Below the pieces are notes generated by a model that saw only the letters and a program-made list of their open reading frames with translations, was not told where the DNA came from and searched no databases. DNA of 64,000 nucleotides from Halichondria panicea (Eukaryota > Porifera > Demospongiae > Suberitida > Halichondriidae): contig NC_087379.1 of NCBI RefSeq assembly GCF_963675165.1, positions 877,001 to 941,000 of the forward strand, read 5' to 3'. A program made the position numbers and the translations under genes. This document shows, piece by piece, positions 1 to 64,000 of this stretch (positions are counted from its first letter, which is position 1; every line of letters begins with the position of its first letter).

Positions 1-2752
1 TTCCAGTTCCTTCCTTTGTGAAACGCATGTACCACATTGGATGTAGGGTTGGACGAATCCAAACCACCAACTGCTACCAGTTCACCTTTGACCTCCCCTA
101 GACCAAAATAGTGTACAGGAAGTCTGGGCAGAGTTGACCAGACGTCTTGTGGCGGATTGTAACAGTGGACACAGTGCTCGTCATCATCGTTATAACATTC
201 TCCTCCACCATAGTAGACCTTGCCATTGATGGTTACCGCTCGTCCATCAGTCCTCTTCACTGGAGCCTCAGAGCACTGACTGTAGGACAACTGAACCTGT
301 AGGGACTGGAGAATACAGAGAGTCAATAACTTGTGTTGCATGTGATGAATGATTGTGTAGCTAGTATAATTAAGGGCATTTGTAACCCTAATCATCAGTT
401 ACAAGGTTACGGTCATATACCATAGCGGTTACCATAGCAACAAAAATATTGTCAGTATATCGATCCTGTGCATTTATGTAGCCAAGAGCAAATAAGATGC
501 TATAGGTATGGAATTTGTGGTGATTTCAGTAGACTAACAGCACCAGGGATATGCCAATGTCAATGTTAGTACCAACCACTAATGGTTGGTACTAACAGGA
601 GCCCATAAAGAGAAGGAGTGGCTAACTACGGGCATCACGTCTCGTAAGTGGTTATGACCGCATTTCCATATATGCTAAGTGGTTGAATCCCTACACGTGT
701 TATACGCAATGCAGGGATGCGGTTTGCAAGCACTTAGTCGCTTCCATACAAGGAAGTGCGGTTTCACCGGAAATTACGAGACATGATCCCCAAGTGTACG
801 TTGAAGTTAGCCGCTCCTTCTCTTTATGGGCTCCTGGTACTAACCATACACAAGTTTATTCTAATGTACAATCAATACCAGGCCTAGTTGTTGACCTACC
901 GTTATTTTAGGGGACAAATCGGCCTGGGAACGAAGCTATAATTATAGCCCATTGATTGACTACAAGCCACATTAATTTTAACAACTTTGATTCGAATTAC
1001 TGAGGCATCGCAAATGTTACACAAAACTAAAGTACACAACAACTTCTATTCTAAACCTAGAGACTGCAAAAATATAGTTGTACATGGTGATCAGTTAAAA
1101 CATTAAACTTTGGACTTGGTACTTCTATTAGGGGGCGATACCATAAGAGATATGAGAGTATCATAATTATTACATATATATAGATACAATGAGAGATAGG
1201 AGGGTATTATAATTATTATAGATGTGTGCACTTAGTGGTACAGTGTTGATGAGCTCACCTGTGGTTTGCTGGTCAGGTAGTCTCTGGTTTTGGTCAGTTG
1301 GTTGTTTAAACTCTGAATGGTGGTTTTATTCTTCTGAAGGTAAGTGTCATTGGAGGCAAGCATCGAATCTTTGTGGGTGATAATAGAGTTTTTGTCAGCT
1401 AGCTCTTGTTCCACTTGTGCAGTGAGATTGGTGACATCTGTTTCCAGTTGAGCTATTTTCGTAGCTTTAGATACAAGCTCGTTTTGAGTGTAGTTGACGT
1501 TGGCAATTTGTTGCTCCACCTCTTCAGTGAGTTGCTTACATCGAGTTTCTAATTCCACAATCCTAGAATTTCTTGAAATAATAAATTCATCTTTCGTGTT
1601 AACAATTGTCTCTTTAGCTTCGAGTTGACCTTTAAGATCTTCGTTTTCCAATTTATACTGATCAGTTTCCACAGAGCGCACCAACTGCATACGCTCGACA
1701 GTGTTTTCACTTTCTTCCTCTTGTCGTCTTTTCTCCTCCGCCAGTGCCTCGATCTCTCCTGCTTTCTCCTGGATTGCCGAGTCCTTCCTCACAACCTCCT
1801 CCTCAAGCTCCCTCTTCTCTGTCAGTAGGGCACTCACTCGCTGGAGCATCTCCACTCTGTTCTCAAAGGAGGGAGGGTGTTCAAGTACCACACCCACCAT
1901 CCGACCCACTATCTCCGCTGCTCTAGGCCTTTGCTGAGGGTTGTTGCTGAGACAGCGCATGATGAGGTCCATCAGAGGGTGGTCTGGGGAAATTTTTCGA
2001 AGAAACTCTTCACGTCGTTTAGCTTCTGTCACTGGTATCAAACCATTGGGATTAGCAGGATCGATTCTGGTGGGGCCGATACTTGGTAGTGGCCACTCTG
2101 CTGTGAAGGTGTGAATCATCATGATCCCAAAGGAGAACACATCCACACTGGTGTTGTAGTGGGGGTTGGCAACCATCACTTCGGGGGGCATGTACGCTGG
2201 GGTACCAGGGGTCTCCGTCATTCGACTCACTTGAAGGGGGGTCAGTTTCAATATTCGAGCAACCCCTAGATCGGATATCTTGGCCGTCATGTTGGTGGAC
2301 AAGAGGACATTGTTGGCTGAGAGGTCTCTGTGCACAATGACTGGTGTTTGGCCATGGAGGTAGACCAGGCCCAGTGAAACATCATGGAGGATAGAGAAGT
2401 TGATCTCATCGGGGAGAATACCGTAGCACTCGAGACAGCTGGTCAAGTTGGTGGGGAGGAACTCCATGACTAGGATGGGGAACTGAGAGCCTTCCTCAAA
2501 ACAGACTCCCAGAAACTGGACAATGTTGGGATGCCTAGTTTGACTGAGCAGGCGACACTCCTCCAGATACCTTCGTGCTGCATGCCCGATTCCAGTCTCG
2601 TAGAGAACTCGGTAAAGCTTCTTGCCGGCACATTTCAGTCCTCGATACTCTAGCTCCATGACAACAGCGTAGGAACCATGTCCAAACTCATTCTCAGTGA
2701 TGCGAATTTGTCTCAGAGTGAACTGCTCGAAAGCTTGTGGATTTACAGCCAT
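1..2752 (-). CDS. Kinase-coiled coil-kelch gene A (3' end outside window)
   Basis: The kinase and coiled-coil exon is 2752-1259 (ATG at 2752-2750, 498 codons). It ends CCACAG followed by GTGAGC, a consensus donor in phase 0. The kelch exon begins at 296 after a pyrimidine-rich CTACAG acceptor, also phase 0, and runs off the left edge after 98 codons. Kinase features by residue: Gly-rich loop GHGSYA at 24-29, Lys at 44/45, HRD at 141-143 with Asn148, DLG in place of DFG at 161-163, PPE at 189-191. A heptad-rich Glu/Lys/Gln region runs from about 303 to 490. The visible kelch part has the first two Gly-Gly blades, with an acidic loop of nine residues after the first. The 962-bp intron holds a foldback repeat. 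The family is inferred to be TKL-like; substrate unknown. Confidence 0.85.
570..850. repeat. Foldback (MITE-like) element in intron of gene A
   Basis: About 45 bp at 582-627 (containing GGAGCCCATAAAGAGAAGGA) recurs in inverted orientation at about 805-848, so the segment can form a long hairpin. A short inner palindrome centred near 580 (TACCAACC / GGTTGGTA) marks the left end. The stretch 877-942 just to the right resembles, in degraded form, the terminal repeat of the Mutator-like elements seen elsewhere in this window (accaggcc ... cggcctggga). No transposase is seen. The short reading frame across this block is not considered a gene. Confidence 0.55.
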
Positions 2753-3177
2753 TGTCTTCGTCACTGTGTGAATAGAAAAGCATGCAATATGAAAAAGATA
2801 ATCCAGCTATTAAAAAGTGAAGTTAAAAAGATTATGTCTTCTTTTAATAGATACTGTGGAATAATAATAGGCACAATCCAATTGAAATAGAAGCAAGTAA
2901 CAAAAAAAATCCTTTGGCTATGACCTGTGTTATATTGCCAATGTATAGGCCCAGGCTTACAAGAGCACATGCAGTTATGGTACTATGCATGATGTATATA
3001 AAAGCTATTCAGTTGATCTTACTTGCAGCTTGAAGTTACAGAGAGAGCTCGTAGCTGTAGCGGCAACAGAAGAAAAAGAGGTCAAGAACGAGATACACCC
3101 CTTCTTTGATATAAGCAAAAGGGGGCATGGCTACTTACAAGGTTTTGTGTATTATTTAGAATACCACCAAGTCAAGG
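2753..3177. promoter_or_regulatory. Divergent promoter between kinase-kelch A and CWF19L1 copy 1
   Basis: Two head-to-head genes start 425 bp apart. On the minus strand a non-coding 5' exon ends at 3023 (GTAAGATC donor) and splices to an acceptor just upstream of the kinase ATG (TTCACACAG). On the plus strand a TATATAAAA sequence lies near 2996-3004. A palindromic GC-rich block at 3097-3132 (CCCCTTCTTTG ... AAAGGGGGC) is present in every module. The right half reads GGGGGCGTGGC in most copies, resembling Sp/KLF sites. Promoter function is inferred from position and recurrence. Confidence 0.5.
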
Positions 3178-6100
3178 ATGAAAATGTAAGGAGCTAGCTA
3201 GCTCTAGTGCAAGTGTACTCACCTAGATCTCCTTTTCCCCCTCACTCAGTCTGGTGTGTGGAGATGTGGAGGGTCACTTCAAGCAACTGTTTACCAGAGT
3301 CCAGAGCATCCTCTCCAAGAACAAAGACTTTGAGGTAGCTACATACAATGGATGCACACACTCACTGCAGTGCCAGTGCATTTATTGTCCCTTTATGTAG
3401 CTGCTGTTGTGTGTTGGATCTTTCTTTAGCTCTGACTGCCAGGAGGAGTGGAGCAAGTATCGGGAGGGGGTGGAAACAGGTAATTAAACGATATTAAATC
3501 ACCTTCCTCTGACATTTATTACACCCCCATGCACAGTGCCTCTACCGACGTTCATCCTTGGCCCGTGTTGGACTGAGCATGGCCAGTTCTATGGAGACTT
3601 GTCACGTGATGGAGGAGAGCTTTGCCCCAATGTCACATGTCTAGGTACAGTGTATGCATGTTGTTAACCACTCTATCAGTACACACATGAGTCACGCTCC
3701 ATTACAGGTCAGCGTGGAGTGTACAGTGCGTCCAGTGGTCTGAGGGTGGCCTATCTCAGTGGGAGCTACCAGGGGAGGACCTATCAGCATCAAGACAAGG
3801 GAGATAATCTATTGGTCAGTTCTCTTCCCAATCACCTGGAGAAGTTGTTGAACTAGTTTTTGTTTCTCCCTCTAGCGACCATATTTCACTGACTCTGATG
3901 TGTCCTGGCTGGAGGGTGAGTGCAGTGGAGAGGGCTACCGTGGAGTGGACATTCTCCTCACCTCTGATTGGCCCGGGGCAGTGGACAAGTTCACAGTGGC
4001 TCCTGTGAGACCTAGCTCCCAGTTATTGTAGGATGGACCAGTACCTTAATAATACCTTATGCTCATGCAGGACGGACTGGACCTGAGTGCAGTGGGGGCA
4101 AAGCCTCTGAGTAAACTGGCCATGTGTCTCAAGCCACGCTACCATTTTGCAGCTCTACACCAAACCTTCTATGAGAGAATACCGTACAGGTACAGTACGT
4201 CCATCCCTGTAATATTAGAGTACTTGAGTTTACTCCTTAAATAGAGTTCTGTTATCCAATTTCTTGAAGTCCGTTCAGATAGTATGATCAATTTTCCAAT
4301 GTGATTTGACCAGCGATACAATAAGACATATGAGAGTATCATAATTATTTTAGATGTGTGCTGTAATTATACTTACATCTTACATGTCCTCATCTTTAAA
4401 TCCCTACACAGTAATACCTCCACAACTTTTGATGCTAACTGTATTGTGCTTCATTTCATGCAGGAATCATAAAATCCTCCAAGGCAAGCCACATCATGTG
4501 ACACGATTCTTAGCTTTGGCTCAAGTGGGAAATCCAGACAAGAAGAAAAGAGTGAGTTGAAATCATTCTAGTCCCATTAGTATTACATGTTATTAATGAT
4601 GACATCATCTTCATACCTGCAGTACCTGTATGCATTCTCTGTCACACCCATGAGCTCCATGGACGAGAAAGAGCTGACTCAGCAACCACCCACTGCCACC
4701 AACTGTCCCTACACTGAACTAGTCAAATCTTTGGTAAGGAAAATTTCGTATTATCCCATAATGTCTAGCTATCGTTGAAGGAGCAATAGTTATACTTGTA
4801 GTTTTCCAAACAAAAACTTGCGTTATGTAGCACTCTGAGAGTCCTATCTCTAGATATCACCTTTTGTGTTGTAGTTCAAATCCACCATGTTTGCAGAGGT
4901 CAAAGTTTATTGTGTACCTACTCCCACACACTGTGCAGAGGGAGTCTCAAGAGGAGGCTGGGCCTAACTTCTTCTTTGATCAGAGGGCTCTTGATTCTGC
5001 TCATCGCAAACAGAAGAGACAACAGGACGGAGGACCCCCTGCAAAGAGACGACCCCCTCCCCAGCCCAGGGGGCCGTGCTCGTGGTCTCCATCGGAGATC
5101 ATGTGAGATAGAGTGTGTTGTACTTGCTAATACTGCACATACAAAATACAATGTAGCTCACAAATAGCAGACCACTAACAGTTTGTATTGTATACCCTAT
5201 ATAGACGTACCTGGCTTTATCCAAGGGTGGGATGGTACCAGAGCATGTGCTGGTCCTACCCATCGGTCACTATGCAGCCTCCACTGACACACCACCAGTG
5301 AGTTCATGTGCTGTGTGTACCACTGCTGTGTGTGTATAGTCATTGTTTGTATTGTGGAGAGTATGTTTCCATGCTCTGTGTGTACTATTTAGCAGTCTGT
5401 AGTGGTCAGCCTGTAAGCAGGCCACCCTCTATAATACAGCCAGGTTAATGGGCCCCAAAGTCTCCATAGCATGTGTTTGGACCTGTGTTAGCAGACCACC
5501 TCTTTAGTACAGCCACTGTTGGTCTGCCCACTGTGTAAGCAGAGATCACTATACCATATATCATGCATGTACACTGTATGACCTGTGCTCTATTACTGTA
5601 GGAGGTTTTGGAGGAGCTTGGAAAGTTTAAGAGTGCTCTGAGGAAGTACTTCAACAGCAAAGATCAGTCGTGTGTCATCTTCGAGAGAAACTACAAATCA
5701 CAGCATCTTCAACTACAGGTTAGTACCGTCAAGGCCGTATTATCATGTCATGTGATTGATACTGTATGGTTGGTGTGTTGAGATTAGGCTACAAGGTTTT
5801 GAAGGCAAACAGAGGAATGTGATTTCTCATTGAATGGTTCAGGGACTCTTTCAGCTGCCATAACTTGAATTCTGTGTATTCAATTTCAACGGTTTTATGA
5901 TTTTAGAAAGAGGCCATCTAGCAAAGATCGTGATGTCATACAATATAGGTCTTTGCAATCTTATTTGTGAAGCCATTAGCATTCGCAAACTTACATAATT
6001 ATGTGGAAACATTGTATAAATACGGTACATGTTAGTGTGTGTATGGTAGATGTGTTGACTGATAGTTGTGTATGGTTAGTGTGTGATGGTAATGGTGGTC

Positions 6101-6279
6101 ACTGTAGGTTATTCCAGTGACCAAGATTCCATCTGATGCTCTGAGACAAGCCTTCATAAATTATGGGTGGAGTATGGGGTTGTGGCTTGAGACTGTGCCC
6201 AGGGAAACACCACCCTCAGAGGTAACACACACACATCATAGCTGTACCATGTTCTACGTACCATTCTCTAAGCCTTTTA

Positions 6280-6870
6280 TAGCCTCGATTCCAGGCCGAT
6301 TAAAATACGGCCTGGTACCTATTGCATGGTGATAGTGCGCATGCGTTAGTTTATTCACCAGAATCCCCTTTTCTCTTTCTCTCATCTATTTTCTATCTAT
6401 GTACATCAGCTTAGTATTGTGTTGTTTCAGAAGGCTTTCACACTAGTCTAAAGTCAGAAGAGGCTCTCATCTACCTCTATGACGGTTGTATGGTCAGGAT
6501 GTCTTACATTGGATCTGTACAGTCTATGGGAAGTGTATGGTGCCTCTTGACTGCTACTTGCGAAGACAACCCGGCTATAGGACCATCCTAGATATAGTAG
6601 ATGAGAGCCTCTTCTGTCTTAAAATAAGTGTTCAAGCCTTCTAGACCAACGCAATAGATGACATAAGCCACAGCTTCACAGAACTCAGTCATGGAGATAA
6701 AGTATTACGGAACATTATTATTCTTAGTAAACGGACTAATTTACGTTCGTAGTACGATTACCCATATTCTGAGTAATTTGAAGGGCATGCACACTATCAC
6801 CCATGCAATACCAGGCCATATTTTAATGCGGCCTGTAATCGATGCTAATAAGCGTATAGAATAGGGGCTA
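6280..6870. mobile_element. Mutator-like MITE in CWF19L1 intron 13 (copy 1)
   Basis: The element starts TAGCCTCGATTCCAGGCC and ends with a diverged inverted copy. It is flanked by AGCCTTTTA at 6271-6279 and 6873-6881, a 9-bp target duplication. The interior is itself a foldback: the sequence near 6430-6480 recurs inverted near 6595-6645. There is no coding capacity. The empty site is preserved in CWF19L1 copy 5 at 46365-46373. The Mutator-like label rests on duplication length and long terminal repeats. Confidence 0.7.
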
Positions 6871-6957
6871 TAAGCCTTTTAGTTATCAATACTTCTCTTT
6901 ACCAGAATCTATTAGTTTTGCTACACACATACCGTCCCTGAGGGCCTCCCACCCACC

Positions 6958-7070
6958 CATACACACACACACACACCCTCTCTGAGGGCCTCCCATCCCC
7001 CCACACACACACACACACAGATTGCGTACACTGGTGTCCCACACACACACACATACCCTCCTCCCCCATA

Positions 7071-7132
<62 letters not shown>

Positions 7133-7181
7133 CCTCCTCCCCCATACACACACCACACACACACACGCACACACACACACG

Positions 7182-7231
<50 letters not shown>

Positions 7232-7251
7232 TTGCGTACACTGGTGTCCCC

Positions 7252-7284
<33 letters not shown>

Positions 7285-7414
7285 CCTCCTCCCCCATACA
7301 CACACCACACACACACACGTACACACACACAGACACACACACACACACACGCACACGCACACGCACACACACACACACACACACGCACACACACATACAC
7401 ACACACACACACAG
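6958..7414. repeat. (AC)n minisatellite carrying copies of exon 14's start
   Basis: Long (AC)n tracts are interrupted by a motif ataccctcctcccccatac and by the first 20 bases of the following exon (ttgcgtacactggtgtccc) at 7021-7040 and 7231-7250, before the true exon start at 7415. The larger period is about 185-210 bp. Long Cys-Val or Thr-His frames here are repeat artefacts. Confidence 0.9.
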
Positions 7415-7974
7415 CTTGCGTACACTGGTGTCCCATACTTCCTGGCAGAGTTTGATGATGGGGGAAATGTGTTCACAAGACCATTTTCTTGCCAACTCAC
7501 GCAGACAAACAACCAGATCACTGAATATAGGTTATAGTATGTTTCTACTACTGTGAGCTCATGAGGTAAACAGCACTCTCAAGTGAGTAGGTAAGAACAT
7601 ATCCGTGAGTCTCGTCACACCGACAATGCACACCTCTAACCTTTCTATTGCATACTCAGCAAATGTCTCTTCCACAAATCTGTCATCATACCTATTGAGT
7701 GAACACACAAACTGTTCTAGTTCCTGGAACAATACGTACGGACGTTTCTCTCTCCAATTTGGAAGGTGATTAAAAACCAATTAATGACATGTTGAATGCT
7801 TTTATTGGTTGCAATATCGGCTGCAGGGAGGTGTTGGCTGCTCCTCTCGTTCTGAATCTGCCCAATTGGATCAACTGGAAGTCATGTCTGGCAACAAAGA
7901 ACGAGGAGACGAAAGCTGCTCTAGAAATGAGGAAGAACTTTGAACCATATTATTTTGATTTCACATGCAACTGA

Positions 7975-8369
7975 CAACGATGATTAATTTCTTTATTTTC
8001 ACTTTTACTTTTGTAGAATTGACGTTTTGTGTATTAGCTAGTTGTCCAATAATAATTATGGTTGGCCATAATTATATATTATATAGTTATAGGAGTGCAG
8101 ATCAATATCAGTGGGCAATTATTTTCCTTGTCCCAATGTTGTATTAGAATGCTGTCCATGAGCTGGAGGAGGGTAGTTATGCTGACATTGCAATAGTCAA
8201 TAAGGGGGAGGGGCTGGTTACATGCTATACACACATTATATACCTCTACTTATACTGTAACCTCTACTAGTAATTAGTACCATGCAAGCTAGTATAACAT
8301 GTTTCACTCTAGAAAACAATTATCATGAAAATTTGGGTTATTTATAATTTTATAATTATACCAAAACAA
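7975..8369. other. Intergenic tail-to-tail spacer with DNAJC25 5'-flank relic
   Basis: This AT-rich spacer separates the 3' ends of CWF19L1 copy 1 and kinase-kelch B. At 8152-8218 it holds a segment (ctgtccatgagctggagga...) almost identical to the sequence immediately upstream of the DNAJC25 start codon at 39643-39725. The module therefore once contained DNAJC25, since deleted. Nothing else is recognised. Confidence 0.6.
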
Positions 8370-10999
8370 TTAAGAAATAGTTGTTGCAGTTCTAATTTTA
8401 TACACAGTAGATTGTATTCCTCCATTGTTGTTCCTTCCCCCAATCATAAGGCACTCTGATGGAGACAGTGACACAGTGGCAGCTCCTGCTATAGGAGATG
8501 GTAGATCACCAACGTAGAGCCAGGAGTCCATCGAGGACGAGTAGGCGTAGATCCTTTGAGTGGCTTCATCTTCACTATCCACTCCACCAACAGCAAAGAG
8601 GGTGTCGGATATCGTTACAGGGGAGGGACAGTAAGACGGTGTGTTGGATATTGTATTCCAGACAGAGTCGGCTTTGTTGGCACTCCCATCATCCTGTCGG
8701 TCTGCTGAGATGAACTTGTCGACTTGAGCAGCACACACCTTGTTTAGAAAATTGCCGTCACTTCCCCCCATTAGGTACACTGTGTTATTGTAGACAATTC
8801 CTCTTTGGAAACCACAAGCATACGGTAGTCTGTCTGTCTCGCTCCACTGGGAGGTGCTGATGTTGTAGATCTCAACAATATCAGTGTAGGTAACAGAGTC
8901 CAATCGACCTCCTGCTACGATCAGATGTGTTGAGAGACTAACGACTGCTGGCCAATACCTCGCTGTGGGCATGGGTGGGATCGTCCGTTTCCAGTTCCTT
9001 CCTTTGTTAAACACGTGCACCACGTTGATCACAGATAAGGGTGAATCCATACCGCCAACTGCTACCAGTTCACCTTTGACCTCTCCTAGACCAAAATAGC
9101 ATACAGGAAGTCTAGATAGAGTTGACCAGACGTCTTGTGGCGGATCGTAACAGTGGACACAGTACTCGTCATCATCGTCATCACAGGCTCCTCCACCATA
9201 GTAGACCTTGCCATTGATGGTTACCGCTAGTCCATGAGACATCTCCACTGGAGCCTCAGAGCACTGACTGTAGGACAACTGAACCTGTAGGGACTGGAGA
9301 ATACAGAGAGTCAATAACTTGTTTGTTGCGTGTAATCAATGATTGTCTATTAATTAAGGGAATGTAATCACATGCAGGTTAACAATGTTATAAGGTTACC
9401 ATGGCAACACAATTATTATAACAGTATCGATCCTGTGGAACATAATTTTCCGCTTATATTATTTAATTTGGCTCTTATATAGGAGTGGTGATTATAGGAG
9501 AATATATTCACATGCTATAGCTAGCCATTATAATAACAAGCCACACTATAATACACACAGCTACTTTGACGAATTACCGAGCATAGCAAAAACAGAATTA
9601 TAACTTTGAGTTCAATTGGAACATTAAATGGACTAGGCACATTAGGTTGACTATACAATAAGAGATACGACGGTACAGATGTGTGCACTTAGTGGTACAG
9701 TGTTGATGAGCTCACCTGTGGTTTGCTGGTCAGGTAGTCTCTAGTTTTGGTTAGCTGGTCGTTCAAACTCTGAATGGTGGCTTCTTTCTTTTGAAGGGAA
9801 GTGTCCTTGGAGGCAAGCATCAAATCTCTGTGAGCGATAGTGGAATCTTTGTCAGCAATTACAGATTGTTTATCTTCGAGTTGACATTTAAAATCTAATT
9901 TAATTTGATCAGTTTCCACAGAGTGCACCAACTGCATACGCTCGACAGCGTTTTCACTTTCTTCTTCTTGTCGTATTTTCTCTTCCGCCAGTGCCTCGAT
10001 CTCTCCTGCTTTCTCCTGGATTGCTGAGTCCTTCCTCACAACCTCTTCCTCAAGCTCCCTCTTCTCTGTCAGTAGGGCACTCACTCGCTGGAGCATCTCC
10101 ACTCTGTTCTCAAAGGAGGGAGGGTGTTCAAGTACCACACCCACCATCCGACCCACTATCTCCGCTGCTCTAGGCCTTCGCTGAGGGTTGTTGCTGAGAC
10201 AGCGCATGATGAGGTCCATCAGAGGGTGGTCTGGGGATAGTTTTCGAAGAAACTCTTCACGTCGTTCAGCTTCTGTAACTGGTATCAGTCTGTCAGGATT
10301 AGCAGGATCGATTCGTGTCTGGCCGATACTTGGTAGTGGCCACTTTGATGTGAAGGTGTGAATCATCATGATCCCAAAGGAGAACACATCCACACTGGTG
10401 TCATAGTGGGGGTTGGCAACCATCACTTCGGGGGGCATGTACGCTGGGGTGCCAGGGGTCTCCGTCATTCGACTCACTTGAAGGGGGGTCAGGTTCAATA
10501 TTCGAGCAACCCCCAGATCGGATATCTTGGCCGTCATGTTGGTGGACAAAAGGACATTGTTGGCTGAGAGGTCTCTGTGCACAATGACTGGTGTTTGGCC
10601 ATGGAGGTAGACCAGGCCCAGTGAGACGTCATGGAGGATGGAGAAGTTGATCTCATCGGGGAGAATACCGTAGCGCTCGAGACAGCTGGTCAAGTTGGTG
10701 GGAAGGAACTCCATGACTAGGATGGGGAACTGAGAGCCTTCCTCAAAACAGACTCCCAGAAACTGGACAATGTTGGGGTGCCTAGTTTGACTGAGCAGGT
10801 GACACTCCTCCAGATACCTTCGTGCTGCATGCCCGATTCCAGTCTCGTAGAGAACTCGGTAAAGCTTCTTGCCGGCACATTTCAGTCCTCGATACTCTAG
10901 CTCCATGACAACAGCGTAGGAACCTCGTCCAAACTCATTCTCAGTGATGCGAATTTGTCTCAGAGTGAACTGCTCGAAAGCTTGTGGATTTACAGCCAT
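8370..10999 (-). CDS. Kinase-coiled coil-kelch gene B
   Basis: Exons are 10999-9716 (428 codons, kinase plus coiled coil) and 9284-8370 (304 codons plus stop), joined across a 431-bp intron in phase 0 for a 732-residue protein. The kinase has GRGSYA, AGKK, HRDLSANN, SDLG and MPPEV motifs and a conserved Arg in the C lobe. The coiled coil is the shortest of the family, missing about 70 residues that C, D and F share. The kelch exon has six Gly-Gly blades (YYGGG, AVGG, VAGG, LMGG, AVGG, MIGG), enough for one six-bladed propeller. No signal peptide or membrane segment exists once the intron is removed, so it is probably cytoplasmic. Non-coding 5' exon ends at 11223. Confidence 0.9.
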
Positions 11000-11363
11000 T
11001 GTCTTCGTCACTGTGTGAATAGAAACCATGCAATAATAAAAATGCAATCCAGCTGGATATATAACAAAAAAGAATCCTTTCACTATGTACGTCTAGATAT
11101 AAATTATTAAAATAATAATAATTATTGCCAAGACTTGAAAAACAAAGCCTTACAGAGAGTGAGGCTCAAGTTTACAGGAGTACGTTATGGTAGGTATATA
11201 AAAGCTATTTAGTTGATCTTACCTGTACTGTATAGAAAGCTTAAAGTTACAGAGCTAGAGAGCTAGAGAACTGTAGCGGCCAACACAACGAAAAAGTCAA
11301 AAAGGAGATACGCCCCCTTCTTTGTGCAAGCAAAAGGGGCGTGGCTACTTGTAGAATACCACA
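11000..11363. promoter_or_regulatory. Divergent promoter, kinase-kelch B / CWF19L1 copy 2
   Basis: This is the same layout as the first module in 364 bp. The minus-strand 5' UTR donor (GTACAG/GTAAGATC) is at 11223-11222 and its acceptor lies just upstream of the kinase ATG. The GC palindrome is at 11311-11346 (CGCCCCCTTCTTTG ... CAAAAGGGGCGTGG). A TATATAAAAG sequence lies near 11197 on the plus strand. Confidence 0.5.
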
Positions 11364-14191
11364 ATGAAAATGTATTAAGGAGCTATCTAGCTAGGTCTAG
11401 TGCAAGTGTACTCACCTAGATCTCCTTCTCCCCTCACTCAGTCTGGTGTGTGGAGATGTGGAAGGTCACTTCAAGCAACTGTTTAGCAGAGTCCGCATCC
11501 TCTCCAAGAACAGAGACTTTGAGGTAGCTACATACAATGGATGCACACACAACAACAGGTAATTAAACGATATTAAATCACCTTCCTCTGACATTTATTA
11601 CACCCCCATGCACAGTGCCTCTACCGACGTTTATCCTTGGCCCGTGTTGGACTGAGCATGGTCAGTTCTATGGAGACTTGTCACGTGATGGAGGAGAGCT
11701 TTGCCCCAATGTCACATGTCTAGGTACAGTGTATGCATGTTGTTAACCACTCTATCAGTACACACATGAGTCACACTCTATTACAGGTCAGCGTGGAGTG
11801 TACAGTGCGTCCAGTGGTCTGAGGGTGGCCTATCTCAGTGGGAGCTACCAGGGGAGGACCTATCAGCATCAAGACAAAAGACAAGGGAGATAATCTATTG
11901 GTCAGTTCACTTCCCAAACACCTGGAGCAGTTTTTGAACTAGTTTTTGTTTCTCCCTCTACCATACTTCATTGACTCTGATGTGTCCTGGCTGGAGGGTC
12001 AGTGCAGTGGAGAGGGCTACCGTGGAGTGGACATTCTCCTCACCTCTGATTGGCCCGGGGCAGTGGACAAGTTCACAGTGGCTCCTGTGAGACCTAGCTC
12101 CCAGTTATTGTAGGATGGACCAGTACCTTAATAATACCTTATGCTCATGCAGGACGGACTGGACCTGAGTGCAGTGGGGGCAAAGCCTCTGAGTAAACTG
12201 GCCATGTGTCTCAAGCCACGCTACCATTTTGCAGCTCTACACCAAACCTTCTATGAGAGAATACCGTACAGGTACAGTACGTCCATCCCTGTAATATTAG
12301 AGTACTTGAGTTTGCTCCTTAAATAGAGTTCTGTTATCCAATTTCTTGAAGTCCGTTGGTATGTTTAATTTTCCAATGTGATTTGACCAGCGATACAATA
12401 AGAGATAAGAGAGTTTCAATTATTTTAGATGTGTGCTGTAATTATACGTACATGTTACATGTCCTCATCTTTAAATCCCTACACAGTAATACCTCCACAA
12501 CTTTTGATGCTAACTGTATTGTGCTTCATTTCATGCAGGAATCACAAAATCCTCCAATGCAAGCCACATCATGTGACACGGTTCTTAGCTTTGGCTCAAG
12601 TGGGAAATCCAGACAAGAAGAAAAGAGTGAGTTGAAATCATTCTAGTCCCATTAGTATTACATGTTATTAATGATGACATCATCTTCATACCTGCAGTAC
12701 CTGTATGCATTCTCTGTCACACCCATGAGCTCCATGGACGAGAAAGAGCTGACTCAGCAACCACCCACTGCCACCAACTGTCCCTACACTGAACTAGTTA
12801 AATCTTTAATTGGTAAGGAAAACGTCGTATTATCCCATAATGTCTAGCTATCGTTGATGGACCAATATACATGTACATTTTGTAGATTGTCCAATTTTCC
12901 AAATAAAAACTTGCGTTATGTAGCACTCTGAGAGTCTTATCTCTAGATATCACCATCCACCATGTTTGCAGAGGTCAAAGTTTATTGTGTACCTACCCCA
13001 CACACTGTGCAGAGGGAGTCTCAAGAGGAGGCTGGGCCTAACTTTTTTTTTGACCAGAGGGCTCTTGATTCCGCTCATCGCAAACAGAAGAGACAACAGG
13101 ATGGAGCACCCCCTGCAAAGAGACGACCCCCGCCCCAGCCCAGGGGGCCATGCTGGTTCTGTCTGGGGGGGTAAGGAGGTGGAGAAACATCTCGTAGTCT
13201 CCATCGGAGATCATGTGAGATAGAGTGTGTTGTACTTGCTAATACTGCACATACAAAATACAATGTAGCTCACAAATAGCAGACCACTAACAGTTTGTAT
13301 TGTATACCCTATATAGACGTACCTGGCTTTATCCAAGGGTGGGATGGTACCAGAGCATGTGCTGGTCCTACCCATCGGTCACTATGCAGCCTCCACTGAC
13401 GCACCACTAGTGAGTTCATGTGCTGTGTGTACCACTGCTGTGTGTGTATAGTCATTGTTTGTATTGTGGAGAGTATGTTTCCATGCTCTGTGTGTACTAT
13501 TTAGCAGTCTGTACTGGTCAGCCTGTAAGCAGGCCACCCTCTATAATACAGCCAGGTTAATGGGCCCCAAAGTCTCCATAGCATGTGTTTGGACCTGTGT
13601 TAGCAGACCACCTCTTTAGTACAGCCACTGTTGGTCTGCCCACTGTGTAAGCAGAGATCACTATACCATATATCATGCATGTACACTGTATGACCTGTGC
13701 TCTATTACTGTAGGAGGTTTTGGAGGAGCTTGGAAAGTTTAAGAGTGCTCTGAGGAAGTACTTCAACAGCAAAGATCAGTCGTGTGTCATCTTCGAGAGA
13801 AACTACAAATCACAGCATCTTCAACTACAGGTCAGTACCGTCAAGGCCGTATTATCATGTCATGTGATTGATACTGTATGGTTGGTGTGTTGAGATTAGG
13901 CTACAAGGTTTTGAGGGCAAACAGAGGAATGTGATTTCTCTTTTTAATCATTCAATGGTTCAGGGACTCTTTCAGCTGCCATAACTTGAATTCTGTGTAT
14001 TCAATTTCAACGGTTTTATGATTTTAGAAAGAGGCCATCTAGCAAAGATAGTGATGTCATACAATCTAGGTCTTTGAAATCGTATTTGTGAAGCCATTAG
14101 CATTCCCAAACTTACATAATTATGTCGAAACATTGTATAAATACGGTACATGTTAGTGTGTGTATGGTAGATGTGTTGACTGATAGTTGTG

Positions 14192-15279
14192 TAGCCTCGA
14201 TCCCAGGCCGAGTTTTCGCTTTTATAACGGTTAGGCGAACAACTGGGCCTGGTACTAGTTGTCTGCGCATGCGTCAAATTTTCATTGTATATTTGTGGTC
14301 GGCAAAAATATTTAATAAATCAATAATCGAAATTTGTACACAGAAAATGCACAGAGTGAGTACACAAAAGATGCACATAGGGAGCTGCTTCACAAAGGCC
14401 TGGGGAGTTGCCAGTTGTGCTGCAGCACAATTACAGTGACCCAGGGCAACTTCAGGATGATTGAATGCCTTCAAATTACGTTTCAAAAAGATTTAGCAGG
14501 CTGCTGGACTTCTCTGATTCCAGGCCCCAACTCGTAACTCATTGCTTGAGAAAACGTAGATTCTCTTGATGTCTCTGAGCTACCCAGCAACGCTCGAATG
14601 AGCAGGTCATACTCCAGTCCTGTGTCTGTGAGTATAGGACAATATTAAAAGAAACCAAAGACGGTTAAACCCTTACCTCAAACTGTCCAGTCTCGTCCGT
14701 TAGTATAGCCAAGAGGAGCACTGTTGGGATAGCTGGATATTAGCCATTGCTCCTGTACAGAGAAGTAGACATTTTAAATACGTGTAGATCTATACATATT
14801 AAATTTCTCGGTTATAGTGTCATTGTCGACGAGCTGATGATGGCAGCACCAAGTTCTCTAGCTCACACTCTTCACTTGATCCACCATATTAATGATGAAA
14901 CTATAGTCTACCTACATTCTTGCCAAACATGAACAAGACTTGATAGCATAGCCGGCCATAGGGCCCACACAAAAATATCTGACCTTAACAAGCTTGACAA
15001 AGCTTTATACCTCTTCCCTTGTTGTTCAGTCTTCAGAATAAGCTTCATAGAAGAGAGAAGCTTCAGCTAAGAGCCATTCCAATCGATTCCAATAATGATA
15101 AAACGGGAACTGACTTCTAGTACACGATAGTACACGAATATAAATGTCACGAAAGTGAACGAGAATATCCATTCGTCAGAATCTGACAAACGACTGACGC
15201 ATGCGCAGACAACTAGTACCAGGCCCAGTTGTTCGCCTAACCGTTATAAAAGCGAAAACTCGGCCTGGGATCGAGGCTA
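14192..15279. mobile_element. 1.1-kb Mutator-like non-autonomous element
   Basis: Terminal inverted repeats of about 85 bp start TAGCCTCGATCCCAGGCC and end in the exact inverse. The inner repeat boundary (ctgcgcatgcgtca) is at about 14261-14276 and 15196-15210. A 9-bp target duplication ATAGTTGTG flanks it (14183-14191 and 15280-15288), and uninterrupted copies of the same intron show the empty site. The interior has no transposase-like frame. Terminal bases match the shorter elements in intron 13, so one mobilising transposase probably served both. Confidence 0.85.
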
Positions 15280-15500
15280 ATAGTTGTGTATGGTTAGTGT
15301 GTGATGGTAATGGTGGTCACTGTAGGTTATTCCAGTGATGACCAAGATTCCATCTGATGCTCTGAGACAAGCCTTCATAGATTATGGGCGGAGTATGGGG
15401 GTGTAGCTTGAGACTGTGCCCAGGGAAACACCACCCTCAGAGGTAACACACACACATCATAGCTGTACCATGTTCTACGTACCATTCTCTAAGCCTTTTA

Positions 15501-16060
15501 TAGCCTCGATTCCAGGCCGATTAAAATACGGCCTGGTACCTATTGCATGGTGATAGTGCGCATGCGCTAGTTTATTCACCAGAATCCTTTCTCTCATCTA
15601 TTTTCTATCTATGTACATCAGCTTAGTATTGCGTTGTTTCAGAAGGCTTTCACACTAGTCTAAAGTCAGAAGAGGCTCTCATCTACCTCTATGACGGTTG
15701 TATGGTCAGGATGTCTTACCTTAGATCTGTACAGTCTATGGGAAGTGTATGGTGCCTCTTGACTGCTACTTGCGAAGACAACCCAGCTATAGGACCATCC
15801 TAGACTTACATGTAGATGAGAGCCTTAAAATTAGTGTTCAAGCCTTCTAGACCAATGCAATAGATACATAAGCCACAGCTTCACAGAACTCAGTCATGGA
15901 GATAAAGTATTACGGAACATTATTATTCTTAGTAAACAGTATAATTTACGTTCGTAGTACGATTACCCATATTCTGAGTAATTTGAAGCGCATGCGCACT
16001 ATCACTCCTACAATAGGTATGTACCAGGCCGTATTTTAATGCGGCCTGGAATCGAGGCTA
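15501..16060. mobile_element. Mutator-like MITE, copy in CWF19L1 copy 2 intron 13
   Basis: This is orthologous to the element at 6280-6870, with better preserved ends: TAGCCTCGATTCCAGGCC on the left and the inverse CCTGGAATCGAGGCTA on the right. The left target duplication is intact (AGCCTTTTA) while the right has diverged. Because it sits at the same site in copies 1-3, it was inserted before those duplications. Confidence 0.7.
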
Positions 16061-16110
16061 AACCTAAGTGATCGATACTTCTCTTTGCCAAAATCTGTTG
16101 GTTTTGCTAC

Positions 16111-16230
16111 ACCCACACACACACACACACAATCCCCCGCATACATACACACACACCCCTCCTTACTCCCACCACCCACCCACCCACACCCACACACACA
16201 CACACACACTCACACACACACACACACACA
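16111..16230. repeat. (AC)n tract before CWF19L1 exon 14, copy 2
   Basis: An imperfect AC/CCCA-rich microsatellite directly abuts the exon 14 acceptor. It is much shorter than in copy 1 and lacks the internal exon-derived units, showing rapid length change between paralogous modules. Confidence 0.85.
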
Positions 16231-16791
16231 GCTTGCGTTCACTGGTGTCCCATACTTCCTGGCAGAGTTTGATGATGGGGGAAATGTGTTCACAAGACCA
16301 TTTTCTCACCAACTCACGCAGACAAACAACCAGATCACTGAATATAGGTTATAGTATGTTTCTACTACTGTGAGCTCATGAGGTAAACAGCACTCTCAAG
16401 TGAGTAGGTAAGAACATGTCCGTGAGTCTCGTCACACCGACAATGCACACCTCTAACGTTTCTATTGCATACTCAGCAAATGTCTCTTCCACAAATCTCT
16501 CATCATACCTATCGAGTGAACACACAAACTGTTCTAGTTCCTGGAACAATACGTACGGACGTTTCTCTCTCCAATTTGGAAGGTAATTAAAAACCAATTA
16601 ATGACATGTTGAATGCTTTTATTGGTTGCAATATCGTCTGCAGGGAGTTGTTGGCTGATCCTCTCGTTCTGAATCTGCCCAATTGGATCAACTGGAAGTC
16701 GTGTGTGGCAACAAAGGACGAGGAGACGAAAGCTGCTCTAGAAATGAAGAAGAACTTTGAACCATATTATTTTTATTTCACATGCAACTGA

Positions 16792-17186
16792 CAACGATGA
16801 TTAATTTCTTTATTTTCACTTTTACTTTTGTATAATTGACGTTTTGTGTATTAGCTAGTTGTCCAATAATAATTATGGTTGGCCATAATTATTATAATTA
16901 TAGTTATAGGAGTGCAGATCAATATCAGTGGGCAATTATTTTCCTTGTCCCAATGTTGTATTAGAATGCTGTCCATGAGCTGGAGGAGGGTAGTTATGCT
17001 GACATTGCAATAGTCCATAAGGGGGAGGGGCTGGTTGCATGCTATACACACATTATATACCTCTACTTATACTGTAACCTCTACTAGTAATTAGTACCAT
17101 GCAAGCTAGTATAACATGTTTCACTCTAGAAAACAATTATCATGAAAATTTGGGTTATTTATAATTTTATAATTATACCAAAACAA
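16792..17186. other. Spacer with DNAJC25 5'-flank relic (module 2)
   Basis: AT-rich tail-to-tail spacer, nearly identical to 7975-8369. The DNAJC25 upstream relic occupies about 16970-17040. No gene is seen. Confidence 0.55.
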
Positions 17187-20100
17187 TTAAGAAATAGTTG
17201 TTGCAGTTCTAATTTTATACACAGTAGATTGTATTCCATTGTTCCATCCTCCAATCATAAGGCACTCTGATGGAGACAGTGACACAGTGGCAGCTCCTGC
17301 TATAGGAGATGGTAGATCACCAACGTAGAGCCAGGAGTCCATCGAGGACGAGTAGGCGTAGATCCTTTGAGTGGCTTTACGTTCACTATTCACTCCACCA
17401 ACAGCAAAGAGGGTGTCGGATATCGTTACAGGGGAGAGAAAGTAAGACGGTGTGTTGGATATTGTATTCCAGATAGAGTCGGCTTTGTTGGCACTCCCAT
17501 CATCCTGTCGGTCTGCTGAAATGAGCTTGTCGACTTGAGCAGCACACACCTTGTTTAGAGGATTGTCGTCATCTCCCCCCATTAGGTACACTGTGTTGTT
17601 GTAGACAATTCCTCTTTGGTCATGACAAGCATACGGTAGTCTGTCTGTCTCGCTCCACTGGGAGGTGCTGATGTTGTAGATCTCAACATTATCAGTGTAG
17701 TCACCATAGCCCACTTCACCTCCTGCTACGACCAGATGTGTTGGGAGACTAACGACTGCTGGTGAATTCCTCGCTGTGGGCATGGGTGGGATTATCCGTT
17801 TCCAGTTCCTTCCTTTGTTAAACACATGTACCACGTTGGATTTAGATCCGAATGAATGCACACCGCCAACTGCTACTAGTTCACCTTTGACCTCTCCTAG
17901 ACCAAAATAGTGTACAGGAAGTCTGGGCAGAGTTGACCAGACGTCTTGTGGCGGATCGTAACAGTAGACACAGTGCTCGTCATCACAGACTCCTCCACCA
18001 TAGTAGACCTTGCCATTGATGGTTACCGCTTGCCCACTAGACATCTCCACTGGAGCCTCAGAGCACTGACTGTAGGACAACTGAACCTGTAGGGGCTGGA
18101 GAATATAGAGAGTCAATAACTTGTGTGTTGCATGATTGTGTAGCTTGTAATTAAGAGCATTTGGAATGTATTACCATAGCAACAAAAAATATTATCAGTA
18201 ATCGATCCTGTGGGACACAAATTATTCTAATTTGAGGGTTATTTATATAATAGTGATTATCATACTGCAACATAATATATTCACAGATTATACGGTAGCC
18301 GATTGATTCTTATTGCCGAGGCATCGCAAACAGAATTTTCAGAATACCTTGGTGGAACGTTAATAATTATACACAACAACTTCCATTCTAAACCTAGGCA
18401 CTGCATAATGTACTTGGCGATCAATTGGAACATTCAACAGTTACCGTAAAAGACCTCGATTTACAGCGACCCTTTAAAATATGCGATAATTCCAATTATT
18501 TTTTAATGTCGTATTCTAAACATGTAAAGGTAAATGTAGCCACTCCCTAGCCTCGATTGTAGCCCACTGGAAAATCAGTGTTTTTAAGCGGCCTGAAATC
18601 AAGGCCAGTAGACTCTGTAAAGTTACCTCCAATTAGATGCGACCCTCTAAATATGCGACACCAGGACTTCAATATAAATTTTCAACCTCTGGCTTCGTAA
18701 TTATTAAAAAGTGTCGCTTTAAATCGAGGTCTTACGGTATACTTACTTCTATTAGAGTGGTGATACAATAAGAGATATGACAGTCATATTTAGGTGCAGT
18801 GGCGTAGGAAGCAATTTCTCAATGGGGGGGGGCTGTAGTTTTTTTAATGAATAAGTGTAAGGCTATCTACATAGTACAGCTTGGATAAGTCATCTCTATG
18901 TGGAAATATGGGGGGGGGGGCTCGATCCAGCAACTGCACTTAGTGGTACAGTGTTGATGAGCTCACCTGTGGTTTGCTGGTCAGGTAGTCCCTGGTTTTG
19001 GTGAGTTGGTTGTTTAATCTCTGAATGGTGGTTTTATTCTTCTGAAGGGATGTGTCTTTGGAGGCAAGCATCGAATCTTTGTTAGTGATAATAAAGTTTT
19101 TGTCTGCTTGCTCCTGTTCCACTTGTGCAGTGAGATTGGTGACATCTGTTTCCAGTTGAGCTATTTTCGTAGCTTTAGATACAAGCTCGTTGTGAGTGTA
19201 GTTGACGTTGGCAATTTGTTGCTCCACCTCTTCAGTGAGTTGCTTACATCGAATTTCTAACCTAGCAATGGTAGTATCTTTAGAATTCACCAGTGCATCT
19301 TTTGTGGCAGCCAATGATTCTTTGAGCTTCAATTTAACTCTGAGATCCTCTATCTCTACACTATGTTCAGTTACTAGTTGATCAGTTTCCACAGAGTGCA
19401 CCAACTGCATACGCTCGACAGTGTTTTCACTTTCTTCCTCCAATCGTCTTTTCTTCTCCGCCAGTGCCTCGTTCTCTCCTGCTTTCTCCTGGATTGCCGA
19501 GTCCTTCCTCACAACCTCCTCCTCAAGCTCCCTCTTCTCTGTCAGTAGGGCACTCACTCGCTGGAGCATCTCCACTCTGTTCTCAAAGGAGGGAGGGTGT
19601 TCAAGTACCACACCCACCATCCGACCCACTATCTCTGCTGCTCTAGGCCTTTGCTGAGGGTTGTTGCTGAGACAGTGCATGATGAGGTCCATCAGAGGGT
19701 GGTCTGGGGAAATGTTTCGAAGAAATTCTTCACGTCTTTCAGCTTCCGTCACTGGTATCAGACCATTGGGATTGGTAGGATCGATTCGTGTCTGGCCGAT
19801 ACTTGGTAGTGGCCACTCTGCTGTGAAGGTGTGAATCATCATGATCCCAAAGGAGAACACATCCACACTGGTGTTGTAGTGGGGGTTGGCAACCATCACT
19901 TCGGGGGGCATGTACGCTGGGGTGCCAGGGGTCTCCGTCATTCGACTCACTTGAAGGGGGGTCAGGTTCAATATTCGAGCAACGCCAAGATCGGATATCT
20001 TGGCCGTCATGTTGGTGGACAAGAGGACATTGTTGGCTGAGAGGTCTCTGTGCACAATGACTGGTGTTTGGCCATGGAGGTAGACCAAGCCCAGTGAGAC

Positions 20101-20472
20101 GTCATGGAGGATGGAGAAGTTGATCTCATCGGGGAGAATACCGTAGCGCTCGAGACAGCTGGTCAAGTTGGTGGGGAGGAACTCCATGACTAGGATGGGG
20201 AACTGAGAGCCTTCCTCAAAACAGACTCCCAGAAACTGGACAATGTTGGGGTGCCTAGTTTGACTGAGCAGGCGACACTCCTCCAGATACCTTCGTGCTG
20301 CATGCCCGATTCCAGTCTCGTAGAGAACTCGGTAAAGCTTCTTGCCGGCACATTTCAGTCCTCGATACTCTAGCTCCATGACAACAGCGTAGGAACCATG
20401 TCCCAACTCATTCTCAGTGATGCGAATTTGTCTCAGAGTGAACTGCTCGAAAGCTTGTGGATTTACAGCCAT
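17187..20472 (-). CDS. Kinase-coiled coil-kelch gene C
   Basis: Exons are 20472-18967 (502 codons) and 18086-17187 (299 codons plus stop), phase 0, 801 residues after splicing. Kinase motifs are intact (GHGSYA, HRDLSANN, SDLG, MPPEV). The coiled coil keeps two heptad blocks absent from B. Kelch loop 1 is short (VCDDEH against nine residues in B), and loops 2-4 read VHSFGSKSN, EVGYGDYTDN and DDDNPLNK. The kelch 3' end (KIRTATTIS) and flank match gene B, whereas the 880-bp intron carries the two MITEs found in D and F, so this copy looks recombinant. Non-coding 5' exon ends at 20665. Confidence 0.9.
18443..18738. mobile_element. ACCGTAA-type MITE in intron of gene C
   Basis: Terminal inverted repeat ACCGTAAAAGACCTCGATTT at the left, matching GAGGTCTTACGGT at the right, about 296 bp. 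The interior holds a second inverted pair (gcctcgattgtagcc / ggcctgaaatcaaggc). Orthologous copies lie at the same site in genes D (27532-27825) and F (56991-57280). Non-coding. Confidence 0.75.
18794..18939. mobile_element. GTGCAGTGGC-type MITE with poly-G tract, gene C intron
   Basis: A segment of about 146 bp has short inverted ends (GTGCAGTGGCG / gcaactgcac) and two long G runs. It lies immediately downstream (in gene direction) of the kinase-exon donor. The same insertion is in genes D and F and absent from A, B and E. Confidence 0.6.
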
Positions 20473-20837
20473 TGTCTTCGTTACTGTGTGAATAGAAAAG
20501 CACGCAATATTAAAAATGCAATCCAGCTGGATATATAACAAAAAAGAATCCTTTCACTATGTACGTCTAGATATATTATTAATAATTATTGCCAAGACTT
20601 GAAAAACAAAGCCATACAGAGAGTGAGGCTCAGGTTTACAGGACAGCTATTCAGTTGATCTTACCTGTACTGTATAGAAAGCTTGGTAGAGGTTAAGTTA
20701 CAGAGAGATAGAGAACTGTAGCGGCAAACACAACGAAAAAGTCAAGAACGAGATACGCCCCCTTCTTTGTGCAAGCAAAAGGGGGCGTGGCTACTTGCAA
20801 GGTTTTGTGCATTATTTAGAATACCACCAAGTCAAGG
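20473..20837. promoter_or_regulatory. Divergent promoter, kinase-kelch C / CWF19L1 copy 3
   Basis: 365 bp between start codons. The minus-strand 5' UTR donor is at 20665-20664. The GC palindrome at 20756-20792 is intact here (ACGCCCCCTTCTTTG, then AAAAGGGGGCGTGGC). The TATATAAAAG block found in module 1 is missing. Confidence 0.5.
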
Positions 20838-22271
20838 ATGAAAATGTAAGGAGCTAGCTAGTTCTAGTGCAAGTGTACTCACCTAGATCTCCTTCTCCCC
20901 CTCACTCAGTCTGGTGTGTGGAGATGTGGAGGGTCACTTCAAGCAATTGTTTAGCAGAGTCCAGAGCATCCTCTCCAAGAACAAAGACTTTTAGGTAGCT
21001 ACATACAATGGATGCACACACTCACTGCAGTGCCAGTGCATTTATTGTCCCTTTATGTAGCTCCTGTTGTGTATTGGATCTTTCTCTAGCTCTGACTGCC
21101 AGGAGGAGTGGAGTAAGTATCGGGAGGGGGTGGAAACAGGTAATTAAACGATATTAAATCACCTTCCTCTGACATTTATTACACCCCCATGCACAGTGCC
21201 TCTACCGACGTTCATCCTTGGCCCGTGTTGGACTGAGCATGGCCAGTTCTATGGAGACTTGTCACGTGATGGAGGAGAGCTTTGCCCCAATGTCACATGT
21301 CTAGGTACAGTGTATGCATGTTGTTAACCACTCTATCAGTACACACATGAGTCACACTCCATTACAGGTCAGCGTGGAGTGTACAGTGCGTCCAGTGGTC
21401 TGAGGGTGGCCTATCTCAGTGGGAGCTACCAGGGGAGGACCTATCAGCATCAAGACAAGGGAGATAATCTATTGGTCAGTTCTCTTCCCAATCACCTGGA
21501 GGAGTTGAGTTGTTGAACTAGTTTTTGTTTCTCCCTCTAGCGACCATATTTCACTGACTCTGATGTGTCCTGGCTGGAGGGTGAGTGCAGTGGAGAGGGC
21601 TACCGTGGAGTGGACATTCTCCTCACCTCTGATTGGCCCGGGGCAGTGGACAAGTTCACAGTGGCTCCTGTGAGACCTAGCTCCCAGTTATTGTAGGATG
21701 GACCAGTACCTTAATAATACCTTATGCTCATGCAGGACGGACTGGACCTGAGTGCAGTGGGGGCAAAGCCTCTGAGTAAACTGGCCATGTGTCTCAAGCC
21801 ACGCTACCATTTTGCAGCTCTACACCAAACCTTCTATGAGAGAATACCGTACAGGTACAGTACGTCCATCCCTGTATATTTAGAGTCTGCTAATAACAGG
21901 CTGAAAATAAGTATACACTTACGATTTAACATAATTATAATCTGAAAGGCATCTTTCTAAACATTCAGAAAATCAGAAAATGAATGTAATTGACCAACGG
22001 AGCTAAAGTTTTGACCGTTCAAAAATACTTCATCAAAAATACTTTATTATAATTATACGTACATCTTACATGTCCTCATCTTTAAATCCCTACACAGTAA
22101 TACCTCCACAACTTTTGATGCTAACTGTATTGTGCTTCATTTCATGCAGGAATCACAAAATCCTCCAAGGCAAGCCACATCATGTGACACGATTCTTGGC
22201 TTTGGCTCAAGTGGGAAATCCAGACAAGAAGAAAAGAGTGAGTTGAAATCATTCTAGTCCCATTAGTATTA

Positions 22272-22746
22272 CAGTGGAACCTCCATTAACGACCACCTCC
22301 AAAGAGCAACCACACGCTATATAACGGCCAAGAGCTCAGGTCCGGATTGAAACTACAATGACTTCAATGTAAAGCAACCTCTCAGGAACCGCCACCTCTC
22401 TACTCTGTATAACAAGCAGCTTTCTAGTCCCCAACCAGCTTTAGCAATGGAAAATAACCTCCCAGAACGGACAACCACACCCAGAATTAGCAGAAAATTA
22501 TTGCTGAGATAGCATTATTTTGCACAATCGTGAAAACCTGGCTGTACATGTAGCTTGTCTCTACAGCCTTTTCAAAGCCTGTATGAGCTAAAGAAGCAGT
22601 TAGCAAAGCCCCAAGATTCATTTGCAGCAAGAAATGACTCATAGAAAATACATAGCTGGCAATCGGAACTTCCCAAGGAAGACCACCTCTCTATAACGGC
22701 CAAAAGGCTGTTCCCCAATGGTGTCCGTTTTATGGAGGTTCCACTG
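22272..22746. mobile_element. TA-flanked mariner-like MITE in CWF19L1 copy 3
   Basis: Inverted ends CAGTGGAACCTCCATTAA and ATGGAGGTTCCACTG are flanked by TA on both sides (22270-22271, 22747-22748). The other modules show the uninterrupted site with a single TA. The CAGTG terminus and TA duplication are typical of Tc1/mariner-mobilised elements. 475 bp, no transposase. Confidence 0.85.
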
Positions 22747-24501
22747 TACATGTTATTAATGATGACATCATCTTCATACCTGCAGTACCTGTATGCATTC
22801 TCTGTCACACCCATGAGCTCCATGGACGAGAAAGAGCTGACTCAGCAACCACCCACTGCCACCAACTGTCCCTATAGGGATATATAGTTGATACACTCAA
22901 CTAATCAAATCTTTGGTAAGGAAAACTATTATCCCATAATGTCTAGCTATCGTTGAAGGACCAATATACACATTTTCCTAACAAAACTTGCGTTATGTAG
23001 CACTCTGAGAGTCCTATCTCTAGATATCACCATCTGTGTTGTAGTTCAAATCCTCCATGTTTGCAGAGGTCAAAGTTTATTGTGTACCTACATGTACTCC
23101 CACACACTGTGCAGAGGGAGTCTCAAGAGGAGGCTGGGCCTAACTTCTTCTTTGATCAGAGGGCTCTTGATTCTGCTCATCGCAAACAGAAGAGACGACA
23201 GGACGGAAGACCCCCTGCAAAGAGACGACCTCCTCCCCAGCCCAGGGGGCCGTGCTGGTTCTGTCTGGGGGGCAAGGAGGTGGAGAAACATATCGTGGTC
23301 TCCATCGGAGATCATGTGAGATAGAGTGTGTTGTACTTGCTAATACTGCACATACAAAATACAATGTAGCTCACAAATAGCAGACCACTAACAGTTTGTA
23401 TTGTATACCCTATATAGACGTACCTGGCTTTATCCAAGGGTGGGATGGTACCAGAGCATGTGCTGGTCCTACCCATCGGTCACTATGCAGCCTCCACTGA
23501 CGCACCACCAGTGAGTTCATGTGCTGTGTGTACCACTGCTGTGTGTGTATAGTCATTGTTTGTATTGTGGAGAGTATGTTTCCATGCTCTGTGTGTACTA
23601 TTTAGCAGTCTGTAGTGGTCAGCCTGTAAGCAGGCCACCCTCTATAATACAGCCAGGTTAATGGGCCCCAAAGTCTCCATAGCATGTGTTTGGACCTGTG
23701 TTAGCAGACCACCTCTTTAGTACAGCCACTGTTGGTCTGCCCACTGTGTAAGCAGAGATCACTATACCATATATCATGCATGTACACTGTATGACCTGTG
23801 CTCTATTACTGTAGGAGGTTTTGGAGGAACTTGGACAGTTTAAGAGTGCTCTGAGGAAGTACTTCAACAGCAAAGATCAGTCGTGTGTCATCTTCGAGAG
23901 AAACTACAAATCACAACATCTTCAACTACAGGTCAGTACCGTCAAGGCCGTATTATCATGTGATGTGATTGATACTGTATGGTTGGTGTGTTGAGATTAG
24001 GCTACAAGGTTTTGAGGGCAAACAGAGGAATGTGATTTCTCTTGTTAATCATTCAATGGTTCAGGGACTCTTTCAACTGCCATAACTTGAATTCTGTGTA
24101 TTCAATTTCAACGGTTTTATGATTTTAGAAAGAGGCCATCTAGCAAAGATTGTGATGTCATACAATATAGGTCTTTGCAATCTTATTTGTGAAGCCATTA
24201 GCATTCGCAAACTTACATAATTATGTGGAAACATTGTATAAATACGGTACATGTTAGTGTGTGTATGGTAGATGTGTTGACTGATAGTTGTGTATGGTTA
24301 GTGTGTGATGGTAATGGTGGTCACTGTAGGTTATTCCAGTGACCAAGATTCCATCTGATGCTCTGAGACATGCCTTCATAGATTATGGGTGGAGTATGGG
24401 GGTGGGGCTTGAGACTGTGCCCAGGGAAACACCACCCTCAGAGGTAACACACACACATCATAGCTGTACCATGTTCTACGTACCATTCTCTAAGCCTTTT
24501 A

Positions 24502-25084
24502 TAGCCTCGATTCCAGGCCGATTAAAATACGGCCTGGTACCTGTTGCATGGTGATAGTGCGCAATGCGCTAGTTTATTCACCAGAATCCTTTCTCTCATC
24601 TATTTTCTATCTATGTACATCAGCTTAGTATTGCGTTGTTTCAGAAGGCTTTCACACTAGTCTAAAGTCAGAAGAGGCTCTCATCTACCTCTATGACGGT
24701 TGTATGGTCAAGATGTCCTACCTTGGATCTGTACAGTCTATGGGAAATGTATGGTGCCTCTTGACTTCTACTTGCGAAGACAACCCGGCTATAGGACCAT
24801 CCTAGATATAGTAGATGGGAGCCTCTTCTGTCTTAAAATTAGTGTTCAAGCCTTCTAGACCAACACAATAGATGACATAAGCCACAGCTTCACAGAACTC
24901 AGTCATGGAGATTAAGTATTACGGAACATTATTATTCTTAGTAAACGGACTAATTTACGTTCGTAGTACGATTACCCATATTCTGAGTAATTTGAAGGGC
25001 ATGCACACTATCACCCATGCAATACCAGGCCATATTTTAATGTGGCCTGTAATCGATGCTAATAAGCGTATAGAATAGGGGCTA
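24502..25084. mobile_element. Mutator-like MITE, CWF19L1 copy 3 intron 13
   Basis: Same insertion as at 6280-6870, with both 9-bp duplications AGCCTTTTA clean (24493-24501 and 25085-25093). The right terminus ends ggggcta, with a second end-like motif aatcgatgcta about 35 bp inside. Confidence 0.75.
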
Positions 25085-25157
25085 AGCCTTTTAGTGATCA
25101 ATACTTCTCTTTACCAGAATCTATTAGTTTTGCTACACACACACCGTCCCTGAGGGC

Positions 25158-25161
25158 TTCC

Positions 25162-25215
<54 letters not shown>

Positions 25216-25341
25216 TTGCGTACACTGGTGTCCCACACACACACACACACACATACCCTCCTCCCCCATACACACACCACACACACACACATACATTGCG
25301 TACACTGGTGTCCCACACACACACACACACACACACTCACA
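25158..25341. repeat. (AC)n minisatellite with exon-14-derived units, copy 3
   Basis: The same architecture as 6958-7414 in shorter form. Two extra copies of the exon 14 start (ttgcgtacactggtgtccc) lie at about 25215-25233 and 25296-25315, embedded in AC repeats before the true exon start near 25342. Confidence 0.85.
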
Positions 25342-25887
25342 GCTTGCGTACACTGGTGTCCCATAAATCCTGGCAGAGTTTGATGATGGGGGAAATGTGT
25401 TCACAAGACCATTTTCTCACCAACTCATGCAGACAAACAACCAGATCACTGAATATAGGTTATAGTATGTTTCTACTACTGTGAGCTCATGAGGTAAACA
25501 GCACTCTCAAGTGAGTAGGTAAGAACATATCCGTGAGTCTCGTCACACCGACAATGCACACCTCTAACCTTTCTATTGCATACTCAGCAAATGTCTCTTC
25601 CACAAATCTGTCATCATACCTATCGAGTGAACACACAAACTGTTCTAGTTCCTGGAACAATACGTACGGACGTTTCTCTCTCCAATTTGGAAGGTAATTA
25701 AAAACCAATTAATGACATGTTGAATGCTTTTATTGGTTGCAATATCGGCTGCAGGGAGATGTTGGCTGCTCCTCTCGTTCTGAATCTGCCCAATCGGATC
25801 AACTGGAAGTCGTGTCTGGCAACAAAGAACGAGGAGACGAAAGCTGCTCAGGAAATGAGGAAGAACTTTGAACCATTAATTCATTAA

Positions 25888-26276
25888 AACTCGCTTTCAC
25901 CTTCACTTTTGTAGATATTTCCGATTTCTTATATCCCACAGAGTGTGTTGTATGTATTGTTGCTAGGTCTTGTGCATTTGGTCATGTTTTGTGCTGTCGT
26001 TATAATACGAGCAATAATTATGTGACAAAATTAATTGTTGTCCATCAGTACGCAAGTACAATTCTCATGTAGTTCAATTGGTAATGATTTTAATTTGCAA
26101 TCTACTGAAGCCTATCCGATTAATATTGAATACAATCATAATTACTATAAGCACATGCTTGTTCAATTCGTGCTTACTAACGTGCTTCTGTTCATGCCAA
26201 TTCATCACAGAATATGAATAATCTTAAGAACTTATTTTTTCTTGAACATTAAGCCAAATAATTATATCCTAAACAC
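25888..26276. other. Spacer 3' of CWF19L1 copy 3
   Basis: Unlike modules 1 and 2, this spacer matches the one at 55351-55733. It contains an acceptor-like TATCCCACAG at about 25932-25942 followed by a short hydrophobic frame (VLYVLLLGLVHLVMFC) that ends soon after. No gene is claimed; it could be a decayed exon with a membrane helix. Confidence 0.35.
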
Positions 26277-29200
26277 TCAAAAAATAGTTGCTGCGATACT
26301 AATTTTATACACGGTCGTAGATTGTGTGTTTCCATTATTCAGTCCCCCAATCATAAGGCACTGTGTTGGAGACAGTGACACAGAGGCAGGGTATGCTATA
26401 GGAGATAGTAGATCACCAACGTAGAGCCAGGAGTCCATCGAGGATGAGTAGGCGTAGATCCTTTGAGTGGCTTCACCTTCACAATCCTCTCCACCAACAG
26501 CAAAGAGGGTGTCGGATATCGTTACAGGGGAGGGTCGGTAAGACGGTGTATTAGATATTGTATTCCAGACAGAGTCGGCTTTGTTGGCACTCCCATCATC
26601 CTGTTGGTTTGCTGAGATGAGCTTGTCGACTTGAGCAGCACACACCTTGTTTAGATTCTTGCCGTCACTTCCCCCCATTAGGTACACTGTGTTGTTGTAG
26701 ACAATTCCTATTTGGTCCTCGCAAGCATACGGTAGTCTGTCTGTCTCGCTCCACTGGGAGGTGCTGATGTTGTAGATCTCAACAATATCAGTGTAGTCAC
26801 CATCGTCCATATCACCTCCTGCTACAATCAGATGTGTTGGGAGACTAACGACTGCTAGTGAATGCCTCGCTGTGGGCATGAGTGGGATCGTCCGTTTCCA
26901 GTTCCTTCCTTTGTTAAACACGTGTACCACGTTGGATACAGAGTAGGATGAATCCCTACCACCAACTGCTACCAGTTCACCTTTGACCTCCCCTAGACCG
27001 AAATAGCGTGCAGAAAGTCTGGGGAGAGTTGACCAGACGTCTTGTGGTGGATCGTAACAGTGGACACAGTACTCGTTATCATCGTAATCACAGAGTCCTC
27101 CACCATAGTAGACCTTGCCATTGATGGTTACCGCTAGTCCATGAGACATCTCCACTGGAGCCTCAGAGCACTGACTGTAGGACAACTGAACCTGTAGGGA
27201 CTGGAGAATACAGAGAGTCAATAACTTGTGTGTTGCATGATTGTGTAGCTTGTAATTAAGAGCATTTGGAATGTATTACCATAGCAACAAAAAATAATAT
27301 CAGTAATCGATCCTGTGGGACACAAATTATTCTAATTTGAGAGTTATTTATATAATACTGCAACATAATATATTCACAGATTATACGGTAGCCGATCGAT
27401 TCTTATTGCCGAGGCATCGCAAACAGAATTTTCAGAATACCTTGGTGGAACGTTAATATACACAACAACTTCCATTCTAAACCTAGGCACTGCATAATGT
27501 ACTTGGCGATCAATTGGAACATTAAACAGTTACCGTAAAAGACCTCGATTTACAGCGACCCTCTAAAATATGCGACACCCAATTATTTTTTAATGTCGTA
27601 TTCTAAACATGTAAAGGTAAATGTAGCCACTCCCTAGCCTCGATTGTAGCCCACTGGAAAATCAGTGTTTTTAAGCGGCCTGAAATCAAGGCAAGTAGAC
27701 TCTGTAAAGTTACCTCCAATTAGATGCGACCCTCTAAATATGCGACACCAGGACTTCAATATAAATTTTCAACCTCTGGCTTCGTAATTATTAAAAAGTG
27801 TCGCTTTAAATCGAGGTCTTACAGTACTTACTTCTATTAGAGTGGTGATACAATAAGAGATATGACAGTCATGTTTAGGTGCAGTGGCGTAGGAGGCAAT
27901 TTCTCAATGGAGGGGGGCTGTAGTTTTTTTAATGGATAAGTGTAAGGCTATCTACATAGTACAGCTTGGATAAGTCATCTCTACTTAGAAATATGGGGGG
28001 GGGGGGCTCGATCCAGCCACTGCACTTAGTGGTACAGTGTTGATGAGCTCACCTGTGGTTTGCTGGTCAGGTAGTCCCTGGTTTTGGTGAGTTGGTTGTT
28101 TAATCTCTGAATGGTGGTTTTATTCTTCTGAAGGGATGTGTCCTTGGAGGCAAGCATCGAATCTTTGTCAGCAATAGTTAAATCTTTGACAGAAATAGTG
28201 GACTCTTTGTCTGCTAAACGAGCTTGCTCTTGTTCCACTTGTGCAGTGAGATTGGTGACATCTGTTTCCAGTTGAGCTATTTTCGTAGCTTTAGATACAA
28301 GCTCGTTGTGAGTGTAGTTGACATTGGCAATTTGTTGCTCCACCTCTTCAGTGAGATGCTTACATCGAGTTTCTAACCTAGCAATGGTAGTATCTTTAGA
28401 ATTCACCAGTTCATCTTTTGTGGCAGCCAATGATTCTTTGAGCTCCAATTCAACTCTGAGATCCTCTATCTCTACACTATGTTCAGTTACTAGTTGATCA
28501 GTTTCCACAGAGTGCACCAACTGCATACGCTCGACAGTGTTTTCACTTTCTTCCTCTTGTCGTCTTTTCTCCTCCGCCAGTGCCTCGATCTCTCCTGCTT
28601 TCTCCTGGATTGCCGAGTCCTTCCTCACAACCTCCTCCTCAAGCTCCCTCTTCTCTGTCAGTAGGGCACTCACTCGCTGGAGCATCTCCACTCTGTTCTC
28701 AAAGGAGGGAGGGTGTTCAAGTACCACACCCACCATCCGACCCATTATCTCCGCTGCTCTAGGCCTTCGCTGAGGGTTGTTGTTGAGACAGCGCATGATG
28801 AGGTCCATTAGAGGGTGGTCTGGGGATAGTTTTCGAAGAAACTCTTCACGTCGTTCAGCTTCCGTCACTGGTATCAGTCTGTCAGGATTAGCAGGATCGA
28901 TTCTGGTGGGGCCGATACTTGGTAGTGGCCACTCTGCTGTGAAGGTGTGAATCATCATGATCCCAAAGGAGAACACATCTACACTGGTGTCATAGTGGGG
29001 GTTGGCAACCATCACTTCGGGGGGCATGTACGCTGGGGTGCCAGGGGTCTCTGTCATTCGACTCACTTGAAGATGGGTCAGATTTAATATTCGAGCAACC
29101 CCTAGATCGGATATCTTGGCCGTCATGTTGGTGGACAAGAGGACATTGTTGGCTGAGAGGTCTCTGTGCACAATGACTGGTGTTTGGCCATGGAGGTAGA

Positions 29201-29588
29201 CCAGGCCCAGTGAGACATCGTGGAGGATAGAGAAGTTGATCTCATCGGGGAGAATACCGTAGCGCTCGAGACAGCTGGTCAAGTTGGTGGGGAGGAACTC
29301 CATGACTAGGATGGGGAACTGAGAGCCTTCCTCAAAACAGACTCCCAGAAACTGGACAATGTTGGGGTGCCTAGTTTGACTGAGCAGGTGACACTCCTCC
29401 AGATACCTTCGTGCTGCATGCCCAATTCCAGTCTCGTAGAGAACTCGGTAAAGCTTCTTGCCGGCACATTTCAGTCCTCGATACTCTAGCTCCATGACAA
29501 CAGCATAGGAACCTCGTCCAAACTCATTCTCAGTGATGCGAACTTGTCTCAGAGTGAACTGCTCGAAAGCTTGTGGATTTACAGCCAT
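26277..29588 (-). CDS. Kinase-coiled coil-kelch gene D
   Basis: Exons are 29588-28053 (512 codons, longest of the family) and 27191-26277 (304 codons plus stop), phase 0, 816 residues. GRGSYA, HRDLSANN, SDLG and MPPEV are intact. The extra coiled-coil length is an added block rich in ADKESTISVKD-type repeats. Kelch loops read LCDYDDNEY, RDSSYSVSN, DMDDGDYTDI and SDGKNLNK, with EDQIG before blade 4 and a short tail KISIAATIF shared in type with F. The 861-bp intron holds the same two MITEs as C and F (27532-27825 and 27879-28025). The upstream region has its own MITE insertion. Confidence 0.9.
27532..27825. mobile_element. ACCGTAA-type MITE in intron of gene D
   Basis: Orthologue of 18443-18738. 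The right terminus is mutated (cttacagta instead of cttacggta). Confidence 0.7.
27879..28025. mobile_element. GTGCAGTGGC-type MITE with poly-G, gene D intron
   Basis: Orthologue of 18794-18939. The right end here keeps the expected gccactgcac inverse of the left end. Confidence 0.6.
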
Positions 29589-30329
29589 TGTCTTCGTTAT
29601 ACTGTGTCAATAGATAAGCATGCAATATTAAATAGGTAATCCAGCTGGATAGCGCCAATTTACAAAAAAATAAGTACATTGCCAAGTTTATTAAAAAGCG
29701 TTAAGGTAATACCGTAAGATCTCGATTTAAAGCGACACTTTTTAATAATTACGAAGCCAGAGGTCACTTCTTTTGGAATTATATTGAGGTCCTGGCGTCG
29801 CATATTTAGAGGGTCGCATCTAATTGGAGGTAACTTTACAGAGTCTACTTGCCTTGATTTCAGGCCGCTTAAAAACACTGATTTTCCAGTGGGCTAATCG
29901 AGGCTAGGGAGTGACTACATTTACCTCTATTTAGAACGCGAGATAAAAAAATAATTGTTAACGCAGCTGTGGCTACTTTTAGAGGTCAGAAAATTGCTGA
30001 AGCTCCTGGGTGTCGCATATTTGGAGGGTTGCCTTAAATCGAGGTATTACGGTAGATCTAGAATCTATAGAAAAACAAAGCCTTTATATATACAGTACCT
30101 GATACAGACAGCGAGGCTCAGGCTTACACGAGCACATGCTGTTTATGATATGTATATAAAAGCTATTCAGTTGATCTCACCTGTATAGAAAGCTTGATAG
30201 AGGTGAAGTTACAGAGAGAGCTGCTAGCGCTAGCGGCCAACAAGATACTCCCCCTTCTTTGTTGCAAAGAAAAGGGGGCGTGGCTACTTACACATTTTGT
30301 GCATTATTTAGAATACCACCAAGTCAAGG
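29589..30329. promoter_or_regulatory. Divergent promoter D / CWF19L1 copy 4, expanded by a MITE
   Basis: The intergenic gap is about 740 bp, twice that of B and C, because an ACCGTAA-type MITE occupies 29711-30053 inside the 5' UTR intron of gene D. The UTR donor is at 30181-30180 (CACCTGTAT on the plus strand, a changed context), and tatataaaag lies near 30151. The palindrome at 30247-30284 is retained with an altered centre. Confidence 0.5.
29711..30053. mobile_element. ACCGTAA-type MITE in 5' UTR intron of gene D
   Basis: Ends ACCGTAAGATCTCGATTTAA and TTAAATCGAGGTATTACGGT are inverted copies. Similar interior to the intronic copies but in opposite orientation and independently inserted, since no other module has it here. 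The nested tcgaggcta-type end at about 29880-29910 is also present. Confidence 0.75.
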
Positions 30330-33300
30330 ATGAAAATGTAAGGAGTTAGCTAGCTCTAGTGCAAGTGTACTCACCTAGATCTCCTTCTCCCCCTCACTCA
30401 GTCTTGTGTGTGGAGATGTGGAGGGTCACTTCAAGCAACTGTTTAGCAGAGTCAAGAGCATCCTCTCCAAGAACAAAGACTTTGAGGTAGCTACATACAA
30501 TGGATGCACACACTCACTGCAGTGCCAGTGCATTTATTGTCCCTTTATGTAGCTGCTGTTGTGTGTTGGATCTTTCTTTAGCTCTGACTGCCAGGAGGAG
30601 TGGAGCAAGTATCGGGAGAGGGTGGAAACAGGTAATTAAACGATATTAAATCACCTTCCTCTGACATTTATCACACTCCCATGCACAGTGCCTCTACCGA
30701 CGTTCATCCTTGGCCCGTGTTGGACTGAGCATGGCCAGTTCTATGGAGACTTGTCACGTGATGGAGGAGAGCTTTGCCCCAATGTCACATGTCTAGGTAC
30801 AGTGTATGCATGTTGTTAACCACTCTATCAGTACACACATGAGTCACACTCCATTACAGGTCAGCGTGGAGTGTACAGTGCGTCCAGTGGTCTGAGGGTG
30901 GCCTATCTCAGTGGGAGCTACCAGGGGAGGACCTATCAGCATCAAGACAAGGGAGATAATCTATTGGTCAGTTCTCTTCTCAATCACCTGGAGAAGTTGT
31001 TGAACTAGTTTTTGTTTCTCCCTCTAGCGACCATAAGCCTCTGAGTAAACTGACCATGTGTCTCAAGCCACGCTACCATTTTGCAGCTCTAGACCAAACC
31101 TTCTATGAGAGAATACCGTACAGGTAGTCAGTACACCCATCCCTGTATGTTTAGACTTAACGTACTTGATGGTATTCTCAAACATTTTTTTTGGAAACGA
31201 GTGATGATTTCTTTTTTTTGGAAAAATGCCTAAACTTGAAAGGCTTTTTTGTTTTGTTTGAAAATTAATGTGATTCAAAATAACTCTGTCCCCGAGTTTT
31301 GGGTGAGATCCAGAGGGGGGATTTTTGCTGTTTTAGATCCAACCCTACTATTAGCACTACATATTACGATTTAACGTATTGAAAGGCGTTTTTCTAAATA
31401 TCAGAAAATGAATGTACATGATTTGACCAACACAACTAAAGTTTCGACCCTTTTAAAATATAATTATACGTACATGTTACATGTCCTCATCTTTAAATCC
31501 CTACACAGTAATACCTCCACAACTTTTGATGCTAACTGTATTGTGCTTCATTTCATGCAGGAATCATAAAATCCTCCAAGGCAAGCCACATCATGTGACA
31601 CGATTCTTAGCTTTGGCTCAAGTGGGACATCCAGACAAGAAGAAAAGAGTGAGTTGAAATCATTCTAGTCCCATTAGTATTACATGTTATTAATGATGAC
31701 ATCATCTTCATACCTGCAGTACCTGTATGCATTCTCTGTCACACCCATGAGCTCCATGGACGAGAAAGAGCTGACTCAGCAACCACCCACTGCCACCAAC
31801 TGTCCCTACACTGAACTAGTCAAATCTTTGGTAAGGAAAACTATTATCCCATAACGTCTAGCTATCGTTGAAGAGCCAATTAATATACTAATTTTCCAAA
31901 CAAAAACTTGCGTTATGTAGCACTCTGAGAGTCCTATCTCCATTTGTGTTGTAGTTTAAATCCACCCATGTTTTCGGAGGTCAAAGTTTATTGTGTACCT
32001 ACCCCACACACTGTGCAGAGGGAGTCTCAAGAGGAGGCTGGGCCTAACTTCTTCTTTGATCAGAGAGCTCTTGATTCTGCTCATCGTAAACAGAAGAGAC
32101 AACAGGACGGAGGACCCCCTGCAAAGAGACGACCCCTCCCCAGCCCAGGGGGCCGTGCTGATTCTGTCTGGGGGGCAAGGAGGTGGAGAAACATCTCGTG
32201 GTCTCCATCGGAGATCATGTGAGATAGAGTGTGTTGTACTTGCTAATACTGCACATACAAAATACAATGTAGCTCACAAATAGCAGACCACTAACAGTTT
32301 GTATTGTATACCCTATATAGACGTACCTGGCTTTATCCAAGGGTGGGATGGTACCAGCATGTGCTGGTCCTACCCATCGGTCACTATGCAGCCTCCACTG
32401 ACGCACCACCAGTGAGTTCATGTGCTGTGTGTACCACTGCTGTGTGTGTATAGTCATTGTTTGTATTGTGGAGAGTATGTTTCCATGCTCTGTGTGTACT
32501 ATTTAGCAGTCTGTAGTGGTCAGCCTGTAAGCAGGCCACCCTCTATAATACAGCCAGGTTAATGGGCCCCAAAGTCTCCATAGCATGTGTTTGGACCTGT
32601 GTTAGCAGACCACCTCTTTAGTACAGCCACTGTTGGTCTGCCCACTGTGTAAGCAGAGATCACTATACCATATATCATGCATGTACACTGTATGACCTGT
32701 GCTCTATTACTGTAGGAGGTTTTGGAGGAGCTTGGAAAGTTTAAGAGTGCTCTGAGGAAGTACTTCAACAGCAAAGATCAGTCGTGTGTCATCTTCGAGA
32801 GAAACTACAAATCACAGCATCTTCAACTACAGGTCAGTACCGTCAAGGCCGTATTATTATGTGATGTGATTGATACTGTATGGTTGGTGTGTTGAGATTA
32901 GGCTACAAGGTTTTGAGGGCAAACAGAGGAATGTGATTTCTCTTTTTAATCATTCAATGGTTCAGGGACTCTTTCAGCTGCCATAACTTGAATTCTGTGT
33001 ATTCAATTTCAACGGTTTTATTATTTTAGAAAGAGGCCATCTAGCAAAGATCGTGATGTCATACAATATAGGTCTTTGCAATCTTATTTGTGAAGCCATT
33101 AGCATTCGCAAACTTACATAATTATGTGGAAACATTGTATAAATACGGTACATGTTAGTGTGTGTATGGTAGATGTGTTGACAGTGACCAAGATTCCATC
33201 TGATGCTCTGAGACAAGCCTTCATAGATTATGGGCGGAGTATGGGGGTGTGGCTTGAGACTGTGCCCAGGGAAACACCACCCTCAGAGGTAACACACACA

Positions 33301-35098
33301 CATCATAGCTGTACCATGTTCTACGTACCATTCTCTAAGCCTTTTATAGCCTCGATTCCAGGCCGATTAAAATACGGCCTTTTAGTGATCAATACTTGGT
33401 TTTGCTACACACACATACACACACACACCTCTCCTCCCACACCACATGCACACACACACACACACACACTGATACTTATTTATTTTGACTAATGCCTAAT
33501 GCTAACTCTAAGAACATAATGCTATCTACTCCCAATAGAAGACCAACATGTACACACACACTGACACCGGAATATTTAGCTAATAGTATATGAACCAGCT
33601 ACCAGAGTCATGGTCATGCAACCTGTAATTAATTAATGAGCCTTTCCCACCCATAGGCCGATTTAATACCTAAATGTAGATAACGAACAGCCTGACCCTA
33701 CCCCAACACATTATGCATAATATATACACTAGAACCAAGCTATGGTACATACTATAGGTCAAGTTATAGGAACCAAAAAAGCTGTTGTGATTTCACCCAC
33801 CCACACACACAGACAACTAGAACTCTGTGGTATAAAAAAAATAATGGTACATGTACATAACCCTCAGTAGTAACACCTTGAGGGAGCCTTAAATTAAAGC
33901 TCACATGATCCAAGCATGCCATATAGAAACAAATGGATAAAATGGAGTGTAACCAAAAAAAGTCATCTGAAGCCATCCAGTAAGTAAAGCAATATTTGGC
34001 CTTTATGATATTATTATGCTGCACTTGTATGAATACATAAAACTAATTATATAGCACATGTCAAAATCCTTAATTCTGTATGCCCAAGAAACCAGCAGCA
34101 ACTTAGCTCACGTGAATCATCGTAATGACAACGTATAGACCACCCCCACTAACAAGTTTACCCATAACTACTGCTAGAATAGGAAATAATGTAGTAATGA
34201 ATGTTACATGATAATTATAGTAATGCCATTTGTTGGCATTATAGCAAATCCGGACTCCATAGGGAGTGGTTCCGCCTATTCTGTAGTCGACCACGGGTCG
34301 GGAAATTAAAGGAACCGAAACCCGTGGCCTGACGAGGATCAGATTAGGTTCTCCCCTGATGACCGGTGCATTCAATAAACCGAGAGCAGAAGGCATAAGC
34401 CTACTAACCTCGCACTACAATAGATACTATAGCTCTTCCTGTGTTCACATAATAATCATGTACTATTGGGTAGCTTAGGGTCATTCGCAACACTCACGTG
34501 CATTTTATAAACAGTCACCATGTGACTTAACCTTAGCACAGCAAGCTAAGCTACCTATTTTATACCTACACAGCACTTTAAATTAAAACCTGCTATACCA
34601 GAACAATAATTAGATAGATAGACTATAAGATCGGATTACGCGGGACCTGTTACAAGTGAGTGTTTCTCTCTTTTCTACTCTTAGGCTGAGTCAGTAATTA
34701 TGTGTCGGAAAGCCCGATCCCACCTCCTATACTTCTGTATATACCATTCTCAAACACACACACACACACACACACACACCTCTCCCACACATACACATAC
34801 ACACACATACACTGGTGCCCATACTTCCTGGCAGAGTTTGATGGGGGAAATGTGTTCACAAGACCATTTTCTCACCAACTCACGCAGACAAACAACCAGA
34901 TCACTGAATATAGGTTATAGTATGTTTCTACTACTGTGAGCTCATGAGGTAAACAGCACTCTCAAGTGAGTAGGTAAGAACATATCCATGAGTCTCGTCA
35001 CACCGACAATGCACACCTCTAACCTTTCTATTGCATACTCAGCAAATGTCTCTTCCACAAATCTGTCATCCTACCTATCGAGTGAGCACACAAACTGT
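30330..35098 (+). pseudogene. CWF19L1: CWF19L1 copy 4, pseudogene truncated and fused to another gene
   Basis: Exons 1-5 are normal. A deletion then joins the first seven bases of exon 6 to the middle of exon 7, giving TAA at 31034-31036. Exon 10 lacks one C near 32133, shifting frame. The exon 13 acceptor and start are deleted at about 33181. Exon 14 (from about 34810) has a lost acceptor and a one-base deletion. Exon 15 is absent: intron 14 is cut at about 35098 and joined to the tail exon of the transmembrane gene. A fragment of the Mutator-like MITE (first ~40 bp) is left at about 33347-33380. Confidence 0.88.
33475..34690. other. Module-specific insertion of about 1.2 kb in CWF19L1 copy 4
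   Basis: CWF19L1 copy 5 lacks this segment, going straight from AC-rich sequence to the exon 14 region. It is AT-rich apart from a GC-richer island at about 34250-34400, which contains a perfect 8-bp stem (CCACGGGT at 34291-34298 with ACCCGTGG at 34320-34327). No clear terminal repeats, target duplication or homologous frame are seen. Its left edge (ttgactaatgcctaatgcta) resembles 61258-61280, suggesting shared repeat content. Confidence 0.4.
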
Positions 35099-35434
35099 TC
35101 TAACCACCAGCATATCTACTCCACCAATACCAACGGCAGTACCAACAACAATACTGGTAAGTTAATAGTCTCTATCTCTTCTCCTGCTTCTTAAAGCTGC
35201 TCGTATTAATACAGTATCTAGTACAATGTATCAGCAGCTACTATACGTGTGTATAGCGTGCTCAACTAACCCCCCCCCCACACACACACAGTGGCATATG
35301 AGAGCAGGACTCCCTCTGCTGCCACTGTTGCCCACAGCCTGCTCCCACCTTCCTCAGCGACGCCCTCACAGTCCTCTGACAGTACAAAGGTCAAGAAGTA
35401 CGAGAGCATGAAGGTGGAGGACATTGAGAACTAA
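35099..35434 (+). pseudogene. Duplicated 3' end of transmembrane protein (copy 1)
   Basis: 35099-35156 is the last part of the cytoplasmic exon (IYSTNTNGSTNNNTG type) with its donor. 35292-35434 is the final exon after an AC-rich acceptor, reading VAYESRTPSAA to KYESMKVEDIEN and TAA. The final exon is open and in phase 1 with the donor. The rest of the gene is absent, so it can be expressed only as a fusion or as 3' UTR of the CWF19L1 copy. The parent is at 59518-63432. Confidence 0.75.
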
Positions 35435-35928
35435 ATCACTGACACTTGCAAAAAAAAAAACATTAGTAGTGTACTCTATTTATTCTTGTATGAAAGAGCA
35501 ATGTTGTTTTGTCGTAGCGATTATCTTTAGAATCCGATAGTCTAATTTAATGTATAATAATATTATTATTAAACATTCAATAATAATTATTTGTGTGTAA
35601 ATTAATGTCTCAAGTTGCATGATTGTATAATAATGCGTACTGTGTGCAAGATTCATAAGCAGTTCGACTGGTATACACATGCATGCACACTATTTATATA
35701 CAGCTAGCTATAATTATACGTGTTTTTCAACGTACACATGTATATACTCAACTCTTATTAAATTAATCCTATAATTATTATTAATGGATGATGATAATTA
35801 AATATAAGAAACTTTTTTAAAACATTAATTTGCTATTAAAAAAAAATTGTAAAAATAAAACTACTAAGTGATTGTGAAGAAGAGATTGAGTGAGGTCCGT
35901 CCGAATTAAGTGATTCAGCAAAAGTGTT
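35435..35928. other. AT-rich spacer between tail exon and Bcl-2 copy 1
   Basis: No gene recognised. Contains a poly-A stretch at about 35450-35460 and long AT runs. It is the tail-to-tail 3' region of a plus-strand and a minus-strand gene. Confidence 0.5.
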
Positions 35929-36662
35929 CTATTTGAATGTGAGAGCTCCTACTAGGGCAACTCCTAAGCTGATTGCAGCCACTGTACATGTGAGCCAGCG
36001 AGTAGGGTGGCGGTTCTCAGCTCTCTGGTTTTCAGTTCTCTCTTTGGCTTTCTCAGAGGCATCAATACTCACTGCTCCCTTGATGGCACCCTGGATGTGG
36101 AGAAATAAAAGTCAACAAAAAATAAAAAAACATGCAGTGAAATACAGTAGTCAAATACTTAATCTACACATGCATACAACAATCTCTTACCCAACCGCCA
36201 TGCTCGAGAATCCACTGAGTGAAGTTGTGAAGAAATGTCGTCTGCATGCCATCCAACGATACTGTCTATCAAGGGAGTCTTGTTCTCTTCATACAATCGT
36301 TTCGCTAGTACGCTCGTGAAGAAGAGCAGCACTGCAATCTTGCCCCACTTGATGTCGTCTACCATGAGCCTGGAACAAGGGTTTTGATATTCAGCATAGA
36401 GTTGTTGGTGAGATATGTCCAGCGTCTTCACTCGGCCCTCAATTTCTTGTTGATGCTTCAGTTTCAGGTCTTTACAGCAAGTTTCCAGCGTCGAAATCGC
36501 ATCTTTAAAGCCTTTATTCTTCGCAAGGAGACCCCTCATAAGCTTGTCGTGGCTGTAGATGCATTTCAGTTGTATTCCGTCTTCTTTCAGCACCAGGTGA
36601 TGATGGCTGATGGCACTGCTTTGGGTTTTGATTTGGTGAAGGTCATCTCTTGAATGGGCCAT
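35929..36662 (-). pseudogene. Bcl-2 family gene, copy 1 (frameshifted between BH1 and BH2)
   Basis: Exon 1 is 36662-36191 and exon 2 is 36090-35929. A BH3-like helix (LETCCKDLKLKHQ) lies near residue 65, a BH1-like segment (VDDIKWGKIAVLLFF) near 115-130, then a BH2-like motif (QWILEHGGW) ending exactly at the GTAAGA donor. Exon 2 gives GAIKGAVSID and a C-terminal hydrophobic anchor (TVAAISLGVALVGALTF), as in Bax/Bak and Bcl-2 tail-anchored proteins. A 4-bp GCAT insertion at about 36244-36249 (absent from the other copy) puts BH1 and BH2 in different frames. Anti- or pro-apoptotic class cannot be assigned. Confidence 0.75.
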
Positions 36663-37379
36663 AGTTGAAGGAGACTGGAGTGGAGACTGGAGAGAGTGGA
36701 GGAGCGAGTTAGATTGGAGCGGAAGTTGGTTGGTCGGGATAACATCGATACACTAATACAAAGAGCCCCTCCTTATATAGTACAACCATAACCAAAGAAT
36801 TTGTGGTTTTCTCAACGTCCGGTGTTATAATTGAAATATGAATATCATTAAATATACCACTAAGGAATGTGCTTGAAATTGCAGCTCTGCACGTGCAGGC
36901 TCTATGCGCATGCGCCTTAATTGCATGCAAAATAAAATTGACAAACACTATTACTGCAAGATTCCTTTAAACTGAACCAAAAATGATAAATATGCTTTCA
37001 TACAAAATGTTATTGTCCCTAACAGTTTGTGGTGACTCTTTTCTGACCAGTGCTCTCATGTATCTCCTGTGAGGGTGGGGTATTGTAATCATGGTGACTT
37101 TATCAATCACTTACTCACTGTACTTGGTATTGTCTAGCCTCCTTCACTGGCCTCACTCTCACACATTTACTCACTCACTTGTACTTCTTGTACTTGGCAT
37201 TGGCTGTCTTTCTTTCCTCTCCTCCTTGTACTTCGCAACATAGGTTTACTGTATCAAGCACTGCCAGAACAATGCTTGAACTTGTGAGTAGACCAACCTA
37301 CCCCCCTCAACTTCAATTGTAAACAAAAGATAAACAAAAGTTCCTATCAAAATAATGGCACAATATAAGACTAGCTGGT
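36663..37379. other. Upstream region of Bcl-2 copy 1
   Basis: Head side of the Bcl-2 copy and 3' side of the DNAJC25 copy. Contains gcgcatgcgcc at about 36904-36914 and otherwise nothing recognisable; the matching region of the second block is 48681-49411. Confidence 0.4.
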
Positions 37380-39642
37380 TACATTATCGACTCAAGGTTC
37401 TCCTCCATAATTCTGCGTAGCACAGTCTCTTCGTCGTTCTTTACTTCCTCCCTTGAGTCCGTCTCTGACCCTCCTTCAACAACCCCTTCTCCACTGCCAG
37501 CTCCTTAGCAATCAATCTGAAGTCTTCTGTATGGGCTTAAAAAGAGGCCTGATTCTGAAAAAGCACCACTTATAAAATATAGATAGCCAACGCTTTTTCC
37601 TAAAAATAAAAATGGACAATTTGGACCGGAAACTAATTGCTGATTTATACACACCGTATGGTAGCACACCAACAGCTACTAAATGCATCTTTTAGGTTCC
37701 TAACTTCAATAATGGCCTCTGTTTTGATATACCTTGCCAACTATCCTGACCTTGGCATTCTGAGAGACCTGCAGTGATGGCTGTATTGTACGAGTGCCAC
37801 CAGCCGAGGTACTGGACCAGAGAGATGACGCTGATGGCCACACCCACAACCACTCGGATGTCCAACTGGGGGGGTCACTCGATGACGGTCGTAGTGATAG
37901 TAGTGACGGTACGCTTGCTCTGTGGGGGGGCAGTAACTTATTGTGTGTGTGTGTGGTGGGCGTACGATGCGAATGATGCTATTATAGCAACTATTTACTT
38001 CCTAAGAATGCATCTCTCTATTTATTTACTGATTCACTCCGTATCCTAGGTGATTTCCAGTGATTACGAGCCATATTTTACTTCCCCCAGGGAAGTATGG
38101 AATATGGCTCATATTTTTACTTCCTACAAGCACTATTCAACTTTTGAATCATCTTGACAATTTGTACACAGTAAAATAGCAATATAGCACGCACAAAGTT
38201 TTTGTAGACTAGATGTATGTTGTGCTATTGTCATATTGACCTGAGCTAGCTAGCAGTCTAAGCTCATGAGGCTTGAAACACTGCAGTTAAATCCTTGCTC
38301 TGTGTTTCTAGTCAAGGCTGTGGCGCAGAGGTACTGTACTAGGTAGAGGAGTACAGTGCATGCAGTGTTGGTAGACTTGTGCAATGCAAATTGAAAACGG
38401 CAGCTGCTGATATTGGTGGGCGGGTCTGGTCAAAGTTTATGGCTTCCAGTAGAACCTAGCTGCTTGGAGAAGTAGCTAGCTCTCATACTTGACAGCTATA
38501 ACTGTTCTAACTGCATATTCTGAGGCACAAAAGTGACTGTGAGAGCAAGCTTGACTGTCTCTATTGATGTTCAAATGACTGTTTTGCTGTTTTTTCAGTA
38601 AATAAATCAGTTGTTGACTGGTTGCCTAGTAATTATGGTTTATAAACGCCCTCGGCATTGGTTGGTTATAAGCCATAATTACTAGTCAACCAGTCAATAA
38701 CTATAACATAACAACTCCATTAGTATAACTATCCAATTAACAGGCAAACAGAGAACTGCCATTAGAGTAGCCACGGTAAAGTTATCACCAATTGCAGGGG
38801 AAGTGTCTCTAGTTACTAGTAGGTAGTGAGTAATAACTACCCCCTAGCCCTGTACCTACCAGGGTTCTCAAGCATGTAGTCATAGTTTGCTCTCTCCTCC
38901 TCATCCTTCAGTATCTCGTAGGTCGTGCTGATGAGCTAGAACCTCTCCCTAGCGGAGCCCTCAGCCTGGAGGGGGGAGTGAGGTATTAGGGGCACACAAA
39001 GAAATGGAGAGTATAGTATTCATTTCATGAGGGGAGGAGGTACATACAATGTGTCTACACTGTGCAATTCACTTTACTATCATTAGATAAAGTTGCAAAG
39101 CATTTTGTGATGGTTTAGGACTAGCTGTATATCTACTGAGACTAACCAACTCTCCCTCTTCTGTGACCTTGTTCTTGTCAGGATGGTACTCCAGTGTCAG
39201 GTGTCGATAGGCTCTCCTCATCTCAGCCTGTAACCAAGCAACAGTGTGTGAGCACAGTCAATAGCTCCACATGTACTTACAGCTGTGACATCTTTGTCCA
39301 CTTGAAGAACTGCATGTAGGGAACGAGAATAATTATCAGCTAGTCAGGTGTTGGCCTGGATAATAGGTAGAAACGGCTCATACAGATAATTATACTGATA
39401 CACCTGTTTCTACAAATCACAGCATCTCTAGTCAGCTCTAAAATGATTTACATGCATTGAACTAGCTAGCCAGATCTAATAATCCACAACTCCAACCACA
39501 CACACTCTGTCAATAGTGAGTGTAGGGACTGACCGTCATAGCAGCTCTCTCTGCCACAGTAGAGTCCCTCCAGGAGACCAGCAGCACTGGAGAACAACGC
39601 TGACAGAGCACAGGACACCAGGAGAACAGTTAGTGTCTTCAT
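37380..39642 (-). pseudogene. DNAJC25: DNAJC25-like J-domain membrane protein, pseudogene copy 1
   Basis: Exon 1 39642-39534 encodes a signal peptide and LLEGLYCGRESCYD. Exon 2 39309-39281 gives VLQVDKDVTA. Exon 3 about 39227-39148 carries AEMRRAYRHL and the HPD motif (EYHPDKNK). Exon 4 38965-38860 reads to TTYEILKDEEERANYDY. Exon 5 37919-37769 encodes the membrane segment (VVVGVAISVISLVQYLGWW). Exon 6 lies at about 37508-37380 (KGLLKEGQ ... EEVKNDEETV). Order and motifs match DNAJC25, an ER-type DnaJ protein. Lesions: TAG at 38938-38936, a 7-C run in exon 5 that shifts frame, and a frame break within exon 6. The terminal exons are missing. Confidence 0.8.
38610..38705. repeat. Hairpin repeat in DNAJC25 intron
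   Basis: Inverted arms around a GC-richer loop: tggttgcctagtaattatgg at 38619-38638 against ccataattactagtcaacca at 38673-38692. It is similar in style to the hairpin at about 43690-43795. Confidence 0.6.
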
Positions 39643-39795
39643 CAGGAGAACTGTCCATGAGCTGGAGGAGGGTCGTTTATGCTGACATTGCAATAGTCTA
39701 TAAGGGGGAGCTAGGGGCTGGTTGCACTATTAATTTTCACTCAAAAATCAACATTAACTTTTAGCCATACAAAATATTATTATCCACAACAATAA
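39643..39795. promoter_or_regulatory. DNAJC25 upstream flank / kelch E 3' flank
   Basis: Short spacer upstream of the DNAJC25 start. Its sequence (gagctggaggagggtcg ... caatagtctataaggggg) is the source of the relics at 8152-8218 and 16970-17040. On the other side it abuts the stop of kinase-kelch E. Confidence 0.45.
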
Positions 39796-42458
39796 TCAAG
39801 AAATAGTTGTTGCACTTTTAATTTTGATACTAATTTTATGCACGGTAGATTGTGTTTCTCTTTCTTTGTTCCATCCCCCAATCATAAGGCACTCTGTTGG
39901 AGACAGTGACACAGAGGCAGCGTCTGCTATAGGAGATGGTAGATCACCAACGTAGAGCCAGGAGTCCATCGAGGACGAGTAGGAGTAGATCCTTTGAGTG
40001 ACTTCACCTTCACTATCCTCTCCACCAACAGCAAAGAGGGTGTCGAATATCGTTACAGGGGAGGAACAGTAAGACGGTGTGTTGGATATTGTATTCCAGA
40101 CAGAGTCGGCTTTGTTGGCACTCCCATCATCCTGTCGGTCTGCTGAGATGAGCTTGTCGACTTGAGCAGCACACACCTTGTTTAGAAAATTGCCGTCACT
40201 TCCCCCCATTAGGTACACTGTTTTGTTGTAGACAATTCCTCTTTGGTCATAACAAGCATACGGTAGTCTGTCTGTCTCGCTCCACTGGGAGGTGCTGATG
40301 TTGTAGATCTCAACGTTATCAGTGAAGTCGCCATCGTCCAACACACCTCCTGCTACGACCAGATGTGTTTGGAGACTAACGACTGCTGGTGAATACCTCG
40401 CTGTGGGCATGGGTGGGATCGTCCGTTTCCAGTTCCTTCCTTTGTTAAACACATGTACCACGTTGGATTTAGAGAAGGATGAATCCAAACCACCAACTGC
40501 TGCCAGTTCACCTTTGACCTCTCCTAGACCAAAATAGCGTACAGGAAGTCTGGGCAGAGTTGACCAAACATCTTGTGGCGGATCGTAACAGTGGACGCAG
40601 TACTCGTCATCATCGTCATAACACATTCCTCCACCATAGTAGACCTTGCCATTGATGGTTACCGCTCGCCCATGAGACCTCTTCACTGGAGTCTCAGAGC
40701 ACTGACTGTAGGACAACTGAACCTGTAGGGACTGGAGAATACAGAGAGTCAATAACTTGTGTGTTGCATGTAATTATAGGCATTTGAAATGTAACTTTAC
40801 TGTTTAGTAAATCATCATACCATGCTTACCATAGCAACCAAAAATATGATTACAAATAGTATCAATCCTGCGGGAAAAATCTAAATTCTAATTTGGCCCT
40901 TATATTGAAGTGGCAGATTAATATAGTCAATGTTATTTGTACACGTACTAGAGCTACATTATATGATTACCGAGGCACCGCAAAAAAAGTTTTTCAGAAT
41001 TTACTTGGCGCTCAATTGGAGCAGTAAGCTTTAGATTTGGAGTAGGCACAACTTCTATATAGAGCAGTAATAATTAGTTGATGAGCTCACCTGTGGTTTG
41101 CTGGTCAGGTAGTCTTTGGTTTTGGTCAGTTGGTTGTTCAAACTCTGAATGGTGGTTTTATTCTTCTGAAGGTAAGTGTCCTTGGAGGCAAGCATCGAAT
41201 CTTTGTCAGCAATAGTCAAATCTTTGACAGCAAGCATCGAATCTTTGTGAGCAATTTGTTGTTCCACCTCTTTAGTGAGTTGCATATATTGAGTTTCTAG
41301 TTTAACCATCATGTCCTGATTTAAAATCAACTGGCCTTTAAGATTTTCAACGATAGCTTGATTTTGTTCCGCTTCAACAGAGTGCACCAATTGCATACGC
41401 TCGACAGTGTTTTCACTTTCTTCTTCTTGTCGTCTTTTCTCCTCCGCCAGTGCCTCGTTCTCTCCTGCTTTCTCCTGGATTGCCGAATCCTTCCTCACAA
41501 CCTCTTCCTCAAGCTCCCTCTTCTCTGTCAGTAGGGCACTCACTCGCTGGAGCATCTCCACTCTGTTCTCAAAGGAGGGAGGGTGTTCAAGTACCACACC
41601 CACCATCCGACCCACTATCTCCGCTGCTCTAGGCCTTTGTTGAGGGTTGTTGCTGAGACAGCGCATGATGAGGTCCATCAGAGGGTGGTCTGGGGGAATC
41701 TTTCGAAGAAAATGTTCACGTCGTTCAGCTTCTGTTACTGGTATCAGACCATTGGGATCGGTAGGATCGATTCGTGTCTGGCCGATACTTGGTAGTGGCC
41801 ACTCTGCTGTGAAGGTGTGAATCATCATGATCCCAAAGGAGAACACATCCACACTGGTGTCATAGTGGGGGTCGGCAATCATCACTTCGGGGGGCATGTA
41901 CGCTGGGGTACCAGGGGTCTCCGTCATTCGACTCACTTGAAGGGGGGTCAGGTTCAATATTCGAGCAACCCCCAGATCGGATATCTTGGCCGTCATGTTG
42001 GTGGACAAGAGGACATTGTTGGCTGAGAGGTCTCTGTGCACAATGACTGGTGTTTGGCCATGAAGGTAGACCAGGCCCAGTGAGACGTCATGGAGGATGG
42101 AGAAGTTGATCTCATCGGGGAGAATACCGTAGCGCTCGAGACAGCTGGTCAAGTTGGTGGGGAGGAACTCCATGACTAGGATGGGGAACTGAGAGCCTTC
42201 CTCAAAACAGACTCCCAGAAACTGGACAATGTTGGGGTGCCTAGTTTGACTGAGCAGGTGACACTCCTCCAGATACCTTCGTGCTGCATGCCCGATTCCA
42301 GTATCGTAGAGAACTCGGTAAAGCTTCTTGCCGGCACATTTCAGTCCTCGATACTCTAGCTCCATGACAACAGCGTAGGAACCTCGTCCAAACTCATTCT
42401 CAGTGATGCGAACATGTCTCAGAGTGAACTGTTCGAAAGCTTGTGGATTTACAGCCAT
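39796..42458 (-). CDS. Kinase-coiled coil-kelch gene E
   Basis: Exons are 42458-41091 (456 codons) and 40722-39796 (308 codons plus stop), phase 0 across a 368-bp intron, the shortest and free of MITEs; 764 residues. GRGSYA, HRDLSANN, SDLG and MPPEV present, with MIADPHYD instead of MVANPHYN after PPE. The coiled coil has its own block (IVENLKGQLILNQDMMVKLE). Kelch loops: MCYDDDDEY, LDSSFSKSN, VLDDGDFTDN, SDGNFLNK; the C-terminus is extended (KISIKIKSATTIS). Read past the donor, the frame ends differently from the other copies. Non-coding 5' exon ends at 42639. Confidence 0.9.
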
Positions 42459-42837
42459 TGTCTTGGTTACTGTGGGAATAGAAAAGCACGCAATATTAAA
42501 AATGCAATCCAGCTAGATATACAACAAAAAAGAATCCTTTCACTATGTACGTCTAGATATTATTGCCAAGACTTGAAAAACAAAGCCTTACAGACAGTGA
42601 GGCTCAGGTTTACAGGACAGCTATTCAGTTGATCTTACCTGTACTGTATAGAAAGCTTGGTAGAGGTGAAGTTACAGTACAGAGAGATAGAGAACTGTAG
42701 CAGCCAACGTGCAACCAATTGGCCAACACAATGAAAAAGTCAAGAACGCCCTTCTTTGTACAAGCAAAAGGGGGCGTGGCTAATTGCAAGGTTTTGTGCA
42801 TTATTTAGAATACCAACCAAGTCAAGGATGAAAATGT
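42459..42837. promoter_or_regulatory. Divergent promoter, kinase-kelch E / CWF19L1 copy 5
   Basis: 379 bp gap. 5' UTR donor at 42639-42638 (GTACAG/GTAAGATC). The palindrome at 42746-42780 has a shortened left arm (ACGCCCTTCTTTG) and an intact right arm (AAAAGGGGGCGTGGC). Confidence 0.5.
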
Positions 42838-43141
42838 AAGGAGCTAGCTAGCTCTAGTGCAAGTGTACTCACCTAGATCTCCTTCTCCCCCTCACTCAGT
42901 CTGGTGTGTGGAGATGTGGAGGGTCACTTCAAGCAACTGTTTAGCAGAGTCCAGAGCATCCTCTCCAAGAACAAAGACTTTGAGGTAGCTACATACAATG
43001 GATGCACACACTCACTGCAGTGCCAGTGCATTTATTGTCCCTTTATGTAGCTGCTGTTGTGTGTTGGATCTTTCTTTAGCTCTGACTGCCAGGAGGAGTG
43101 GAGCAAGTATCGGGAGGGGGTGGAAACAGGTAATTAAACGA

Positions 43142-43805
43142 TGATATGGCCAGGGGATAACTTTGATAATTCCCTCTGATTTTTCCCCAGACATGTTTGG
43201 TACAAGATCATGTAGATAATTTTGTCTACTTTTATATTTTTGAATTGGTGCAGGCTGACATATTAAAATCAATGTTTGCATGGTTGCTTTACTCTGTGCT
43301 GTAGCTAGCTAGCTAGTTATACAAAGTCAAAGATAGTAAGAGATTCTCATAGTGCTAGCTATAGTGCAGTGCAAGTAGGAGCCTTGGCACTGAGCATTGT
43401 CTGGCTCCAGCTAGCTCTGTGGGTATGGCTTTAGCCGTTTGTGGTCTTGGAGGAGGAGTCAGGGCGGGGCTCAGAGTGTTTGCTAGATCAGCATTTCTTT
43501 GACAGCGTGGAACTAGAGAACTCTGGCGTTGAAAGGTAAGCATTAGTACCTGTAGCTAGCTAGCTATTGACAGAGCAAGCTTTTCCACAATGCTTTCTTT
43601 TTACTTTCTGATAGTTTGAACGTGAGTTGCCATGGTAGAGGAGTAAATACAATTATAGCTAGCCAATCACATAGGATATATAACACTCATACTATGGTTG
43701 CTAGGGATTTATGGCAACGTAAACCACACCTCGCCCTCGGGCTACGCCCTTGTGCTTGGTGGGTTTACTGCCATAAATCCCTAGAACCATAGTATAACTA
43801 TAACT
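43142..43805. mobile_element. Insertion with terminal hairpin in CWF19L1 copy 5 intron 3
   Basis: Absent from the other modules, which read straight through gtaattaaacgatattaaat. The right part is an inverted repeat (actatggttgctagggattt at about 43692-43711, aaatccctagaaccatagta at about 43776-43795) around a GC-rich loop. No coding frame of note. Confidence 0.6.
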
Positions 43806-46389
43806 TAAATCACCTTCCTCTGACATTTATCACATCCCCATGCACAGTGCCTCTACCGACGTTCATCCTTGGCCCGTGTTGGACTGAGCATGGCCAGTTC
43901 TATGGAGACTTGTCATGTGATGGAGGAGAGCTTTGCCCCAATGTCACATGTCTAGGTACAGTGTATGCATGTTGTTAACCACTCTATCAGTATACACATG
44001 AGTCACACTCCATTACAGGTCAGCGTGGAGTGTACAGTGCGTCCAGTGGTCTGAGGGTGGCCTATCTCAGTGGGAGCTACCAGGGGAGGACCTATCAGCA
44101 TCAAGACAAGGGAGATAATCTATTGGTCAGTTCTCTTCTCAATCACCTGGAGGAGTTGTTGAACTAGTTTTTGTTTCTCCCTCTAGCGACCATATTTCAC
44201 TGACTCTGATGTGTCCTGGCTGGAGGGTCAGTGCAGTGGAGAGGGCTACCGTGGAGTGGACATTCTCCTCACCTCTGATTGGCCCGGGGCAGTGGACAAG
44301 TTCACAGTGGCTCCTGTGAGACCTACCTCCCAGTTATTGTAGGATGGACCAGTACCTTAATAATACCTTATGCTCATGCAGGACGGACTGGACCTGAGTG
44401 CAGTGGGGGCAAAGCCTCTGAGTAAACTGGCCATGTGTCTCAAGCCACGCTACCATTTTGCAGCTCTACACCAAACCTTCTATGAGAGAATACCGTACAG
44501 GTACAGTACGTCCATCCCTGTAATATTAGAGTACTTGAGTTTACTCCTTAAATAGAGTTCTGTTGTCCAATTTCTTGAAGTCCGTTCAGATAGTATGATC
44601 AATTTTCCAATGTGATTTGACCAGCGATACAATAAGAGATATGAGAGTATCATAATTATTTTAGATGTGTGCTGTAATTATACGTACATGTTACATGTCC
44701 TCATCTTTAAATCCCTACACAGTAATACCTCCACAACTTTTGATGCTAACTGTATTGTGCTTCATTTCATGTAGGAATCACAAAATCCTCCAAGGCAAGC
44801 CACATCATGTGACACGATTCTTAGCTTTGGCTCAAGTGGGAAATCCAGACAAGAAGAAAAGAGTGAGTTGAAATCATTCTAGTCCCATTAGTATTACATG
44901 TTATTAATGATGACATCATCTTCATACCTGCAGTACCTGTATGCATTCTCTGTCACACCCATGAGCTCCATGGACGAGAAAGAGCTGACTCAGCAACCAC
45001 CCACTGCCACCAACTGTCCCTAAATTGAACTGTCAAATCTTTGGTAAGGAAAACTTCGTAATGTGGGGGCCAATCATTATACATCTAAGAGTCCTATCTC
45101 TAGATATCACCATTTGTGTTGTGGTTCAAATCCACCATGTTTGCAGAGGTCAAAGTTTGTTGTGTACCTACCCCACACACTGTGCAGAGGGAGTCTCAAG
45201 AGGAGGCTGGGCCTAACTTCTTCTTTGATCAGAGGGCTCTTGATTCCGCTCATCGAAAACAGAAGAGACAACAGGACGGAGGACACCCTGCAAAGAGGCG
45301 ACCCCCTCCCCAGCCCAGGGGGCCGTGCTGGTTCTGTCTGGGGGGCAAGGTGGTGGAGAAACATCTCGTGGTCTCCATCGGAGATCATGTGAGATAGAGT
45401 GTGTTGTACTTGCTAATACTGCACATACAAAATACAATGTAGCTCACAAATAGCAGACCACTAACAGTTTGTATTGTATACCCTATATAGACGTACCTGG
45501 CTTTATCCAAGGGTGGGATGGTACCAGAGCATGTGCTGGTCCTACCTATCGGTCACTATGCAGCCTCCACTGACGCACCACCAGTGAGTTCATGTGCTGT
45601 GTGTACCACTGCTGTGTGTGTATAGTCATTGTTTGTATTGTGGAGAGTATGTTTCCATGCTCTGTGTGTACTATTTAGCAGTCTGTAGCGGTCAGCCTGT
45701 AAGCAGGCCACCCTCTATAATACAGCCAGGTTAATGGGACCCAAGTCTCCATAGCATGTGTTTGGACCTGTGTTAGCAGACCACCTCTTTAGTACAACCA
45801 CTGTTCTGCCCACTGTGTAAGCAGAGATCACTATACCATATATCATGCATGTACACTGTATAACCTGTGCTCTATTACTTTAAGAGGTTTTGGAGGAGCT
45901 TGGAAAGTTTAAGAGTGCTCTGAGGAAGTACTTCAACAGCAAAGATCAGTCGTGTGTCATCTTCGAGAGAAACTACAAATCACAGCATCTTCAACTACAG
46001 GTCAGTACCGTCAAGGCCGTATAGAGAAGTGGTCGATACGCCCTCGGTATACTGGATAGAATCATATGGTCTGATGTAGTTTTTGACATAATCGTATATG
46101 ATGTTCTATAGCGTCTTTTTTCGACATTATGACCTATTCGTAGATGTGTTGACTGATAGTTGTGTATGGTTAGTGTGTGATGGTAATGGTGGTCACTGTA
46201 GGTTATTCCAGTGACCAAGATTCCATCTGATGCTCTGAGACAAGCCTTCATAGATTAAGGGCGGAGTATGGGGGTGTGGCTTGAGACTGTGCCCAGGGAA
46301 ACACCACCCTCAGAGGTAACACACACACATCATAGCTGTACCATGTTCTACGTACCATTCTCTAAGCCTTTTAGTGATCAATTTTGCTA

Positions 46390-46471
46390 CACACACACAC
46401 ACACACCTCCCCTCCCACACCACATGCACACACACACACACACCCCGCATACATACTGCCCACACACACTG

Positions 46472-46520
<49 letters not shown>
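46390..46520. repeat. (AC)n tract before exon 14 of CWF19L1 copy 5
   Basis: Two AC-rich blocks separated by cccgcatacatactgccc directly precede the exon 14 acceptor (cacacag/CTTGCG). Confidence 0.85.
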
Positions 46521-46836
46521 CTTGCGTACACTGGTGTCCCATATTTCCTGGCAGAGTTTGATGGGGGAAATGTGTTCACAAGACCATTTTCTCACCAACT
46601 CACGCAGACAAAAAACCAGATCACTGAATATAGGTTATAGTATGTTTCTACTACTGTGAGCTCATGAGGTAAACATCACTCTCAAGTGAGTAGGTGAGTA
46701 GGTAAGAACATATCCGTGAGTCTCGTCACACCGACCATGCACACTTCTAACCTTTCTATTGCATACTCAGCAAATGTCTCTTCCACAAATCTGTCATCCT
46801 ACCTATCGAGTGAACACACAAACTGTTCTAACCACC

Positions 46837-47172
46837 AGCCAAAATATCTACTCCACCAATACCAACGGCAGTACCAACAACAATACTGGTAAGTTAATAG
46901 TCTCTATCTCTTCTCCTGCTTCTTAAAGCTGCTCGTATTAATACAGTATCAAGTACAATGTATCAGCAGCTACTATACGTGTGTATAGCGTGCTCAACTA
47001 ACCCCCTCCCCCCCCACACACACACACAGTGGCATATGAGAGCAGGACTCCATCTGCTGCCACTGTTGCCCACAGCCTGCTCCCACCTCCCTCAGCGACG
47101 CCCTCACAGTCCTCTGACAGTACAAAGGTCAAGAAGTACGAGAGCATGAAGGTGAAGGACATTGAGAACTAA
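46837..47172 (+). pseudogene. Duplicated 3' end of transmembrane protein (copy 2)
   Basis: Same junction as copy 1, but the cytoplasmic-exon stub keeps four bases lost there (agccaaaatatctac). Stub ends at the donor 46888/46889; final exon 47030-47172 is open to TAA with one conservative change near the end (KVKDIEN for KVEDIEN). Detached from its transmembrane part. Confidence 0.75.
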
Positions 47173-47470
47173 ATCACTGACACTTGCAAAAAAAAAAACA
47201 TTAGTAGTGTACTCTATTTATTCTTGTATGAAAGAGCAATGTTGTTTTGTCGTAGCGATTATCTTTAGAATCCGATAGTCTAATTTAATGTATAATAATA
47301 TTATTATTAAACATTCAATAATAATTATTTGTGTGTAAATTAATGTCTCAAGTTGCATGATTGTATAATAATGCGTACTGTGTGCAAGATTCATAAGCAG
47401 TTCGACTGGTACATGCATGCACACTATTTATATACAGCTAGCTATAATTATACGTGTTTTTCAACGTACA

Positions 47471-47794
47471 TAATAGTTAGACACTGTTTAGGAAGTTTCT
47501 ACATGATTTAGAAGCCCAAAGGGCTGGTTGTAGTATCCCGAACACAGTGAGGGTTCTACTAGCCCTGAGGACTTCTAAATCATGTGGAAACTTCCTAAAC
47601 AGTGTCTAAGCATTTTAGATCATAGCAACCATGAGTATTTAGCCAATCAGATTTGAATGTTCTTATCTAATCTTTGCTACATGATTTTCTAAGTGAAATA
47701 CATGATTTTCTATTGAAGTACATGATTTTCTAAATTGGATAGAACATTTCCTCTAACCAATCAGATTGCAGTATTTATGGCAAACATGATCTAA
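47471..47794. mobile_element. 324-bp insertion with near-perfect hairpin
   Basis: Relative to block 1 (about 35730), this segment interrupts the 3' spacer. Its first part is an inverted repeat: ttagacactgtttaggaagt at 47476-47495 and acttcctaaacagtgtctaa at about 47590-47609, with a further inverted arm around atgatttagaag. The rest has repeated catgatttctaa-like motifs. Looks like a foldback element; no protein. Confidence 0.65.
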
Positions 47795-47986
47795 ACATGT
47801 ATATACTCAACTCTTATTAAATTAATCCTATAATTATTATTAATGGATGATAATAATTAATTATAAGAAACTTTTTTAAAACATTAATTTGCTATTAAAA
47901 AAAATTGTAAAAATAAAACTACTAAGTGATTGTGAAGGAGAGATTGAGTGAGGTCGATCCGAATTAAGTGATTCAGCAAAAGTGTT

Positions 47987-48680
47987 CTATTTGAATGTGA
48001 GAGCTCCTACTAGGGCAACTCCTAAGCTGATTGCAGCCACTGTACATGTGAGCCAGCGAGTAGGGTGGCGGTTCTCAGCTCTCTGGTTTTCAGTTCTCTC
48101 TTTGGCTTTCTCAGAGGCATCAATACTCACTGCTCCCTTGATGGCACCCTGGATGTGGAGAAATAAAAGTCAACAAAAAATATAAAACATGCAGTCAAAT
48201 ACAGTAGTCAAATACTTAATCTACACATGCATACAACAATCTCTTACCCAACCGCCATGCTCGAGAATCCACTGAGTGAAGTTGTGAAGAAATGTTGTCT
48301 GCCATCCAACGATACTGTCTATCAAGGGAGTCTTGTTCTCTTCATACAATCATTTCGCTAGTATGCTCGTGAAGAACAACAGCACTGTCTTGATATTCAG
48401 CATAGAGTTGTTGGTGAGATATGTCCAGCGTCTTCACTCGGCCCTCAATTTCTTGTTGATGCTTCAGTTTCAGGTCTTTACAGCAAGTTTCCAGCGTCGA
48501 AATCGCATCTTTAAAGTCTTTATCCTTCGCAAGGAGACCCCTCATAATTATAAGCTTGGCGTGGCTGTAGTTGCATTTCAGTTGTATCCCGTCTCTCTTC
48601 AGTATAAAATCCACGAGATGATGGCTGATGGCACTGCTTTGGGTTTTGATTTGGTGAAGGTCCTCTCTTAAATGGGCCAT
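47987..48680 (-). pseudogene. Bcl-2 family gene, copy 2 (BH1 deleted)
   Basis: ATG at 48680-48678, exon 1 to 48248 and exon 2 48148-47987. The region between BH1 and BH2 is in the correct frame here (SIVGWQTTFLHNF then QWILEHGGW), unlike copy 1. However about 47 bp covering DDIKWGKIA is deleted near 48388, and a CGA to TGA change follows in the original frame. The BH3-like helix (LETCCKDL) and C-terminal anchor remain. The upstream frame reaches further 5' than the conserved MAHLRED start but is not supported by copy 1. Confidence 0.72.
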
Positions 48681-49415
48681 AGTTGAAGGAGACTTGAGTG
48701 GAGACTGGTTGATTGGAGCGGAAGTTGGTTGGTCGGGATAACATTGATACACACTAATACAAAGAGCCCTCCTTATATAGTACACCCAAACCAAGGAATT
48801 TGTGGTTTTATCAACATGTGTCCGGTGTTCTCTGATTGGCTGCTCCAATAAATTGAAATATGAATATCATTAAATCTACCACTAAGGAATGTGCTTGAAA
48901 TTGCAGCTCTGTGCAGGCTCTGTGCGCATGCGCCTTAATTGCATGCAAAATAAAATTGTTTTTTTTTACAAACACAAAATTATTACTGCAAAATTCCTTT
49001 CAATAAAACCCAATGTTATTGTCCCTAACAGTTTGTGGTGACTCTTTTCTGACTAGTGCTCTCATTTATCTCCTGTGAGGGTGGGGTATTGTAATCACGG
49101 TGACTTTATTAATCACTTACTCACTGTACTTGGTATCGTCTAGCCTCCTTCACTGGCCTCACTCTCACACATTTACTCACTCACTTGTACTTGGCATTGT
49201 CTAGCAGCGCTGTCTTTCTTTCCTCTCCTCCTTGTACTCTGCAACATAGGTTTACTGTATCAACCACTACCAGAACAATGCTTGAAAATATAAAAACTTG
49301 TGAGTAGACCAACCTACCCCCCTCGACTTCAATTGTAAACAAAAGATAAACAAAAGTTCCTATCAAAATAATGGCACAATAATTATAAGACTGGCTAGTT
49401 ACGTTATCGACTCAC
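48681..49415. other. Spacer between Bcl-2 copy 2 and DNAJC25 copy 2
   Basis: Homologous to 36663-37379 with small indels; no gene seen. Confidence 0.4.
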
Positions 49416-50402
49416 AGAATGTTGAGGTTCTCTTCCACAATTCTCTGTAGCACAGTCTCTTCGTCGTTCTTTACTTCCTCCCTTGAGTCTGTCTCTGGCC
49501 CTCCTTCAACAACCCCTTCTCCCCATTGCCAGCTCCTTAGCCTTACCACGATATCTGGGGACATAAATAACTACATGTCTACAGAGGATTTTATATGCTA
49601 CTTAAATACAGCCACTGTGAACACCTCATTCATGCACACACTGTGGGTGTGTGTTTACTTGCCGTTGATATAAAATGTGTATCAATCAATCTGAAGTCTT
49701 CTGTATGGGCTTAAAAAGAGGCCTGATTCTGAAAAAGCACCACTTATAATCATAGATAGCCAATGCTTTTTTCCTAAAAATAAAAATGGACAATGTGGAC
49801 CGGAAACTAATTGCTGATTTATACACACTGTATGGTAGCACACCAACAGCTACTAAATGCATATTTTAGGTTCCTAACTTCAATAATGGCCTCTGTTTTG
49901 AGATGTCTTGCAAACTAGTCTGACCTTGGCATTCTGAGAGAGCTGCAGTGATGGCTGTATTGTATGAGTGCCACCAGCCGAGGTACTGGACCAGAGAGAT
50001 GACGCTGATGGCCACACCCACAACCACTCGGATGTCCACCTGGGGGTCACTTGACGACGGTCGTGGTGATGCTACACTGGCTCTGTGGGGGGGCAGTAAC
50101 TTATTGTGTGAGTGTGTGTGGTGGGCGTACGATGTGAAAGATGCTACCGTATAGCGGGTATATTTCGAGGGTATAAATTTTTGCGGATGGACCTCTACAA
50201 AGGATTTCGCGGATTTTATGTTCGTAGTCTGAGTTCCAGCCTTTTAGCGCATGCGCACATCAACATGCATGCAGCTGTACCTCCACACCATTAGCCTCAA
50301 ATCCAGGCCTAGCCTGTATAAATCGGTGAGACCAGCAGCACTGGAGAACAACGCTGACAGAGCACCGGACACCAGGAGAACAGTTAATGTTAGTGTCTTC
50401 AT
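49416..50402 (-). pseudogene. DNAJC25: DNAJC25 pseudogene copy 2 (J domain deleted)
   Basis: Remaining pieces: start and part of the signal peptide (ATG at 50402-50400, stub to about 50325), membrane-segment exon 50082-49943 and the EEVKNDEETVL exon about 49545-49416, which retains a GTGAGT donor. Exons 2-4 with the HPD loop are gone. In exon 5 the C run is five long against seven in copy 1, where six would hold frame, and the donor GT has become CT. A repeat (50148-50320) sits at the deletion point. Confidence 0.75.
50148..50320. repeat. MITE-like debris at the DNAJC25 deletion
   Basis: Begins taccgtatagcgggtatatt, followed by ttcgaggg and gcggatttt motifs, and runs into gcgcatgcgca and a caaatccaggcc segment resembling the Mutator-like ends. 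Boundaries are uncertain. Confidence 0.4.
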
Positions 50403-51570
50403 CACTCGGTAAAAAAATTAATGATTGAAAAAAGTGCGGTGGACACACTAAAACCGTCGCATATAGCACGCTTTTTTGAAAAAGTGTGCTATATGCGTGC
50501 TGTTTATTTTTTATGGTTTTTTTTATAATGTTATGCCAAGAGACACTATACTATAGCGACACTAGCACAGTGCAGTTTGCAACATTCCTTAAATTATAAA
50601 ACAATTGGCAAAAGCATCTTCTCTAAAGATAATGACGGCCACAAAAAATGTTACCCTCACTAGCACTATAATTATGAGCATTACTTTTCGTCGTCAGTTG
50701 GTCTCGTTGGTGAGAGTGAAGTGTGTATCTCTGTCCTTCTTTGCTGCCTTTCATTAGGTAGCAGCCCTACTGTCTTTCATTAGGCAGTAGCAAACGGTTT
50801 ACTTTTTATCTGCATGTAGTACAGTTCAGTGTGTACAATAATAATTATATGTATTTTTTCTTTAATGCAGAGCATGAGGTGCATACCAACTAGCAGCTGA
50901 GAGCTAATATTAAGATTATAGTAGCGTATAAATTAACAGGATGTGTGCCCTAAAGTACCTGCGCAGGTATAGGCCCACATGCACATGCTGCTTGCAGTAT
51001 CTATATAATAGGAAGTGAAGTTTTGTTTTGTGCACACTTAATTTAAGGGTAAACTTCTCTATTTTGTGACATTTACTTTTATTACGAGTGTTGCAAGCTG
51101 TGCTGTGCTAATGCCTCTTGCCATGTTATGCTTTCGCTCAATATAGAGTGTAATAATTATAGTATATGATGAATTTTACATAAACTTACAAGAAGCATGC
51201 GTCTATTGTTGTATTATGTGGTTTACTGGGGGACCTCAATTATAATTTATTATGGCGAAAACGAGCTAGCCCCTTGTGCAATTACTGCATGGCATGGTCC
51301 ATGCATGCAGATGTGATATATTATTATATATACACTATATTAATTGCACTGCTTCGATTTCCTGTGCAAGAAATACTTCTGCTGTGCTCCAACTGTATGA
51401 ACATGCAACAAAATGTAGTATATATATAGCTACTGCCCAGTGGCGTGTACAATGGGGGGCTTTGGGGGCTTGAGCACCCCCCTGTCCTCCCAGACAACCA
51501 TGAAACTAATCGTATCACTCAGTAGCTAGCTAGCTAACTGTGCAGCTCTATCTCATTGACACAACGATTA
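50403..51570. other. Unassigned interval
   Basis: No convincing exon. A short inverted repeat (atatagcacgctttttt / aaaaagtgtgctatat) lies at about 50460-50495. A fragment near 51430-51490 with runs of G and C (gtggcgtgtacaatgggggg) resembles the edge of a repetitive element whose companion may be at about 54205-54260. Confidence 0.35.
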
Positions 51571-52797
51571 CAGTGCAACAACCAAAGAGAGTAGAACTTT
51601 TGATTTTTTACGTTTTTGTGAATATCTTCTAAACTAAATGTGATTGGAACAATTTGAGTGCAGGTACTGAAAGTTCAACTCTTGGCGCTTCCATTGGACC
51701 ACCACCTGTTACATCATATGACATCATCACTCCAAGATGGCTGCTACAATATGTGTACATTGAAAATATGTTAGGCATGAAACTATCTTATATGTTTGAG
51801 TTAAGATCTGAAATTTGTTATGCAAGTACTTCATTACCTTGCACATCTTTTGAGCTCTTACAGAAGTGCAGGCTACTAGTAAGTTCTGAGATATACAAAG
51901 TTTTGTAAATTTATAGTGCCAAATGTGTTAGACATTGATTTTTCTAGTTCATGCTAGTTAAGGTCTGATTTTTGGAGAGCATGTACTCCAATAGTATACT
52001 TTTCATTTGTACTAACTTACAGGAGCTAGACCAGTCTCTTCTTTGCTAGAGCGGCCCTTCTTGTCAAAAATGGTGATTTTAACTGATTTTCTTGGTTTCT
52101 GTTGCGTAGTAGTGTAAATTGCCACGCCCCTGTGACACATTATGACTGATTAACTGGGTGTAGTTGCAAGTTAGACATCACATGAGCTTGGATGTAGCAA
52201 ATAAAGACAAGATGATTTGTGATGTCACAAATCAATGAATATCATTGCTTACGTCAGCAAAAACGGGCAAAGAGCAGCAAAATGGAGCAAAATCACCATT
52301 TTTGACAAGAAGGGCCGCTCGAGCCAAGACAGAACTCTTTCAGCTACTGTGAGTTAGTACACACGAAAAGTATACTATTGGAGTACATGCTCTCCAAAAA
52401 TCAGACCTTAACTAGCATGAACTAGAAAAATCAATGCCTAACACATTTGGCACTATAAATTTACAAAACTTTGTATATCTCAGAACTTACTAGTAGCCTG
52501 CACTTCTGTAAGAGCTCAAAAGATGCGCAAGGTAATGAAGTACTTGCATAACAAATTTCAGATCTTAACTCAAACATATAAGATAGTTTCATGCCTAACA
52601 TATTTTCAATGTACACATATTGTAGCAGCCATCTTGGAGTGATGATGTCATATGATGTAACAGGTGGTGGTCCAATGGAAGCACCAAGAGTTGAACTTTC
52701 AGTACCTGCACTCAAATTGTTCCAATCACATTTAGTTTAGAAGATATTCACAAAAACGTAAAAATCAAAAGTTCTACTCTCTTTGGTTGTTGCACTG
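51571..52797. mobile_element. 1.2-kb foldback element with ~510-bp inverted arms
   Basis: Left arm 51571 to about 52080, right arm about 52286-52797, nearly identical in inverse, with about 205 bp between. Ends are CAGTGCAACAACCAAAGAGA and its inverse, flanked by TA at 51569-51570 and 52798-52799, as for Tc1/mariner-type insertions. Each arm carries the same 84-codon frame (51654-51908 and 52715-52461), differing by about one residue. The centre has no transposase. Confidence 0.88.
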
Positions 52798-53760
52798 TAC
52801 AAGTCATGACCACGCCCAATTGAGCATGTGCAATCAGTATTGCCATTCCAATGTTGTTATGTAATGCTAATTGCATGCATAATAGATCCTCTGCACTATC
52901 CCAGTCACCTCTTGCTCCACTGAGAGATACTGAGAAGCAATGACTAACACTAGAATGACTGGACATCCCCATTGTGATTGACCAGTTTGCTAGGATGTAC
53001 CCCAGAAGAATAGTGCATGGAGATCCTACAAGATGACTGACTCATAATTATGTCTTATTATCACGCTATGCATGCATTAGATCCCATTTGAGTGTATTTA
53101 CTATGAGCTATAGTACCGGTACTATAGATTACTCTGGGCTACAAACTACAACATTATACATTATATTGTCATTTACAAGAAGATACACAGAAAAATTATT
53201 GTAGCTAGATGCTTTGTCTAGTAACATAGTAACAGAACTAGAATGGAAGAGAGAAGCTCTAGAGGAGAATAGTAGGAGCCGCTCTTTTCTTAGGCAGTGT
53301 GCTGTACTTTTTTGCTAGCCTCTACACAGGCTCTCCTTTTTCTGTTCTTTATCACAATCGTTATCACAATCGTTCAATAAGATAAAATACTGTATTAATC
53401 GTTCAATGAGATAAAATACGGTATTAATTGGAGGAATAAAGAAAGAAATAGACGTAGAGTAGGAAAAAGGAGAGCCTGTATCGGGAAGTCGCGTGAGGGT
53501 AGAAGGGTGGTAGAAGTGTGAAAATGAGCGTGGGCATGCTGAGCTAGAGATGTTGGACTGCCCACGCAGAGATCTATGACTAATAAAACTTTGCCTGCAG
53601 CAAGCTGGACATGGACTTGGAACTGGAAGTTTGCAAGCACTATAGCTAGCTATACCTTAGGCTTAGCTAGATGATCTACTAGTTATGTGTTCAGATTATA
53701 TCAGACTATCCACCTTTTCTTGTGTCTTTCTACATACTATAGTCTACTGATAGTATAGAT

Positions 53761-53961
53761 CTAGTCATCATTATCATATAGCAGGTAGCTACTTCCACCA
53801 GAGCTGGCCACGCTGGTTCTCTGATCTGACTTGCAGCACAGCTTGGTGGTTGTCTCAGTACGTACAGTCTTATTAATTAACTCTGAATGCGTGGGAGAAT
53901 ATCTTACGTCACGATTGTGGGCTACATATCGCCCACGTTCATAAAAATCCTTGCGGATCAC
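53761..53961 (-). other. Possible orphan terminal exon (66 codons)
   Basis: The reading frame has protein-like composition (ERGRYVAHNRDVRYSP ... SSGGSSYLLYDNDD) and ends TAG. It is cut on its 5' side by a transposon end at 53974. No family is recognised. It may be the tail of a lost gene or a chance frame. Confidence 0.3.
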
Positions 53962-53973
53962 GCGATTTCCCGA

Positions 53974-54098
53974 ACCAGGCCTTACTTTTTCTTAACTGTA
54001 CGCCCATTTCTTTCTTTGCTGCCTCACTATGTCTTTCTTATGATTTATGGATGAACAGTGACAACAGCAAGAAAAAGTAAGGCCTGGGATCGAGGCTA
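53974..54098. mobile_element. Mutator-like terminal fragment (inverted pair)
   Basis: accaggccttactttttctt on the left is matched by aagaaaaagtaaggcctggg then atcgaggcta on the right, the same end type as the other Mutator-like elements here. About 125 bp, probably an internally deleted copy. Confidence 0.6.
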
Positions 54099-54455
54099 CT
54101 TTTTTGCTGCAAGGCTGCATGGGGGAGGAGCTGGATGTATGAAAGATACGCCGCAATAAATGCGGGGGCGTAAAATCGCGCGCGCTATGCGTGCGGCTCC
54201 ATTTTTTTCTGTACTTTTGAGCACCCTCCTGCTTCAATCTCTAGAAACGCCCCTGCTGCCTATATATATTATAGTGCTACAATACGATAATGCTAGGTAG
54301 TGTTCATTTATTTGTTCTCACTCAGCTAACTTGTCTAGATTAAAAGTTGTCAGCAGAAATTAATCTTTTATTCCTTCACAATCACTTCAACTGATGTATA
54401 TTTCCATGAGCTGCAGTCCAATGTTAGATGATGTACTGGGTCTATTAAAGCACAT

Positions 54456-54874
54456 TCATAGTTCAATGTCATCAGCAGTTGGAGTTGATAGAGTTTTCGT
54501 AAACCACATATCATTTTCGTTATTGTAACATGTGTTGAGGCTCAACTGACCATCCCACAGCGCATTGTTGGGAAAGAAACTACGGTGTTTTATATGCCAG
54601 TCATTAGGTGTGGCCACACTATCACAAAAGTAGTCATTTCTCACAAATGGAGGAGAACCATAGGTGTTCCCCTCATCACAAGGACAGCGCCCGCTAGGGG
54701 CACTGTCAGTATTATTAGTGGTTCCATGGAACAGACCACTGGCAAAAGTCCATAATTATATGTGTGCGTGGAGATGATTGCCCATGCGTGACACTGAGTC
54801 CATCGACATATGCAACATCGATAGCAATATTCGTACCTCCATAATATCCATATAGAATGCCAAGTTTTCTCCCC
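54456..54874 (-). pseudogene. Broken exon of a Cys-rich extracellular-type domain
   Basis: Read on the minus strand: VAYVDGLSVTHG ... PRTHI, then after a frame break WTFASGLFHG, CPCDEGNTYGSPPF, NDYFCDS, ALWDGQLSLN and DDIEL then a stop. I recall this motif order (PRxHIWTFAxGL, CPC, DYxCES, LWDGxxC, DDIExR) from predicted secreted/membrane proteins of sponges and cnidarians, without a name I can give. A 4-bp insertion (TAAT/ATTA type) near 54757 separates THI from WTF. The exon abuts the CWF19L1 remnant. Confidence 0.5.
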
Positions 54875-54876
54875 AC

Positions 54877-55350
54877 AACAACCAGATCACTGAATATAGG
54901 TTATAGTATGTTTCTATACTACTTTGAGCTCATGAGGTAAACAGCACTCTCAAGTGAGTAGGTAAGAACATATTCGTGGGTCTCGTCACACCGACAATAA
55001 ACACCTCTATAACCTTTCTATTGCATACTCAGCAAATGTCTCTTCCACAAATCTGTCATCATACCTATCGAGTTAACACACAAACTGTTCTAGTTCCTGG
55101 AACAATACGTACGGACGTTTCTCTCTCCAATTTGGAAGGTAATTACAAACCAATTAATGACATGTTGAATGCTTTTATTGGTTGCAATATCGGCTGCAGG
55201 GAGGTGTTGGCTGATCCTCTCGTTCTGAATCTGCCCAATCAGATCAACTGGATGTCGTGTCTGGCAACAAAGGACGAGGAGACGAAATCTGCTCTAGAAA
55301 TGAGGAAGAACTTTGAACCATTAATTCATTTGATTTTACTGTCATTATAG
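54877..55350 (+). pseudogene. CWF19L1: CWF19L1 copy 6, 3' remnant
   Basis: Only the last ~28 bases of exon 14 (ITEYR with donor at 54900) and exon 15 (55200-55350; EVLADPLVLNLPN, then EMRKNFEPLIHLILLSL and TAG) survive. The altered C-terminus resembles copy 3. Everything 5' is replaced by unrelated sequence. Confidence 0.8.
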
Positions 55351-55733
55351 ACTGTCCACTTTCACCTTCACTTTTGTAAATATTTCCATACAATGATTTC
55401 TTATATCCCACAGAGTGTGTTGTATGTATTGTTGCTAGGTCTTGTGCATTTGGTCATGTTTTGTGTTGTTGTTATAATACGAGAAAATAATTATGTGAAA
55501 AAATTGTTGTCCATCAGTATGCAAGTACATGTAGTTCAATGGGTATTTTGCAATATCTATTTCATCTACGTATATACGAAGCCCATCATTGCAATCATAA
55601 TTACTAATTACGTACATGCTTGTTCATGCAATGCAAACATCTCATCGATCACAGTATATGAATAATAATTTTTTTATCTTGAACATTTAAGCCAAACAAT
55701 TATATAATTATATAATTATATATACCTAAACAC
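55351..55733. other. Spacer 3' of CWF19L1 copy 6
   Basis: Matches 25888-26276. The hydrophobic stretch after TATCCCACAG (QSVLYVLLLGLVHLVMF) is again present, with a slightly longer frame (from about 55393). Alternating AT sequence at 55690-55725. No gene assigned. Confidence 0.35.
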
Positions 55734-58700
55734 TCAAAAAATAGTTGCTGTGATACTAATTTTATACACGGTAGATTGTTTTTCTTTTACATTGTTCCGT
55801 CCCCCGATCACGAGGCACTGTGTTGGAGACAGTGACACAGTGGTAGCGTATGCTATAGGAGATGGTAGATCACCAACGTAGAGCCAGGAGTCCATCGAGG
55901 ATGAGTAGGCGTAGATCCTTTGAGTGGCTTCACGTTCACTATCCAGTCCACCAACAGCAAAGAGGGTGTCGGATATCATTACAGGGGAGGGCCGGTAAGA
56001 CGGTGTATTGGATATTGTATTCCAGAGAGAGTCGGTTTTGTTGGCACTCCCATCATCCTGTCGATCTGCTGAGATGAGCTTGTCGACTTGAGCAGCACAC
56101 ACCTTGTTTAGATTCTTTCTATCAGATCCCCCCATTAGGTACACTGTGTTGTTGTAGACAATTCCTCTTTGGTCATAACAAGCATACGGTAGTCTGCCTG
56201 TCTCGCTCCACTGGGAGGTGCTGATGTTGTAGATCTCAACATTATCAGTGATGCTACCAGAGCCTACACCTCCTGCTACGATCAGATGTGTTGGGATACT
56301 AACAACTGCTGGTGAATGCCTCGCTGTGGGCATGGGTGGGATCGTCTGTTTCCAGTTCCTTCTTTTGTTAAACACATGTACCACGTTGGATTTAGAGAAG
56401 GATGAATCTATACCGCCAACTGCTACCAGTTCACCTTTGACCTCTCCTAGACCAAAATAGCGTACAGGAAGTCTGGGCAGAGTTGACCAGATGTCTTGTG
56501 GCAGATCGTAACAGTGGACACAGTACTCATCATCACAGACTCCTCCACCATAGTAGACCTTGCCATTGATGGTTACCGCTCGCCCAACATTCATCTTCAC
56601 TGGAGCCTCAGAGCACTGACTGTAGGACAACTGAACCTGTAGGGACTGGAGAATACAGAGAGTCAATAACTTGTGTGTTGCATGATTGTGTAGCTTGTAA
56701 TTAAGAGCATTTGGAATGTATTACCATAGCAACAAAAAATATATGATCAGTAATCGATCCTGTGGGACACAAATTATTCTAATTTGAGGGTTATTTATAT
56801 AATAGTGATTATCATACTGCAACATAATATATTCACAGATTATACGGTAGCCGATTGATTCTTATTGCCGAGGCATCGCAAACAGAATTTTCAGAATACC
56901 TTGGTGGAACGTTAATATACACAACAACTTCCATTCTAAACCTAGGCACTGCATAATGTACTTGGCGATCAATTGGAACATTAAACAGTTACCGTAAAAG
57001 ACCTCGATTTACAGCGACCCTCTAAAATATGCGACACCCAATTATTAATGTCGTATTCTAAACATGTAAAGGTAAATGTAGCCACTCCCTAGCCTCGATT
57101 GTAGCCCACTGGAAAATCAGTGTTTTTAAGCGGCCTGAAATCAAGGCAAGTAGACTCTGTAAAGTTACCTCCAATTAGATGCGACCGTCTAAATATGCGA
57201 CACCAAGACTTCAATATAAATGTTCAACCTCTGGCTTTGTAATTATTAAAAAGTGTCGCTTTAAATCGAGGTCTTACGGTACTTACTTCTATTAGAGTGG
57301 TGATACAATAAGAGACATGTTTAGGTGCAGTGGCGTAGGAAGCAATTTCTCAATGGGGGGGGGGGGGCTGTAGTTTATTTAATGATAAGTGTAAGGCTAT
57401 CTACATAGTACAGCTTGGATAAGTTATCTCTACTTAGAAATATGGGGGGGGGGGCTCGATCCAGCCACTGCACTTAGTGGTACAGTGTTGATGAGCTCAC
57501 CTGTGGTTTGCTGGTCAGGTAGTCCCTGGTTTTGGTGAGTTGGTTGTTTAATCTCTGAATGGTGGTTTTATTCTTCTGAAGGGATGTGTCCTTGGAGGCA
57601 AGCATCGAATCTTTGTTAGTGATAATAGAGTTTTTGTCTGCTTGCTCTTGTTCCACTTGTGCAGTGAGATTGGTGACATCTGTTTCCAGTTGAGCTATTT
57701 TCGTAGCTTTAGATACAAGCTCGTTGTGAGTGTAGTTGACGTTGGCAATTTGTTGCTCCACCTCTTCAGTGAGTTGCTTACATCGAGTTTCTAACCTAGC
57801 GATGGTAGTATCTTTAGAATTCACCAGTGCATCTCTTGTGGCAGCCAATGATTCTTTGAGCTCCAATTCAACTCTGAGATCCTCTATCTCCACAACTAGT
57901 TGATCAGTTTCCACAGAGTGCACCAACTGCATACGCTCGACAGTGTTTTCACTTTCTTCCTCTTGTCGTCTTTTCTCCTCCGCCAGTGCCTCGTTCTCTC
58001 CTGCTTTCTCCTGGATTGCCGAGTCCTTCCTCACAACCTCCTCCTCAAGTTCCCTCTTCTCTGTCAGTAGGGCACTCACTCGCTGGAGCATCTCCACTCT
58101 GTTCTCAAAGGAGGGAGGGTGTTCAAATACCACACCCACCATCCGACCCACTATCTCCGCTGCTCTAGGCCTTTGCGGAGGGTTGTTGCTGAGACAGCGC
58201 ATGATGAGGTCCATCAGAGGGTGGTCTGGGGAAATTTTTCGAAGAAACTCTTCACGTCGTTCAGCTTCTGTCACTGGTATCAAACCATTGGGATTAGCAG
58301 GATCGATTCGTGTCTGGCCGATACTTGGTAGTGGCCACTCTGCTGTGAAGGTGTGAATCATCATGATCCCAAAGGAGAACACATCCACACTGGTGTTGTA
58401 GTGGGGGTCGGCAATCATCACTTCGGGGGGCATGTACGCTGGGGTGCCAGGGGTCTCTGTCATTCGACTCACTTGAAGAGGGGTCAGGTTCAATATTCGA
58501 GCAACCCCTAGATCGGATATCTTGGCCGTCATGTTGGTGGACAAGAGGACATTGTTGGCTGAGAGGTCTCTGTGCACAATGACTGGTGTTTGGCCATGGA
58601 GGTAGACCAGGCCCAGTGAGACGTCATGGAGGATGGAGAAGTTGATCTCATCGGGGAGAATACCGTAACGCTCGAGACAGCTGGTCAAGTTGGTGGGGAG

Positions 58701-58994
58701 GAACTCCATGACTAGGATGGGGAACTGAGAGCCTTCCTCAAAACAGACTCCCAGAAACTGGACAATGTTGGGGTGCCTAGTTTGACTGAGCAGGTGACAC
58801 TCCTCCAGATACCTTCGTGCTGCATGCCCGATTCCAGTCTCGTAGAGTACTCGGTAAAGCTTCTTGCCGGCACATTTCAGTCCTCGATACTCTAGCTCCA
58901 TGACAACAGCGTAGGAACCTCGTCCAAACTCATTCTCAGTGATGCGAATTTGTCTCAGAGTGAACTGCTCGAAAGCTTGTGGATTTACAGCCAT
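55734..58994 (-). CDS. Kinase-coiled coil-kelch gene F
   Basis: Exons are 58994-57501 (498 codons) and 56636-55734 (300 codons plus stop), phase 0, 798 residues. GRGSYA, HRDLSANN, SDLG and MPPEV intact; NPPQRPRAAE replaces NPQQRPRAAE. Coiled coil as in C. Kelch loops: VCDDEY, IDSSFSKSN, VGSGSITDN (one residue shorter), SDRKNLNK, LDSEREATQ, RNNVKEKQ. The tail (KISITATIF) groups with D. The 864-bp intron carries the MITEs at 56991-57280 and 57325-57473. This is the only copy not paired with CWF19L1 at its head; a receptor-like gene takes that place. Confidence 0.9.
56991..57280. mobile_element. ACCGTAA-type MITE in intron of gene F
   Basis: Orthologue of 18443-18738, with both ends intact (ACCGTAAAAG / CTTACGGT) and a small internal deletion relative to C and D. 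Confidence 0.75.
57325..57473. mobile_element. GTGCAGTGGC-type MITE with poly-G, gene F intron
   Basis: Third orthologous copy, with ends GTGCAGTGGC and GCCACTGCAC and the longest G run (about 13). Confidence 0.6.
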
Positions 58995-59517
58995 TGTCTT
59001 CGTTACTGTGGGAATAGAAAAGCATGCAATATTAAATAGGCAATCAAAACAGAAAAAGTCAAATAATTGTTATAGCAAATAAAAAGAATCCTTTTTTGCA
59101 TGCATGGAAGTAAAGCATTATTAGCTGCCTTACAGGATACGCAGTTACAGTATTATAATTATTCTTACCTGTAAAGAATCTGAAAGCTTGATCTTTGTGC
59201 AGTGTGAAGTATGTAAACAAAAGTTCGTGTACGAGATACGCCCTTCCTTTTTGCAGCAAAAGGGGGTATGGCTCAGAGAGCTTGCACATTATTTAGAATA
59301 CTACAAGTCAAGGATGAAAATCAGAAAATCAAGCTCAACTCTCTTCAGCTGGTATGCTTAGACTAGAGCATTCAGTACTAAAGTTACTACTGATGAGTGA
59401 TTGTATAATGTGTTTGAAGTGATTGCATGGAACAGTATTCTATTATGTGTTGTATTTGATTGCTGAGTAGAGCAACCAACTAATCTCATCTGTCCCCTCC
59501 TCCCCACACGTACACAG
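58995..59517. promoter_or_regulatory. Promoter side of gene F, joined to a different neighbour
   Basis: The minus-strand 5' UTR donor is at 59169-59168 in a diverged context. A degraded palindrome (ACGCCCTTCC ... AAAAGGGGGTATGGC) lies at 59240-59273, and the CWF19L1 start-like gtcaaggatgaaaat remnant is at about 59307-59321, so exon 1 of a CWF19L1 copy is still recognisable before the sequence switches. From about 59470 it becomes an intron/acceptor copied from 60612-60660. Confidence 0.5.
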
Positions 59518-61219
59518 AACAAGGTGTCCGTACGTAACCATCAACCGCCCACCTTCCCCCTGCCACCCTGGAGAGTATGTGTTATCCTACAGGATCAGTT
59601 ATCCGGACACCGCCAATTTTGGAGTATCGTCCTCTCAGAGTATCAGTGTACAACGTAGACAACTTGGCCTGGTGGTCAACCAGCAACCCCTACTCGGTAA
59701 CACCACCTTTATTCTCTACCCCTATCCCAGTGTGAGCCTTGTGGACATGAGCAGTGGCAGTGTTGTTGAGGAGAGAGGATGGAGGAACAACAATTGGACT
59801 GTCGTTGCTAGTATCAGAACAGATGCCGATCGTGGCAAAGAAGTCGGGAGATATGAAGAAACCATCGAAGGAACTTACGCTGTTTTCAGAGACATTGAGA
59901 TAAAATCTGCTGGCGATTACGTGCTTTTGTTTGAAGCGTATGCCGAACCTGCAGAAGCTGATCTAAGGTCGTCAACTGTGTACTCTGACCTCTTCACTAT
60001 TACCCAGCGTCAAATCACAAAGTTAGATATCACTTATGATGTAGATTTCAACACGACCATTGGAGATCAAAAAGATGCATTCAGCACTGCATTCCAGGTC
60101 AAATTCCGATCTTCTTATCCTCAAGTTGAGATTATTAACGTGACCCTCACAGAAGGTAGCATCATTGTTGGTGTGACAGTAACAGCAGTGAACCCAGTAC
60201 AACTATCCTCTCTTATCGCACACTCCACCGCAAGCTCTAATTTTGAAAATCTCCAGTTTATTTTCAACGGTACAACATTGACACCGTTTAACGTGACTCA
60301 AGACCCAGCGTTTCCAGTGGTGATCCCAACACTACCACCAAGCATCCTTGAAGAACATTTTGTACTCATACTAGCCATTGTGATACCTGGTGTGGTGCTC
60401 ATTGTGTCATTCTTATTTATGCTGGTCGTCTGTTGCTGTGTGTGTCATCACAAGAAGAACAGGAAATCACTTAAGCTGGATATTTAACTAGCTGGTACGC
60501 ATCCTATCATCAATTATAGCTGTTGCGTAAGTGAAAATAATAAATGGAACAGTATAAATGCTGTGCTTACATGTACGTATGTATGTTCATCGTAATTATT
60601 AACCTTTGCTGGCACCAACCAACTAATCTCAACTGTCCCCTCCTCCCCACACGTACACAGAACAAGGTGTCCTCACATGATTCAGAGAAACGATACGTAA
60701 CCAACAACCGCCCACCTTCCCCCGGCTCTGTCACTGACTACTATCTCCTCCCAGACAGAAATGGAAAAGATGTCGACACCCAATCCTTCGAATCCCACGA
60801 GCTCAACTCTCTGGCCTCTACTCCAGTTAGTCAGAGGAAGACAAACGTCCTAGTCTCTAAGAGTGTGGATGTCAAAGTCAGAGCAAAATCTATCAAGACT
60901 CCGGACGTGTTCTTCGCCAATCCCAGCGCAGAGGAGGCACTAAAGGATGAGAAGTTGGAGACACTAGATACCAATTTTGATGAAGTGGTTCATTTGCCAA
61001 CCACTAGCCAAAATATCTACTCCACTAATACCAGCGGCAGTACCAACAACAATACTGGTAAGTTAATAATCTCATCTCTCCTTTGTTTCCAATACATGTA
61101 CCTTTGAAAGCTGTTCGTATTAATACAGTATCTAGTACAATGTATCAGCAGCTACTATAATTATATATATCCCACCCTCTTACTGTATTATAGCATGCTC
61201 AACTAACCCCCCCCCCCCA

Positions 61220-61260
<41 letters not shown>

Positions 61261-63247
61261 TGACTGATGCCTAGGCTAATTCTACCATAGATTGAAAAGG
61301 AAGGGGATTGGAAACGACCAGGCCCCCCTGTGTAAAAGGTTGAAACACTCCGCGTTATATTTCACGCTCGCAAATATTTTCGTGGTTGATCGTTTTGTGT
61401 TGTATTTTAACTGTTTCTAGCTCTCCTATCCACTAGCGATCACTCAGGGGCTGGGAGGTACTCTAGAGAAGTAAGTTTATACCACTGACAAGCTCTGAGT
61501 CCGTTGTCTTTACTCTGTTTCCAATTTTTGTTGAGTTAAGCTTGAATTACTCTATGTCAACTTTTCTCTTTCCCTGCTGTGAAGTCAAAACAGCAAAGTA
61601 CATTGCTTGACTTGGTTATTATGTATCTAAGTGCTACATAGAATGGCTTCATGCTATGGATAAGCTGTACTGTTCATAAACGTTTGCAGTATAGTCCTTC
61701 AAACTGCTTTAGTGTACTTTCAGTATACTTTTAGACACACCACGGGCCTTGACCTCCCACGACTTCATAGTAAGGGCTATTCCTTCTTTTATAGCATTTA
61801 TTTGTTTAGTGATAGTGGCTGCGTGGCTTAGTCGACTTTTTAGAGCTAGATTCTCTTTACTTTTTAGAAAAATCAACATTAAAAGTGATCAATTTCACTG
61901 TTTCTATGCACAGCACATTGTAGAGCAGTCAAGACAGGTAATGAGCATGCTGACTATAAAAACAATCCTTTGTAGTTTTAGCCACACCCTATAACGCGGA
62001 GTGTTTCACGCAAACATTTTCGTTTCCAATCCCCTTCCTTTTCAATCTATGATTCTACACACACAGTGTCAACACTAATTAGGCCTACCACAATAACTAG
62101 ATAAGACCCTAGGTTATTTCCCCCTAAAATACCACAACCCAATAGGCACATGACCCTAAGAACCTCTAAATAACAAAGCCAAGTAAACTACAGCAACCCA
62201 CTCCAAAGAACATAAGATAAGTCCCAAAACCAGTACTGTAATTGAATAGCTAAGCATACCCAAGATGTAATAACTATACATAATTATTGTAACTATGTAT
62301 ATATAGATATTTACTGTGGATGCATGAACAAGATAAACCATTGAAAAGCTAAGCATACCCAATGTGTATACATAATAATAAGCTGTGTAACATACTAAGT
62401 TGTGTACAAGTATCTATACTTATATATAAGACTGTGGATGCATTGAACGAGTGGAGAGAGTTGGTACCATCAAAGATCTTTAATCCCCATTCCCGAATCT
62501 CAAGGTCGGGCGTTCAAGTGCTCCTTTGGTGTTATCTTAGCTCGTATTTAACTAAAAACTGCTTATAATTATTATAAGGTAACCCATTAACAAAAGTAAG
62601 AAGTACAATACATATCCCGTTAACAAAATGGATACATATAGCTATTTAAGATGTGGATACATAGCGACGTTTAAAGTAAGATGTGGATACATAGCTACTC
62701 ATAAAGTAAGACAATTATGGACACACAGTTACTAAGGTGTGGATATACACAGTTACGTATAAATATTACCACCATACACCCACACATTATACACTGTACC
62801 CAAAATCACCACTGCGCCCACGTAAAAAATTAACATATCAACCTCAACAACACAAAAATAGATTAACAGTACATGTAACAGTACATGGTGTGCTCCATGT
62901 ATCTGAACATTAGTAATAATCACATTATATACATGTATACATCCTGTCCTCTACATGTCATAATTATGACCTACATGTAGCTAGTAGCCATAAAAACAGT
63001 TAGTCCATCCCAAATCAAACTACCTGAAGAAAAATGGCAAGCAAAGCACTGTAAGTCAAATATTGCAACCCGTGTAACATTATAACAATTATAATTATTA
63101 TAATAATTACAGCTTATAATAATACAACAGAGATAGGATTCCTTTAAATTCATGTAAACTAAATTGAGCATTCCGTGTTGAGTGTACGGTAAGATGGCGG
63201 CCGAAAAGCCAACATCCCCCAACTATACCTTTTGTATACTTTCTCAA

Positions 63248-63291
<44 letters not shown>

Positions 63292-63432
63292 GGCTAATAT
63301 AGCAGGACTCCCTCTGCTGCCACTGTTGCCCACAGCCTGCTCCCACCCCCCTCAGCCACACCCTCACAGTCCTCTGAGAGTACAAAGGTCAAGAAGTACG
63401 AGAGCATGAAGGTGGAGGACATTGAGAACTAA
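59518..63432 (+). CDS. Single-pass transmembrane receptor-like protein, 5' exons missing
   Basis: Open frame from the acceptor at 59517 (TRCPYVTINRPP ... CHPGEYVLSYRIS) to a stop at 60487. The ectodomain has several N-glycosylation sequons (NWT, NTT, NVT, NGT) and a region before the membrane resembling a SEA-type fold in length and pattern, which is inference. A helix (ILAIVIPGVVLIVSFLF) is followed by VCCCVCHHKKNRK. Next exon 60661-61057 is Ser/Pro-rich with tyrosines (VTDYYLLPD). Final exon starts at 63291. No signal peptide exon is visible and the first exon's 5' end copies that of the cytoplasmic exon, so the gene is probably truncated and rearranged. The donor linking the membrane exon to 60661 is unclear. 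The final exon is one base short relative to its duplicates, changing the C-terminus (stop 63407-63409). Confidence 0.6.
61218..61258. repeat. C-run plus (AC)n microsatellite
   Basis: A run of C followed by (AC)n in the last intron of the receptor-like gene. It corresponds to the CCCCC/(AC)n acceptor tract directly before the final exon at 35270-35291 and 47005-47029, here split from its exon by about 2 kb. Confidence 0.8.
61286..62051. mobile_element. 766-bp inverted-repeat element in receptor-like gene intron
   Basis: Ends CATAGATTGAAAAGGAAGGG and CCCTTCCTTTTCAATCTATG are inverted copies (the arm continues through ggattggaaacga). Both sides carry ATTCTAC (61279-61285 and 62052-62058), a 7-bp duplication. 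A second inverted pair (acactccgcgttata / tataacgcggagtgt) lies inside the ends. An 81-codon internal frame (61749-61994) has one hydrophobic stretch but no recognised homology. Confidence 0.75.
62059..63240. other. AT-rich intron remainder with short direct repeats
   Basis: Module-specific sequence between the transposon and the final exon. Direct repeats of aagatgtggatacatag (62648-62700 region, about three copies, with variants to 62760) and paired taagcataccca motifs (62250, 62350). No exon is supported. Confidence 0.45.
62450..62525 (+). repeat. Possible tRNA-derived (SINE-like) relic
   Basis: The string ttggtaccatcaaag ... ctttaatc ... ggtcgggcgttcaagtgct resembles a decayed tRNA-Lys: A-box-like, CTTTAAT anticodon-loop-like, and B-box-like GTTCAAGTGC. 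Acceptor and D-stem pairing are poor, so an active tRNA is unlikely. Confidence 0.25.
63250..63290. repeat. (AC)n acceptor tract of the receptor-like gene's last exon
   Basis: About 20 AC units ending in CAG directly at the exon boundary. The same arrangement is conserved in the two duplicated copies. Confidence 0.85.
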
Positions 63433-63756
63433 ATCACTGACACTTGCAAAAAAAACATTAGTAGTGTACTCTATTTATTCTTGTATGAAAGAGCAATGTT
63501 GTTTTGTCGTAGTGATTATCTTTAGAATTCGATAGTCTATATAGCTATTAATTATACGTGTTTTTCAACGTACTCAACTCTATATAATTAATGCAACCCT
63601 TTATTATAATCATTAATATTAATGATAATAATTATAACAAACTTTTTTGAAAACATTTGCTATTAAAAAGAAAATTGTAAAAATAAAACTACTAAGTGAT
63701 TGTGAAGGAGAGATTGAGTGAGGTCAGTCCGAATTAAGTGATTCAGCAAAAGTGTT
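63433..63756. other. AT-rich spacer before Bcl-2 copy 3
   Basis: Shortened homologue of 35435-35928 and 47173-47986; nothing else recognised. Confidence 0.45.
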
Positions 63757-63912
63757 CTATTTGAATGTGAGAGCTCCTACTAGGGTAACTCCTAAGCTGA
63801 TTGCAGCCACTGTGAGCCAGCCAGTAGGGCGGCGGTTCTCAGCTCTCTGGTTTTCAGTTCTCTCTTTGGCTTTCTCAGAGGCATCAATACTCACTGCTCC
63901 TTGGATGGCACC
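63757..63912 (-). CDS. Bcl-2 family gene, copy 3, last exon only (partial)
   Basis: The exon encoding GAIQGAVSID through the C-terminal hydrophobic anchor (SLGVTLVGALTF type) to TAG, with the CAG acceptor at 63913-63915. It is 6 bp shorter than copies 1 and 2 by an in-frame deletion before the anchor. The upstream exon lies beyond the right edge, so whether this copy is intact cannot be judged. Confidence 0.65.
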   Translation of the reverse strand, partial: GAIQGAVSIDASEKAKERTENQRAENRRPTGWLTVAAISLGVTLVGALTFK

Positions 63913-64000
63913 CTGGACATGGAGAAATAAAAGTCAACAAAAAATAAAAAAACATGCAGTGAAATAAAGTAGTCAAATACTTAATCTACACATGCATACA

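Follow-up and report, generated by a model that had tools for sequence, protein, structure and literature searches.

Diversifying selection on one face of the kelch propeller in a tandem kinase-kelch gene family of the sponge Halichondria panicea

Introduction

To our knowledge, the molecular basis of non-self recognition in sponges is largely open. A 64-kb stretch of the Halichondria panicea genome (the whole stretch of DNA analyzed here, hereafter the window) carries five complete genes joining a kinase, a coiled coil, and a kelch propeller, plus a sixth truncated at the left edge, which belong to a tandem array in a genome that also has silicatein-like genes. A previous sequence-only reading held that the kinase half is almost unchanged between copies, that the kelch loops differ sharply and would tend to lie on one binding face, and that the pattern suggests diversifying selection on ligand recognition. 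The locus raises the questions of whether selection, rather than tolerance of change or mutation, diversified the loops, and what such proteins might recognize.

Materials and Methods

The kelch exons compared were 43 non-redundant exons of the window family (family 1) and 27 of a second kelch family that is ∼30% identical to it. In family 1, 43 of 50 exons were kept; L015 was dropped for an inner stop and six others for being near-identical copies, and four partial exons and one exon in two pieces were left out of the set. From the second family’s 36 exons, 27 were kept. L095, the 51st full-length relative, and L087–L094 entered the structure alignment only.

The 85 face codons were chosen by topology, but after the entropy list was known, and the offset range from the Gly-Gly doublet (−18 to −12 and +2 to +9) was chosen after the profile was known; the stricter site sets are the propeller halves, defined by strand midpoints of the AlphaFold model, and the KEAP1 offsets. 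Per-blade analyses used one tree per blade. When a neutral but fast face was simulated with a different tree per blade and analyzed with a single tree, false sites numbered 6, 28, 8, and 10 of 85 on the face and 3, 20, 1, and 4 of 214 elsewhere, and a stronger prior still gave 9, 8, 3, and 10 of 85. Only the per-blade run with the stronger prior was therefore relied on. The weak-prior site tests (36 sites each, single-tree and per-blade) were discarded because the prior was too weak, and the first half-propeller result (33/180 versus 0/86 codons) and the second family’s first run were superseded.

Results

Gene Organization and Kinase

All six genes have a kinase and coiled-coil exon followed by a kelch exon (Table 1); the sixth kelch exon, at the left edge, had been overlooked by the sequence-only reading. 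A CTACAG acceptor precedes each of the five complete kelch exons in the window. Among 50 family 1 copies, kelch exons were open in 49, and the AG of the acceptor was likewise present in 49; pseudogene decay of the family was rejected because of these open exons. An acceptor-like CACAG lies 11–13 bases 5′ of the ATG in all six copies, so there may be a further 5′ exon; no clear upstream coding exon was found for these genes in the window. None of the five spliced proteins contained a membrane-span-like stretch (top 19-residue hydropathy mean 1.41), and the encoded proteins are probably soluble, cytosolic TKL-type protein kinases with a C-terminal six-blade kelch propeller.

The kinase exon of copy 2 matched Pfam Pkinase, and all six copies carry HRDLSANN and DLG, which we take to be the catalytic kinase motifs. 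Judged from sequence, the window genes thus have the fold and catalytic residues of a TKL-like kinase and are predicted to be active; the best solved-structure matches include CTR1, TNNI3K, RIPK2, TAK1, and IRAK1. The kinase domain is indeed almost unchanged (dN 0.020, dN/dS 0.26, six copies), and the best 49 full matches besides the query were 90–97% identical to it; the claimed constancy does not extend to the coiled coil that links the kinase to the propeller, which differs in length (exon product 428–512 aa).

Table 1. Genes in the window and face segments of the copy 2 propeller. Residue numbers refer to the reference kelch exon, L001.
Feature	Position	Strand	Remarks
Sixth gene, kelch exon (L012)	1..296	−	First 98 codons; cut by left window edge
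Sixth gene, kinase + coiled-coil exon	1259..2752	−	
Copy 1, kelch exon (L016)	8373..9284	−	
Copy 1, kinase + coiled-coil exon	9716..10999	−	ATG to donor CCACAG/GTGAG (slash, exon end)
Copy 2, kelch exon (L001)	17190..18086	−	Reference; AlphaFold model, pLDDT 92.2
Copy 2, kinase + coiled-coil exon	18967..20472	−	Pkinase E 4.9e-41
Copy 3, kelch exon (L014)	26280..27191	−	
Copy 3, kinase + coiled-coil exon	28053..29588	−	
Copy 4, kelch exon (L017)	39799..40722	−	
Copy 4, kinase + coiled-coil exon	41091..42458	−	
Copy 5, kelch exon (L006)	55737..56636	−	
Copy 5, kinase + coiled-coil exon	57501..58994	−	
d-a junction before blade 1, 13–18	18033..18050	−	S16, S17 selected
Blade 1 b-c loop, 33–39	17970..17990	−	V33, E37 selected
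d-a junction before blade 2, 56–60	17907..17921	−	H59 posterior 0.89
Blade 2 b-c loop, 76–84	17835..17861	−	G80, K82 selected; V76 posterior 0.81
d-a junction before blade 3, 103–108	17763..17780	−	N107 selected
Blade 3 b-c loop, 124–133	17688..17717	−	124, 126–130 selected
d-a junction before blade 4, 151–156	17619..17636	−	D156 selected; H155 posterior 0.89
Blade 4 b-c loop, 172–179	17550..17573	−	D172, D174, P176 selected
d-a junction before blade 5, 213–217	17436..17450	−	F216 posterior 0.88
Blade 5 b-c loop, 232–240	17367..17393	−	232–234, 236, 237 selected
d-a junction before blade 6, 259–265	17292..17312	−	G264, A265 selected
Blade 6 b-c loop, 281–287	17226..17246	−	N283, I285 selected; W281 posterior 0.90

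Kelch Propeller and Distribution of Variation

Pfam Kelch_1 matched copy 2 in five stretches (E 4.9e-25), and the AlphaFold model of its kelch region matched KEAP1 in Foldseek (E 6.4e-20); with its Gly-Gly doublets and six four-strand blades, the domain is a kelch beta-propeller. KEAP1 and KLHL proteins have a BTB-BACK-kelch architecture, whereas the window genes carry a kinase instead, together with a hypervariable face; a Pfam scan of both copy 2 exons matched kinase and kelch, with no hit to BTB or BACK.

In both families, each blade has two peaks of variation, the b-c loop that follows the Gly-Gly doublet and the d-a junction, which share one face of the propeller; the d-a junction had escaped the sequence-only reading. 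All 15 residues with entropy >2.4 bits among the 43 copies fall in these segments (exon median, 0.32 bits), the peak being lowest, at 1.7 bits, in the d-a junction that precedes blade 2, and up to 15 different residues occur at a single position in ∼50 genes. The blades are unlike one another and stay in register between copies. The 15 loop strings previously quoted for blades 1–3 of five copies were all present in the translated exons, where blades 4–6 behaved likewise, as they did in the entropy profile of the 43 copies. Residues after Gly-Gly had been said to differ in both sequence and length; the former was borne out, but length changes chiefly in b-c loops 1, 3, 5, and 6, and substitution dominates.

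Selection on the Face

For the 85 face codons, omega was 2.12 (LRT 75.6 versus 1), compared with 0.70 for the remainder, and 26 of the 85 reached a posterior >0.9 with per-blade trees and the stronger prior. In four neutral-face simulations analyzed with per-blade trees, 2, 0, 1, and 1 of 85 sites did so, omega was 0.96–1.11, and the LRT was 0–2.2. The loop sites are thus far from the dN/dS below 1 that would have spoken against selection. Beyond the 85, another seven codons are selected (19, 92, 97, 191, 205, 290, and 299), and 5 of the 12 focal positions (the first residue after Gly-Gly and the main d-a residue) reach just 0.81–0.90 in the calibrated test. Nor are the sites scattered over the predicted structure: posteriors >0.9 were found at 29/180 codons in the b-c/d-a half versus 1/86 in the other, with three more in an insert or the tail. 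The second family, ∼30% identical and read with a test calibrated by simulations of family 1 only, evolves in the same manner, with all 29 of its selected codons at face offsets.

A tree-free comparison gave the same picture. L001 and L002, which are 96% identical, differ on the face by 19 non-synonymous and 2 synonymous codon differences, and by 5 and 3 in the rest. Across 25 copies, face dN was 0.239, versus 0.072 for intron divergence and 0.068 for dS of the other codons. Four-fold synonymous divergence was also raised on the face (0.125 versus 0.079), and was 0.12 adjoining selected codons versus 0.042 at >10 codons away; therefore, either linkage to selected sites or a locally raised rate of mutation plays some part.

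Correspondence With the KEAP1 Pocket

Pairwise MAFFT alignment with KEAP1 was off by a single residue in some of the blades (7 of the 14 pocket residues were paired with codons that exceeded 0.9 when the weak prior and per-blade trees were used, and the other 7 were not), so offsets from Gly-Gly were used instead, with the blade 1 GGG read as G31-G32; KEAP1 S602 was left unplaced because no Gly-Gly follows it in the fragment. At the Nrf2-pocket offsets, omega was 3.8 (LRT 95) in family 1 and 4.4 (LRT 62) in the second family, versus 0.87 and 0.84 outside them. By this sequence register, selection at the KEAP1 contact offsets (−15/−14, +2, +4, and +7) appears strong at −15, +2, and +7 and weaker at +4; in the second family it is weaker at −14 (omega 1.5, LRT 0.8), and +6 is also strongly selected. 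The selected face positions, as placed by sequence offset, coincide with those of the KEAP1 Nrf2 pocket.

Exchange Between Copies

Conversion-like tracts were found in 120 of 1,213 pairs. Support for gene conversion comes from four-gamete incompatibility among sites and from long shared tracts, the decay of linkage between sites being weak (r −0.095, 44/2,000 permutations as low, 30 sites). Copies swap sequence, for which gene conversion is the simplest account.

Death Domain in the Second Family

Two second-family genes read upstream encode a Death domain and a kinase, in a single open frame in L096 and in two neighboring frames in L097. In this family a Death domain thus occurs in the same protein as a kinase, with order and strand as the sole ties between these regions and the kelch exon. 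Pfam applied directly to these two loci gave no Death domain match, and detected Death in 13 of 22 homologous second-family domains at E up to 1 (best 1.4e-8), L096’s own not among them. A profile search with the Death region had FADD as its best match (E 4.8e-5), and FADD also led the fold search (best E 0.0092; none passed E 0.001). No Death domain match better than E 6.6 was found in the window.

Discussion

Recurrent diversifying selection between gene copies has acted on one propeller face, formed by the b-c loops and d-a junctions. The proposal of diversifying selection on ligand recognition gains from the face omega, the one-sidedness of the selected sites, the second family’s use of the same offsets, and the match to the KEAP1 pocket, and we regard adaptive diversification of a putative ligand-binding face as very probable. 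In propellers the b-c loops lie at the surface, and part of the variation is in length, as would be expected if constraint were simply relaxed; however, the a-b and c-d turns are also on the surface and have omega of 0.73 and 0.39, dN on the face is roughly threefold the divergence of introns, and the neutral simulations came nowhere near the observed LRT, which makes relaxation extremely improbable. Local hypermutation, slippage along blade 1’s run of aspartate codons, or gene conversion without selection would fit the raised four-fold divergence beside selected codons, the conversion-like tracts, and the variable length of that run, but a hotspot would lift synonymous change equally, whereas face dN is about twice face four-fold divergence; the signal survives per-blade trees; and conversion moves variants without itself favoring non-synonymous ones. 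A mutational or copying origin is accordingly very unlikely, and relaxed constraint and a hotspot were each rejected as sole causes on omega, the simulations, and dN relative to neutral divergence.

A foreign ligand does not follow from selection between paralogues. Alternatively, the copies could act as adaptor kinases, each with a KEAP1-like face shaped by selection to fit a distinct self substrate in signalling or chemosensation, and none with a part in immunity or non-self recognition: KEAP1, one of the nearest solved structures in both sequence and fold, uses this face to bind a self peptide, and adaptive divergence after duplication also yields omega >1. Against this stand the residue diversity at single positions, the extent of face change between nearly identical copies, and the Death domains of the two sampled second-family genes, which fit defence better than housekeeping; we consider specialization to endogenous partners possible but rather unlikely. 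An immune or non-self role, allorecognition included, seems somewhat the better bet.

The genes are best read as intracellular recognition kinases, which combine IRAK/RIPK-like signalling parts with a KEAP1-type sensor and were diversified by selection and gene conversion. The C-terminal propeller would be the recognition head; a ligand on its face may bring kinases together via the coiled coil (or Death domain), the assembled kinases would start a defence or cell-death signal, and the copies would differ in the foreign or non-self ligand to which each is tuned. This whole chain, from recognition kinase to copies tuned to different non-self ligands, we hold with moderate confidence. IRAK/Pelle and RIPK combine Death with a TKL kinase, as do the two second-family genes; the window family has a kinase of the same broad class but lacks a detected Death domain in the window search. 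We know of no IRAK/Pelle or RIPK kinase with a kelch head.

The nearest analogue is the fungal HNWD family (HET-D and HET-E of Podospora anserina), NLR-like proteins with a WD40 propeller as recognition head. Positively selected residues are reported in the d-a loop and b-c turn (PMC1805685), the same two places as here, and family members are reported to exchange sequence (PMC1805685; PMC2873952). HNWD proteins differ in having WD40 rather than kelch repeats, which are near-identical and reshuffled as units, whereas each sponge blade is distinct and keeps its register, and in having a NACHT signalling domain and no kinase; Pfam found neither NACHT nor NB-ARC in the two exons of copy 2. Sponge NLR repertoires (e.g., in Dysidea avara) are likewise reported as candidate intracellular immune receptors that have undergone large, species-specific expansion, some with Death domains, but have a NACHT-LRR architecture, and “kelch” has no occurrence in that main text (PMC12909245). 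As a point against the present reading, a single Kelch-motif gene in each of two further sponges is reported to have fallen rather than risen in expression after a microbial stimulus (PMC6208332), although these genes may be of another type. No description of such a family was found by title and abstract start among the open-licence papers listed, which is weak evidence of absence.

This large tandem kinase-kelch family appears to be a recognition receptor class not described before. The chances seem about even that Death/coil-kinase-kelch proteins form a large germline-encoded intracellular receptor class of sponges, with a KEAP1-type pocket turned into a paratope-like face of twelve positions over six blades, serving pathogen sensing or allorecognition and convergent with the fungal WD40 repertoires at the same two loop positions. 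In this family the variable face is delimited, the signalling kinase is conserved, and the positions of interest are already listed; if the reading is true, it would add a new receptor class to animal innate immunity, and kelch and WD40 propellers would have independently become diversifying recognition heads at the same loops.

Gene organization and family size

Five complete kinase-coil-kelch genes lie on the minus strand of the window (C3, 877001–941000), and its left edge truncates the kelch exon of a sixth. In each complete gene, the kinase-coil exon ends in CCACAG followed directly by GTGAG, and the kelch exon starts, in phase 0, directly 3′ of CTACAG; all five spliced frames are open and encode 732–816 aa. 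When the genome (131 Mb, 39 contigs) was searched with a single kelch exon, at least 122 matches were scored in total, of which 51 (query included) were near full length at ≥75% identity; 50 lie on the same contig (C3), mainly at 0.87–1.17 Mb (minus) and 1.24–1.72 Mb (plus), and one on C16, and those other than the query were 75–92% identical to it. Fifty of the 51 kelch exons were analyzed, and 49 are open, the exception being locus L015, with an inner stop and a lost acceptor AG. For the kinase, the 49 top full matches, with the query left out, were 90–97% identical to it, two containing an inner stop. Elsewhere in the genome, a silicatein signature occurred at three clustered C2 loci, and at none with a reversed-pattern control; one such locus, compared with the PDB, had silicatein alpha as its top match and cathepsins next, which makes a siliceous sponge the most likely source.

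Both Bcl-2-like genes in the window (see table) sit between kinase-kelch genes, and the genome's Bcl-2-like matches fall at eleven places plus two fragments within the C3 arrays and at one place on C13. Farther along C3, stretches at about 1004–1011 kb and 1026–1033 kb (22,047 bases apart) have kelch exons that are identical, L025 and L026, and kinase and Bcl-2-like matches of equal or nearly equal score; either the duplication is very recent or it arose in the assembly.

Other features of the window
Feature	Window position	Strand	Remarks
Bcl-2-like gene	36162–36752	-	Pfam Bcl-2, E 5e-11
Bcl-2-like gene, second copy	48219–48866	-	Open frame stops short of conserved region
Open frame with hydrophobic C-terminal stretch resembling a membrane anchor	59471–60487	+	Nothing significant in Pfam; unrelated to array
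Long CA-rich repeat tract	6886–7578		Several frames open

Diversification of one propeller face

Among 43 non-redundant copies, all 15 residues with entropy >2.4 bits were in b-c loops or d-a junctions, which by propeller topology share one face. The hypervariability of the loops after Gly-Gly described in the sequence-only reading was thus borne out; that reading lacked the d-a residues, the main ones being S17, H59, N107, H155, F216, and G264 (copy 2 numbering).

By counting, the 85 face codons gave dN 0.266 and dS 0.169, a ratio of 1.57 (bootstrap 1.12–2.18); dN/dS was 0.58 (0.44–0.74) for the 214 non-face codons, and 0.26 and 0.63 for the c-d and a-b turns. Likelihood with one tree per blade gave omega 2.12 on the face (LRT 75.6) versus 0.70 elsewhere, so the face as a whole, for whose Gly-Gly loops diversifying selection on ligand recognition had been suggested, does not fall below 1. 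Our own implementation of a FUBAR-type site test placed 26 of the 85 face codons at posterior >0.9, along with 7 of the other 214; four neutral-face simulations yielded 2, 0, 1, and 1 of 85 face sites and 0 of 214 others each, with face omega 0.96–1.11. Weak-prior and single-tree versions were set aside because they gave more false positives. Mapped via the strands of the AlphaFold model (pLDDT 92.2), whose strand midpoints define the propeller halves, these sites were clustered rather than scattered, with 29/180 in the b-c/d-a half versus 1/86 in the other (P 1e-4); residues 191 and 205 (blade 4 insert) and 299 (tail) lie outside both. These independent lines agree in supporting adaptive diversification of one, putatively ligand-binding, face.

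Across the 25 copies whose donor was located, introns diverged by 0.072 (aligned parts, 206/300 pairs) versus a face dN of 0.239, with 0.042 for the 3′ flank (135/300 pairs) and 0.068 for dS of non-face codons. Among closely related copies, L001 and L002 (96.1% identical) have 19 face codons with non-synonymous and 2 with synonymous differences, and 5 and 3 elsewhere; eight non-independent pairs at 95–99.9% identity total 41:7 on the face and 27:22 elsewhere. Four-fold site divergence was 0.125 on the face versus 0.079 elsewhere, down to 0.042 at >10 codons from any selected codon; a locally raised mutation rate may lie behind the higher value on the face, which we read as old divergence retained by selection, with gene conversion homogenizing the remainder. 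Two signs point to such conversion: four-gamete incompatibility in 0.56–0.82 of informative-site pairs, depending on distance class, and, in 120 of 1213 copy pairs (∼6 expected), a shared identical tract exceeding the longest from 200 shuffles.

A second kelch family

Kelch exons at C1 15.5–17.2 Mb, C6, and C28 share ∼30% identity with those of the window family (family 1). Among 27 non-redundant copies of this second family, 29 codons had posterior >0.9 in the site test, whose calibrating simulations were made for family 1. Relative to Gly-Gly, all 29 fell between −18 and −12 or between +2 and +9; these intervals, chosen after the profile was seen, cover 90 of 310 codons and contain 27 of the 33 family 1 codons, and 15 selected homologous positions are common to both families (Fisher P 4e-8). 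With six blades pooled, omega in families 1 and 2, respectively, was 4.4 and 16.4 at −15, 4.7 and 4.4 at +2, 8.3 and 4.2 at +6, and 5.6 and 12.3 at +7; at lower rates, omega also exceeded 3 in family 1 at −14, −12, and −2, and in family 2 at −7. Two further kelch exons, L087 (C11 6.5 Mb) and L088 (C1 3.79 Mb), are ∼33% identical to the window's, adjoin same-strand kinase matches, and appear to be further subfamilies.

Signaling domains and putative role

The window kinase is TKL-like, its best solved relatives being CTR1 and TNNI3K, with RIPK2, TAK1, and IRAK1 within the best 60. Two second-family loci were read upstream of the kelch exon: L096 encodes a Death domain and a kinase within a single frame and L097 within two neighboring ones, the kelch being linked in both by order and strand. 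The Death domain was identified from Pfam (13 of 22 homologous domains, that of L096 not among them, match Death with E no higher than 1 and 1.4e-8 at best), a profile search (FADD, E 4.8e-5), and its fold (model pLDDT 94.5; best Foldseek matches FADD). Of its 151 matches, which include fragments, most fall in the regions on C1 and C6, and from position the remaining second-family members would share the Death-kinase-kelch architecture. Within the window, no Death domain was found for family 1; a conserved, splice-acceptor-like stretch ending in CACAG lies 11–13 bases before the kinase ATG in 6/6 copies (e.g., about 20484–20500), and a 5′ exon may therefore exist. Coiled-coil length varies among copies in repeat-like units, and dN is higher there (0.093) than in the kinase domain (0.020). 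No membrane span was apparent in the spliced kinase-coil-kelch proteins, and these are therefore likely cytosolic.

The domains tested, in the two exons of copy 2, place the kinase-kelch genes outside the HNWD family, KLHL proteins, and NLRs. The closest known case is that of the fungal HNWD proteins, for which passages of PMC1805685 place selected WD40 residues in the d-a loop and b-c turn, propeller positions like those of the sponge kelch face. Taken with the architecture and numbers of these genes, their mode of evolution suggests that the ligand of the face would be foreign or non-self.
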